NCBI GenBank assembly: GCA_963920765.1
Contig: OY987251.1
Span: 11,721,219 to 11,785,218 of the forward strand
Direction: 5' to 3'
DNA length: 64,000 nucleotides
From: Ulota crispa
Taxonomy: Eukaryota > Streptophyta > Bryopsida > Orthotrichales > Orthotrichaceae
Shown: one piece after another, positions 1 to 64,000 of the stretch
How positions within the stretch are numbered: the stretch's first letter is position 1
How the letters are laid out: each line of letters opens with the position of its first letter
The notes under the pieces: model-generated
What the model was told of the DNA's origin: nothing
Database searches by the model: none
Seen by the model: the letters and a program-made list of their open reading frames with translations, nothing else
Made by a program: the position numbers and the translations under genes

Positions 1-160
1 TTCATAGCTACATACAAAAAAAAAAAACTGATGAAAGATACTTGCTAAATGTGACCACAATTGTGAACGATGACCCTGGTATAAATTAACAACTTCACTT
101 TTGATTGGATTTCGATTTAGGTAGGACTTTGGTGAAAAAGTTAGTTCTGAAGGATTAGTA

Positions 161-449
161 CACTGATTATTGCGTTCAGGTTGCCCACACTAATTCCTCG
201 GTCTACAGTTTACACTAATATTCCAATAATTTTCGTCAATAATGATTGCAATGAACAATTTTCAAAAGGGCTTGCCAGCAACAACAAAGCTACAGAATAA
301 CAAACTAACATGAAAAGGACATAAATCATGTGAACCTCTACAAATTAGACAGTTGCTTGCGTCTCCAAATGGCCAAGCAATGAGTCATAAGGTAACTTTT
401 TCAGGAAAAGGTAACCTAATTGTGAAAGCAACCTAAATGTAATATTCAT
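161..449. repeat. MITE family O, copy 1 (TA-flanked)
   Basis: Non-coding element of about 289 bp between two TA dinucleotides. Its ends carry an imperfect inverted repeat around TTCAGGTTGCC on the left and GCAACCTAAATG on the right. The same ends and the interior phrase GCAATGAGTCA recur at 13380-13604, 43973-44710 and, inverted, at 44713-45020. The TA flanks fit a Tc1/mariner (Stowaway-type) MITE. That assignment is inference; the repetition is directly visible. Confidence 0.6.
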
Positions 450-744
450 TATACATAATTTGTGCTGGAGTAAAATCCAACCTCGTGGTCACATGATTTT
501 CACTCATCATACTGCTGAAATCACAATGACCTTTATACTATCACATCTTGCCTTTTGTAACATCACCACTCCAATCTCTGTGATACTATCACACAAATAC
601 AATTTGAGAAGTTTACTGAAATTTCAACTTTGCATTCTATATAACATAAGAAAATCCTAGCTAATAATTTCTGACTACAATATGTAACATAACAAGCACC
701 AACATCCACTCATTTCCTCAATAAAAAGTGCAAAAATTAGAAGT

Positions 745-1236
745 TGTTATTCATTAAACTGGGAAAAAACACTTTCTCAAAACATATTTTGGAAATAATG
801 AATTTCATATTTGAGAGAATATTCCCATGATTTGAAATGAATATTTTAGACAATTCCTGTAAGAAATTTCATCATTGATGTAAAGTCTAAAATGCAGAAA
901 TCATCACAATCATAATGTTCACTCAAAATCACTAAAGAAAAACTCTTAAACATGAAAAAATCCAAAAGTTCCAACGTGCAGGTTTTTTCCCAATTTAATA
1001 AAATAAAGTTGTTAATACCATATTTGTTAAATTGGGAAAAACAGTACATTTTGGGACTTTTGAAGGTTTTAGATGACCACCTAAAACCGAACTCGCAATA
1101 TTTTTTTGGTAAACGTGCCCTCACTTGAGAGGAGAAATTTGCAAGGAAAAAATTTTAATGACTCATATTGAGTCTAAGACATTCAAGAGTACAAAATGGT
1201 ACCTCTATTTTTCCCAATTTAATAAAATAAAGCTGT
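745..1236. repeat. Two adjoining family A MITEs
   Basis: Two AT-rich elements sit end to end (about 745-1010 and 1017-1236). Each starts with a form of ATTTGTTAAATTGGGAAAA and ends with TTTTTCCCAATTTAATAAA. The second contains the family A interior seen elsewhere, including TTTTGGGACTTTTGAAGG near the left end and ACAAAATGGTACC near the right. They lie directly downstream of the visible rhomboid-like exon, probably in its first intron. Confidence 0.55.
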
Positions 1237-1305
1237 ATAGTTACTGTAAAGGCTTACAGCTAAGTATAAAGTGCAGAGAATTTATGTGTTAAAGTTTTGT
1301 AGTAC

Positions 1306-1769
1306 CTGGTGCTTTCGAGGGCGCCCCACTTCAAGAGAAACCGCCTCTGAGGTCCCAACATGGGATTCTCATCCCAAGGCTGAAACGAGAGCGGCTTCAA
1401 CCACTTCCCAACACACTTCTTCCCCGCAGGCAGAACACGACGAGGACAATCATTAGAGTACATCATAAGCACAAACACAACGATGAGGGCGATGACAATG
1501 GCAGGCGTGGCGATGGGGATGTAGTGGTACTTCCGGAACAAGATGGGGTGATGCTTCTCCGGCAGTGGCGACGGGGGCTCGAACTGGTGCTCGTCGTGGT
1601 CGTGTACTCGAAGTCGGAAGTCCGGCGCTGATTGCTGTTGTTGATGCTGATGTTGATGTTGTTGTTGCTGGACATCACGTAAGGATTGGGTGGTGCGCAC
1701 GGAGCCGAAGGGGCGCTCTCGAGGTCGGTCCATGTTCCACGCCGGGTTCTCGATCACGTTCATAGGCAT
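1306..1769 (-). CDS. Rhomboid-like protein, first exon (partial)
   Basis: N-terminal exon of a probable plant rhomboid-like intramembrane protein. It starts at ATG 1769, with an in-frame stop a few codons upstream. It encodes a low-complexity Gln/His tail (residues 34-46), a hydrophobic helix (about 84-104) and then a short Cys-containing loop leading to FQPWDENPMLGP and LLKWGALES (to residue 153). In plant rhomboids a first membrane helix is followed by a similar 'FQP..ENP..GP...L...GAL' stretch before the catalytic core. A splice donor (CAG|GTACTAC) ends the exon at 1306, two bases into a codon; reading on gives only a short tail and a stop. The catalytic GxSG and HxxxN helices are not visible in 1-1305, which is filled with MITEs, so the next exon must lie outside the window or after a long intron. 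Whether the protein is an active protease cannot be judged. Confidence 0.6.
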
Positions 1770-1989
1770 CTCATCCGCAATGTTGAGCAGAGCAGTTCAG
1801 GACGAGAACATTGTCGGTGACATCAGCAGCAGCTCTCTCTCTGACGAATAAGCTTACTGGTTGCATCAAGATGAGAGAGAGAATCTCTTAGCTGCCACAT
1901 CGAACCAGAACAGCAAATCAGTGATCGAAACTCACACACCTTTCAGTAAAACAACTGTGACAGATGCTCCATTTAACTAAAAGAAAAAC

Positions 1990-2246
1990 GCGTTATTCGA
2001 TAAATTGGGAAAGAGCTTACAGTCTGGGAGTTTGGGACTTTTGAAGGTTTCAGGAGGCCTCCTATAATCGAGCTCAGCGATTTCTTTGGTACACATGTCT
2101 TCATTTGAGAGGAGGAATTTACGAGAAAAAAAATCTTAGTGGTTCCAACTAAATCTGATACTTTTGAATCTGGTTTAAGGTGACTTTTTGAGTTTAAGGT
2201 GGTTTACAATGGTACCTCTGTTTTCCCCAATTTAACAAATAACGCG
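1990..2246. repeat. Family A MITE, copy with CGCG ends
   Basis: A 257-bp element with near-perfect terminal inverted repeats CGCGTTATTCGATAAATTGG and, read inward from the right, CGCGTTATTTGTTAAATTGG. The interior matches the other family A copies, including GGGACTTTTGAAGGTTT and a segment near TTGAGAGGAGGAATTTACG. It lies about 220 bp upstream of the rhomboid-like start codon. No coding capacity is seen. Confidence 0.65.
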
Positions 2247-2691
2247 TAGGAAACTTCATGGATACCCCTGAAGTTTGCAATATATGCATAGTTCCAGAAA
2301 TTTCACAAATATCCTTGGACAGAGATTTGTAGGCATGTATTTGTTGTGCTGAACCATTTTCTAGACGTTCTGAAATACGAAATCCCACCAGTTGGATTTC
2401 TACTCTAGTCTTGACATTTACAAGAGCGCCATCGCAATCTCAGGAAACTAGTACTTCACACTTCACAGTGTCTAGGGCATTGCAATGTATAAAACTAGCT
2501 AGACAGTGAACAAGCGGTAGCTAAGTGGAAACTCAGTGAGCATCGAAAGAGTCCACCATCAGCAACTTAATTCATAGATCACTCTCTCCAATCTAGAAAC
2601 AACCAAATACAAGAAAAACCCACAAAAGAATCCGTCCACTTCCTAGTTTGCGAGTGTGCCATTGTGATTCCCTACTACGCTACTCTTCAGA

Positions 2692-3510
2692 CCAGGTCTA
2701 AGCAATACGGGTCAAAATGGCGACTGGTTGCCCAAAGTAGCAAGTTGCACAAATCCCGCCTTAGATCTACACCAGTTTTGGATCTTAAACCTCAATAATC
2801 TTACAACAGTGACGCCCCTGAAGCTCGCCATATCCACAAAACAAGACCAGATATCCTCAACGAGCTCATAGAGAAAGATTGACAGTCGAAGTTCGATACC
2901 GAGAATGACTACTAGAGCTACGAAAAGGCTGAGGTTCAGAGAGTTCTTACCTCGTACAACACGCTCGCCGTAGCAAGGAAGTGAGTTCGACCATTCGGAG
3001 CTTCCACGCCGACGTTCGATCAGTTTGTTGGGACAATTCCAAAAAGCTCTTGACACGGTTCTCTAGCTCGTTCTAGATTCCTGCCAAGACTCAAATCAGG
3101 TCAGCACCCCGGTCTGAGCAGTACTGTTTAAGATGTCGACTGGTTGCCGAAAGTAGCAAGTTGCGTAAATATCGCTTCAGATCTACACCAGTTCTGAATA
3201 TTGAAGCTCAATGATCTTACAACAGTGGCGCCCTGAAGCTCGCCATATCCTCAAAACAAGACCAGAAATCCTTAACGAGCTTACAGAGAAGATTGACCGT
3301 CGAAGTTCGGTATTGAGAATGACTAGTAAGGATTATGAAGCTGAGAGATTCAGAGAGATCTTACCTCATGTACCACGCTCACCGCAGCAAGAAAATGAGT
3401 ACGACCATCCAGAGCTTCCACGCCGAAGTTCAATCAGTTTGCTGGGATAATTTCGAAACGGTTCTCTAGCTCATTCTAGATTTGTGGCGGGATGCAAATC
3501 AGGTCAGGTC
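2692..3510. repeat. Tandem direct duplication of a 0.41-kb unit
   Basis: Two diverged copies of the same unit stand head to tail (about 2692-3104 and 3107-3510). Both contain CGACTGGTTGCC, GTAGCAAGTTGC, AGATCTACACCAGTT, TTACAACAGTG, GAAGCTCGCCATATCC and ACGGTTCTCTAGCTC. The second copy keeps a 79-codon open frame (3211-3450) that the first has lost, and I do not recognise its product. The phrase ACAGTGGCGCCC faintly resembles a retrotransposon primer-binding region, so these could be LTR or leader relics, but that is weak inference. Confidence 0.65.
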
Positions 3511-3548
3511 AGGTCAGGTCAGGTCAGGCGATCAGGTCAGGTGAGGCA
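3499..3548. repeat. AGGTC pentanucleotide microsatellite
   Basis: Five uninterrupted AGGTC units are followed by degenerate ones (AGGCG, AGGTC, AGGTG). The array starts exactly where the second 0.41-kb unit ends in CAAATCAGGTCAG. The first unit has the same CAAATCAGGTCAG without expansion, so the array grew after the duplication. Confidence 0.8.
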
Positions 3549-3927
3549 GGTGCTAGAGTGTCAGCCCATGATTGCGGAGCTGCAACTCGGACGTGCGAGA
3601 CGTCGACGGCGCTCTGCATTCGGGAGGAGGACGGGGTTACTCGTCGCTCAGGTACTTTGGTGCTCAGGTGCTGGAATGGGGCCTGGTCTGACTGGCGCGG
3701 TCGAAAGGTTTGGAGTTTGGAGTTTGGGAGGGGAGGTTGCATAATTGCAAGGAGAATCTGGCTGGCTCAAATGGCGGAGGACCCTGTTTCAAAGATCAAT
3801 GCAAGTCTGAGCTATGACTGGTAAAGAACCGGGGTGTAACCGGCCATGTAGTAAGGAGAAAGTGAGCTGTTGGAAATGGCCAAAAAACCGGGTTGTAAGG
3901 TAGGAGCACCCATAAGCGTCAAACTAT

Positions 3928-4243
3928 GAGCATCTCCACCGGTGCGAGCTCTTTCAATCTTTTCCATCTGTTTTGGAGAGGTCTCAAGTCCCTTAATCTC
4001 CACCCATGCTCTTTGAAAAGTTGGCCTTGCACTCCAACACGTCTCATAAATAAGCAGTTGACCACTTATCAAGGAAAGTAAAGGATAAAGCTCACTAAAC
4101 TTAAGGTGCATAGTGCATGAATAGTGGCTTGAAGTCCTCTTGCTAGACTCGGCATGACCTAGTGTCAAAAGAGGGTTTAGAGAGTGGCCTTAGCACATTT
4201 CATCCAATTTCAGCGTGTTGGAGTCACCGATGGAGCTGCTTTA
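3928..4243. repeat. Family C MITE, copy 1 (nested in D1)
   Basis: About 316 bp starting GAGCATCTCCACCGGTGCG and ending near CACCGATGGAGCTGC, an imperfect inverted pair. Interior landmarks such as CCATCTGTTTTGG, GGCCTTGCACT and GAATAGTGGCTTGAAG recur at 5580-5893 and 38230-38523. It interrupts the D1 core, which is continuous in D2. Confidence 0.6.
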
Positions 4244-4299
4244 AGGGTTTTCAACATGATGAGTATCAATAAACAACTAGCAAATTATAGGATCCTATC

Positions 4300-4757
4300 T
4301 ACAATTAATAAAAAAACTCAAGTTGGCAACCTGTCCATACAGTCGCTGAGTGACCGGTTTACTTGCTCTCAAAAATGTAACTGATGTTAGGTGGTTAGGT
4401 TGCCAGCGGTTAGCTTCAATTCTTCTCTCCCACGTAACCAATGTTAGGCGGTTAGGTTTCTCATGTTAGGCGGTTAGATTGCTGGTGAGGCTTCCTTTCT
4501 CCCAAAACCTAATGGTTACCTTCAATTTCTCTCTCCCATGTAACCGATGTCATGGTCAGTTGTACGTAGCTTTGTCGCAAACGACTCAAGTTGTTGATGT
4601 TGCTTTGTTTGTTGCAAACACCACAACAATGACAAATGTAGTTTATCAAGAGTTGTTGCAGTAACATAAGTTGGAAGTGTAACTATTTTGAATCAAAAAC
4701 ATGAAATGTGTTAAGGCCTTTATTTACCTTGGTAAATGGGTTTACATGACTCGTCAG
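4300..4757. repeat. Repeat E, copy 1 (GTTAGGCGGTTAGG-rich)
   Basis: About 458 bp from TCTACAATTAATAAA to TTTACATGACTCGT, repeated in the same orientation at 24598-25033. It includes short internal reiterations of GTTAGGCGGTTAGGTT and TCTCTCCCACGTAACC. The same site in D2 lacks it, so it is an insertion. No terminal inverted repeat or open frame identifies its class. Confidence 0.65.
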
Positions 4758-4909
4758 GAATAGAAAAATATTGAGTTTGCACTTTTGAATGTATTATTTG
4801 GATACTATGAGGATAAGTTGTGAATTTTTAAAAAGCAACTACCATTGCACCCATAACCACTTTCAAGATTTCATGTTCACATGTTGTACATCCTTGTAAT
4901 TACATCTAT

Positions 4910-5168
4910 AACACCATATTTGTTAATTTGGGAAAAACAAAGGTATCATTTTGTACTCCACCTCAAACCCAAAAAGTTACTTTAAACTAGATTCAAAGGT
5001 ATCAGATTCAATCTGAGCCACTAAGATTTTTTTCCCTTGCATATCTCTCCTCTCAAGTGAGGGCATGTATACAAAAAAAAAAAGTTGAGCTTGGTTTGAG
5101 GTGATCACCTCAAACTTCTTGAAAGTCCCAAAATGTACCATTTTTCTCAAATTAATGAATATGGTGTT
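4910..5168. repeat. Family A MITE with 4-bp TSD, nested in D1
   Basis: A 259-bp element with ends AACACCATATTTGTTAA and ATGAATATGGTGTT, flanked on both sides by CTAT. The paralogous empty site in D2 (about 5345-5375, opposite strand) reads through with a single CTAT. This confirms the boundaries and the 4-bp (possibly 5-bp, TCTAT) duplication. Confidence 0.75.
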
Positions 5169-5274
5169 CTATTCATTTCCACAAATTTTCCAAGATTTCA
5201 AAGGTGACGGTTATGGGGACAGTGATGCTTATTGGTGTTCCTACCTTATTTCAAAAGTGAAGGGTGTGAGAGTA

Positions 5275-5578
5275 AGGTAGCAATACCCATAACCATCATC
5301 ACACTCAAAAGTCATAAACTTTAAAATCTTGGAAAATTTGTGGAAGTGAATAGAAGTAATTACAAGGATGTGTACATGAAACCTTAGTGTTGGTATTATG
5401 TGCAATTGCAATTGGCTCTTTAAAAGTTCACAACTTATTTTCACATTATCCAAATAATACATTCAAAAGTGCAAATTCATCAACTTTCTCTTGCTAATAG
5501 GATCCTATAATTTGCTAGATGATTAACAATAACCATCATATTCAAAACCCTTAATTTGACGTTTATGGGAGCTGATCT
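5275..5578. repeat. Family D MITE, copy 2 (uninterrupted, inverted)
   Basis: About 304 bp starting AGGTAGCAATACCCATAACC after a TA and ending TTATGGGAGCTGATCT before a TA. Read on the opposite strand it collinearly matches the outer parts of D1 (for example TAGCAAATTATAGGATCC and CACTTTTGAATGTATTA). It therefore forms an inverted pair with D1 and serves as the empty-site control for D1's three insertions. Confidence 0.65.
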
Positions 5579-5579
5579 T

Positions 5580-5893
5580 ATATTCACCAGTATGGGCTCT
5601 TTCAAAATTTTCCATCTGTTTTGGCCGGCCCTCAAGCCCTTGATCTCCTCCCGTGCTCTTCAAAAAGGTGGCCTTGCACTACAACATGTCTCATAAAAAA
5701 TCAATTGACCATTAATTATCAAAGAGAGTAGGTGATAAAGTCCACTAAACTTATAATCAATAATGATGAATAGTGGCTTGAAGGGCCCTTGCTAGACAAG
5801 ATAGGACAAAGTGACTTGAGAGGGTTTTGAGAGGAACCTCAAAAACATCCATCCACTTTGAGCATGTTGGAGTCACAAGATGCCGTGAGGGGC
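5580..5893. repeat. Family C MITE, copy 2
   Basis: It begins almost at the right end of D2 and matches copy 1 in the same orientation through CCATCTGTTTTGG, GGCCTTGCACTACAACATG and GAATAGTGGCTTGAAGGG. Its outer ends are worn: CACCAGTATGGGCTC against CACCGGTGCGAGCTC in copy 1. Non-coding. Confidence 0.55.
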
Positions 5894-6235
5894 GATTCAC
5901 ACAATGTCCCATGTCCCATTTTGGCAAGTGACATCTCAAAGTGAAATCCCTACATGGTTATTGAAAATGGAAAGGAGTATAATAGAAAACCATCAATATT
6001 TTCTGGAAAAATAGTTGTGAGATTTGGACTGAAAGTTGGATGTAACAAAACAATCGACCCAAACTTTGAATGAAATCCCACCTTCTTTGGTGTTAAAACA
6101 TTCCAAACAGTATTGTCATGTAAGCAACCTGAATTTAGGGATTTAGTGTGAAACGTTGAGATCCAACTTATGGCTCTACACCAATCATATTCTTAAATTT
6201 ATGTAGAACGTGGGACATGGGACATGGGACATGGG
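5894..6235. repeat. Inverted-repeat segment ending in GGGACAT reiterations
   Basis: The left end has CAATGTCCCATGTCCCAT. The right end has its reverse complement expanded to several GGGACAT units (6208-6232). The interior is unique within the window. It may be another MITE whose right terminus has undergone short tandem expansion. Confidence 0.4.
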
Positions 6236-7745
6236 ATGAACTGCCTCAGTCAAACCAGAGCAAAACAAATATAGAGTTGGGGACAACAAATTCCTTTCTT
6301 CGCTGAAACTACTTCCACGCTGCGACGCAGTCAATTCCTCAAATCTAAGATCAATAACAGGATTAAAGAACTTAGAAAGAGGGACAAAATGCATCAAATC
6401 TTCAAGAAAAGGCTGTTACTTATTCATGTGTTAATTCATGTCAAACACACTATTGCACAAATGAGGATGCCATCCATACTAATCAACTTCGACCAACACC
6501 TTTGCTACTCTTAATTGCCTTTTAGAACTTGAGATTGTCTCAACTCAAGCTAGCCTTTTGTACATTGAGAATAAATTGTGAACACATTGATAATAGACTA
6601 GTGCTAGACTTGTAGAGATTTCAAACTCATTATAATCATAATGTCTTTTTTGAATAAAATAAATATTAACACTTCTTCCCAGCTTTTTTTTTCATTTTTT
6701 AAGAAATAACAAAGTGACAATTTAAAATGTTATAGTGGTGCTCCAAATTTCAACATTCATCCATAAATTGGATAGAAAATATCACATGAGCACATATTAC
6801 ATATCTATAATTTGGTTTTCATCCACAATTTGGCGATTTCATCCTTCTTTTTTTTTTGAAGTTTTTTTTGATGATTATTTCATCCAAATTTTTTGTCACA
6901 TTTTTAACTAGATTATTTTTGGGTGCAATTGAGCACCAAATCGCCAAAAAAAAAAACCCTGCTTCTTCTAGTCAAATTCCCGTCATACATTAATGCATTT
7001 AATCCCCTATTATAGATTTTTAAATTTTATATAAAAGAAATTAGATTGGGTGAGGAACTGACGGCATAGGAGGGGTTTGAGTGAGGAATGGATTCATTTT
7101 TGTCCCCAACTCTACGTGTGGGAGCAGAAATGAACTGTGCAAAGAAATAAAAATAAAAAGAATTTGTATCCTTTAAATTTTTAAATAGAACATATTTCAG
7201 TTAGCTTTTTTTTTGTTTTGTTTTTGTTTTTGTATACAAGTAGATTATGATTTCAAGTTTCAAAGAGTATCTAAAAGTTGGTAAAGAATTGGAGGTGTAT
7301 GGATTTAGCATATGGTTAGAGCATTGGACAAGGGCTTTCTGGGTTTAGCGTCCTATCAAGGAAGATTATTTCACAACTTCTTAGTTCCCACAATGGCCTC
7401 CTAAACTCAAAAATTAATCTGTTATGATTTAGTGAAAACTTTTTTTTCTCAAACTCAACTCAATTTCAAAAAGTTGGAATGGGATTTGGAGGGAGGAGGA
7501 TGAAACCAGCAGGCGTCAGTAAAAACAACAGTTCACTCATGAGGGAAGCATTAATTACAGCAGGGATGGACCCTTCAATAGTCCAATGAGCCTTGAGTTT
7601 TTCATTAAGAGTCGCTCACTTCAATTACTTGGTGACGAGACTGCCACCTTGTGTTTTGTATTTTGTTATTTATTTTTGGGTATAGTCATATAACGGAAAA
7701 GAAAATTTGAAAGCACTTTGATAATTCTTTATCTATAAAAAAAAA
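6236..7745. other. Gene-free AT-rich stretch
   Basis: No supported gene, RNA or repeat boundary is visible. The DNA is rich in homopolymer A/T runs (for example around 6680, 6848 and 7205). Open frames are short and lack recognisable motifs. Confidence 0.5.
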
Positions 7746-7747
7746 AG

Positions 7748-8156
7748 GAAATGATTAAAACCACACCCAAAATTACTCAAGCCACACCGCCAGGTGTGCT
7801 TTGAGCATGAAATGTGAGAATTTAATGCTTATTTTATTTATTTTTGGATCAACAGTGATATGTTTCACTTTTATCATTCTAAGGTTGTATTCAAAAATCT
7901 GGAAGTGCTTGAATCTGAAATTGAAAATATAGGATTTTTGAATTATTTAAAGCAAAAAAACATGAAAGTATAGCAATAGTGCAATAAAAGTTCAACAAAA
8001 ATTTATATTTTTTCTTCAATTTTTCAAGGAGGTAGTATTGTCATGATTGAATGAATGATGGGCCACTTGATTTTTTAAAAATAGCATTACATTATTAAAC
8101 TACATGCTCACATGGATGTGACATTGACAATTTTGGGTGTGGCTGTAGCAATTCCC
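7748..8156. repeat. Family M MITE, copy 1 (hAT-like)
   Basis: Ends are AACCACACCCAAAATTAC on the left and TTTTGGGTGTGGC...AATTCCC on the right, an imperfect inverted pair. The element is the reverse complement of the copy at 38643-39047, sharing GAATTTAATGC, a Stowaway-unrelated AT-rich interior and the GATGGGCCACTTGA region. The other copy has an 8-bp TSD, so this one is assigned by homology; no clear TSD remains here. Confidence 0.55.
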
Positions 8157-8767
8157 TCTTCTTATTGTTTTTGAATTTCAATATTCCAAGACAAAAAATT
8201 CACCCTTAGTTCACAGCCAAGGAAAGAGGTAAAATTGAACAACTCCAAAACAAGGGCAAAAAAATTTGAGCTTTTCCATCCTAGCTCCAGAAACAAATAT
8301 GGGCGAGCCCTCAAGGAAGCACTTTCATGCAAAGTGGGGGTCAGTTATTCATAATTCCTCAAAGATGAGGGGAGGAATTATTGCAGGATAATTGAAGTGG
8401 AATATGCCGTACAGGGGATCGATGGAAGTGGATAGGGCTCGAGGGCATCCAGGGCTATCCGGGGATTCTGGATTTCTGGGGGATAGCATGGCAAAAGCTA
8501 AAAGCAACCAGACAGCCACCTGTGAGAGAACGCGCCACTTTGGGGTCCCAAAATAGCGGGCCCGGGGGAATTATGCAGCTTTTCATCGGCGTTGGGGACT
8601 TGGGGGGTATTCGCTATGAAGCCTGGCTGTCACTCCCCAAAAATAGACCAGCTATAGTTCTTTTCCAGGTCTTATTCTAATTTGAGAGGCGATTCACATT
8701 AAATTCCACGTCACAAGTCTGACAAATATTTTATAATCTGATAAGTCGCGAGCCGGAGGTTGGGACT
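8157..8767. other. Gene-free stretch, slightly GC-richer
   Basis: A more GC-rich patch (about 8290-8640) stands out from the surrounding AT-rich DNA, with runs such as GCGGGCCCGGGGG. No frame in it is long or shows a motif. It could be decayed gene DNA, but nothing supports a call. Confidence 0.4.
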
Positions 8768-8769
8768 TA

Positions 8770-9355
8770 CTCCCTCTGTCCCATTATAAACCTCCAAAAA
8801 ACTTCTATATGAGGGATTAACTGTATTTTTAGTCATTATGCTAGTGACAAATGCATTCTAGAATCAATATGCCACCTCCCAATCAAATATTTGTAAAATC
8901 TCAAGTTCTTATGTTGCCGTTTAGACACCCAAATTTCATGCAAAAAGTACCATATTTGTGCATTCTTTGTGAAGGCTGCCGGCTCCTCATTATTTTAGTC
9001 TTTATACTAGTGACATATGCATTCTAGAATCATTATACCATCTACCAAATGTGTGCAAAATCTCCAGCTTTGATGTTGCCATTTGGGCACCCAAATTCCA
9101 TGCAAAAAGTATCATATTTGTACATGTTGCTAGCTCCTCATTATTGATGATTTAAAGATGAGTAGCAACAATGATACCTCATATGGGCAAGGCCAAGCTT
9201 GTTAGGAGAGGAATGCTCTTTAATTGCTTAACTTGCTCCCATGAGATCACTGGGCTTGACAAAAACTTTCTCAGCAATTGAAATTAGCAAAAGGGAGCTT
9301 TTTAGTGGGACAAGAACTATGCCTAATTTGGAGCTTTATATTGTGACAGAGGGAG
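8770..9355. mobile_element. Long Stowaway-like MITE, copy 1
   Basis: A 586-bp element flanked by TA (8768-8769 and 9356-9357). Terminal inverted repeats are CTCCCTCTGTCCCATTATAA and, from the right, CTCCCTCTGTCACAATATAA. This terminal sequence is the hallmark of plant Stowaway elements (Tc1/mariner). It contains an internal partial duplication: GCATTCTAGAATCA and ATGCAAAAAGTA each occur twice. A closely similar copy is at 61641-62222. No transposase frame is present. At nearly 590 bp it is longer than typical Stowaway MITEs. Confidence 0.85.
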
Positions 9356-9384
9356 TAGTTGTTAATTCATATTAGTTTCATATA

Positions 9385-9682
9385 CACCTTTAAAATTTGT
9401 GATATTTGTATAGATGCCTCTAGTTTTCCAGAAATTGCACAAATATCCTTGGATTATAGATTTTAGGTGTTTGTTCTCTTGTGCATGTCACTTCTTTCAT
9501 GAACAATGTTGAAGTACGGAGTGTAATAGAACGGAAAAGAGGCAATGTAAGCATGAAGAAAGAAGGAATTAGCATGCACAACAAACCAAAAGCTTGCAAA
9601 TTATAGTCTGAGGGCATATGTGCAATTTCTGAAAACCAAGGGGCATCTATACATATATTGTAAACTTCAAGGGTATAAATCA
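9385..9682. repeat. Family Q inverted-repeat element
   Basis: The left end contains GATGCCTCTAGTTTTCCAG and AAATTGCACAAATATCC. The right end contains the reverse complement with CAATTTCTGAAAACCAAGG and GGGGCATCTATAC. A related end fragment is visible near 2256-2330 (ATATGCATAGTTCCAGAAAT). Non-coding; class not assigned. Confidence 0.5.
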
Positions 9683-10169
9683 AAATTTCCTTTCATCATT
9701 AAACCCCAAATCTCACCCCGTATTTCACTGCATTTTACCTACATGGCTGTAATTTTTGGAAGTTTTGGCATCAAGATGGAGAGACATCACTTAACCCCTA
9801 AACACTTGAGAGGTAAGGGCAAAACAGAAAGGTATTATAAAATGATACCTTTGTAACTTTGATGAAGTTTGCTTCAAAAGAGAAAAGAAATATCAAGATG
9901 TTTAGTAATTATATATATGGTCAAAAATTCAAAAAAGGTTAAGGACTCATATGTAATGAATTTGGAAGCATTTACCATTTAATATTCATCAAAATTACAA
10001 ATTTTACTTATAGAATTCAGAATTTGGTGTGATTGGTTAAAAACAAACATTTTATTCTAAAACTTGAAAATGTAATATTTTTGAAGATGATAACATCATT
10101 AGTAAATTCTATAACACTAGCAAATATTGAAATGTTTGTCTTTGGAAAAAATTCTTTGGTGGAGTTTAA

Positions 10170-10969
10170 TCCCAAAATGACCTTAAGGACAGAATATGTC
10201 CTTGACCATTTTTTGAAGTTATATAAAAACTTAACAAACTAATATTTCTAGTAGTTTTTATATTTTTGAAAAAAAAAAAAAAAAAAAATCTAGTTTCAAC
10301 AATTTGATATTGCAAATGATTGTTTATGATTTTCTATTCAAGATTTTGTGCATGGGTGTTCATTGCAATCTTGACTTTATGTAGCGTTGAGGGCTCTTGG
10401 GAATGAACCTCAAGTACAATAGATCTTTAAAAAAAAGTCATATTAGAAATTCATTTAAAAAAATGTAAAGTAGGTTTTGAGAAGTCATAAATTGATTGGA
10501 GTTATGCATGTTAGGCCCTTTAACCTCAAATTTTTTTGGTAACCAACTTTTTTAATTTGACATGTGAAAAGAAGATTCAAAGATTTTAAATCACTTTCAC
10601 AGTTTTAACACCCTCATGATCAAACCTTATAATCTTTCAATCCATAAGAGACGTTGTTGTGTTTTCTTTTCTAATGTGATCTCTAACATGTCTAGTTTGA
10701 TTTTTTACGTTTATAATTCAAAAAGAATAGATGCAACTTATCAAAATGTTCACTTTTTGTTCAAATTAGAGCAAATTCCTAGAAGCTTAGGAAATTCTAG
10801 GGTTATTTTGGGATTAACTTGGATTGACATGATTCAAATTGGGTTGGAATGTAAACTTGCTTTCCTATATGAAAATATTTTTTTATTTTTTCAAAAAATG
10901 TTCTTTTCATTTTGGACAACTTGCCAAAAAGGGCAACAACCAAAAAACTGTCAATTGGGCATTTAGGTG
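10170..10969. mobile_element. TTAA-flanked element P1 (piggyBac-like MITE)
   Basis: About 800 bp between TTAA 10166-10169 and TTAA 10970-10973. The ends are worn (TCCCAAAATG... and ...GGGCATTTAGGTG). The interior is the reverse complement of P5 (30164-30808) and P7 (47122-47765), with shared CAAGATTTTGTGCA, GGGTGTTCATTGCAAT and TCTTTCAATCC. It includes a poly-A run near 10270. No transposase frame. Confidence 0.55.
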
Positions 10970-11078
10970 TTAAGGTTTAGGCCAACCATTTTGCTAAAAC
11001 CAACTTTTGTCCCTAATATCACCTATAGTTGTGCACAAAATATTAATAATTTTGTTGAGTACTCATTTTTCTCCGTAA

Positions 11079-11780
11079 CCCTTAAAAGATTGTTGTCCCT
11101 TGGAGGGACAAATGAGATTTTGGGCATGTATTTACAACTAAATTGACATTGAGTGATTTACTAAAACTATTATGGAAGATGGGGAATTCAAAGATCTATG
11201 TGGGCATATAATTTTTTCTTCATTCAACATTAATTGAAGAAGTTATGTATGAATTTTTGGAAAACAAGCAAGGGCAGGTTGCCCCCTTTTTTTTTAATGC
11301 AAATTTTTCAAATAAAAATCTGAATTGGTTTTTTATGGTTACACATATGTGGGAAGTTTTGAATCATTTAGTTTTGATTGATGAGATGAAAGTTGTGAGA
11401 AGTTTTAGGAGTTTGTGGGTGGGTATGGTTTTGATAAACTCCATACCTACCTACAAACAAAAACTTCTCATAACTTTCATCTCATCAATCAAAATTGATT
11501 GATTCAAAACTTCCCACATATGTGTAAATCTGAAGAACCATTTTTAAAATTTAACTTTAAAAGTATGCAATTTAAAAAAAACATTGGGTTGCTTGCCCTT
11601 CCATGTTGTCCAAAAATTTGTGCACAACCCGTTCAACAAATGTCTAAATAAAGAAGAAATTAGATGTCCACGTAGATCTTTAAATTTCCCATCTTTTATA
11701 AAAATTTCAAAAAATCACACAAAGTAGTTCAGCTGTAAGTACATACCCAACTTCCTTGAGGGACAATGATCCAATAGGGG
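11079..11780. mobile_element. TTAA-type foldback element P2
   Basis: About 702 bp, right flank TTAA (11781-11784), left flank altered to GTAA. It is almost wholly an imperfect hairpin of two arms of roughly 330 bp, seen for example as CACATATGTGGGAAGTTTTG and its complement, and TGATGAGATGAAAGTT and its complement. Subterminal GTCCCTTGGAGGGAC is a short palindrome also found in relatives P3 and P6. The 85-codon frame at 11245-11502 is part of the hairpin and not a credible gene. Confidence 0.6.
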
Positions 11781-11863
11781 TTAAAGGTTTATAAGTTTCA
11801 AACTCTCTATAACATTGGGTGTCTCTATGTTCCTCAAATTTTGAAATCAAAGAAGGAGGAAGA

Positions 11864-12173
11864 AACGTGTTATTCATTAATTTGGGTTTAGGGTGGGTAC
11901 CATTTTGTACCTCACCTTAATCCAAAATAGCCACCTTAATTTAAATTTAGGAGGTCACTTGAAACATAGTTAATGAACTTTTGTCCAAAATTTCAAAAGT
12001 TGATGAACTTTATGTCCAAAAAGAGCTTATTTTTGGAAGATATATATCTCATTTCATTGGAAAACAGTCAACGAGTTCCCAATTCAATAAATATGGCATT
12101 CTTTGGATATAAAAACATGAAGCGCCTCTTTTAAAGCTTTTTCCCAAATTAACAAATAACACCTTAACCCTAA
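11864..12173. repeat. Family A MITE, copy 4
   Basis: The left end AACGTGTTATTCATTAATTT is matched on the right by the complement of AAGGTGTTATTTGTTAATTT. The interior has GGTACCATTTTGTACC and AAAATAGCCACCTTAATT. Its right end abuts the TTAA that starts P3. Confidence 0.55.
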
Positions 12174-12177
12174 AGCC

Positions 12178-13036
12178 CCACAGTCCCTTCAAGGGACTTT
12201 GAGGATTTTGGGTAGGCCGTGTGACTTCAATTTTTTACATGATTTTTTGAAACTTTTTATGAGTGTGTAGGAATGTATAAGGTTTGTGGGATGCAAAAAA
12301 TCATGTGATTATGTCACACAGTTCACAAGTTATGGGCTTTTTTTTGGCCAAAAGCGGTTCCAAGGGCAGCTTGGGCAAGGGAGAAAATATTAACTTTGAA
12401 GGGGGGGAGCAAGGAGGGGTTGCCACATGTTGCTATCCCCATTATACCCCTTTCATTTCCAATCAAGAGGTCAGATTGAGCTTTGGGAGCTTCTAAATTT
12501 TAGAGTTTTTGAGGGTTTTAACTCTTTTTTTTGACATTTGAAGTACATGTTCATCTTCAAACACACCGTTTGGATTTTCCATATCTAAAAACATGTGGTG
12601 GGAAACTTCACTCAAAAATGTCATAGTGTATTGGCAAAACTTGTCATATAATGGCATTGCAATATTTTTTAGGATGTGTTTTGTGTCTCAAATTGCCTTA
12701 AAAATTGGTGTACAAAGGTCTAACTTGATTACCTATAAGACAAAATTACAACTTCAAGGTCCGTAGTGCATAAAATTCAGCAAATGTCAGTTAAAGCCAT
12801 CTGAAATTTTTGGGCACAATGAAAAATAAAAAAACATTTTCCTTCAAATGCTCATAACTTTCAATCCGTACGGTCAAATGTCACGAAATTTTTACCACTT
12901 CTTCTTCTACAAGTGCATTACAAGATCCTATGGTTAGATCTTCAAGAACAGCATTTCATTAAAAAAATTGGTGAACGCAGCAATAGGGACAGTTTTGAGT
13001 GATTTTTGGCAGAAAATGACCTTGGTAGTTTAGGGG
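12178..13036. mobile_element. TTAA-type element P3
   Basis: Left flank TTAA (12174-12177) followed by CCCTAAAGCCCC. The right end is TTTAGGGG followed by TCAA, an altered TTAA. It carries the subterminal palindrome GTCCCTTCAAGGGAC shared in form with P2 and P6. About 859 bp, non-coding; the 70-codon frame at 12284 has no motif. Confidence 0.45.
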
Positions 13037-13379
13037 TCAAGAAGAAAAGGTAGGGAAAGGGCGGATAATAACTCAAACAGAAAAGTCACACGGCAAATAG
13101 CGCGTGCAATATGGTTGTAATACCTAATTCTTGAGTGTATGTAGCTAAAAGATATCAATATATCATGCTACTAGTGAATGGTACTAATTAATTGTGCATG
13201 AGATGTTAGGTGAACAAAGTCGTCAATGCCAATTCAACTTCATTCAATTTAGATGGCATTTAATTTGAATGGAATGTTCTTTTTGGTCAAGTTTGCTGAT
13301 TTGTTTCTCACAGTGGTTTATATTGGATGCCTTATTCTAAACTAGAAGTTTCCAATTCTAAACCAAATACTCTCCACTA

Positions 13380-13604
13380 AATGTTGCGTTTAGGTTGTGG
13401 GCATTACATTAAATGTTGCATTTAAGTTGTCCCACAAGGGCTTGGCAACAAGCTGCGGAAAAACAAATTAGCAACATTCAAGTTGTATATCATGTGAAAT
13501 TTTGAAAAGTTGCATGCACTACGCATAGCAATGAGTCACAAGGTAACTTTTTATCGTAAAGCAACCTAATTGTTAATGCAATCTAAATGCAATAATTGAT
13601 ATAT
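13380..13604. repeat. MITE family O, copy 2
   Basis: It starts after TA with AATGTTGCGTTTAGGTTG and ends AATGCAATAATTGATAT near a TA. It shares GGGCTTGGCAACAA, GTTGCATGCA and GCAATGAGTCACAAGGTAAC with the other O copies. The left end is partly duplicated (a second GTTGCATTTAAGTTG at 13417). Confidence 0.55.
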
Positions 13605-13862
13605 TAAATTCAAACTATGCAATTCTAGTAGATGTTTTTTCTTTGAGTTTTAATCCTTCAATGTTGAGCTAGTCACATTGACCAATCCATCTACAATGTT
13701 CTAGAGAGGTGTGGCAAGTGTCTACTCATTATAATATTGTTTCTAAAAGTTACAAAATTAAAGAGTGCATGCTACCCTCAAGAAAATTGCAAGAAGGGTT
13801 GCATGAGACCCAACACTGTGTGAATCTTCTCACAATGTGAGGTACCTAAAAATATGAGTGTA

Positions 13863-14094
13863 GGTAGGTGACTCAAATTTTGACCGTGTTCTAATTAGGT
13901 TCCCTATCTACAAATGAGTGACATGTTCCTTCAGATATCTATTACTATTATTGATTAGGTAGGCTTACCAACCATTTAAGCCTACCTATCTCATCAATAA
14001 CAATAATAAATATTTGGAGAAACATGTCACTTTTTCCTAGTACCTGGATAGGAAAAGCAATTAGAACATGATCAAAAATTTGAGCCTCCTACCT
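13863..14094. repeat. TA-flanked foldback MITE with CTACCT end
   Basis: A 232-bp near-complete hairpin: GTGACTCAAATTTTGA pairs with TCAAAAATTTGAG, and GATTAGGTAGGCTTA with TAAGCCTACCTATC around the centre near 13974. Flanked by TA. The right end GAGCCTCCTACCT matches the ends of the F family, so it joins the same terminal superfamily. Such a hairpin would fold strongly if transcribed. Confidence 0.6.
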
Positions 14095-14182
14095 TAGTTG
14101 GTGAGGTTGTTTATTTAGTTGGTGATGAGCCTCCTACCTTAGTTGGTGAGGTTGTTTATTTAGTTGGTGAGGTTGTTTATTA
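14095..14182. repeat. Short tandem reiteration next to the hairpin
   Basis: Reiterations of TTAGTTGGTGAGGTTGTTTA, including one copy of the MITE's own end GAGCCTCCTACCT, follow directly on the element's right terminus. This suggests slippage or repair-associated duplication at the element border. Confidence 0.6.
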
Positions 14183-15051
14183 CCTTCCATAATGGATCAT
14201 ATGTCATGATCACTTTTGGAAAAAAATCAGATGTAAATCAACCTGCAGAGCATTTTTCGTCCCCTTCGGGATTTATGGGTGAAAAGTGGCGGTTGAAGAA
14301 GCAATGCCATGTATCAAAATGTCAGTGCTTCATCTGATTGTATTCGACTCCATGCACAAGAAGGTCCAACAGTAATGAACACTGGTACTTTCTTTTAGCA
14401 TATGACAAACCATGATAGGCATTGAAGACATTACAACTTTACAAGCCTACAATCATCACAAAATTCGATATCCAAGGGTACCATAAAATCTATGTCATTC
14501 AGTGCAGGCGAAGACTCGGCTACCTGGTACTGTAGTTACAAATTCTAGATTCTTTGTTATGCACCTGCACGTGGCAAGCCGTACAAAGTTTTCTTCATAA
14601 AATAACAGAACCGAATTCAAGAGTGTTTTTTCCTTCATCTATAATGCCCCCAAATAGATAATCTGATGCATGTTGGTTGTGACCAATTTTCACAACTCCC
14701 ACTTTTGCTCCATTACACAACTAAACACTGGTATAACCCAAATATTACCACTTTTTTCCACGTCAAAAGAGCCAAGTCTTGAAACATATTTTAACACTAC
14801 AGAAGTGAGCCTGAATCACAAGTTCAAAAACTCAGCTGTACAATGATATAAAGATTCAAACAAGGCACAGACTCCTTATTTGTCCACCAGGATAAAGCTC
14901 ACCAGTCAGATCGGTATTGAGTACAACCTCCAATTAACCCTAGCACCCTATCCAGTAGTGATCTCCAGATGTGATTAGATCATCACTAAACAGCGAAAGC
15001 TACGAAATAGTAGGGGTAGTAGTTGAGAAAAGGCAATTTCACAGTACCCTT

Positions 15052-18000
15052 TTAAATAGTCCTCCAGTTCAACTCCACTAAGATCTTTCCACGACCCGAA
15101 TCAGTCAGCTGAAATGTCTCGTTGATCCTCTTGTTCTTCACCACATCCATCAGAGGAATATCCACGTAGCCCAAGGACTCCTTCACACACAAGAGCATAC
15201 GATTTAGTATCACAATAAAGCCCTAGTTATTTACTGAAAATTTTCGCAGTATATAGAAGAGAGAAAAGTACACCCTTCGTAGCACCCCATATCTTGAACC
15301 AGACAACTATTTCATAATCTTGACAATAACACTTGTATATTCACTCAAGACTTCTTTTCTAGACATCCTGGGATACCCAAAACACTTGCCATATAACCAG
15401 ACAGAAGCGACACAAAAAGATATGACAATCTTCTGGGATCCTAAGCAATCAGCTTAAAGATATAAAAAATGAGATTACCTGTCGATGCACCATATTCATG
15501 CCTGAGCCTTTGCTGTGGACTTCGATGTGCAGGCGGTCATTACTGGGGGAGTCTTCCAACTGCCAAGTAAACTCCTTATCCCACCTCGGGTCTCTGTTCT
15601 TCTTGATTACCTGAACGGAAGAACAAGGCATCAACAGATCAAGCAGTTGCATAGCATGGGCACAGGTTTCTGAATGCCTAAAGACCCTTCCCTGGGACAA
15701 AAGGGAGCATCTCGATTATATACTCACCTGAGTTTTTTGCTTCTCCCCGCGGAAATGTACTTCAACGTAAGGGTTGGTGTGATGCTTGCCTTCCACTTCC
15801 TCAGCGCTATGAATAATAACCGACAGCAAGCCTCCATTGGGAGATGTTCCGTCCGGAGCCCTCTGCTGACCATCCACTTCCTCCATTGCGCTGCTGACAT
15901 TATCCTCCTGAAGCCATTAAAAAAAGGTGAGACACTGATCCCACATGATACGCGTATCCTAAACACAGCTGCCAGACATGTTCATGACATTGTACTTTCG
16001 CACTGCCTCAGTTGCTTTCTCTTTAGGGATTTGGAGCCTTACTTCCTTGAAAGGCTTGAAAGTGATTTCAAATGTAAGTTCGCCACGCTTTTTGTTGTTT
16101 GCGTCATCATTAGGGTCCATGTTCTTCACTAAAGATACAGTGTAGGGTTTAGGCTGATCTTGCACCAAATCCTTCAATGGTACGATCTGCATAGCCATCT
16201 TCTCATGGGCTCCAATCTGCCAGATATGTATCTCCATTAGTCAGCCACATTATCAAGATCCATATACAACAACAACAAAAAAACGCCATGTTTGGCTCAC
16301 GATGATTAACGCTTATCTCATAATACAAAAGAACGGCTAGAAAAAGCTCCATCATAGAAAAGCGTACATGCAATAAAGTACTAAAGACAAGCCTTCTCTG
16401 ACTTAGACAACCATGGCCCTAGAAACTTCTTCACTGTCAACACAAATCAAGATGGTAGACATGAGTGAAATCTCATTACAAGAGAAAAGCCTTCGTACTC
16501 ATACCTTTTCCCAGTCATAGACCTGCAGCTCTAGAGATTGTGACTTTGGATCCTGAACCAGAAGCTTGAAACTCTCATTCCACACGGGGTTCAATGTGCT
16601 CATCTTTGTTGTCGTTGTCTTCGACAACATAGTTTTAACTAACTGAATCTTCACGTACGGATCAGCTTTGCCCATCAAGTCCTTCTTCAACAGGTTCTTA
16701 GCATGCAGAATTTTTACCTCAATTATGCCTACTGGCCGCTTTGCAGCACTGCCAAATCATAGAGTCGATGTCAAGAACATTCTGCTACTGAACATAATCA
16801 AGACAGGGCTGCTAAGATGAATCAAGAAAGCGTAACAAAGAACACCATTTCTGAATACCTGGGATCATCAATCACAGGAATTTCCAAAGTCTTTGGCCAC
16901 ATGTACATTGCAGCGACCTGATCCCTAATTGTATCCTGCAATAGGTCATCAAAAATTTGTTAACAAAGATGTGGCACAAAAATAAATTTAAATTTAAAGA
17001 AGCACACATGAGAAAATAATGAATTCACATACCTGAACGAAACCATAAAGACCAGGAATTGCCATGACATCTCCACCCAAGAGCTTCAAACCAAAATCTA
17101 CATGGGGCTGCCAACACAGAAGCAATTCATCGTTCAAAACTATTTAGATAAGAGAATTCATAATCCATATTAGAACAGCCTGCACATCTGAATGCAATTG
17201 CTGACACAATGATTATCACAAACACGTCATCCAAACACCCGTTCACAATCCAGTCAGCACAATGCCTAAGACAATGTCCACGCAAAGGAACCTTATATGA
17301 AATTCTTAACACGTACCTTATCCATCAAGGAAATAACTATCTTCGAGAAACAAGGGAAGACAGGAACCAGCGGTTTCAATGTGATTCGTGCAGTTGCAAA
17401 TACTTGTACGTCTACCAGCTGCACATCCAATGCAGTTTATTTTCAGAATTCAAAATATACAAAAGATAATCGAATAATCAAGGGAGGTTTAAATCAGCAA
17501 ACATCGCAACTGACCTGAACAGTTGCCTTCATCCCGAAAGCCTTGACAGCAACGATGATGTTCGGATTCCCAGCAAACTTGAAGGAAGGCTCAAGGATCA
17601 CCTCCTTCTCTTTAGTGTCGTACACTTTCATTCCTAGAGTACATAATAAGGATCAACGATGAGACTTTACTTTGTTCGCACCTGCTGCACCAGGATGTAC
17701 AAATGGCAAAAGTGACAACTAACGGCACAGAGATAGAAGAGAAAATTCTTTTACCGACGAAAGTGGGAGGGAGAGTTCCAAGAGTTAGTGACTCGAAGTC
17801 GATCGAAGTCAACTTGTACTGCGGTCCATACTGATCAATGTAAGGTTGAGCCTGCTGTCGAACCATCTTGCAAATCGCCTATCAAGATCGTTACAGAAAA
17901 TATCAGTTACTCAGCTTCCGGAAACAGTACATACAGCTCATATGAAATAATTACAAACACCCTGCAACTGGCCGTATATTTTTTTGCAAATGGTAAAGAG

Positions 18001-18867
18001 CCAATACATTCAAAATTAAATGTAAGTGTTGCCAAGAACCGTCAAGCTAAATTCCTTCAAATGGAGAACATAGTTATCAAAATCCATAGGGTTTTATAAA
18101 AAAGAACGCCACACGTTAACTAAAAAGGCAAAAATACCTTGTCAAGATAAGGCCACATGTCCTTCAGAAACTTGTTCAACCAGTCCACCTAAAAACAGAG
18201 TCCACGCAATCAGAAACGACATCCATTTCTATTTCTAGAAAAAGTCGCAACTACACAAGTAGACTATACTCGCACAACAACTAAAATGTAACGAGAAACA
18301 AAAATTCTAAGAACTCTAAAATCAATAGAAATCAAGCAGGAAATACAAACTATATGGAAATAACGAAGAATATCAAGAAATGACGTCCGTACCCGATCGT
18401 AGTCTGGATTCTTCACCCAAAGCGGAATTTCGTGAAGAAGCTCTTCCAAGGACTTCGCATCCAACTCTCCTAGTTGCCTGATGATAGGATCCTACAACGC
18501 ATCATAACAGAAATCTTTTAGGGACACTAAAAGAACATTTAAAAAATTTATACACGTACGGCAATGAGACAAGTCGTCCCGAAAACGAACTCCCGCAAAC
18601 GATGAACGATCAAGATCCACGAACAACAATTGTAAACCACAATGAACTCTGTAGTAAACCAGAATAAACTCGACACTAAACCCTGAACATTCAATTAAAG
18701 CGCCGAAAAGCGTGGATACACGAGAAAGAACAGAGAAACGGCAAAAGCGGAATCACCTTCACGGCCGTAGGCTGCATGTAGATGAAGAGAAAGTAACCGA
18801 CGATGAGGCCCAAGCTGATGCCCCATCCGAACCCGACCAAGCCGAGAATGGTGCTCACGATCCCCAT
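15052..18867 (-). CDS. SYT1: Plant synaptotagmin (SYT1-type ER-PM tether), 13 exons
   Basis: ER-anchored tether with an SMP lipid-transfer domain and two C2 domains, acting at ER-plasma membrane contact sites. Exons (minus strand, high to low): 18867-18757, 18491-18393, 18188-18138, 17878-17755, 17633-17515, 17418-17317, 17107-17033, 16935-16859, 16748-16505, 16216-15965 (or 15989), 15907-15728, 15610-15479, 15180-15052. All joins keep phase and give about 564 (or 556) residues, against 541 for Arabidopsis SYT1. The first exon reads MGIVSTILGLVGFGWGISLG, the conserved N-terminal membrane anchor. SMP spans roughly residues 68-250. C2A has KKDLMGKADPYVKI and NPVWNESF. C2B has VEGKHHTNPYVEV and NRDPRW, with Asn where many C2 domains have a Ca-binding Asp. 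The donor of exon 10 is uncertain: two GT sites are both in phase. The start is the only Met preceding the anchor. Confidence 0.93.
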
Positions 18868-19160
18868 TGCGACACAATCCCGCTGATTTCCACTCCAATG
18901 TTCCTGTCTCGCTCGCTAAGCTTACCTCTGCTCGCTCTCTGCTCAGCCGAGGCAATCCGCCATGGACCTAAGCAGAAGAAATGGCGATGGCGGAACGGAG
19001 GAGCTCGGAGACGACGACAAGGGCCGTGGCTATGGCGGAGCTATGGCGGGGCTATGGCGGAGCTAGGGCTCGAGTAGGTGAGGTGTCGGTGCGGGAGGAA
19101 GGGCAGGTCGTGGGGCCGCCAGCTGGGCGTGCCACGTGGCGGGAATGACCCGTCAGATTG
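18868..19160 (-). promoter_or_regulatory. Leader and proximal promoter of the synaptotagmin gene
   Basis: The 290 bp upstream of the SYT start is clearly GC-richer than the DNA beyond it. It contains a small reiteration of GCTATGGCGGAGCTATGGCG (about 19026-19065). It probably holds the 5' leader and core promoter; no TATA box is obvious. This is inferred from position and composition. Confidence 0.35.
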
Positions 19161-19728
19161 GTAGGTAGGTCCTTACCTTTGAACGCCTCGCGAGCAGGGT
19201 TGGAATTTGACTTGCTGCAAAAATTTGAAAAACGTAGATCTGATAGATTCTGCAGCCTTCACATGAACCAATTTCGTTCATTTGGAAGATTTGTAAACAT
19301 GCCAGAGTCCAACGCTGCTGGTGAAGCCTATATGGGGCAACAAACGGGCAGAATCGGTTACCAACATGAAGTCAGCCGGTTGATGGCAAAGAAAAACCGG
19401 TTGAATTTTGAAAGTGCAAGATAAAAATTGGCCAGATCTTTTCAAGAATCTAATTATAGGAAAGTACAGTACACATCAGGGTTTTTTTTTGGCACTGTTT
19501 GTGTTCATGAACAGCAAGAAGCCTATGTGTCAGCACGGGTATGGAGAATTTCTAGAGGGAAGCAAGTGCACTGGTCAAAATTGAATAAATTGATTTTGAA
19601 TTTGGTTGCAAGAAGTTAAACAAAAAAATCCTTGTACACATGTTGGAAATATCTAGTCCATGTTTGCAAAAACTAATTGAAAATGAGAAATGTTAGACTT
19701 CAAGTAGTGAACCTAGAAAATTTATGTG

Positions 19729-20124
19729 GAAAATTACAAGTAGGGGCATGAAAAAAAAAAAAAAATACAAAGAGGGACATATTTTCAAAACAATAAAACT
19801 AAGGGCACAATTTCAATATAATTTGTAAATTTGTTTAAGCTTTTTTGGTTTTGACATTGATTGATTTAGATACATCACATTAGATGTTAGTTAACTTTCA
19901 AAAACTTAAAGGCCTCTTCAAATCAAGCATAAATAAAGAAACTTTAGTAAAGGGGATGGCAATTTCAAGATCTCTAAGTATTTTGAAAATTAGTTATCAT
20001 TTTATGAGATGTATCTAAATCAACCAATGTCCAAACCAAAAAAAATTACAAAAAATTACATATTATTTTGAAATTGTTCCCCAATTTGATATTTTTTTGT
20101 TTTCATGCGCCTATTTGTTTCCCC
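19729..20124. repeat. Family N element, copy 1
   Basis: About 396 bp with ends GGAAAATTACAAGTAGGGGC and, on the right, GCGCCTATTTGTTTCCCC. The interior has inverted arms around TTGATTTAGATACATCACAT and GATGTATCTAAATCAACCAA. It is collinear with the copy at 44073-44502, which has a 9-bp TSD; no TSD is clear here. Confidence 0.6.
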
Positions 20125-20524
20125 TAAATATATTTGCTTGTTGATGTAGGGGCTTTAGCTCTAGTCTTGCCACGCATAATTTAGTTATATAAATTTGTGA
20201 AGTACATAGGAGTGGCAAAAGATTGTGTTCCGTTGCCATTATAGCAAAACAAGGGGGACCAAAAATTCTCTTTTGAGGAAGACAATCCTTTATAAATAAC
20301 TTCCCAAAATCTTAAAATAATCACAAATAAAGGTACTATTTAAAAACAATTATAATGGGCATAATTTGAAAGCAACTCAAAACAGGAGCACATTCACAGT
20401 GTTATTGTCTCTGAGCAAAAATTTGCCCAATTAGTGGCCACAAGTGTTTCAAAAGGTTTGTATACAATCCAGCACGTACTGACCGCAAATTGACCCCTTG
20501 ATCACAAAAGTTGGTACAGTTTAA

Positions 20525-21289
20525 CCCTTGGGCGCCCCATAGCCAAGATCTTGTCACTGGTAATTGCTAAAATGGCGCTTCTAGGCTTGGATTTAGGGGT
20601 ACTCTCGTGGGTACAGTACCTTTGCGCAGGGATTTGGGTTTGTCAGTGCGTGTAGTGGGGCAACTATCTAAGCAAGTTCTTAGTGGCCAGATTTTTGAAG
20701 TTGAATTGGGGTTGCTCTCAGTTTTTGCTTTTTTGCAACCGGCACAACCAAGGACCTCCCTTTTGTTAGTGACGGGTTCTTTTATGTGCCTTGCCAGCGT
20801 GTCAAGGCCCCTCGTTTTCTCAAAGCACTACGTGGGAAGAACCGTGCAAAGCCGATACCGCGAGGCATAGAGCCGGTCGTCAGACCCTACCATCCTTCAA
20901 CACTATTGACTTTCACTAAACTTGGCACACTCGAAACAGCCCCGATTTGGCCATAGATTTGTCACGGAGAAGCTCACCTCAAATGCACATATCATGCCCA
21001 AAATCCCGGCTGAATTGAATAAAACCACAAACCGCAATCCTCGGCAAAAGCCACGAGCTACAAAAATTTCACAAAAAATCACTTGGTCGACAAACCTTTG
21101 ACCAATATAATCTTCTGGGAGAAACGGTGGAATTGACTTTTCTTGTTTTCTATTGATGTAGCATTGCCCCTTCTATTGATTCTAGCGATGAATCAGGCTG
21201 GATCTGAACACAGAGTGAAAGGCATGGCTTGTAAACTAGAAGGCTTCATAAACCTGCTTCCCCCTTGAAAAATTTCGAGCACTCAGAGG
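20525..21289. mobile_element. TTAA-flanked element P4 (piggyBac-like MITE)
   Basis: About 765 bp between TTAA 20521-20524 and TTAA 21290-21293. It starts CCCTTGGGCGCCCC and ends GAGCACTCAGAGG. The right end matches P8 (CGAGCACTCAGGGG before TTAA), so the two form a subfamily. Internal frames (for example 20607-20870) show no transposase motif. Confidence 0.55.
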
Positions 21290-21293
21290 TTAA

Positions 21294-24200
21294 GTGGTTG
21301 TGACCCCATGCACTAGATTCAACCTAAAGGTGAGTTTTGTAGCAAACATAGGGCTTGCCTTCATTTTTTTCAATCCCTTCTTTTTCTTCAATTTTGCCTT
21401 GGAGATGAAATTTTTTAGAAGTTTTTCTTGAAGAAGAATGTTGAAAATTAGAAACTTACCACAACAAAGCCAAATTTGTAACATTTGAGATCACATCTAA
21501 AGTCAATAATTTTCAATTTGCTTACAATGGTTCAAACAATAAAATCTGACCAACTACAATTTTGGAGCAAATGTTTATTTTATTCTTGTTAATAACAACA
21601 ATGGAGTTTTTCCATTCTAAGGTCCACATAAAAAAATAAGGAGGATTTGAGGAAAGATGGAGGCAAGCCTTGCATTTACTAAAATACTTACTTCTAACAA
21701 GAAGCAAAGAAACTAAATACAATGAGAAAACTTTGTTTGCCTGTATTAAATTGCACAAAAGGGAAAGGAAGGCAAATCCATAAGGGATATTTTCAATTAT
21801 TTTTGGTTGTTATAATGGTACTCTTAGTTTTTTAGATATTGACTGTTGCACAAATATTCTCCATAAAGTGGTTAACAAGGAAACAATCAACATTTTAAAA
21901 GATAACCAAAGAATTGTCAATCTTATGTGCTAACGTCTACCATATTGGGAATCCATTGCAAATTCAAGGAAGGTTTTACTAAATTTGGTAGTTTTTGGAA
22001 CAAAGTGATTTGGCACTTTTGAAAGATAGTAAGAAGATTGGCTTCAAAGTCACAATGGATGATCATGAGTTCATTCTTCTATCATATGCAAAACTAAAAA
22101 AAAACAAATATACGATTTCTACAATTTAGAGGCATTTAATGGTGTAGTAGAATCAAATTGAGCACTCTCTAAGGTACCATCATGAAAGAGAGTGTTGGAC
22201 GTCTAGCCATCAAAATTATACCATATTTGTTTGAAAACAATTTTTTGAAACCTAATTCAAATAGTGGATCAAAAGTTTAAGGATTTTATACCAATTCAAA
22301 ATCATTCTCACTCTGGGAGATCACTCCTTGTGATTTTATGGTATACACGTGAGTTAAGAGGGTATTTGATGTAGGGCTGTTTATCTAAAATATGGTAATT
22401 AAAATGGCCATATTTTTATATAAAAAGCTACGCCGATCATATTTCTAGAACCCTATTTTTTTAGAAATTCATTCATTTGGTTTTTAAATGGGGCTATTTT
22501 ATGTATAAATTTTGCTTGTCCAATTTTATCCTATCTCCAGTACTCATCAAAAAAAAATCTTACTTTCTTTTACATATACACACCATGAAACCAATAACAA
22601 GCATATGAATTAGAGGGCCATTGTTTAAGTGAAAAATTTTAGTAACAAGTTTTTAGTATTTCTCAATTCTATGGCACATATTTAAAACAATTTAACATGG
22701 AGAGCAATAAACAACACTAAATTTTTTTACAACCCCTATTTGTCAAGGCTAATTTATTAATAAAAAAATCCTACTACCTAATGTTTTTACATACCCTAAT
22801 TTATATATACTAAAGTATACAATATTTCATGAACCCTATAGTAGGTCTACGTGTTATATAAATTTTTTGTTCTTTGAATAAAATGAACCCTATCTTTTAA
22901 CTTACGTGGTTCCTAAAACATAGGCTAGTGATCTCCCCAAGCTTTCTCATTGTTGCCTCATTTTCAAATCTTCTATCAACACAAGAAATTTTCTTGTTTC
23001 TTCATTCACTTAAATGCAATATATCTAGATTTTAGTAGAATTGAATCATGTAAATTGATCTATTTGCATTGGGTTAAGACACAATTTCTTTCATCAATAG
23101 TGATTTTTTAGCATATGTTTAATTTACTTTATAAATGTTCTAAGAACTGCTAGAAGATACCAAAAGTGTTTTAAATGGCTGAGAAAAGGAGAAAGTGTGT
23201 AGGTGGTTTGCATTTTAGCAAATGTCCAAATGTCAATACAAACATTTGTGTGTGATTTGAAACAAGCTTTTAAAAGCTTCATTAATATGAACCTATCTTT
23301 AGTAACTCTTTAGGATAGAGAATGACATAATTCCTATCTTTATAAAATAATTGAAAGCTAAACAACCATTAGTGGAACTATCATCATAGCCTTAATAATG
23401 TCATTGCATAAAAGAGAATACCATACAATTTTGTTTGATTCTACTTTCAAAATGAAGTTTGATGTTGCCATTGAAAAGACAAGGGTATTTTTATCAAAGG
23501 ACTCTTTGATTTGAAATTTTAACTATTCATTTGTTACATAAAAATATTGCCTAAATACTACAAGACACAAAGCAAAAAGATGGCTTAAACAATGCCCTAT
23601 GACACTACTATGTTACTGTTTGATAAATTCCATTAAAAACATTACCATATGTGATACACTAAAAAAGGCCAACAAAGGATATTATACTTGAAGAGGAAGT
23701 TGAGAGACAAGTTGTCATGGTTGTTTCATCATTTTAATTAAAGCTTTGCACAATTGAGAAAAAGAAGATAAAAGCAAAGATAATGTATGATATATAAATC
23801 AATGAAGTAATATAATTTGAGAGCAAGGTTGCATCCATGTTTGTGTTCCAACAAGATTGTAGTTGTTTGCACTTTGGTTACAATAGCAATAAAGACAAAT
23901 TCCATATCAACCCATTGTACACTCTAGTAAGACTCTTTTGAAACAATGTCATTTGAAAATTCAAATAAAATTGAAGAACTCTAAACTAGAAATGTATGTT
24001 CTCAACCTCACTCCATTTAATCTACTCAATAATCTCTTAACAACAATCTCCTCAATCACTTCAAGTTCCCAACTATTTTTATAATCCAATTTGTAAACTG
24101 CCCACTTCACATAGGTAGTTCAATAATTACATGGAATCAAAACTTTAGGGGAAAGTTGTAATATTATCAACTAGTGGACCCTTGTACCCGCCGTTCCGAT

Positions 24201-24597
24201 GGAGGGCCATCACGGGAGGGGGTCCTTGCAAAAAAATTAACATGACCTTCCTCATAATCACCTTCTTCAAAATTCTTCTCTTTTCCATTCCAATGAGCTT
24301 ACCTGTACTATGCCTACCTACACGCTTTGCCTCCTTCTCCAAGCAACCACCCCCTATTCCCGTGTATACTCCATCCCAAGGATGACCATAACCGCCACAT
24401 AACCATAGGATTAAGAATAATTGCCACATAACCGCCACTTAATCTTCTTGGAGCAACACCCAACTACCCAACTAATAGAGATTTTATTCTATAGACACCC
24501 AACTACCCAACTAATGGAACCAAATCTATTATTAGTATAGACTAGGATTAGCCCAAGAAAATTACCAAAAAATCATTTCTATGCTTTATTTTAAAAA
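21294..24597. other. Gene-free AT-rich stretch
   Basis: 3.3 kb with no supported gene. Many A/T runs and short random frames. A small local duplication of ACACCCAACTACCCAACTAA is seen at 24465 and 24495. A 97-codon minus frame (24145-24438) has no motif and is not called. Confidence 0.5.
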
Positions 24598-25033
24598 AAT
24601 CTACAATTAATAAAAAATCTCAAGTTGGTGACTTGTTTGTATAGTCGTTGAATGCCCAATTTACTTGTTCTCAAAAATGTTACCAATGTTAGGCGGTTAG
24701 GTTGCCGGCGGTTAGTTTCAATTCCTCTCTCCCAAGTAACCAATGTTAGGCAGTTAGGTTTCTCATGTTAGGCGGTTAGGTTGCCGGTGAGGCTTCCTTT
24801 CTCCCAAAACCTAACGGTTAGCTTCAATTTCTCTCTCCCACGTGACTAATGTTGCTGATGAGGTTTTGTCTCTCCCACCCATGTTGCAATGCAAACATCA
24901 CAACAATGACAAATGTAGTTTATCATGAGTTGTTGCAGTAACGTAAGTTGGAAGTGTAACTATCTTGAATCTAAAACGTGAAATGTGTTAAAGCCTTCAT
25001 TTACCTTGGTAAATGAGTTTACAAGACTCGTTC
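24598..25033. repeat. Repeat E, copy 2
   Basis: Collinear with 4300-4757 from TCTACAATTAATAAA to TTACAAGACTCGT, with the same GTTAGGCGGTTAGG and CTCTCTCCCA reiterations and the shared tail ACAACAATGACAAATGTAG. It is in the same orientation about 20 kb away, and shows where the unit starts and ends. Confidence 0.65.
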
Positions 25034-27270
25034 TCTTATAAAAAAAATGGAAAGCTGATGAACTACACATAAAAATGGCTCATATTGCTTATTGTGAAAT
25101 TTTAATAGGTTTTCTGATTAAACAGTTTAAAATGGCTCATAAACTTATATTTGTTTATATTTTCAAAATGTGAATAAAAAGCACTTAATATGTAATTTTC
25201 TGTTTATTGTATTTTCTGTGTTGTCATTCTAACTTTTTTCAATTATAAAAAATAAGAATACTGATAAAATGAATTATTATTTTATTTAATTGAAAAGATA
25301 TCATAAATCATCTCAAACAAAAATTTAAAGGATGTCAGTTCCAAAGGAGAATGCTCTATTTTCCGTTAGCCATATTTTTTGTCATGTTCGCTTACGAATA
25401 CTTCTTGCATTATGCGATGAAGGATGAGTTGAATGGTGGTACGGAGAAAAACCACTTGTTTGTGTACGTTGGTTATCACGTATAAAGACATGGATTTATG
25501 ATAAATCTCAAAAAAATTCCAAAAAACCTAATTGACTGATAATATACCTATGGTTTGGCATAAGAGTTACAGCAGGATTCATGTGCTACCCAAATATCCC
25601 ATCCGTATACAACATAAGAAAGCGTGTACAATATAATAACATCCTTTAGAGATTAATATAAATAGAATCAAATAACTAGTAATATTGATGCCATTTTGTG
25701 TTGATTGATTTACAGATTAACATCAACAAAAAATTTTCCACCCTAGTACTTCAATCTTTGTCCTTAGAGTTTTGGTTTTAATTTATGCATTCAAGATCTT
25801 GTTGAAAGTTTGGAACTCTTCAACAACTCAGAACCAATCTTTTTGACACTTAACCCTTAAATGTTGAAGCGGACGCTTCTTATCCCATTGGTGACAAAAA
25901 TACATTGTACTATATGTACAAAAGTAAATTTTCATCTAATTAAAAAGAATTGATCATGGAGATTTGGTCTATCATGAAAGGCAAAAATTATCCTCATTAA
26001 ATGCACTTATATTTTCAAATATCCCATGTTGTGAAAAAATTCACAATGATAATGTTAGGCTCCATGTTACCTTTCTTGCAATTTTCATGAGGGCTACATG
26101 CAATGTTGATTTATGAAAATCTTTCACAATAGAATCAAACTGTGTGAGCACTTTGTCACATCACTACAATAGGCCATTTTCATGATGACCAAGGCCGTCA
26201 TTTAAAGGCTAAGATTGCAATGAGAAAACATAACTATATTGACCACATCAAAACACATTACAGTACCGTTCAAGTGAAATTGCTACTACTTGGCATGATG
26301 CAGCTCCCAGATTCCTACAGAATACACTGAAGAATCCTCTATCGACAATAATGCATGTCCAAATTTCTCACAACGGAAAGGAGCAATCGTCGCTACTATT
26401 TCTACTGTTGCTGTGGGTTTCCAATAGTGTAACTTTGTTACAACTGCTTACAAAAGCTTGCATCCAGATTGTGAATTTTCTACATAAGAGATGCAGATTG
26501 TCAATAAGGTAAGGGAATGTATGAGAAGCGTACTGGTGAGACCTGTTATGTAAAATTGCGGAATTGGCTGTTGATGAAGTCTACGACCCTAAGCTGCTAT
26601 TCACATAGCAGATTTAAAGCACACTTTTATGTGTAGACCAAGTCGGTCAAGATTTCAAGGTGTTTATTGATACTGGTAAAGGATACTTTTACATTGGCAA
26701 ACAAAAGTTCGGTCAAACCATTCCCATGTGAGTGAGGAGGAAACAAGTGAATGAGTAGGATTATCTTAATTGTCAAGAAAGTCTGAAATGTGTTGAAATC
26801 TACAACGTATTGCCATCAAAATCTTCAATCAAAATCTTCAGCAAAGTCTCATAGTTGAAGATTCCATACAAGTGAGATGCATGTTATGAGATGCATGTTA
26901 TGTAGTAGGAAAGCTTTCGGCAACACATTTCCAATGGTAAATTACACGCCCCATTTGGAGCAAACTTGCTATTTTACAACACTTGCTACAGCAAGTTACA
27001 TAATTTTAATAACCTTCTACAAGAGGTATAATCCAACTACCACACTCAACCCTTTCACAGTCAACCAATACTCCTGGAAAATGGGGTTTCTTCCTTTGAA
27101 ATTTGCCAAGTCTTCTTTTGCAAATAAGCTACACTTTCATACACATGGATATTAGTCCACTATTTGTCTTCTGTGTGAACTTCACCACCATCGTCTTCAC
27201 ATGCAAATTCACCCTTGGCCATGATGTCATTGCATGTAAAATGAATGTCTCTGTCAATCTAACACGATAA
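25034..27270. other. Gene-free AT-rich stretch
   Basis: No supported coding or RNA gene. TTAACCCTTAAATG near 25849 resembles the left end of the TTAA elements, without a visible partner. CACTACAATAGGCC near 26163 resembles a lone CACTA-type end. The 92-codon frame at 26877-27155 has no recognisable motif. Confidence 0.45.
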
Positions 27271-27280
27271 TTCTCGACCG

Positions 27281-27425
27281 CCATGGAGAAGAGACTTTGT
27301 TGCAGCAGCTTACCCTACATTATTGAACCGATATGGAGAAGAATCTTTGTTGCAGCAGCTAATCCTAAATTCTTGACCGATATGGAGAAGAGTCGTAGTT
27401 GCAGCAGCTAACCCTAATCCTAACG
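27281..27425. repeat. Three-unit tandem repeat downstream of the CML gene
   Basis: Three direct units of about 50 bp, each with GATATGGAGAAGA (first unit GCCATGGAGAAGA), a TTGTTGCAGCAGCT or variant, and ACCCTAA-like ends. It lies 60-200 bp beyond the stop codon of the calmodulin-like gene, so it may fall in its 3' UTR. Confidence 0.7.
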
Positions 27426-27483
27426 CTTCGTTACATCATCCTTTCCATTCAGATTTTCACGATCAAATCCAACCAAGCAAATT

Positions 27484-28071
27484 TCAACGCACGAGAGATC
27501 CACTCATGAGCGACGTGAACTCCTCAAAATTCACCAAGTGATCACCGTCTTTATCCACGCATTCAATCATACGCCGACACTCGTTCACAGACACCTCAGT
27601 GTCTCCGAACGCAACCAACACACGGTGCAGCTCGTCCGCGGAGATGAACCCGTTCTTGTCCACGTCGAACACCTCGAACGCCGACGCAAGGGATTCCTGA
27701 AACTCATCCGAATCATCAGCATCGCAATGGCATGAATCGGTGCTCCGATCGGTGCTTTGGATTGGCCTTGTGTTCAACTCGATGAACTCGTACAAATCGA
27801 TGTGGCCGTCGCCGTTGGAGTCCACTTCCTTGATCAGCTTCGCAATCTCCGCGTCGCTGGCTGGTTGCCCGAGCAAGCGCAGGACGGCCGCGAGCTCCTC
27901 CTCGGAAATCTTGCCGTCGCCGTTGCGGTCGAAGAACTCGAAGGAGTCTGACAGCTCTCGTACCAAGGGTTTGGGAAGGTTGAGAACGGCCTTGGCTGAG
28001 AGGCTGCTGGAGGCTCTGTCGAAGCGTCCTGATCCCGTCCAGGTCGAATCCATCAACAGATCCATGGACAC
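27484..28071 (-). CDS. Calmodulin-like protein, four EF-hands
   Basis: Intronless 195-residue calcium-binding protein of the plant CML family, a cytosolic or nuclear calcium sensor acting on unknown targets. Four EF-hand loops are visible: residues 48-59 (DRNGDGKISEEE), 84-95 (DSNGDGHIDLYE), 136-147 (DVDKNGFISADE) and 173-184 (DKDGDHLVNFEE). All have acidic residues at loop positions 1 and 12. The fourth has His instead of the usual Gly at position 6, which may weaken it. A Ser-rich N-terminal extension of about 35 residues precedes the first hand, and a Cys/Asp-rich linker (101-123) separates the two pairs. Start codons at residues 1, 3 and 7 are close together; the first is used here. No GxxxC/S lipidation signal is at the N-terminus. 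Length exceeds calmodulin (149) because of the extension and linker. Confidence 0.9.
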   Translation of the reverse strand: MSMDLLMDSTWTGSGRFDRASSSLSAKAVLNLPKPLVRELSDSFEFFDRNGDGKISEEELAAVLRLLGQPASDAEIAKLIKEVDSNGDGHIDLYEFIELNTRPIQSTDRSTDSCHCDADDSDEFQESLASAFEVFDVDKNGFISADELHRVLVAFGDTEVSVNECRRMIECVDKDGDHLVNFEEFTSLMSGSLVR

Positions 28072-28099
28072 AACAAATTTACTCTGTTGCCTTCAATTT

Positions 28100-28428
28100 C
28101 TCGCAGAATTTGTCAATCTCTCGCACACAATCGTCGATTCTCTCGGACTTGCACAATCGTCAATTTTCTTGCACAATCGTCAATTCCTAGCACAATCGTC
28201 AATTTCTCTCGCACAATCGTCAATTTCTCTCGCACAATCCTCAATTTCTCTCGCACAATCCTCAATTCCTCGCACAATCGGCAATTCTCTCACACAATAG
28301 GTCAATTCTCTCGCACAATCGTCAATTTTTTTCGCACAATCGTCAATTTTTTTCGCACAATCGTCAATTCCCTCGCACAATTGTCAATCTCTCGCCGAAT
28401 TGTCAGTTTCTCGCACAATCGTGAACTC
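28100..28428 (-). repeat. 20-bp minisatellite in the CML leader
   Basis: About 15 tandem units of 18-21 bp, plus-strand consensus GCACAATCGTCAATTTCTCT, with unit-to-unit variation in the pyrimidine tract. It lies between the CML start codon and a putative TATA box, so it should be transcribed as 5' leader. Read in the sense of the gene, the array and leader contain no ATG, so it would not create upstream start codons. Confidence 0.85.
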
Positions 28429-28501
28429 TCTTGCGATGGAGCTGATGAACTGAGGGTTTGGTGTCGAGTTCGATGCTGAAATGGAAGATCATGGGCTCGG
28501 G

Positions 28502-28509
28502 TTTTTATA
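28502..28509 (-). promoter_or_regulatory. Putative TATA box of the CML gene
   Basis: TATAAAAA on the minus strand in a GC-richer context, about 430 bp upstream of the CML start codon. If used, transcription would begin near 28475 and give a leader of about 400 nt dominated by the minisatellite. Position and motif only; no expression evidence. Confidence 0.4.
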
Positions 28510-28746
28510 CGCAGATATCCTGCCCGCGTAGCTGGTTTCCAAGTTGGAGGATCTTTGTGTGTACCGAGGTTTGGAGGAGGAGAGCGTGTGATGGGTGGTG
28601 CGTCGAAAGTGCAGGCAGGTGCAATTTGTAGGCTGTACGCCGTGTACGACATCGTACGGGGTTGGTCGTGGGTTTTGTCGGAGGGGAGTTCGGAGAAGCC
28701 GAAGCCCGAAAGGCATGCGGCAGACATTTCGTAGCAAATTGACCTA

Positions 28747-29155
28747 AGGTAGTACGCTAGAAAACCGTTCGCTCATTTCGAACCATCCTGTAGCTTGCTG
28801 TGAAATGGTGCACTGGTGGTTCTTACATCAGCTTCTTACAACTCATTGAATGTATGGAAGAAAATTTGTTTTTAATTGCAAGAGCCAATCATTTTCCTTG
28901 CTTTCTCAAATTTCTTCAAGACTTGCAAGTGAACGGTTTTTGCAAGGTCTAAGGTTAATAATAGGGACCTATGACACATGCACTTTGAGAATTCATAAGT
29001 AACTAAAAAATGCTTCAAAAAATATGAAACAACTTGTGTTGCATTTAGCCTCTATTTCTCTTTGTCTGAAAAATGAACTAAAAATCCTTCCATCCACGGA
29101 AGACCACAAAAAAGGGGATGAGCCCTTAGATGGGCAGTTTTCGAGCGTACTACCT
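28747..29155. repeat. Family F MITE, copy 1
   Basis: A 409-bp element flanked by TA (28745-28746, 29156-29157) with ends AGGTAGTACGCTAG and GAGCGTACTACCT. The interior is related to other F copies by GAACCATCC, AAATGCTTCAAAAAATATGAA and AGCCCTTAGATGG phrases. Just beyond it, at 29224, GGGCATCTCCACCGGT is the free end of a family C-type element. Confidence 0.6.
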
Positions 29156-30163
29156 TAAGCTTACTTTTCGCAACTTCACTTTCACCGACTTTTGCAGGCT
29201 CGACGTAGGCTTGGGTGAATTAAGGGCATCTCCACCGGTCCTTGCAAGCTCAAAGGATTTCATCTACAGCAGTGTGAGTCAACGCATTTTTTTTCAATTT
29301 TCTAGGTAAGCCACTATGGCTTCCCTTTTCAGGAAGAGGTAGTCAGACATGTGACTAACTTTTTTTCAAGAGAAAATGTATGGCATTGAGTCAAAAATAC
29401 GAGTAGTAATATAGCGACAAGGTGAATTCCTTGAAAACAAATACAAGCGAAATGCTATGACAAAGAGTGTAATTTCCATGGCTACAGCACTACAAGTTTG
29501 AAAGTAGTTTTGCTTTAAGGTTAAACTAGTGGTAGTAAATTTGGCCATTTGGCCATAGTGACGAACATGTGTGTGCAAACAAACATCATATAGCACTTTG
29601 CAAGTGCATATTGCACAACTCCACATAAGATTCCAACTAATCACAAATATGGTAATTTCGTAAGATTTCTTCACGAAGATTGCACCAGCTTTGCACAACA
29701 AATCCATCACTACAAGGTAAACTGCGTTCAAATGACAAGAAGTTGACAAAAGTTTGTCCAAAGTGACAGTAGCTCCAATATCCACCAGATTCATTGTCAT
29801 TTCTCCTACAGCTTCGGCATCCTGATTGTATTTAGACAATTCTGACAGTCCAGCGCCACCTCAGCCTTAGAAACACGGTGGGACTACTTACAAAGTGATT
29901 ACTATTCGCAATAACTGAGCTGCTTTCAACCAAGGTAAATTTTAATTGTGCTTTATTTCTCCACACTTCGTAATTTTAGTCCTATTTCTGGCAATGCCGT
30001 CAGCCTGTTTTGTGGGGACAAAAGGAAAATCTCAAAACTTATATAAGTGAATTTGAAAAAAGGGACTTTACACAACCGCCCGCCCTTGTCAGGCAACTTT
30101 CCCAAATGTGGACTTTCCATTCGATCCTCAATGGAGATTGCTAAAACCGGAATTTGTAATTAA

Positions 30164-30808
30164 CCCCTAAATGCCCAAGGCCCTTTTTGAGCTTCGGGGA
30201 ATTTGTTCCAAATTGAACAAAAAGTCAATTTTTTGATTAGGCGTATTTTTTTTTGTAAATTGTAACTGTACAAACTTGAACTAGATACGTTAAAAATCAC
30301 ATAGGAAAAGAAAATTCAACAGTATCACTTATGGATTGAAAGATTATAGCATTTGATCAAGAGGGTGTTAAAAATGTAAAATGACTCAAAATCTTTCAAT
30401 CTTCTTTTCACATGTCAAATCTACAAAAATGGTCACATGAAAAACTTGGGGTTAAAGGACATAACATACATAACCCCAGTCAATTTATGGCTTTTCAAAA
30501 TCTCCTTTACAATTTTTTTTAATGAAGATTTAATCTAATTTTTTCCCCAAGGTCCAGTGTATTTGAGACTCATTTCCAAAAGCTCTTAACACTAAAAATT
30601 TCAAAATTGCAATGAACACCCTTGCACAAAATCTTGAATAGAAAAATCATCATCTATTAGTTACAAAATTGGTTTTTTGATGCTAAAGCTAGACTTCAAA
30701 AAGAATAGCAAAAAAACTATACCCTACTAAAAATAGCAACTTAGTTAGGTTTTATAGAAGTTCAAAGTATTGTCAACACCATAATGTGGTGCCTTGGGCA
30801 TTTATGGG
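30164..30808. mobile_element. TTAA-flanked element P5 (piggyBac-like MITE)
   Basis: 645 bp between TTAA 30160-30163 and TTAA 30809-30812. Its terminal inverted repeats are good: CCCCTAAATGCCCAAGG and, from the right, CCCATAAATGCCCAAGG. The interior matches P7 in the same orientation (ATCACATAGGAAAAGAAA, TGGATTGAAAGATTATA) and P1 in reverse. Non-coding. Confidence 0.75.
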
Positions 30809-30815
30809 TTAATTG

Positions 30816-31985
30816 AAGGAAAAATATCAAAAGTAGGCCTAACAATTGGCTATGTTTTGATAACAGGCCTGACAATTAAAAAGTATCAAAAATAGGCCTC
30901 ATCAAGGTCTGGGAAATATTTGAGTATTTCCAGTTGATTTCCTTCAATTCCGAATTGGCAAACCGGTCTATCAAGGAACTTTTTCTATTATTTTTTCTAT
31001 TTCATATAATAAATATTAAAAAAATTTAGATTTTCCACTGACTTTTCAACCGATGTTTACAAATTGCAAATGATTTTTTTCCATTTCAACCGGCTAGCTT
31101 TGAACTAGCTGCTGGTTTGTCTTGGACCTTGGGCCTCATCATATATAAAAAGTAGGCCTTGCAATTAAGGTGACCAAAATTTTGTGCATGTTTATGAGAA
31201 TTGGTATGAGCACACCCGGGGTTTGATACATGCACACTAGAGGAGGTGTAAATTTTAAATATTTATCATCAAAAAGCTAAACTTGGAAAATTTGAATTTA
31301 GGTTTGGATTTGAAGATCTTGATTTGTTCTAGAACCACACTAGAGGTTACAATTGAACAATACCCTATGGAAATGCTTAACTTTTTACAGATAAGGGTAA
31401 AACTAATAAATTTCCCCTAGCTAAGTTTTTCCATTGGGTATTGTTCAATTGTAACCTCTAGTGTGGTTCTAGAACTAATCAAGGTCTCCAAATCCAAACC
31501 TAAATTCAATATTTCCAAGTTTAGCTTTTTGATGATAAATATTTAAAATTTACACCTCCTCTAGTGTGCATGTATCAAACCCCGGGTGTGCTCATACCAA
31601 TTCTCATAAACATGCACAAAATTTTGGTCACCTTAATTGCAAGGCCTACTTTTTATATATGATGAGGCCCAAAGTCCAAGACAAACCAGCAGCTAGTTCA
31701 AAGCTAGCCGGTTGAAATGGAAAAAAATCATTTGCAATTTGTAAACATCGGTTGAAAAGTCAGTGGAAAATCTAAATTTTTTTAATATTTATTATATGAA
31801 ATAGAAAAAATAATAGAAAAAGTTCCTTGATAGACCGGTTTGCCAATTCGGAATTGAAGGAAATCAACTGGAAATACTCAAATATTTCCCAGACCTTGAT
31901 GAGGCCTATTTTTGATACTTTTTAATTGTCAGGCCTGTTATCAAAACATAGCCAATTGTTAGGCCTACTTTTGATATTTTTCCTT
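30816..31985. repeat. Near-perfect 1.17-kb inverted repeat (hairpin)
   Basis: Two arms of about 556 bp (30816-31371 and 31430-31985) are reverse complements with only scattered single mismatches and a 58-bp loop. Examples: AAGGAAAAATATCAAAAG at the left end against its complement at the right end, and AGACAAACCAGCAGCTAGTT against AACTAGCTGCTGGTTTGTCT. No open frame. It starts three bases after P5. A transcript would form a very long double-stranded RNA. Confidence 0.9.
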
Positions 31986-31987
31986 AA

Positions 31988-32385
31988 TATAGCAAGGGAG
32001 CGACTTGGTGCGCACCTCCCAATTGCTACGCGAACACCCCCATAGCCAAATCTATTCAATTTGAGCTTATTATTAAGCTGAAATATGAAATTAAATCAAA
32101 GCAATACTTTAGTGTACATCTGCGTCTACAAGCATTGCAAATACATAACAAATTTGCCTCATTTGTAACACAATTAAGAATTAAACCAGCTGCTCCTTTC
32201 ATTTATTGGTTTGACTCTTGATTGTGTCACAAATGAGACAAATATGTTGTCTGTTTGCAACGCTTGTAAACGCAAATGTATGCTAAAATATTGCTTTAAT
32301 TTTATTTCATATTTCAACGTAATAAAAATCTCAAATTGAATAGATTTGGCTATGGGGGGTGTCCACCAAGTCGCTCCGTATAACA
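31988..32385. repeat. Family H foldback element, copy 1
   Basis: Ends GGAGCGACTTGGTG and CACCAAGTCGCTCC are inverted, as are CCAAATCTATTCAATTTGAG and its complement. The centre has AACAAATTTGCCTCATTTGT and its complement. The same architecture and central phrases (AGCATTGCAAA, ACAAATGAGAC) recur at 48844-49263. It directly follows the long hairpin. Confidence 0.65.
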
Positions 32386-32742
32386 ATAGGCCTCTTTGAG
32401 TAGAATGAGGAGGCTAACTTAGAGATCCAGTTCCTTACAGTAAGTTTACTTCAGGTTTTTAGTGGATGACTTTCGTGCTATGTCCATGAACAACAAAAGC
32501 AAGCATATCGATGAATGTCACTATTACGTCATCTTCTCTGTTGTAAGAATCCCACAATCGTTATGTTTTTGGAGTTGCGGTTGTGGGTGGCGGCTAGGGT
32601 TTGAGGGCTTCAGGTTTTGCTGGGTCTCAATGTCTCACCCTCTCTCCCTTGTAAGTCATGGTCATTGCCGCGAGTTAGGTGAATGCATTCTCCGTGAGAT
32701 TTCCCTGTGCTTATCTTTACTGAAAACATCTAATATGCATGT

Positions 32743-34790
32743 TATTGCTATAGGTGGTGGCCTCGTACTGTGCGAAAACAGCAAGTATACGATGGATATG
32801 TGACTCATTTGGAGAGCAGTGTACTTCTGGCGATTTAGGTGGGGCAGCATCAATTCCAGACGCAAGTTTTGGAGAAGAATATGCAGATACTGCTAGGGAA
32901 ACAAGCACGAGGAGGACAAGGAGGAGAGTGGCTCTGAGTCATCTGATTCAACACAGTCTTCCGACAAGGAAATACCCACAACATCAGGAGACGAATTGTA
33001 CTTGAAAAGCTCAAGTGACGTTGGATATTACACCACCTCCGACGCCAGGACATCTAATTTTGAAAGGTTGCCAATCGAAATTTGTAATTATCCTGTCTTT
33101 CAGCAAAGAAGATAGAGAGGTATGTATTTTTTCCTGCATTGTCACCTCCTAGCAGTGGTTTATTTTTAAATAGATCTCACCATCCGGTCAAGTTTGAGTA
33201 GCACAACATTGGATCCTTTTATATCAATGGCAAGACAATGAACATGCACATGAATTGAAGAGGAAAAACACATGAACAGTGCATTATTTACTGCCGTAGT
33301 GATGATATATTAGGGTTTGTAACAAGTATAGCAAAAGTAAAGGTTTCTTGATGAAGATTAGTTCTACCACAATAAGAGTACTGTAATTCCACCAAATGAA
33401 AGAAGAAAATGCAGTCAACTCATATATGGTAGTAGGGAAAATTCAGATATTCACATCATTTGTGAAAGCATACACATATTCAGCCAACTCTTGTTTGTAT
33501 GTTCAGAGATCGAGGTGTTGAAATCTTATTCACAGAGCATTGCTTGTACTGCATGTGTCACAAATATAGGCTTGTGCATTGAAATCCGTCATTATGCAGA
33601 TAATGAATAAAGTGTTCACAACTTCGTTCAACATGTACAATTAATAAGGTCCCTTGTCATGAATGTGACAACAAGGAAAAAAAAAACATACGATATTCCT
33701 AAATGAATGTTTGGACATGAGAAATCACACACATAAAGAAGGGACGTAATGTAGAAAGCCGTATAGAAATGAAAATTCTGTAGTTCGATTATAGTGGAGT
33801 CCATAAGCATGCAGAATTGGAGATTGGAACTGTAATGCAATGCCCTTTGCTGACTCTCACGTGATTATCACAATACTTGTGGCAAAATAGACTTGTTGTC
33901 ATTCCTACTTACTGAATATGGATGTGCTACAGTAGTGCCTCTTTAAGATGAACCTTTATAAGAAAAAACGCTTTGCTAAGATGAAAGAGATGACTGTCCC
34001 TGACGGTTGGGGAGCTACAAAAGATGTGTTTGGTTACAATGAATGCTTTCCTTACACAAAATGAATATGCTGTCCGGATACCTTCATCTTATTGAGGCAC
34101 CACTGTACTAGGAAAAGTAGACACTTCAAATATCATGTTGCTTATGGGCTAATTAGGATATTTCTGGACTATGTTGTGAATTGGATTGATACCATACCTA
34201 ATCTACAATTTTTAATGCTGCACAAGGTAGTCAACATTGATTTGTTTGGTGTTTGATGTTAGCAGAGAATGGCTACGCCTTGGATTGCTGGATAGGTCAA
34301 GGAACACAACAACAAAAAGAAAAAATGACTCAAGAGGATGTGAGCTGGAGTTCCTCATTTCAAGGGCCTAATGCATCAGACGATGAGTTGCGGGTTTTTT
34401 CGTGAGTAACAAATCAGCTACCTAGAAGTTTAACAGGCCTAATGTGAGGGAGGCAAAAGCATCACTCTACGGTTGTTGCTATTCTATTGCTAGGTAGATT
34501 TACCTGAATTGTGTGTTATTTTTTATGCAGCTTTTTTGGATATTTTGAGGAGACACATAGGCGTATGAAGCACAATAATCTTAAGTATTGTGACAGATAC
34601 CAAATTTTTGTAAGATTGAAATTGCAACAGCATTGATTTCATGGGGTTCATTACACTTGGCTGAAATAGTATATGTGAAAAATGCATGCACACTTATACC
34701 CAGTTGTTTGTGCTATTGAGGAATGCACTTCAAAACGTCCGTCTAGCAGTCCTTACTTCAAGCAGATATTGTTCCAATTATAGGGTGAGC
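32743..34790 (+). pseudogene. Decayed multi-exon gene of unknown product inside the CACTA-like element
   Basis: I do not recognise the product. Coding-like frames: 32755-32905 (includes QQVYDGYVTHLESSVLLAI, a stop, then a Gln-rich helix ending LEKNMQILLGKQ); after a frameshift, an acidic Ser-rich frame 32904-33110 (HEEDKEESGSESSDSTQSS...). Next comes an exon 34262-34400 preceded by TTAGCAG and ended by GTGAGT (NGYALDCWIGQGTQQQKEKM...). An exon starting after TATGCAG at about 34532 (FFGYFEETHRRMKHNNLKYC...) joins the previous one in phase and ends at GTAAGA. A last open piece around 34695-34785 contains VVCAIEECTSKRPSSSPYF. Clean splice sites and phase argue for a former gene; the stop and frameshift argue for decay. 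It could be a captured host gene or an element-encoded accessory protein. Confidence 0.4.
33930..34105. repeat. Small TA-flanked MITE with CAGTAGTGCCTC ends
   Basis: 176 bp between TA dinucleotides, with ends CAGTAGTGCCTCTTTAAGAT and, from the right, CAGTGGTGCCTCAATAAGAT. CAGTRGTGCC termini with TA duplication suggest a Tc1/mariner relative. It would sit in an intron of the decayed gene. Confidence 0.7.
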
Positions 34791-35575
34791 ATGTGTAACA
34801 TTTGTATTTGCCAAAGGATATGACTCCGGATCGAATTGCCTACTTTTTCGTAGCAAATCACAAAGCGCGGTGAATGCATTCCCAAAAGTTTTTGCAAATC
34901 GACGTGGCATGTAGAAAGCCCAAATGAGAAATGCAGGAAAAAGTAAACTTTTGATGACGTGGATGGTGAATCCAGCGTGTGTCGGTAGGAAGAGTGAAAT
35001 ATATCTTACTTGGAAAGTTGTCCAAGATGACAGTTTAATTAACTAGTTTTTGTCAACTACTTGACCGAGTCAGGGTGACCTAATTGACAGCTTAGTTGAC
35101 AAAATTTTGTCAATTAGGTCACTACCCTTCCCTTGTAGTGCATACTTCGATGTTGAAATGAGAATACAACCACAAAAATCATAAATTTCCTCCACAACCT
35201 AATGCTTGAAACAACACATACACATACTCCAATTGCAAACTGAGGAAAAAACCTTGTAATTAGAACCTTTTAAAGTACAACTTCCCTTCACAAAGAAATG
35301 CAGTGGTTTAGGGTTAAGAGCCATTCTAATGTCAAATTGGGACCCAACCTCATAAAACATGTTTCATGTCAAAGTAAACTACACCAATGTTGACTGTGTA
35401 ATTTGTGACTAGATTATATTTATTGATGTACAATTCCGGAAATTCATCTCATGCTCATTTTAAATGCAGCATTTGGTATCCTAATTTTTAGTGAATTGCG
35501 CCTGTCTTAGAGGTTGCTCTTGGCATTTTAGTTCTTTGTTGGTGTAGAGTATAGGAGTTACATTTTGTGAATTTG

Positions 35576-35722
35576 CACTAGAAGAAAGAAAAACATGTTC
35601 TAAACAACTGGTTCACAAAGATTGTAAATGTCTAAACAATTATGAAATGACTCAATTATATTAGTTTAGGACATTTGCAGTTGTTGTGAAACAATTATAT
35701 AGGACATGTTTTTCTTCTAGTG
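35576..35722. repeat. CACTA-ended MITE, 147 bp
   Basis: Termini CACTAGAAGAAAGAAAAACA and, from the right, CACTAGAAGAAAAACATGTC are inverted. The interior also folds (CTAAACAATTATGAAA region). No clear 3-bp duplication. It probably belongs to the CACTA-derived MITEs. Confidence 0.6.
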
Positions 35723-35797
35723 AGCATACCATGAAATCATGATAAAACAAACTAAGATAAACTTACATAAACTACTTTTAAGCAACCCCATACATAT

Positions 35798-35929
35798 CAC
35801 TACAAGAAAACCATGGTCAAATCTACAAAAAAAAATAACAAAGATTGTGACCTAACCTACATTATACTATAGATTAGGTCACAATCTTTGTCATCTTTTA
35901 GTAGATTTGACCATGGTTTCCTTGTCGTA
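35798..35929. repeat. CACTA-ended MITE, 132 bp hairpin
   Basis: The left end CACTACAAGAAAACCATGG is paired with CCATGGTTTCCTTGTCGTA on the right. GTCAAATCTAC and CAAAGATTGTGACCTAA each pair with downstream complements around a short loop. A near-complete hairpin of typical MITE size. Confidence 0.7.
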
Positions 35930-36344
35930 TAGACGACAACAACTTTTTTTATACTACGTCTTGACTCAAGAGAGAATAGCAAGACACAGAAAGCTAAATT
36001 CTCTACTCATTCGACATAGCAACTAAGCAAACAATAGCACAATAAAGAAAGCTAAATCCTCCACCATAATACACAATCACTACCGCGACTCACACACAAA
36101 AAGCTAAACCTTACACCGGTAGTTTGATCAAGAACAGACCTTGCTGTAGCACTTCATGAATCAACTCACAAATTCATGGTATTCAAAACAGAAGCAGCGT
36201 AAAAATTCAAACTAGCAAAGTGATTACTCTACCTCAAGTCTTGCATACTTTTCTTTTGGTCCTCGACTAATTGACTCCTCTTGCTCTCCGCATGGTACTC
36301 CAGCTGCCAAACCAATGAGCGAGCCTAGCAAGCTGTACAACAGG

Positions 36345-36393
36345 GAGCGTATATAAATCCCCCGTGATGCTCACGGGGGATTTATATACGCTC
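36345..36393. repeat. Perfect 23-bp palindrome with 3-bp loop
   Basis: GAGCGTATATAAATCCCCC... on the left is matched without error by ...GGGGGATTTATATACGCTC on the right, with loop TGC. It contains TATATAAA on both strands. It overlaps the 3' end of the adjacent minus-strand frame. It is not part of any repeat family seen here. Confidence 0.9.
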
Positions 36394-36738
36394 TCTGTGT
36401 ACTCTCAAGTCTCAACGTATCAATTTCTATGTAAAAACTCTCAAGTGAGCCATAGCCGCTGAAGCTCCGGGACTCCGGGAGGTGTAAGTAAAACTCGTAG
36501 GCCTCCACTTGATCAGGGGAAGGTTGAACCAGTGCCTCGATGTCGCAGTTGGCAAGAGACACTTCGACTGGAGTACCGGGGAAAAGAGCGCAGTGAACCA
36601 GCCGCAGTTGCGTGAGATAAGCGTGTGTGGATCGACATCCTGGTACTCCCGGTACTTTTCCGTTAGCTTCTGCGGATCGGTTCCTCGGTAGCTCTCCATC
36701 ACTGCAGGGTTCGAATTGGTTTGACAAGAAGCAAGCAC
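36371..36738 (-). pseudogene. Unrecognised coding remnant (two overlapping frames)
   Basis: A 118-codon frame (36727-36371) has a protein-like second half with FPGTPVEVSLANCDIEAL and DQVEAYEFYLHLPESRSFSG. A different frame (36738-36427) has a more protein-like first half with TDPQKLTEKYREYQDVDPHT. The two could be one former exon split by a frameshift near 36580-36600. No family is recognised. Its GC-richer composition differs from the AT-rich surroundings. Confidence 0.3.
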
Positions 36739-36883
36739 AGTCGAACCTGTTCGCTATGCAGCTGCTGCAACCACCGGCATTACACAGAGTGCTTCTTCCG
36801 GATGGTCTAAGAAACCATTACTTGAAAATCTTCCAGGGTGGGTAGAATGGGTAGAAGATGAGCGACATGCTGTGCGATGGCAG
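36728..36883 (+). pseudogene. Isolated coding-like exon, product unknown
   Basis: An open frame (with EASTVEPVRYAAAATTGITQ, then KKPLLENLPGWVEWVEDERH) runs to a strong donor TGGCAG|GTGAGT. It has no ATG and follows a stop, so it would be an internal exon or a fragment. No matching downstream exon is seen before the MITE at 37076. It may belong with the neighbouring remnant only by chance, as the strands differ. Confidence 0.3.
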
Positions 36884-37075
36884 GTGAGTTGAGGTGGATA
36901 CGGAGGGAGCGTCAAATTAACTGGCAACGGCTCTCCACATGAAGGTAATCAACCTGGCGACTGCAGCGGAGTGAAGGGCGCCATCGGAAGGAATATTAGG
37001 CGACGAGGTAAGTTCATAAATAACAATTTGGCAGTTTGATAGTGACGGTTAGGGCAATTTGACGAAAGATCCCTA

Positions 37076-37402
37076 TGGTAAGAGGCTCGAATTGCGTTAG
37101 GGCACTAATTCCGCTCACCGCCCCAAATGATCTCCGTCAACACATGACTTATTCATAGCCTTTCCATAATGTGCAGTGGATATACATTTGAAGAGGTGCA
37201 CTATTTTAGAGCCCTATGACCTTTCCACTTCAAAATTTCATAATTAATTCCACATTGCTCTAAAAAATTCAAAATAACTTGAGTTAGATGCCGATTCCTC
37301 TTTGTCTTTCAAGAAAAATTTACTGAAAAATATATGAAGAAGTTTCACCTCCCCAAAATTCAGTTTCAGCTCTTAGATGGTCGGTTTACGAGCCTCTTAC
37401 CT
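37076..37402. repeat. Family F MITE, copy 2
   Basis: About 327 bp between TA 37074-37075 and TA 37403-37404, ends TGGTAAGAGGCTCG and CGAGCCTCTTACCT. Shares CCTATGACCTTTCCACTTCA and CAAGAAAAATTTACTGAAAA with F3 and F4. Confidence 0.6.
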
Positions 37403-37404
37403 TA

Positions 37405-38229
37405 CTTGCCAGCGCAGAGTGGCGACATCAATTGCTGGACATCAGTCCCCTCCACAGATGCTCTGGCGACAAGCTCCTCGAAGTAGGGCACAACGTGGTG
37501 ATCCATGGGACACGGAGGGTGGAGATTTGGCTGCGTTCAAAAAAAATGGCCCCTTTTTTCCTAGTGCCTCGTCGCCAGAAGACAAACGTTAGTGCTATTT
37601 GGCTGTTTTTCGCCAAAAAAAAATGGGCTAGTGTGAGTGTGTGACATAGCTTTCATTTTTGTATTAATTTGTTTATGTCAAAATCAAATTTTTATAAAAG
37701 GTCAAGAAACAGAAAAACGAAATTTGTGAAAAATGAGTGAGAGCTAGGGTTTATATTCTTATCTAGAGTGTACTTAATTGTCCCCTTGACATTGGAGAAT
37801 ATTTGGAGGGAAGGAAAATTAGTGTGAGAAATCTATTAGAACTAGTGAATTTTTATCAAAAATTTAAACCATATTGAGAGCTATGACAAAAACTTTACTC
37901 ATAAAATACTAGTACTTTGAAATAAATGAATCACTACCTTGAATTATTAATAATGCAATTAAAATATGTTGCACACATCTTACTTCCATTCATATATTTC
38001 TCATAAACAACATCACAATTTTAAATTGTTTTCACTTTTATGATCCTTTTCAATTTGAGAGGGCATAATAGATTTTTCACATTGAATATATGATGATTGG
38101 TGAAATAATTACTTTCATACAAAATCAAAATCATCTTTATTCCAAATCAATATAAACAAATCACTTTTGGCAAAAATATTAAATTTTTGTCACTGCAAAG
38201 ACAAAACCCATGTTACACAATGGTATTTT
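37405..38229. other. Gene-free stretch
   Basis: Short frames only (up to 71 codons around 37377-37644), overlapping on both strands without motifs. The rest is AT-rich. Nothing supported. Confidence 0.4.
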
Positions 38230-38523
38230 TGAAGGGTCCTCAAGCTCCTTGACCTACATCTATGCTCTTCAAAAAGGTAGCCTTGCACTTCAACATGTCC
38301 CATAAATAACAATTTGACCACTTATCAAGGAAAGTAGAGAATAAGGTCCCGAGGATAAAGTTCACTAAATTTAAGATGAATATTGATGAATAGTGTCTTG
38401 TAGGGTCCTTGCTAGAAACTGTAAGAGAAAGTGTCTTGAAAAGATTTTGAAAAGGCCCTTAGCACTTTTCATGCATTTTGGGCGTGTGCCAGACCCTAGG
38501 AGGGCACCGGTGGAGATGCCCTA
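38230..38523. repeat. Family C MITE, copy 3
   Basis: It matches the other C copies through GCCTTGCACTTCAACATG, CTTATCAAGGAAAGTAGAG and GAATAGTGTCTTG. The right end GGCACCGGTGGAGATGCCC is an intact terminal repeat, the complement of the GGGCATCTCCACCGGT seen at 29224. The left end is truncated. Confidence 0.6.
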
Positions 38524-38642
38524 ATGCTAGGGCCACATAGGCCAAAATAATCGGGCCCAAAACAATTGGTTTGAAGCGGATGAAGAAATGGATTGTTTTT
38601 TTGGAAAACTGGGGGGCAATCACTTTTTCAAGGTTTTGTTTA

Positions 38643-39047
38643 GGGAATTGCTAAAGCCACACCCAAAATTGCTTATGCTACACCCTTGTGAACATGCAAT
38701 TTTAGAATTAAATGCTATATGTTTTATTTAAGTGGTCCATCATTCATTCAATCATGGCATTACCACATCTTGAAAAGATAGAAGAAAAAATACCTTTTTT
38801 TGTTGATCTTTTATTGCACCATTGCTGTTTTTTGATGTATAATTTCTTTCACAGATTCAAAATTCCTATATTTTCAATTTCAAATTCAAGCACCTTCAAT
38901 TTTTTTGAATGTAACTTTAAAATGATAAAGATAAAAAAAATCTATTGATCCAAATCCAAAAATGAGCATTAAATTCTTGCATTTTATGCTCAAAGCACAC
39001 CTTTTGGTGTTATGTTAGCAATTTTGGGTGTCGCTTTAACAACTCCC
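38643..39047. mobile_element. hAT-type MITE with 8-bp TSD (family M, copy 2)
   Basis: A 405-bp element between direct repeats TTTGTTTA (38635-38642 and 39048-39055), with ends GGGAATTGCTAAAGC and, from the right, GGGAGTTGTTAAAGC. An 8-bp duplication is diagnostic of hAT elements. Non-coding; the 78-codon frame has no transposase motif. Reverse complement of 7748-8156. Confidence 0.8.
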
Positions 39048-39581
39048 TTTGTTTATTGTTTTACTCAAGATAACCTCTCTACAAGTCAGGGGTAGGAGCC
39101 GGTTGAAGATGTTGGCTTGTGAACACTCAAAATTGTTGGTTTGGAACTCAAAATCGTTGGTTTGGAACAGACCAGAATACTGGAAATAAAATATCAAAAA
39201 TATCTACTTTTGCACAAAGAATGTCGCCATCTATTTTTTACAAAAACCAAGTGATCTAGCCTTGAACATTGCCCCCGCTTGAATGAATGGGGTCGAGCTG
39301 CACATTCATGTCCTTAGGCTCGAGTGGAAAAGCTCTACATTTTTTTGAATACAGAGGTGAAAGTAAAAACTTGTCCTTATTTAGGAGTTGCAATCAGGTG
39401 GTGAACATTGGAACTCTCACAACATTTCAACTGCATGTAACTTACATATTTGTAGGTTTGAGGAGGAAAAGCTCTAATTTATCCATGGTGAAATTTCCAA
39501 AAATTTACAAATACTGGTATGAAAATCTTAAAATTAAGGGGAGACATGTGATTTCATCTCTTAAATAACAATAAAAAGTAT
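39048..39581. other. Gene-free stretch
   Basis: A 93-codon plus-strand frame (39287-39568) contains two related phrases (GAGTGGAAAAGCTCTA, GAGGAGGAAAAGCTCTAA), so it is partly repetitive. No motif; not called as a gene. Confidence 0.4.
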
Positions 39582-39585
39582 TTAA

Positions 39586-40722
39586 CCCCTAAAGGATCAA
39601 GCCCTTTTTTCTGTGAAAATCACTAAAAATTGTTACTTTTGGGGGAATGAGTAGAAAGGTAAGAAAATTTCTTTTTTTTGAAAATCCAACCGTAAGATCT
39701 TGCCCTAGACTACTAGATTTACTTGTGGGAAAAAAATTAGGCCATTTCATATTGAGAGGAGTGAGATATTCACATGTAAAATGAAAACAAAATGTTTTTT
39801 CAATGCTGTCCAAAATTTTCAGAAGCCTTGACCGCTCCTAGAGCAAAAAAGGTACTCCATGGAAAAGTGAGGTTTATTTTTCCCATGTAAAACATCAAGT
39901 TAGGTACATGTAGGAGAATTTTCAGATCAATTAGAGATGTATAACATACTTCAAAAAATCTTGCAATGCTGGGAGGTACTGAAAATTGCAAATACTCTAG
40001 GCAAAATCGGAAACTTTATGTAGGATTTAAAAACTCAAACTTCATTGATCTAAACAGTAAAAACATTGAAATATTAGTTTGTTACAACTTGGAAAAAAAA
40101 TAAAAAAATAAAAAAACTTTAAAACTGCTCAAAAGATTTTAAAAAATCATTTATGAAGGGGGCAAATGGAATAGACCCACAGCACACGTTCTCCCAAACC
40201 CCCATCCTCCCACCCCTTGCTTATGGCCCCAACGACATGCTCCTTCCCACTACCCAAGAATCCCAACCGTGTGATTTCAAGGGCTAACTTATTCCTCAAC
40301 CACTCCCAATGCTCTCCCCACTCTCACATGTCACAGTTGTTCTCAATTTACCACGTGGCTAGCTAAAGAGAAATTGGATCCCCACATGCAAGATTTGACA
40401 TGCTGTGTTAGGCAAGGGTCTGACATGAACCCCTTGAAACTATTGCCCATTTTTCTTTTTTCTAGTGCCCCTAAGGGCTGCCCCTTCTGCTGTCAACTCT
40501 CCAATACAAAAGAGAGCTCTTACCCCTGCTGTCCTATTTCCACCTTTTTTCAAAAATAGTTGCATAACTTCTTCACCAAATGTCGAAATGGAAAAAAAAA
40601 TTGGATGACCACATAGGTCTCTCAATTCCCCACCTTCATTACAAGTTACTAAATTAGAAAATCTGAAAGTACATGTCCAAAGTACCACCTGTCCCCCGAG
40701 GGGACAGTTGGTCCTTGAGGGG
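39586..40722. mobile_element. TTAA-flanked element P6 (piggyBac-like)
   Basis: 1137 bp between TTAA 39582-39585 and TTAA 40723-40726. Ends CCCCTAAAGGATCAA and, from the right, CCCCTCAAGGACCAA. Near the right end GTCCCCCGAGGGGAC is a subterminal palindrome; P2 and P3 have the same kind. The GATGACCACATAGGTCT region matches P2. Largest frame 136 codons (40850-40440, minus), no motif. Confidence 0.7.
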
Positions 40723-41570
40723 TTAAACCAAGTTTGATCGCGAAATGAACCAAGGTTTGAAAAAAAACACCGTGAGGGGAAAAAAATGAACCAAGATTTG
40801 GAGTTGCATTTGTCAAAGGTGAAGAGAACCCTATATCTTGTCACCTCCAACTCGGAAGGAAGTACTCTGGAGTCAAGTTTCCACGCAACACTAAGATCAG
40901 ATAAGCTTAACCTTTCTATATAGCAAAATCACATGCAAGTTAGGTTCTATAACACCGAATCCTGTGGCCCGGGACCCTCATTGCTGCTAATCTAGAGGAC
41001 AAAATGTCCCTGGAAGCATACACGTGTTTTGTTTAAAATCTGATCGAAGCTGTTGTGCACCCGAAACCAGTTGCAAAGATTCATGCTGAAGAGCGGGTTT
41101 ACTACTCAAACCCTAACTCACACAACAAACTTCGTTGAAAACACGAAATGAGCGACAACAAGAGCACAGGATCACCACAGTTCCGCCTCCCTTAATCACA
41201 TTTACAGTCATACTATTTGAAAGAGTTGAAACGGAATTTGTTAGTAGCTATATTAGAATCAGTGCCTCAATAGAAAATCTCGATGAATCTTGTACCAAAG
41301 TCACTCAGCAGCATGATTAAAGAGGAATAAAATATTTCTACCAAAACCCCAACCGAATGAGAGGAAACTAAACGTCTCAGCCCGGTCAAACAAGAAGAGC
41401 CATTCAGGGTCGGTAAAAGAGAGAATTGGGCACTTCCTAAACTAGAGGACATGGTTTATATTATAATAATAGACTGATGAATTCAACATCATTCCAAGGC
41501 TCACGAAAAAGCTATATTATACTGCACCTCGACAAAGGAAAACAAACTAGTGAAGGTACCTCCTTGCTTA

Positions 41571-41914
41571 AGGTAGAAGGTTCTAAAATGATGCATGCTC
41601 TAAAATGGTGCACCTTCTCAAATGTACATAATTTGTACACGTTGCTTTCCATAACCCTTCAACAATGTGCAGGCAATGTACATTTGAGGAGGTGCACCAT
41701 TTTAGAGACCTGTGGCCTTTCCACTTCAAAATTTCACAACTAATTCCACAAAGCTCCAAAAACTATGAAACAACTTGGATTAGATGCCAATTCCTCTTGT
41801 CTTTCAAGGAAATTTATCTTTCAAGGAAAATTTACTGAAAAATATTTCAAGAAGCTTTACCTACCCAAAACTCAGTTTCAGCCCTGGTATGCTCCATTTT
41901 AGAACCTCCTACCT
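41571..41914. repeat. Family F MITE, copy 3
   Basis: 344 bp flanked by TA, ends AGGTAGAAGGTTCTAAAATG and TTTTAGAACCTCCTACCT. Internal inverted pair GCACCTTCTCAAATGTACAT and ATGTACATTTGAGGAGGTGC (41611-41699) makes a second hairpin inside the element, as in F4. Confidence 0.7.
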
Positions 41915-42152
41915 TACTAAGAGATGAAAATGCACTATTAACGAAAGGAAAGGGCAAAATCACAAAATGAAAGGAAGAACAGAATTGAAGCAATAATAGC
42001 AATAGAATGACAGGAATACAGTAAAATCATTGACGCAGAACAATCTTTGTACTACGGTTTCAGAAAGGTACAGGATTTCTGTTGGTGGAATAAACTAACA
42101 ATTCGGCTTGCGGCAGGTGTCTAAGCAATAGACATTGCCAAGTCCGGAACAA

Positions 42153-43365
42153 TTAGGCAGCTACAGCCTCCTGAATGGGATACTCAAAAGTGACTTCCTT
42201 CCCTGTAAGCTTCTTGTACACTCCGGCATAAGTCTCCAACTTATACTCAGTGCTGTTGCGTTCCTTGGGGTCCAAGTACACACGCATGATGCGAGATCCG
42301 TCCAAACGGTAGCGCTGTCTCTTGCCGACAATCTCTGAGGGATACACCAAATCCTCCAGGATAGCCTCATGAACGCAGGTCAAGGTCCTGCTCCTTGGCC
42401 TGTTGACAGCTGAGCCCTTCTTCGGGGGTCTCAGAATGCGCCTGGTTGAAATCACCACGACATCCTGAAAAATATTGAAACAATGAATTAACATCACAAC
42501 AACCTCACTAAGCACATAACAGTCAATTCCTACTGTGCACCACATTGCTCAATCCACGAACCAGGACCTTCATTGAATTGAGTCCAGCAGGGAAGCTTTG
42601 CCCTTTCAACATAATCGTTATCATAGATTTCACAATGGGAGCATGGAACAATAAGCTACATCTAGGTTCTGTCTGTATACACATATCTAAAACCCTAAAA
42701 AATTAAGTGCAAAATCTCAACGCAATGCCAGGCGAAACACAACTGCGGTGAACATAATTCAGAGATATGGAGTTGCACACTTGAGAGACGAAAGGTACAT
42801 ATCTAGGTCCTGTCTATATCGACGTGAATACACATATCTGAAACCCTAAACATTTGAGCGCAAAACCTCAACGCAATGCCAGGCGAAGTGCACCCGCGTC
42901 GAACATGGGTCAGGGACATGGAATTGCACACTTGGGAGACGAAAGGCAACAAGCAGAAGATGATTAGATATAATCAAGGATGCAGAAATTCCGAAGGGGA
43001 CTTGAAACCCTAGGACGGGAAAACCTCCGCATCAAACCCTAAAATACATAGAACAGTGAAACAAAGCCTCCCTAGGAAAAGAGACGCACCTTGCCGCTGA
43101 ACTTCTTCTCCAGTTCCCGAACAAGGCGGGCATGGATCTTCTGGAAAGCCTTGCGCAGACGATAAGGCACGTGGATGATCACGGCCTTGCGGTTGCCAGA
43201 GACGTCGACTTCCTTGGCGGAGTTGATGAAGAGGTCGCGGAGCTCGCTCTTGAGTTCGGTGTTGGTGGACTCCAGGTCGAAGAGGGCCTGGGCCACGGAC
43301 TCCTCAAACTCATCGGGCTCCTGCCCTTTCTCCTTCTGGATCTTCCTGCGCGCGGTGAAAGACAT
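42153..43365 (-). CDS. RPS7: 40S ribosomal protein S7 (eS7), two exons
   Basis: Component of the small cytosolic ribosomal subunit. Exon 1 is 43365-43090 (92 codons, [10 protein letters not shown]... to EKKFSGK); the intron begins GTGCGT and ends TTTTTCAG; exon 2 is 42464-42153 ([16 protein letters not shown]... to EAVAA and TAA). Total 195 residues, close to the usual 190 or so. Landmarks of the family are [29 protein letters not shown] and the C-terminal [20 protein letters not shown]. The upstream frame continues without a stop, but its 34 residues are low-complexity Arg/Pro leader. The start is therefore placed at MSFTARRK, which matches the position seen in the family. The intron (625 bp) contains a tandem duplication. 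The gene is GC-rich relative to its flanks. Confidence 0.95.
42657..42950. repeat. Tandem duplication inside the eS7 intron
   Basis: Two direct copies offset by about 151 bp share CACATATCT(A/G)AAACCCTAAA, AACGCAATGCCAGGCGAA, GAGTTGCACACTTGAGAGAC or variants, and GACGAAAGG. The divergence between copies is moderate. Intron duplication; no splice-site effect is visible. Confidence 0.8.
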
Positions 43366-43660
43366 GGCGGCGAACAACAAGGGCGGGCGACGACGAAGGG
43401 AGAGAGAGAGTCGAGGATGGGCTGGCTGGCTGGGGGGAAGCACCGGACGCCGCTGCCTGCGAAGCACGGGGCGCGCGAGTGAAAGAGAAATCTTCGTGGA
43501 GGCGCTAGGGTCTCTTTGTCTCTCGCAGTACCCTCGACGACCCTGCGTTACCTCTCGCCGTGGACGTGCGCTTGCGGTCGCGGTTGGACAGGAATTAGGG
43601 TTTCGTTGTATCGAGTTGCGTCACGGTATAGCACGGAAATCACATCCTCGATAAAAGCTA

Positions 43661-43970
43661 AGGTAGGAGGCTCATAAATGGAGCATCTAAGGGCTGAAAC
43701 TGAATTTTGGGTAGGTGAAACTCCTTGAAATGATTTTCAGTAAACTTTCCTTGAAATACAAGAAGAATCTGCATCTAACCCAAGTTGTTTCATATTTTTT
43801 GGAACTTTGTGGAATTAGTTATGAATATTTGAAGTGGAAAGGTCATAGGGTTCTAAAATGGAGCACCTCCTCAAATGTACGTGAGCTGTACACTGTTGAA
43901 GGGCTATGAAAAACAAGATGTACAAAAAGAGCACATTTGAGGAGGTGCTCCATTTTAGAGCCTCCTACCT
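43661..43970. repeat. Family F MITE, copy 4
   Basis: 310 bp flanked by TA (43659-43660, 43971-43972), ends AGGTAGGAGGCTCATAAATG and TTTTAGAGCCTCCTACCT. It lies about 300 bp upstream of the eS7 start codon, in its likely promoter region. The right-hand TA is shared with the next element. Confidence 0.75.
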
Positions 43971-43972
43971 TA

Positions 43973-44710
43973 CACCAAATAGTGCATTTAGGTTGCCCCA
44001 CACTTTCTCGACATTTTACACTATTTAAATACTTGATGTTGCTACAATAATTTTTAGCAATAATTATTGTAAGGGGAAATTAAAAATAGGGGCACAAAAA
44101 TGAAAAATATTACAAATAGGGGCACAATTTCAAAATAATTACAAATAGGGGCATATTTTTAAAATAATTTGCAAGTTTTGTAATTTTTTTTGGTTTGGAC
44201 ATTGGTTGATTTAGATATATCAAATCAAATGTTAGCTAACTTCCAAAAAACCCAAAAGCCTCTCCAAATCAAGCCTAAATAAAGAAATTTTAGCAAAGGA
44301 GATGACAATTTTTAGAAAGACCTCTAAGTTTTTTGGAAGTTAGCTAACATTTAATGTGATGTATCTAAATCAATCAATGTCCAAAAAATATTACAAAAAA
44401 TAACAAATTATTTTGAAATTGCGCCCCTATTTGTAATTATTTTGAAACTATGCCCCTATTTGTAATATTTTTCATTTTCATGCCCCTATTTGTAATTTCC
44501 CCTTATTGTAATAAGCAACATTTAAAGACCTTGGCAGTAACAACACATTTGTAGAAAGTCAAATTAGTGGTGTCCATGTTGTAAGCCATGTGAAGTTCTA
44601 GTATTTAAAAAGTTACATGCACCTCCAAGTGGTCAAGTGATGAGTCATGAGGTAACTTTTGAAGTTAAGGCAACCTGATTGTTAAGGCATCCTAAATGCA
44701 CTATTTGGTG
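43973..44710. repeat. MITE family O, copy 3 (carries element N2)
   Basis: It starts directly after F4's TA with CACCAAATAGTGCATTTAGG and ends CCTAAATGCACTATTTGGTG before TA 44711-44712. Long perfect terminal inverted repeats. Minus the 430-bp insertion and its 9-bp duplication it would be about 299 bp, the size of copy 1. Confidence 0.8.
44073..44502. mobile_element. Element N2 with 9-bp TSD (Mutator-like), nested in O3
   Basis: 430 bp between direct repeats TTATTGTAA (44064-44072, 44503-44511). Ends GGGGAAATTAAAAATAGGGG and, from the right, GGGGAAATTACAAATAGGGG. The interior folds on itself (GTTAGCTAACTTCCAAAAAA and its complement). A 9-bp duplication fits MULE-type elements. Short AATAGGGGCA reiterations occur at both ends. 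Confidence 0.8.
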
Positions 44711-44712
44711 TA

Positions 44713-45020
44713 CACAAAATAGTGCATTTTGGTTGCCTTAACAATTAGGTTGCCTTAACTTCAAAAATTACTTCATGACTTATTGCTTGGTCACTGGGAG
44801 GGGCATTCAGATCTAATTAGGATTCCACGTAGTTTATAACTTGAGTGTCACTTGTTTGTTTATTTTGCACCTTTGTTGTTTTTGCTAGGCTTTGAGATTT
44901 TTTGTTTGTTGTATTAATCTTTTTAATTGTTAATAAAATTTATGGTAATATTAATAAGTAATTATATAGTATAAAATGTTAAGAAATTAGTGTGGGGCAA
45001 CCTAAATGCACTATTTAGCG
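44713..45020. repeat. MITE family O, copy 4 (inverted)
   Basis: 308 bp starting CACAAAATAGTGCATTTTGG after TA 44711-44712 and ending CCTAAATGCACTATTTAGCG before TA. Opposite orientation to O3, with which it shares the central TA. Confidence 0.75.
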
Positions 45021-45188
45021 TAGTTTCAATTAACTTTTAAAGTAAATTAATGGAATCTACAGGAAGAGTGTTTCTTACTGCAAGACTCTTACAAAAAAAT
45101 TGATCATTGTTGTACTTTTAAGGTAGATTATAAATGGTTGCATTTAAGGTGATCTAAACGGCTTGTGAAAGAAGTGAAAGACAATAAA

Positions 45189-45442
45189 ACACCATATTCA
45201 TTAAAATGGGAGATTGGGCACCTCTCAAAATAACCATGTTGATCTTGACTTGAATTGGCAATTTCCATTAAAAGTAGAGTTTTCAACTAAATTAACAAAA
45301 AACCTTCTAATTTTAGGTCAATTTTGAAAGGTTTTATTGCAATTTAGCTCGACTCAAGCTAAATTGCAATAAAACCTTTTGTTGAATTTCCTTTCAATTA
45401 CCTCTCAATTTAGTGAAAATCTCCCATTTTAATGAATATGGT
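45189..45442. repeat. Family B MITE, copy 1
   Basis: Ends ACACCATATTCATTAAAATG and, from the right, GTACCATATTCATTAAAATG. Internal hairpin AAAGGTTTTATTGCAATTTA and its complement. Matches 61099-61363 through GGGAGATTGGGCACCTC and AATAACCA. The termini resemble family A, so A and B may be related. Confidence 0.7.
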
Positions 45443-47117
45443 ACTAATAAATTTGATGGATAAGATCAAGGCAAACTAAAATTGAAGATAATTATATTAA
45501 TGAAGAAAAGCACTAATATAGACACAAGACTTTAAACCTTCAATTTTACTGAGCAAGTTTTTGTGACAAAAAACAATGAGTCTCATGGGTATATGCTCAG
45601 GTTTTTCATATGCTAGGACAAATGCATACATCATAGATTTACATTCTTGCTCTCAAATGTATTGGTTTGATTAAAAATGATGAGATTATGCCTATTATTA
45701 GATTCTTAAATAAAATTCTTCAAACTTAACTGTTGGTATTATAATTGGGAATGGTTTTGTTTAATAGAAATGGAAGTAGAGTTGTGCAACAATACTATCC
45801 TTAATTGTTAATAAGTTTAAAGTGTGCTAGTTTATTAGTACTTGGAGTTGGATTCTAAACGTTTGAATGAAAAAAAAAATTGTTGCTGTAGATTAGAATT
45901 ATTAAAATTTGTCATTTTTGACCATGATTACAATTGCAATTTTATGTAATGGATGTGTAAACTTGTTGCGTCTGAACTTCTAATGAATTTTTTAAAGTAA
46001 TTTGTTGACAAAAATTATGCAATGTCTTAGAAACAATGTGTGATAGTTTTAAGAATTTAATCTAGACATAAAATAACATCTGTGCTAGGCATAAAATATT
46101 GCACTTGGACCTAATATGCTACTTCAAATGCATTGTAGTAAAGGTGAGTAGCAATTGTGATAAATCTATTCATTTGAGGATAAATGATATTGGATACATT
46201 GAATTGACAACTTCAATTCTGTTTTTTATTGAACAAAAGACTCTTCGATTAGCTTCTATGTTGACATACTGATTTCTTGTTGACAACTAGTAGCAAGACA
46301 AATGTCTCTTGAGAAGAGAGAAAAACAAAAATTCTTGCCTCCAAATATTCTTGTTATTCAATTGATATAATTATTTTGACAAAAGAGTCTTTGAGCCAAC
46401 AATTACTCTTCTACTTTAAATCAACAATTAAAATTAGATTTACCAAAGTATGTATAAGATACCTCTTGAGCTATTGAACAATAATTCTAATAAGATACAT
46501 ATGCCCCCAATTTAAAGGTATTTCCTGCTCATTTTGAACTCAAACTCGAAAATCCTCATTCTGCAAAAATAAAATTGAAAATTATCGTTTTTTTTGACAA
46601 TTTTCCAAACACTAATTAAAAAAGAGAAATTTTGTACCGGTGATGTTGAGATTTATTAAAAAGGAAACTATGAAACTTCTATCCAAAAATAAAAAAGAAG
46701 TTAACAAATTAAAAAAATACAACTTAATTTAACAATCTTAGATTTTGTAATGAATGAAAGAAAGCATGAATAATTCTATTAAGAATTTGTGCTGGTAGGG
46801 CCCTTATTAAAACCAACCACTACTTTTGGTGTTTTAACAAAAAAGAAGAAGACAAGTTCTTGATACCAAAGTGCAAAAACATACTAATATTAGGAAAATA
46901 AATGCACCAAAAATATCAATTCATAAGGGTAGCAATTAATTGCAAGTACTACTTCAAAGAGCATATGCAACAATAAAACAAACTTTTGCAAGGAAATGGT
47001 TGCCCCACTTTTGTACTTCAAGGGGTGGGGTTTATCACTACATTCCACCACTTTTTTTCATAAATTTTGTTTATTAAACCGCCTCTGGTAGGTCTAAAGA
47101 CATGACCTTACATTGTC
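45443..47117. other. Gene-free AT-rich stretch
   Basis: 1.7 kb without a frame, RNA gene or recognisable repeat boundary. Very AT-rich with many A and T runs. Confidence 0.5.
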
Positions 47118-47121
47118 TTAA

Positions 47122-47765
47122 TCCCTCATTGCCCATGGTATTTTTGAGTATCTCAAAGTTTGCTTGAAAGTGAACAAAATGTTGGCATTTTGATCAATCT
47201 TATCAATTTTCTCTGAAGCGCAACCGTACAAATTCAAAGTAGACATGCTATAGATCACATAGGAAAAGAAACCACAACAATATCACTTGTGGATTGAAAG
47301 ATTATAATGATTGATCATGAAGGTGTTATAACTGCAAAAGTGATTTGAAGTCTTTGGATCCTCTTTTTGCATCTCAAACCTAAAATTGAGGGTACCAAAA
47401 AAATATAAGTATGTAAAGTATAACATGCATAACCCCAATCAATTTACGGCTTCTCAAAATCTATTCTACAAATTTTAAACTTAATTTCTAATGTGATTGT
47501 TTCTCCAAGTTCTAGTGTACTAGAAGCTCATTTCCAAGAGCCTTCAACACTAGAAAGTGAAGATTTACAATGGACACCCTTGCACAAAATCTTGAATAGA
47601 CAAATCACTTTAATTCATATTCAAAATAAGACTCCTAATGCTGAAACTAGACTTCAATACAAATTTAAAATAATAATAGTCACAAAAAATAATCTTGAAA
47701 AAAAGTTGGACATCTCTGAATAAAATTCAGAGGGGCCCAATTTGGGCCCCTTGGGCGGTGAGGGA
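47122..47765. mobile_element. TTAA-flanked element P7 (piggyBac-like MITE)
   Basis: 644 bp between TTAA 47118-47121 and TTAA 47766-47769, ends TCCCTCATTGCCCA and, from the right, TCCCTCACCGCCCA. A subterminal palindrome GGGGCCCAATTTGGGCCCC lies at 47732-47750. Collinear with P5 in the interior. Confidence 0.75.
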
Positions 47766-47769
47766 TTAA

Positions 47770-48843
47770 AAGGCATTCAACAAAGAACACACAACACTTT
47801 TGAATAGAATACCAATCATTGTTTTGGATGAAGCTTTAATGTGCATTAAAAAGTCATTCTTTCGATGAAATACCTTATGATCATATAAACTTTGTGTCTA
47901 TTCCCTTGTAGCAATTTTACTTCATCTAGGATTGTTTTTGCATTCTTTCCATCTTCCAACAGCTACTCAGAGGTCCAAGCAAGATTTATACTAAGAAAAT
48001 TATGTTCCAATTGGTTCAAGATTGTTAAGGGTAGTTCATACAATATTTCAAGTTCCAAATTTTACTAAAGTCTTATGTGATTGATTGCACAATTGGTCTA
48101 TGAGACACGTTACTTTGAGTTGTGGCTCAAGTGATTAGTTCCAAATCTCATGCACTTGGAGATGCCTACATGTTAACATTTTTTAGAAGTTTTGGTGGTA
48201 AGAAGACAGGCTTTACCTCAAGAGTTGGGTCTAGCAAAACAAAAAGCCTACTGGCTAAGCCAATTTACAACAAACCATTTGCAATAAGTATCCACACTTT
48301 CTTAGAGTTTCTTTTCACACTTTCACATTTTAGTATGTAACTAAATTGGGACAAATTTGTACGATAGAAACACAAAACGTGTTGTGAATTATTGCCCCTT
48401 AAGCAAGATACTACTTATCCACATATCACAACCAATATTCTTAAATGCAGCTAAATCTAGCAAAACTCATACCAAAAAAATTGCAAACCTACAACTAAAA
48501 AGATAAAACAGATTCAAGATTTTAAAAAAAAGTATAAACAAAAAAAACAAAACAGAAGAAATTTGTTGTCAATGTATGAAATTGTAGCACGTTCAGCAAA
48601 GTTTGAAGCAACTTTGGGCCAACTTCCATGCTACATTAGAATTAAAAAATTGCAAAAACAATAGAAGATTTACAAAAATCTTACATGCAAGTGTACTAGA
48701 AAATACAAAATTGAAAATGATGTTCCAGCAATTTTTGCTCTAGAAGCACAGATAATTTGGGGTTTTGAGTTTTCTTAAGTTGAAATACGCTCATCACCAT
48801 GGCCATTCCAATAGAACATGGAAGTTTGCCCTTAGAGCTATTT
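47770..48843. other. Gene-free stretch
   Basis: Only short frames (72 codons at 48122-48340) without motifs; AT-rich with long A runs near 48540. Nothing supported. Confidence 0.45.
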
Positions 48844-49263
48844 ATGAAAGGGATAGACTCTAGGGAGACACCCCCGAGTTGCTAGGAAGACACCCTCTAC
48901 AGCCCAACCTATTAAATTTGAGATTATTGTTACGTTGAAATAAGAAATAAAATCAAAACAATGTTTTAGGGCACATTTGCATCTGCAAGCATTGCAAACA
49001 TATATATAACAAATATGTCTCATTTGTGACATGGTCAGGAGTTAAAACTAGTCATTCCTTATGTTTGTAAGTTCAACTCTTGATCATGTCACAAATGAAA
49101 CTTATTTGTTATATGTTTGCAATGCTTGCAGATGCAAATGTGCCCTAAAATATTGTTTTAATTTCATTTCTTATTTCTACAAAACAATAATTTCAAATTT
49201 AAGAGTTTGGGTTATAGGGCTCCCTAGCAACTGAGGGTTGTCTCCCTAGTCTGTCCCTTATGA
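48844..49263. repeat. Family H foldback element, copy 2
   Basis: Imperfect hairpin: GAAAGGGATAGACTCTAGGG pairs with CCCTAGTCTGTCCCTT, and GCATCTGCAAGCATTGCAAA with its complement downstream. It shares the arrangement and central ACAAATATGTCTCATTTGTG with H1. Non-coding. Confidence 0.65.
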
Positions 49264-49276
49264 AAATCATACTTAA

Positions 49277-50633
49277 CCCCTAAGCGCCCCACATTCTCAA
49301 ATATTGCCTCTCTAGATTTAAATTTTGTGAAAATATAAGGCCTATCTATTATGTACTCTCAAGGGGAGCATACTGGCAAGAAGAGGGTGTTTAGGGGTCA
49401 TGCCTAGGAGTGGACGATCATTGATTCAAGTGTTGTACTTGTAGGGAATGGGATGGTTAGGTAGTCGGGAGTGCATCCTTTTTTGTTTTTTGCGTGTTTT
49501 GGGCTATTGCAAGGAAACTTGGGTAACCAGCTAGGGGAGGTTCTTTGCACTACGTATGTCAATTTCATGACCCCCAAATACTGATATGTACTTGTGTGCT
49601 AATGTTGAAACTTTGTTGAGACATTGGTTTATACTTTCCCTAACCAATACCAAAATTTTAGCCCATGAAGATATATATTTCATCAAAACTTCTAACCCCA
49701 AAGTCAAGAAACCCTCCTAATTTCATTGAAATTGCAAAAGCCAACCATACTTTGACCCCTATAATATCATAAACCACTTGGTGAAAAAGTGCCAAACTTG
49801 CCTAGCTCATGCAAAGGGCAGTTCTTTCCCATTTTCAGCGGTCAATCCTTTAGAATGTACCCCTAAATGACGGACCTATGACCATTGCTTTTAAGCTTCA
49901 GTGCCTATCACTTAACTTGTTGTCATTTGGCAACTAGATTTTAATGAAAAAATTTAAATTTACTTTTCAAAAACAAATCAACATTCCTTCTTTAATTCAC
50001 AAAAAAATAGATTTAATTTGTACAAAATTGTTTTTTTTTGAGAATTTTTGAAGAAAAAGTGAAGGAAAATCACATCAAATAGAAAATTATTTCAAAAAAT
50101 CTGAAAAATTCATCATGTGTGTATATTACAATGACAAACATCATGGTCTAAATTAAATTTCCGTGTCATTCTATAATTAGAAAATAATAAACATTGAAAA
50201 TACATTCAAAGTTTAGATTGCAATAAAATATTCAATATTAGGAAATTTTCCAAAACTCAAATTGGAGTAGAAACTAGATTAGATGGCCTTCATTTTGTTA
50301 GTTGGGCTCAAACTCAAAAAATATCATTTTTGTGAAGAAATTTTAGATTTAGAGCAAGGAGCAACAACTTCCCAAAATACACTAAAATAACATATTTTGT
50401 GATCTATTTTTTGTTCTAATTTCTCATTTACATAAAAAAACATTTACAATACTACAAATTCAATTGAATACTCCTCATAACCCAACATGATGAAAAATGA
50501 TTTTTCAAAATGTTTTCAGTTCACTGAACAAGCGCCACAGCATGGCGCTGCCGGCGCTTCTGAAGCGTACAATGGTGTGACCAGTGGTACCACCAATGCT
50601 CCCTTTTGCAAACTCCCCCCGAGCACTCAGGGG
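49277..50633. mobile_element. TTAA-flanked element P8 (piggyBac-like)
   Basis: 1357 bp between TTAA 49273-49276 and TTAA 50634-50637, ends CCCCTAAGCGCCCC and, from the right, CCCCTGAGTGCTCGGGG. The right end is shared with P4. Mostly AT-rich with no credible frame. It ends about 540 bp upstream of the MSH6 start codon. Confidence 0.7.
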
Positions 50634-50779
50634 TTAAGTTGTTAAGACCAGTGATTGCAGCCGCCAAAGCAGATACGTTTTCACTTTGAATTTACCGTGC
50701 GATGTAGCGGTTTGGAGACCGGCATTTTCAAATTCCTGTAGGGCGCCACTTGTAGGTCCCCGGGCAAAAATGGCAGCTC

Positions 50780-51168
50780 TTTGTTTCGCTTGTTTCTTGT
50801 CAATCCCCGGGGAAATGTTGTTGACGATGACGAAATCTCGCTGCTTCTCTCCATCGATGCGTCTCTTGCATGTCCATCTCTACTCTTAGCTTTGCTGCTT
50901 TTCTCAGAACCTGTTTTTTCTTAGAATTTGAACGATTTGAGGACTTGCATTTGGCGATTTGAAGTAGTTTGTTTCATTTCTCGCTTGTTTCTTGTCAATC
51001 CCTGGGGAAATGTTGTTGACGATGTCGAAATCTCGCTGCTTCCCTCCATTGATGCGTCTCTTGCATGTCCATTTCTACTCTTAGCTTTGCTGCTTCTCTC
51101 AGAACCTATTTTTTCTTTGAATTTGGACGATTTGGCGATTTGAAGTGTTTTTGTTTCGTTTCTAGTAG
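50780..51168 (+). repeat. Tandem 194-bp duplication forming the MSH6 leader/promoter
   Basis: Two direct copies (about 50780-50973 and 50974-51168) share TCGCTTGTTTCTTGTCAATC, GGGGAAATGTTGTTGACGAT, GAAATCTCGCTGCTTC, ATGCGTCTCTTGCATGTCCA and CTCTTAGCTTTGCTGCTT. They differ at a few per cent of positions. The second copy ends two bases before the MSH6 ATG. Both copies carry ATG triplets that would be upstream starts if included in the mRNA. Confidence 0.9.
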
Positions 51169-51170
51169 CT

Positions 51171-54100
51171 ATGGCGCCGGAGACTAAATCAGCTGTTGGA
51201 AAGAGCCGTCCTCAACGCTCTATCAAGTCTTTCTTCACTAATAGTCCGGCGAAGGCTCTTGCGGAGTCGAGTCCCGGGGGGAAGAAGAAGGCTGTGTTGG
51301 AGATAGGGCGTGTGGATGCAGAGCAGCAGGTTAGTTCGAAGGAGGAGGAGGAGAGGAGCGACAATGTAGAGGCTAAGTCGGTGATCCAGTCTACTCTTGG
51401 GAAGAGGAAGAGCGCTTTGGAGGTAGGGCATGATGTAAGTACGAAAAAGAGCGGGAAAGCGGTATCGAGGAAGCCGAAGGTAGTAATTGCAGCAGATGTT
51501 AATGTCGGGATGGATGATGTTGCTTCGGAAGACGAGGCTACTCCTTTGAAGAGACGACGGTTAAGAAAAGTTAGGAATGACGAGAATTCAGATACTTTGC
51601 TTGTGTCATCGAGTGGACTGAATCCAGAGTTTAAGGTAGGTCGGAGGTTGAAGGTTTATTGGCCGTTAGACAAAGCCTGGTACGAGGGACGCGTGACATC
51701 ATATAATGCGAGCGAGGAGAAGCACGTTGTGCTTTATGACGACGGAGAAGAAGAAAGCGTTGATGTTGTTAGGGAGAAAGTGGAGTGGCTTTCTGAATCT
51801 GAAGATATGGAGACTGACATGCGACCTAAGCGTCGTCGGAATGTAGCAGCGAAGTCCAATTCGAGATCTAACGGGAAAGAGTCGACGACAGCAGCTACTA
51901 AGGGGACGGATGTGGAAGTAGAGAACGGAGACGCACCAAGACGGGGACGAGCTACACGGCAAAGAAAATGTATGAAAGAAGCTGAGGAAAGTGGAAGTGA
52001 TGACGATGAAGACGATGCCGACTTTCTTGTTGCGCAAGACTCTAGTGAGGGTAAAGAAAGCGAAGAGAATGATGATGAAGAAGACGACTACGAATCTGAT
52101 GAACCTGAGGAAGAGAGTGATTCTGATGAGAAACCACGGAAAAGACCAAAGAAAACACCTTCGAGCGCAGTCAAGAAGCCAAACGCACGTGGATCTAAGA
52201 AACTGAGCAAGTCGGCTTCGACCGTTGGTGTAGGATCAGGGATTTTCAAAGGTTCTTCATCAGGAAAGAATCTGTCGGGTAATACTAGGATCAATTCTGG
52301 ACGGCTGAATTCTTCCGGAGGCGTCTCGAATAATTTACCATCAAGTGAGTGCCGAATTTTTAAGACGCCGCTTCTTAATTAATCTCTAGTGTTGGTTTGT
52401 TGTATTGCCTACGCTGTTCTTCCATGTTCTTACGTAGTTCTTGTTCTTGATGGACTCAGTGATTTCTGATAACATTCACTTTCGCTCAGGTGATCAGTCT
52501 GCTCTGACCGGAGATGCAGCCGAGCGCTTTGCTAGTCGTGATTCAGAGAAGTTCAAATTTCTTGGAAAGTAGGTTATTTGGATTTTTTCTTGTGATGTAT
52601 ATATCTCTTTGCTTGCCGCGATGATTTGAGCATACAAATGCTTCATGTATCTAGATCTTTGTGTGTTCATACGGTACAATTTGTGTTAAGCAACTTTGTA
52701 TCTGCCATGTAGGTCTATGATTTCCCGTTCATTGTGGTCCTCTCAAACCAAGGTCCTCTACTGTGTGTGGCTCTTTGCCCTTTATACTTTTGATATTTCC
52801 TCGGATCGTGTTCCAGTAATGAAGTTTTGGCATGGTAGAGAAAAATATGCTATATGCGATGCAATAGATATTAGAACTTGAGTGTTTATTGTTTTAATGG
52901 CATCCAATCTTGACCATATTGTGGTTTTATATCTACTGGCAGGGACCGGAGGGATGTTGCTGGTAGAAAACCCACTGATCCTGGTTACAAAGCTTGGACG
53001 CTCTATCTGCCACCACATTTTGTGCAAGGGCTTTCAGAGGGGCAGGTATGCTGCTGTGTTTCGTGGCCTAGATTCTGGTATTTTTTTCAAGTTTTTGTTA
53101 TCTTTAATGGCAGGCGTCTTTCTTGACTTGAATTGAATTCGCATGGATCAATGTCTTCTGCAGCGCCAGTGGTGGACGTTTAAAGCCAGAAACATGGATA
53201 AGGTTTTGCTGTTCAAGGTAAACCGTTCTCTTTGATCAACAAGCTCAATTTGCAGTACACCGTGGATTTTTGTGACAGTGTGCTTGTTTTTAAGGATGCA
53301 GCGTGATCATTCCCTGAGCCACTGGGTACGCTGGTTTCGTTTCCTGATGTCTATCTTGTATTGAAGAGGTGTTTTGATTTGCCAGACCAGTCTGTTGTTT
53401 TGCTAGAGTAAATTTAGAATGAAGGGAATGATCCCATGTGAAGAAATCTATCATTAGACCTTGAAATTATCATCACTGCTTGTCGGTTGCTCTGTAGATG
53501 GGAAAATTTTATGAAATGTTTGAAATGGACGCACACATCGGTACGAAGGATCTGGACTTGCAGTACATGAAGGTCTGTTCTCCCTTACATTTTAACACTC
53601 TTCTTTTTGCATTGTGGGCTTTGACAGGAAATTTGCAAATGCTTCTACTTCAAACATGACGCTTTTAAATGTTTTAAATGAATTTTAGCACGTTATCTTT
53701 CTTTTATTTAGAGGACGTTGTCATACCGATCAGTATTATCTGGCTTGTGTTTGGAGGTCAAAAGGATTCTTTCGATCTCATCAGTATTTCATCTTTTGCA
53801 GGGTGAACAGCCTCATTGTGGCTTCCCAGAGAAAAATTTCTCGGATAACGCACGCAAACTAGCTCTCAAGGTACTACTGGTTATCATACAGGGTTTACCA
53901 GGCCTGTCTCACAATTCTGTTTCATGAGCTTTGTTTGAAGTTATGATTCTAGCATGAACCCGATTATAATTTGTATTATGGTCACTTCTACAGTCAAGGA
54001 TTGTTTGATTAGTATTCGGTGTTTTAGTAGATGGTCTGAGCCTACAGGTGTATCTTTGTATTTTAGTCCTCGTGCCGCTTGTAATCCAAAGCTCTCTATT

Positions 54101-57100
54101 GCAGGGACACCGGGTTCTTGTTGTGGAACAGATAGAGACACCTGACCAATTAGAAAAGCGGCGGAGAGAAACAGGGTCCAAGGACAAGGTATGTGTGGCA
54201 ACTCAAATGCGATTTGTTCCTATTGTCCTTTTATAGCATAGATTAATCGTGGATATTAACACATACGTATTTTGAGTGTAGGTTGTTATGCGCGAAGTGT
54301 GCGCTGTGATCACAAGAGGCACTATGATGGACGGAGATGGTGCCCACATGAGTGGAGAGAAGATGGTTATGTTATCACTCATCGAGCATACCTCAGAGAC
54401 TGGTTCTTCATTAATTGGTCTCTGCGTGGTGGATGCATCGACAGGCTGCTTCCAGCTGTGCCAGGTGTTCAAACGTCTTTTTTGCTATTGTCTCTGATTA
54501 TTGCTGCTTCCTTTACTTTTCATTGTAAATTTTCAATTTTTACTGATTTCAATGTATGAGACCTTGACTGCCTTGAGTTGATTGAACGCTCACACTGGAG
54601 CTACTTCTATTGTTCCGACTTGCAGTTTGAAGATGATGGTGCCAGAATGCGCCTAAGTGCTGTGTTGACAGAATTGAGGCCAGTTGAGCTAATAATACCT
54701 CGCGGTACCGTTTCCCCTGCAACTTCTCGGGTTCTTCGTGATTGCACGAGACAGCCACTGGTCAACGAACTGAATCCTGGTGATCTATGGAATTCTGAAC
54801 AAACTATGAAGGAGGTTGTTGATGTATACGCCGGTCTTAGATCTGACAATGAAAATGCGGTTGCCGAGGAGGAGTTGGTGCCGAAGGTTCTGAGACATGT
54901 GACAGCACTCGGAGAGAAAGGAGAGCTTGCGTTATCTGCCTTTGGAGCATGTGTCATCTATCTGCGTAAAGCTTTATTGGATCAGACTTTGTTGGCCGTT
55001 CGTCGAATCGAGCTCCTTCCATCCTTCAATGCACTCCTTGATCATCCTGAAAGCAAGGCTTTTGTGGAACAGGAAAAACGTGGGTTAGATGCTGCCTTGC
55101 ATAGGATTGAACCGCACATGATGCTGGATGGTGCTGCCTTGGAAAACTTGGAGGTTTTAGAGAATTCTGATGGTGGCACGAGTGGGTGAGCTTGTTTTCA
55201 CTTTAGTCCTACGAACCATGCTGAACATGAGAACTGCAAGTCGGTTGCTTGAAGGCGTTGAAGCTATTTTAAGTGGATGTCTTTTCAAGTGAGATATCGA
55301 TAATAGTGATTCTATCTCGTCACTGAGACGTCCACCCTTTGATGTGAAGGGTCATCTAATGTGTCGATGACTCTTTTGGACAGAACATTGCTGGCGAAGC
55401 TAGATCATTGCGTCACTCCATATGGTCGGCGCTTACTGAGGGGTTGGCTTGCAAGGCCTCTACTCCTTGAGGAGTCCATTAGACAACGTCAGATGGCTGT
55501 AGGAGACCTGAAGGTAAGCTGCAGAAGTTTTGTCTCATTTGAAATATACTATTTTCTATTTGCTATTCGACAATTTCAGTAATATTGATTGTGCCACTTA
55601 TTCTTATCGTGATTTATCAGGGAGTAGCTTTAGATGCCGTGTCACGATTTAAGAGAGAGATGGCAGGAGTGCCTGACTTGGAACGCACACTAGCTCGATT
55701 ACATGCCAGCAGGTGAATGATCACCTTTATAGAGTGTCTTCTAATTCATTTGAAGGTTCCTTTGTGATGAATATCAATTTTTGTTTTCGCATTTCAGATG
55801 CTACTATCTTTTTCCTCTTGTTTCTGCTTTTGGGAGAAGGTTTCGTATTTGAACCTTTAAATCAGATGTTTGCTACGATTCATGGTGCAATTTTGCTGTA
55901 ATTGAGATCTTTGGCTGTGCAGTGGAGCAAATGGAAGGAATGCAACAAAGGTGGTCATGTATGAGGATGTAGGGAAGAAGCAGGTTCTTCAATTTACCGC
56001 GGTCTTGCGGGGGTGCCGATCGATGCTACAAGCAGTTAATCATTTTGATTCCTATCTCACGAAACTGACATCAAGTCACTTGAGGGACCTACTTACATTT
56101 GGTTCGTAACTAAGCACTATCGTTTGAGCCACGATTATGCATTACGTTCTTCTTCTGAAAGATGGTGTTTGCTGCTGGCGGCATTGTCATTATCATCCAG
56201 TATTTGTTGCAGCGGTGTAACATAATTAATTCTGATTAGATTGACACGCAAGGCCGCAAATTTAGTAAATATCATGCGTTGGCGGGGGTTTATTGGGAGA
56301 TTCACATAGCAGTTGCTTGAATTGGAGATGTAACTGATAAATGAAACCTGGGCTTTCAATCAGGGAAGGGTATGCCAGATATGAAATCTGTCATCGAACA
56401 TTTTGAGACGGCATTTGACTGGCCTGAAGCTGAGAACTCAGGCCGTATACTGCCTCGTGAAGGTGTAGACAGCGACTTTGATGCTGCATCTGCTGTAGTC
56501 TCTAAAGTAGAGGCGAAGCTTGATGCTTACTTAGAAGAGCAGCGTTTGCACTTTGGCAATTCCAAAGAGGTTGTCTTTATCCTGATATTCCTCGGCATTT
56601 CTTCTTCAATTCTATTGATTCCTTGTTCATTTGTTCATACGTGTTGGCTATAATGGTATGCCTTGAACTTTAGTCCAGGTATGCTGTGCATTTTGTTCAT
56701 GTGGGTGATAGTTTCGCTGATTGCTTGGAACTTGTGAAACGCAGATTGTTTACTTAACTGTAGGTAAAGAATCTTATCAGATGGAAGTGCCTGAACGATT
56801 TCTTGCCAAGATCCCTCGAGATTTTGAATTGCGTTCGTCCCGGAAGGTATTTGCGCTCTACTTCGTATTAATATTTTCATGTATCCATGCTACGTCCATG
56901 TTGTGAACAAATCTGCAATGAATGCGATGAATTTGTAACCCAGCCAGTGCATTTCATATAATAGTTGCGAAAGATGAGGGCGGGATCACATGCCTCCGTA
57001 ATACATACGTATTGCTAAATGCCCCGAGTGTTCTGGCAGGGCTTCCGGAGGTATTGGAGTCCAGAAATCAAAAGCCTTCAACAAAAGCTGGCTGCTGGAC

Positions 57101-59299
57101 GTGAAAAGCTAGAAAATTCTCTAAAGGATATTTTAATGCATTTGGTGCGCAACTACTGTAAATACAATTCATCTTGGCTCTCCGCTGTTCAAACTATCGC
57201 AGGTAATTACTGAGCATTTGACGACATTACGTGATATTGTACCTTTGTGGGAACCTTGTAGCTATCTATTGCAATTCTCAGCGGCGAAACTCTTAAGGAT
57301 TTCCTTGGAAGGAATGCAAGTAGGAGATTATGCGTGGCAAGAAACCTGGCTGAGGATAATGAAGGGTCACAGTTGACATAACCTGTTCTTCATGCGTTGA
57401 ATCCATGCAGAGGTGGATGCGCTTATTAGCATTTCTACGGCTAGCTTATATACAGAAGGTCCTACCTGTACACCTACGTTCTCCGAAGGTGGGCAACAGA
57501 CTCCTTGGTTTTATGCCAAGGACCTTCGCCATCCTACAGCTGGGGCTGCTCTTGCAGCCGAATACTCCTTTGTGCCAAATGATGTTAACCTTGGTGGAGA
57601 GCAGCATGCACCTTTTATGCTACTGACAGGCCCAAATATGGGAGGGAAGTCCACCCTTCTTCGACAAGTTTGCCTGGCTGTCATTCTGGCTCAGGTATTT
57701 TGTTCTACAATTTGACCATTGGGATTGTGATCGTTCTCTGACCGTATTTGTGTTGCATGGGAATTCATGTTTTCACTTTCCACTGCTAAGGTGGGCCTAC
57801 TGCCATTCTAGAGATTATATGACCTGAAATTGAACGGGACAGGTTGGAGCTGATGTGCCAGCTGAGGAGCTGAAATTGGCTCCCGTAGATCAAGTTTTTG
57901 TTCGCATGGGAGCTAGAGACAATATTATGGCTGGGCAAAGCACTTTCCTTGTAGAACTTCAAGAAACGGCTATTATGCTGGTGAGTACTGATTATGAATT
58001 CACGCTTTGTAACACTTAATTATTTCTTCTCATCTGATTCTTGTTGAAGCTTTAGGTCTCTGAAAGTCACTCACTAGGAATGTGATCTGATCATTCTTAT
58101 GAACAGCGCTCTGCTACAAAAAATTCTTTGGTGGCTTTAGACGAGCTGGGTCGCGGAACTGCAACTTCAGATGGTCAAGCAATTGCGTAAGTTGCTTACT
58201 ACATCAGTATCTTCCTTTTTTATGTCCAATGACTCAAATGGATTGGTGAACCTGTGACAGTGATTCCTCTCTAGTGATGTGCTCTGAGAAATGTCTGCGT
58301 TGGTCTTAGATGGTGGATGGTTGATTTGCAGTTTGCTGTTTATGCTTGACTTTTGAATCCCCGAGGAACCTTTGGTAATCTAGAAACGTGAAGATAAATC
58401 GTGGCCTCTGGATGGATCGTTAATGCTCTGGTGTTCCATTATTATCTGCATTTTTAGTTTCTACTCAAGATTTTGGATGCCAGTCGGACTTATTTACGTT
58501 GTCCGACAAATTTTCCTGATTGCAGGCATGCCGTGTTATGGGAGTTAACCCATGCGATTGGTTGTAGGGGTATATTTTCTACCCATTATCATCGTCTGGC
58601 AACAGAGCACGCTACAGACCCTACTGTACGATTCCTAACTCTGTTCTGTTCTAATAAATTTTCTTTGATCCCCGAGTGCAATAACGTGTCATATCTTTAA
58701 CGTTAAAACTTCCTGCAGTGATCATGATAAGATGCAAGAAAAATGACTAGCTAGCATAATTGCTATAAACGAATTTGATCTGTATAGTATAATTGTTTCT
58801 TTTCTTTTCCAAAACAAGTCAACAATACTGTCCTCAATATATAGGACATACTCTCTTACTAGAAAAATTACTATCGCCGTCTTGAAATAAGTCTCATGTC
58901 GCATGTTTGTCTCCTATCTAATCTATTTGACGATTGTAGGTGGCATTGTATCACATGGGATGCAAAGTAGCAAGCTCCAAAGGCGGCTTGGAAGAGGTAA
59001 CGTTTTTGTACAAAGTGTGCCCTGGTGCTTGTCCTAAGAGCTACGGTGTGAATGTAGCCAGGCTTGCAGGCATGCCAGAATCTATATTACAAAGAGCCAG
59101 TACATGCTCAGCTGAGCTTGAACTTTCATTTGAGGAGAATAGAATCAGTCAGCCTACGATGACCCTGGAGGATCCTGTCGCTTATAAGCTTCTCAAAGAA
59201 TTAGGCCATTCCCTTGAGGACATGGAAAGAGATGCTTCGTTAGAGAGATTGGTGCCACTGTGTGCTGAAGCTAAGAAATTGGTTGCTTCCTCAGCCTGA
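51171..59299 (+). CDS. MSH6: DNA mismatch repair protein MSH6, 20 exons
   Basis: With MSH2 forms MutS-alpha, which binds base mismatches and small loops in nuclear DNA. Exons: 51171-52344, 52490-52568, 52943-53045, 53164-53217, 53498-53572, 53802-53870, 54105-54188, 54282-54464, 54626-55185, 55384-55513, 55621-55712, 55923-56101, 56364-56569, 56745-56846, 57040-57202, 57411-57694, 57843-57980, 58107-58186, 58526-58625, 58940-59299. All joins keep phase and give 1,404 residues (Arabidopsis 1,324). Visible: PIP box QRSIKSFF (15-22) for PCNA; NLS-like KRRRLRK (127-133); Tudor domain (155-207), a plant MSH6 trait; acidic tract (about 275-325); mismatch-probing F474-Y-E476 in GKFYEMFEMDA; Walker A TGPNMGGKST (1157-1166); Walker B with LDEL (1236-1239), then GRGTATSDG; FSTHYH in the last domain. 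The start is the first ATG in the frame of the PIP box. It looks intact. Confidence 0.96.
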
Positions 59300-59538
59300 C
59301 CGACATAGGTAAGGACTCGGACAAGGTACATACAATAGCCGAAAGTTTATGGTTCTTTTAGTTCCTGATCCATAGACATTGCTTATAATAGATAATGGAA
59401 GTCGATGTGTCTTAGACGCCATCTCAATTATTCTTATTACATTTCTACCTTATAGTTGTGAGAGGATGCCTAGTGCTGGCAGCAGGAGCGTTCTGTAGTG
59501 ATTCTGCAATTTTAATTAAATCCAAACTCAATGGATTA

Positions 59539-59947
59539 AGGTAGGAACACTCATAACCGTGAGTGTACCCCTGGTTGTGACCTAGGTCTGACACAAGCTG
59601 TCAGTCATTTGAAATTAATAAACTTGGTGGTTATGGGAACTTAAGTGATAGTTTTGGGTGACAAAGTGATGATTATGGGTGACAAAGTGATGGTTGTAGG
59701 TGACTTGCATGACGGTTTAGAGAACCTCATCCTATTGTTTTTAGCATCTCCTACTCACGGCCATGGATTTTTAGTGATTTTGGATTTTAAAAAATCTTTG
59801 TGAACAAATGTTTGCAATTGGGACTTTGAAATTGATCTCAATATTTTTCATTCCTTCTTACTAATCTAGCAATATTGTTTTCAAGCTTGTTTGACCAAGG
59901 TATATACCCTATAATGCTTACACTCACGCTTGTGGGTGTTCCTACCT
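59539..59947. repeat. Family D MITE, copy 3
   Basis: 409 bp flanked by TA (59537-59538, 59948-59949), ends AGGTAGGAACACTCATAACC and GCTTGTGGGTGTTCCTACCT. It begins 240 bp after the MSH6 stop. Internal reiteration of GGTGACAAAGTGATG. Same terminal superfamily as D1, D2 and the F elements. Confidence 0.7.
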
Positions 59948-60496
59948 TAACATGTAAAATTAGTACATATGTTATTTATTTGTGGTCATTTCACAAGCAC
60001 CGTTTTTATCCAATTCTCATAAAGGTTCTGTAGATAGCAAGCAAGGATTGAGGACATTGATTCTCGTGACAACTGATTGTATGCGAGGTCCTCATGCCCC
60101 AAGTCTTTTGTGGTTGCATTCACATTAGTTCCTACATATTCTCGGAAATAACATAACAGGAGCCACTCAAGTGAGGCAAGGTTTATCTGTGGAGACTTCT
60201 ATCATATCCAGAAGAATGTTTTAAAATTACAAAAAGAAACTATGTCTCTTTGTTTTTATGCTTATTTAGTTATTGATAACAAACAATTGGGCTTGTAACT
60301 AGTTTTTTGTGATTTATATTTGGATGCTTAAAACGCAGAGTTAGATGTTCTTTTGTTGAAATTGCAAATATTTTGAATGTGATATTTCATAATCGATAAT
60401 ATTGGATGCATTTAAGATTGTAATGAACCACCTCGGGGATCTTGAATGGCACAATTTTGGCGCTATGGAATTATTGGCCTTTTATTGACAAGCATG

Positions 60497-60980
60497 TAAC
60501 ACCATATTAGGTAAATTGGGAAAAATGGAAGGATCAATTTGTACTCCACTTTAACCCTTAAACAACGGAAAGGCCCTTTGCGACCATTACAATACGGGGT
60601 ATTTTTCTTGTATTTGGAATGGATCCACACTTCTACTGCATTTGAAACCAACAAAGAAGTTGGAGAATAGATCAATGCGGTTCTAGTGAGTTACTTGAAA
60701 TCCCAAATTAAAATTTCTTATTGGTAACAAATGACAATTATACATCAATGTATATACTATTTCCTATGGTCGATTAAGGGTTAATCTCACATACAATAAA
60801 TGTAAGACATAACTATTGCTCAAAATTATAATTATTGAAATTCTTGGAGGTAATCACTAAGACTTCACTACTGTACAAAAAAATGCATGCTTGTTTTTTT
60901 GTAATATGCTAAAATGTACATAAAGGCTGAAATAGTGAAGAGTCCCAAAATGTACCATTTTTCCCAATTTACCTAATTGT
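60497..60980. repeat. Family A MITE, copy 5, split by P9
   Basis: The left end ACACCATATTAGGTAAATTG pairs with CAATTTACCTAATTGTCC on the right. The interior near the right end has GTCCCAAAATGTACCATTTT, as in the copy at 4910-5168. It is interrupted by P9 at 60555-60780; without it the element is about 250 bp, the family size. Confidence 0.7.
60555..60780. mobile_element. TTAA-flanked element P9, nested in a family A MITE
   Basis: 226 bp between TTAA 60551-60554 and TTAA 60781-60784. Ends CCCTTAAACAACGG and, from the right, CCCTTAATCGACCATAGG. The host MITE reads through on both sides, which supports a genuine insertion at TTAA. Confidence 0.75.
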
Positions 60981-61098
60981 CCTAATTCCTTGCTCAACCC
61001 AAGCTTGTCACACTACCCTCTTCCCATAGATTATATGTATTTTTGATTTTGCGGCCAACAAGCAGCCGGCAAACATTACGGTGGAAACCTCCTAGTCA

Positions 61099-61363
61099 AC
61101 CTCATATTTAGTAAAATGGGAGATTGGGCACCTCCCAAAATAACCAAAGGAGACATAATTTTTTTCAATTTTAGGTTAGTTTTGAAAGGTTTTATTGCAA
61201 TTTAGGTCAAGTCAACCTAAATTACAATAAAACCTTTGTAAAATTTGATAGGTTTTATGTCAATCCAGCCCAAATCGAGTTGAATTGACATAAAACTTTT
61301 TGTTGACTTTCCTTTACATTTCCTCTCATTTCAATGGAAAACTCCCATTTACTAAATATCACG
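61099..61363. repeat. Family B MITE, copy 2
   Basis: Ends ACCTCATATTTAGTAAAATG and, from the right, ACGTGATATTTAGTAAATG. Two internal palindromes: TTTTATTGCAATTTAGGT with its complement, and GGTTTTATGTCAAT with its complement. Collinear with 45189-45442. Confidence 0.7.
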
Positions 61364-61640
61364 TGTAGTATACGTGATTCCCACGTACTACTGCAATGCT
61401 GGCTATCGCAAAGAATCTCATCACCTTCGACAAAATGAACTCTCCTAGTAATTCATACACGTCGTCTACACTTACAACTACCAAACTCTTGAGCTTCGCT
61501 AGTCATCTTGTGAATCAATCCCTGGTGCTCCATTTCAAATTCTAATCAATCTTCAGATTTATTGTTGCTCCATTGTCTACTAATGAACAGCATGCAAATG
61601 AATTGTAGCTAACTAGACATTGAATCTTGCTAAAATCATA

Positions 61641-62222
61641 CTCCCTCTGTCCCATTATAAAGCTCCAAAAAACATCTCCATGAGGGATTAATTGTACTTT
61701 TAGTCATTATGTTAGTGACAAATACATTCTAGAATCAATATACCACCTACCAGATATTTTTAAAATCTCAAGTTTTTATGTTGCCGTTTAGACACCCAAA
61801 TTTCATGCAAAAAGTACCATATTTGTGCATTCTTTGTGAAGAATGCCGGTTCCTCATTATTTTAGTCTTTGTAATGATGATTCGTGCATTCTAGAATTAG
61901 TATACCATCTACCAAATGTGTGCAAAATCTCTAGCTTTGATGTTGCTGTTTGGGCATCTAAATTCCATGCAAAAAGTATCATATTTGTACATGTTGCTAG
62001 CTCCTCATTACTGATGATTTAAAGATTAGTAGCTACAATGATACATCATATGGACAAGGCCAAGCTTGTTAGGAGAGGAATGCTCTTTAATTGCTTAACT
62101 TGCTCCCATGAGATCACTGGACTTGACAAACGTTTTTTCAACAATTGAAATTAGCAAAAGGGAGCTTTTTAGTGGGACAAGAACTATGTCTAATTTGGAG
62201 CTTTATATTGGGACAGAGGGAG
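61641..62222. mobile_element. Long Stowaway-like MITE, copy 2
   Basis: 582 bp flanked by TA (61639-61640, 62223-62224), ends CTCCCTCTGTCCCATTATAA and, from the right, CTCCCTCTGTCCCAATATAA. Collinear with 8770-9355 in the same orientation with few differences, including the internal duplication. Its terminal repeats are better preserved than those of copy 1. Confidence 0.88.
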
Positions 62223-62370
62223 TAACAAGAACTGCGCTGCAACAATCTCTGCACCTTCAGTTTCTAATTACTACCTAAATTTACCGTCATTATTAACTAC
62301 CTTTTGATGATTAACATTGCACTGTTCATACCAAGACGTGGATTTGATAGCCATTGTGCTGTCTAGTTAA

Positions 62371-62756
62371 TCAACTCCAGTATTGAGGGATTCCGCCCCT
62401 CATTTCCTCCACTGTGGTGCTGCTAATGCCAAATGACCTCTCAATCACGGCGCTCGGGATTTTTGGCATCAGCATCTGGTTTGCTGTGAATAGGAACCTC
62501 GGGCTCTGCGACGTCAGCAAATTGAACGTGGTAACCATGTCGTTGTCCACGTTCAATTAGAAGTGCGAGAGCGCGCGCGGAACACCGTGAAGTCGCTCGC
62601 CTGCAGAGTGGACGTGTACAGCACGTTGTCCTCACTAATGAATCTCGTGTACATGTTCCTCTTCACCACGAACAACATCTCTAAAGCCCGCGGGTGCGTG
62701 TGCAGCGGAATCATGCCGCCCAAAGCGATGTCCAGCCGGGCGTGCAACACGCTCAT
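62371..62756 (-). pseudogene. Germin-like (cupin) gene fragment, frameshifted
   Basis: Germin-like proteins are secreted cupins that bind a metal through HxH, E and H ligands. The first frame (62756 down) reads SVLHARLDIALGGMIPLHTH then PRALEMLFVVKRNMY, i.e. cupin motif 1 with HTH and E kept but the motif's last Gly changed to Arg. After FTVFRARSRT the frame shifts, and the C-terminal part continues in another frame with NVDNDMVTTFNLLTSQSP and IPSAVIERSFG. Motif 2 (with its His ligand) is destroyed at the shift. The N-terminal signal peptide and Cys-loop are missing. The break and truncation make this a pseudogene. Confidence 0.7.
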
Positions 62757-62770
62757 GATTCAATTCTAAG

Positions 62771-63149
62771 TTTAAGAAAACAATTCAAAATTGAAGACAT
62801 GCAAATTAATGCAGTTTGATTCAAACTCCTTACAAAACAAGAGAAAAAACGCCGACGCAAAAGAGGATTATGTCTTTATTGTAAAAAAAAAAGATTCAAA
62901 GTTAACGATTATTTTGAGAAGCAACAATGCACTTCACAACTTCGAAGTATTAATGTTGAATAGGAAAACAACAAAGTCCAGTTACACTAGGGATTGTGCG
63001 ACTAGATCTTACAACATCGTTGATATCATTAGGTCTTGTATTATTTGCAAATCTCGCTCTTTGTTTTATCATATAAATTTGTTTAGGTCCTAAAAATATT
63101 AAAGTCCATGTTTTGAAAGATTAACCTCAGCATGTTTTATAGCTGAGTC
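62771..63149. other. Unassigned stretch between germin fragment and retrotransposon remnant
   Basis: A 100-codon plus frame (62791-63093) shows no motif I recognise. It may be decayed retrotransposon gag-protease linker because it lies upstream of the Ty3 remnant, but nothing confirms this. Confidence 0.3.
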
Positions 63150-64000
63150 GTTCGTAAAACTGTATATGATTCCCATAATTTAAAAGTCAAAAGCCGTTCA
63201 CGTTAAAGTTATTGACGGACGACCGCTATTTTTTGACAATATTATTTACAAAACAACTCCTTTATAAACAGCAGCAGAAAACCATAGTAGCCATGTAATT
63301 TACAATGTTATCCGTTCTCTTTTCAGTCATGTGATTTTAGAACTTTTTTGGCTTGAAAAGTATAATCCCCAAATTGATTGGGCAAACCGTAGTATTACAT
63401 ATTTTTTAAAAAACCTTTTACAAATAAATTATTGGTTAAACTTATAGAACTTTCTGGCTAAAAAGTGTTTAAACCTTTATTTTTTGGAGCTCAAACATTT
63501 ATGCAAGCTGCCAAAGATGGTGATATATTTGTAGCATATGCTATTCTAATGTCTGAGCAAACCACCAAGACAATCACGATTTTAGAAGAGTACAAATAGT
63601 ATCCAGATGTCTTTGAGAAGAAGATTGCAGGTATTTTGCTTAAGCATCGATTATATGATTGCGCCATTGATCTTAAATAAGGTGTACAACCACTTTTTGA
63701 ATCCATTTACAATCTATTGCGGAACGAGCTCTCTACATTGAGAGAATATTTTGATGAAAACTTTGCCTAAAATTTTATTCAATACTCTAAATCTCCAACT
63801 GGTGCACCTATCTTATTTGTGAAAAAAAAAAGATAAATCTTTATGAATATGCGTGGATTATCAAGGTCTCAACAAAGTTACAATCAAGAATCAGTATTCA
63901 TTACTTCTAATCAGTGGACTTTCTGACCAAATTGGACAAGCAAAGATTTATACCAAAATCGATCTTAAGGAAGCATACAATCTTGTACAAATAAAAGAAG
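63150..64000 (+). pseudogene. Ty3/gypsy retrotransposon pol remnant (protease end to reverse transcriptase)
   Basis: Reads in broken frames: a protease-linker part with WANRSIT-like text (about 63380), then EQTTKTITILEEYK and PDVFEKK (63555-63625), then REYFDENFA (about 63740), SPTGAPILFVKKK (63795-63830), and the start of reverse transcriptase with [13 protein letters not shown] (63948-63986). These match the order protease, spacer, RT in Ty3/gypsy (Metaviridae) elements. At least three in-frame stops and a frameshift after the poly-A tract at 63820 show decay. The element continues past the window; no LTR or integrase is visible here. Confidence 0.8.

Follow-up and report, generated by a model that had tools for sequence, protein, structure and literature searches.

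PiggyBac transposons are best known from animals, and the closest described systems to the elements reported here are Trichoplusia ni piggyBac (6x67) and Myotis piggyBat (9c0f), which share with them a TTAA target, CCY ends and a DDD(D) transposase of the DDE_Tnp_1_7 family with a cysteine-rich tail motif. In the parts of the plant literature available to us, a review from 2022 on the transposable elements of land plants gives six TIR superfamilies with piggyBac absent (PMC9033089), 1230 piggyBac copies are given for C-fern (PMC6890710), a superfamily table has piggyBac in all groups (PMC4438587), and the piggyBac label is found among angiosperm MITEs (PMC10004981). TIR elements make up 29% of the genome of the moss Ptychostomum knowltonii, with CACTA as the largest share, in the portion of that report consulted (PMC11704416). 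No description of a native piggyBac in a moss was found in the literature searched, which was mostly without subscription journals, and the opened parts of moss papers that name piggyBac do so as a tool only. A text match for piggyBac in Niphotrichum was rejected as the word was 'piggybacking'. PiggyBac is thus a known superfamily that is reported but minor in land plants, and the surprise is its abundance in a likely bryophyte.

The window, the whole stretch of 64,000 nucleotides that was analysed (C10:11721219-11785218), belongs to a genome of 274.8 Mb in 157 contigs; contig starts were observed to be N. The elements found in it are, with high confidence, non-autonomous (MITE-type) members of the piggyBac superfamily in the nuclear genome of a plant, most likely a moss. 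The annotated features, with boundaries corrected where needed, are as follows.

9795-10969, unstranded: outer TTAA-flanked element of about 527 bp minus its insert, with TTAA at 9791-9794 and 10970-10973; it holds P1.
10170-10813, minus strand: P1 as corrected, a non-autonomous member of the P5 family in the opposite orientation to P5, with TTAA at 10166-10169 and 10814-10817.
11079-11780, unstranded: P2, 702 bp, almost wholly one long inverted repeat, with GTAA on the left and TTAA on the right.
12168-13036, unstranded: P3, left end corrected, with TTAA at 12164-12167 and a one-base variant as right flank.
20525-21289, unstranded: P4, 765 bp, TTAA-flanked, flanks read at both ends.
30164-30808, plus strand: P5, 645 bp, main family, a recombinant of two head-to-tail copies.
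39586-40722, unstranded: P6, 1137 bp, TTAA-flanked, flanks read at both ends.
47122-47765, plus strand: P7, 644 bp, P5-family, with a TCCCTCATTGCC end and 73% identity to P5 over 540 bp.
49277-50633, unstranded: P8, composite, TTAA-flanked, ends read, interior made of a different repeat.
49859-50562, plus strand: separate repeat within P8, base 1 followed by CCCCTAAATGAC, 84-91% identical to 39 of the 39 non-self matches listed.
60555-60780, unstranded: P9, 226 bp, TTAA-flanked, flanks read at both ends.

The first-pass annotation had described nine TTAA-bounded elements, and TTAA does abut both of the ends then given in seven of them (P1, P4, P5, P6, P7, P8 and P9), although P1, P3 and P8 turned out to be wrongly bounded. 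The right end given for P1, 10969, is the boundary of the older outer element, and homology to P5 and P7 together with the inverted ends places P1 at 10170-10813 (644 bp), nested at a TTAA within the outer element. P8 is a composite in which all 39 non-self matches (40 scored of 331 candidates) fall inside query positions 577-1291, corresponding to window positions 49849-50563, and lack the P8 ends. The one-base variants that had been described on one side of two elements were found as GTAA on the left of P2, whose right flank is TTAA, and as a TTAA with one base changed on the right of P3; the left end given for P3 (12178) was off the TTAA, which lies at 12164-12167, so that the element starts at 12168. 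Summed by their coordinates, the corrected elements occupy about 7.5 kb, or 12% of the window. Relatives of P2 in loci L003, L034 and L035 start with TTAA-CCCCTAAARGACCA, those of P6 have TTAA at four of the five ends read (L003, L026, the left end in L031, and L018) and GTAA at the right end in L031, and a full-length copy of P9 in L031 (90% identity) has TTAA on both sides. The outer element aligns end to end with its copies in L051 (insert removed) and L013, and over 403 aligned columns with the copy in L035, truncated where the locus ends.

Of the three subfamilies originally proposed, P1/P5/P7 is one family by BLAST (73-79% identity over about 450-540 bp; a separate comparison of P1 with P5 and P7 gave 79-80% over 454-467 bp). 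P2 and P6 have 92 bp in common at 79% identity, but P3 gave no BLAST match to either at an E-value of 0.001 and is tied to them solely through the GTCCC..GGGAC palindrome and the ends, while P4 and P8 have only terminal bases in common. Short words are a poor guide to these families. The bare TTAACCC and GGGTTAA were seen 10 and 8 times in the window against Markov means of 4.2 and 4.9 (maxima of 8 and 9 in 100 runs), which is not a clear enrichment, and across the genome the 7-mer CCCTTAA shows no enrichment, with 43352 occurrences where its reversed control has 50045. Six 16-base end consensuses, some of which derive partly from the same window ends being scored, gave 11 window sites at 13/16 or better compared with 0-1 in each of 10 shuffles; nine of these sites are ends of the described elements and the others lie at 14279 and 20494. 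The firm evidence for the families is the multi-copy data rather than short-word counts.

The exact P5-type end CCCCTAAATGCCYAAGG was found 2736 times in the genome (1353 and 1383 by orientation), whereas its reversed patterns, used as a genome-wide control, did not occur. TTAA stands directly before this end in 2291 of the 2736 occurrences (84%; 1133 and 1158), leaving 16% without TTAA in front. Among the first 100 places, 20 facing pairs of these ends were observed, fifteen of them 629-656 bp and five 899-930 bp long. P5 itself has at least 41 matches, itself included, all full length or nearly so and 83-100% identical (40 scored of 4943 first-look candidates). In 30 P5-family loci, which include duplicates (L009-L011; L012/L019/L021/L028/L029; L017/L018/L024), exact TTAA occurs on the left in 25, on the right in 26 and on both sides in 23; the remaining seven miss it on at least one side, some of them due to trimmed match edges. 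The majority sequence of the 30 copies has TTAA-CCCCTAAATGCCCAAGGCAC at both ends, inverted and of the CCY type, and P1 and P7 start with TCCC. The copies diverge from the majority sequence by a median of 6.7% (0.055-0.116) in a sample that favours copies near P5, and within that sample the burst of the family is therefore not recent.

Empty sites carrying a single TTAA, which had been proposed as a check on the annotation, were found for P1 and for a second family member. When P1 is removed, the outer element aligns over its full length to the L051 copy from which a 5.3-kb transposase-bearing element has been removed, and uninterrupted copies of the same host repeat in L013 and L035 have one TTAA at the P1 site. 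The four aligned copies (window, L051, L013 and L035; 79-90% identity) place a single TTAA at the same point, and therefore P1 and the L051 element occupy the same TTAA of one repeat, with the TTAA doubled. The second exact empty site is the L050 counterpart (87%, single TTAA) of the P5-family copy in L037. In total, 33 joined flank pairs were compared with the loci in hand, giving exact sites for P1 (two copies) and L037 (one copy). For L023 and the outer element the counterparts were weaker (69-74%) and had TTGA, CTAA, CCAA and, twice, TCAA at the junction, and the joined flanks of L019 gave no left-flank match extending more than 5 bases beyond the junction. Judged from these alignments, TTAA is both the target and the duplicated sequence.

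No empty site for P5 was found among 40 scored of 903 flank candidates, and both of its flanks occur together only on C7. There, at C7:4037225-4038524, two head-to-tail copies, A and B, are separated by one TTAA and lie between the P5 flanks. The first 250 bp of P5 follow copy A (16 differences versus 46) and the sequence beyond follows copy B (15 differences versus 70). P5 is therefore the one copy that remained after the pair recombined, in the manner of a solo LTR.

No transposase was found in the window, which is absent from the 120 matches listed for the DDE_Tnp_1_7 profile PF13843 (116 scored of 528 candidates), and none was detected by Pfam in the 10 of 31 window ORFs scanned. The window elements are therefore non-autonomous, as had been supposed. 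The same profile search gave at least 120 matches in the genome, the best at 1.3e-73, and no matches in 14 control genomes. Most of the listed matches (110 of 120) hold at least one stop when read without introns, and none of the loci read yielded an intact transposase; together with the median divergence of 6.7%, this suggests that the P5 family may no longer be mobile. The transposase in L049 matches piggyBat 9c0f at 2.7e-24 and piggyBac 6x67 at 7.8e-20, and that in L050 likewise matches these solved structures. With E-values between 1e-17 and 1e-24 against the proteins of known structure, the transposases are distant from piggyBac and piggyBat. All four catalytic aspartates, which we take to be residues 268, 346, 447 and 450 of T. 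ni piggyBac, are aspartate in the L049 alignments to 9c0f and 6x67. When 14 loci were scanned for motifs, GVDxxDQ was found in seven, VDxxDQ in two that are copies of one element, GVNxxDQ in two (L047 and L050, with N in place of the third D) and none of these in three. Downstream of the domain, paired CxxC motifs 8-11 residues apart were found in eight of ten loci by a motif check, in three of the eight in a different frame; L041 has one of the two motifs and L050 has none. In L049 a stop lies ahead of the cysteine-rich part.

A long element with P5 termini and this domain was looked for and was found in L052 (C5:10866700-10873800). Here the transposase lies inside a 5.7-kb element (571-6308) with TTAA and P5-type ends scoring 15/16 and 14/16, and 10 shuffles of 84 kb gave no end match of 14/16 or better. 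The first 800 bp of this element match 39 other places (40 scored of 1873 candidates), with 37 of these matches beginning at base 1 of the TTAA and 34 ending between bases 547 and 589. For the last 800 bp, 39 other matching places were found (40 scored of 417 candidates), most spanning only the last 110-150 bases; 33 reach the last base and six fall one or two bases short. The first 550-590 bp or so and the last 115-135 bp or so are paired at four places, 908-944 bp apart, with TTAA at both ends in the two whose ends were read. This class of about 920 bp appears to consist of L052 copies with the middle deleted, being too short to contain it, as internal-deletion copies would be. P5 as an internal deletion of the L052 element was rejected, since the two have no inner sequence in common that BLAST detects, and for this reason the parent element of P5 was not found.

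A second transposase-bearing element, of 5.0 kb, occurs at C3:13130266-13135284 and, 90% identical, in C10 at L054:401-5418, the C3 copy having been read as two pieces about 690 bp apart. Homology between the copies begins at TTAA in C3, where the left end was predicted beforehand and then found in the sequence, and at TTCA in C10 (the left end of L054), and on the right it ends no more than one base from TTAA. The C10 copy resembles the P7 left end at both of its own ends, at 12/16, a score that chance also gives. The transposase-bearing element in L051 (1105-6404) has two ends that are alike at 12/14. An exact-TTAA search recovered paired ends in two of the six transposase loci with wide flanks (L051 and L052); no end pair was found around the transposase in L049, L050 and L053, and the transposase loci on C1 and C8 whose frames are open had no TTAA-CCC end pair around them.

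The piggyBac label could apply just to the P5 family, the class of about 920 bp and the elements that carry a transposase, with P4/P8, P9 and P2/P3/P6 as TTAA-flanked elements moved by another transposase: no long element was found whose two ends both match those of the latter groups, and the best scores of their ends are close to the chance level. Against the transposase loci, their ends score 11-13/16 at likely ends, where the shuffle level over all sites is 7.3 at 12/16 or better and 0.5 at 13/16 or better, so that what ties them to a piggyBac transposase is a similarity of ends not far from chance. However, these groups share TTAA and CCY ends with the others, the genome has many diverged piggyBac transposase matches, and the left end of the L051 element is P6-like at 12/16; we therefore regard this restricted assignment as unlikely. 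Kolobok and Sola3 also use TTAA, which alone cannot separate them from piggyBac, but the transposases between such ends match DDE_Tnp_1_7, two other transposases match piggyBac structures and most carry the cysteine motifs, making membership in Kolobok or Sola3 highly improbable. The elements could hardly be PIF/Harbinger or Tc1-mariner MITEs with a TWA or TA duplication and an extra T and A from the end or from target preference, as a piggyBac transposase sits between such ends (L052 and the C3/C10 element), even if a palindromic TTAA is formally divisible into a shorter duplication plus end bases.

The piggyBac assignment made by the first-pass annotation is thus supported by a DDE_Tnp_1_7 transposase between P5-type ends and by the single-TTAA empty sites, and neither a duplication other than TTAA nor a related autonomous element with a non-piggyBac transposase appeared. 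Shared ends, a transposase between them, short copies with both of its ends and recombination of tandem copies can all be read at the sequence level. By analogy with the known piggyBac pathway, the transposase of a long copy would bind the ends common to the short copies (trans-mobilisation), excise these copies and join them to a new TTAA, and the old site would be repaired to a single TTAA by seamless excision. Tandem copies later recombine, as P5 shows.

The host is most likely a moss, with a liverwort or hornwort less likely, as the plastid sequence suggests. The PsaB protein of a 112.5-kb plastid contig scored 1681 bits to 7ksq, 6l35/7xqp and 8htu and 1643 bits to 9lut, with the remaining matches at 1603 bits or less among the best 60 of 83. 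We take 6l35, 7xqp and 8htu to be from the same moss as 7ksq, Physcomitrium patens, and a plastome of 112.5 kb presumably fits a bryophyte without one inverted-repeat copy. The source of 7KSQ is given as Physcomitrium patens in the part of the report consulted (PMC11629750). A flowering-plant host was rejected, as PsaB is nearest to Physcomitrium. In the LHCII ranking, 9vfj_2 came first, a chain of 620 residues that perhaps comprises several LHC units, followed by 7xqp (345 bits), 8htu (344 bits) and 8c29 (339 bits). The genome has 56 chlorophyll-binding matches, and L068, a stop-containing LHC fragment, matched nothing in the PDB at 1e-40. Within the window, the exon of a small ribosomal protein at 43072-43620 has plant eS7 as its best match, which assumes that the organisms behind the matched structure codes are plants.

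On a tentative reading, moss genomes may have harboured piggyBac for a long time as a major and diversified component, comprising several transposase lineages and their MITE families, that has been largely overlooked. If so, the oversight might be explained by plant annotation schemes without a piggyBac class, in which these elements would be assigned to CACTA or PIF/Harbinger. Moss TIR elements are then possibly misfiled, although the misfiling is a conjecture. The thousands of ends and at least 120 transposase-domain matches open the way to asking how early land plants came by piggyBac, through inheritance or acquisition.

Compared with piggyBac and piggyBat, the elements described here differ in their host, which is a plant and probably a moss, and in that no intact copy was seen. 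The transposase-bearing elements are also longer, at 5.0-5.7 kb against about 2472 bp for the well-defined piggyBac element (length as given in the part of the source consulted, PMC10813416). The short copies resemble the MITEs of animal piggyBac elements, such as those of Daphnia Pokey, assigned to the piggyBac superfamily in the sections available (PMC3849761, PMC4912750), in being short companions of a piggyBac-type element, with the kingdom of the host as the difference. They also resemble the Tourist/PIF-Harbinger MITEs of plants in being short and abundant and in using an A+T-rich target, but the transposase differs, and the duplication of the latter is the 3-bp TAA/TTA in the portion consulted (PMC10004981).

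One host repeat carries two distinct elements at an identical TTAA position in different copies: the 5.3-kb transposase-bearing element (L051:1105-6404) and the P5-family element P1 (window 10170-10813). This host repeat contains 4-6 TTAA sites; the common position may reflect either a preferred site or chance.

A P9-type element seems to have received a P5-family copy (L030:1501-2150) within the TTAA of its terminal sequence (CCC-TTAA-ACGACC), this apparent insertion having left ATAA and TTAA. The region adjoining P5 on its right (approximately window 30809-31985) looks like another inverted-repeat element; its initial ~180 bp are found again in inverted orientation ~1 kb away, and likewise elsewhere (76-81%).

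Among the genome matches to the piggyBac transposase domain (PF13843) that are free of internal stops are these two:

C1:1178700-1184200 (L076), transposase match
C8:19569000-19574000 (L077), transposase match

A TTAA-CCC end pair was looked for around both matches and none was found nearby. These are possibly decayed copies or domesticated genes.

Among the psaA/psaB-type matches, 46 of the 48 are located not in the plastid contig (C157) but as fragments in the large contigs (C1-C10) of the genome (G000). A cluster of LHCII-like genes was observed at C4:21391382-21499621.

Positions 42-672 of P2 (window 11079-11780) match their own reverse at 77%, and because nearly the whole element is thus one inverted repeat, its single strand could, judging from sequence, fold into one long hairpin.
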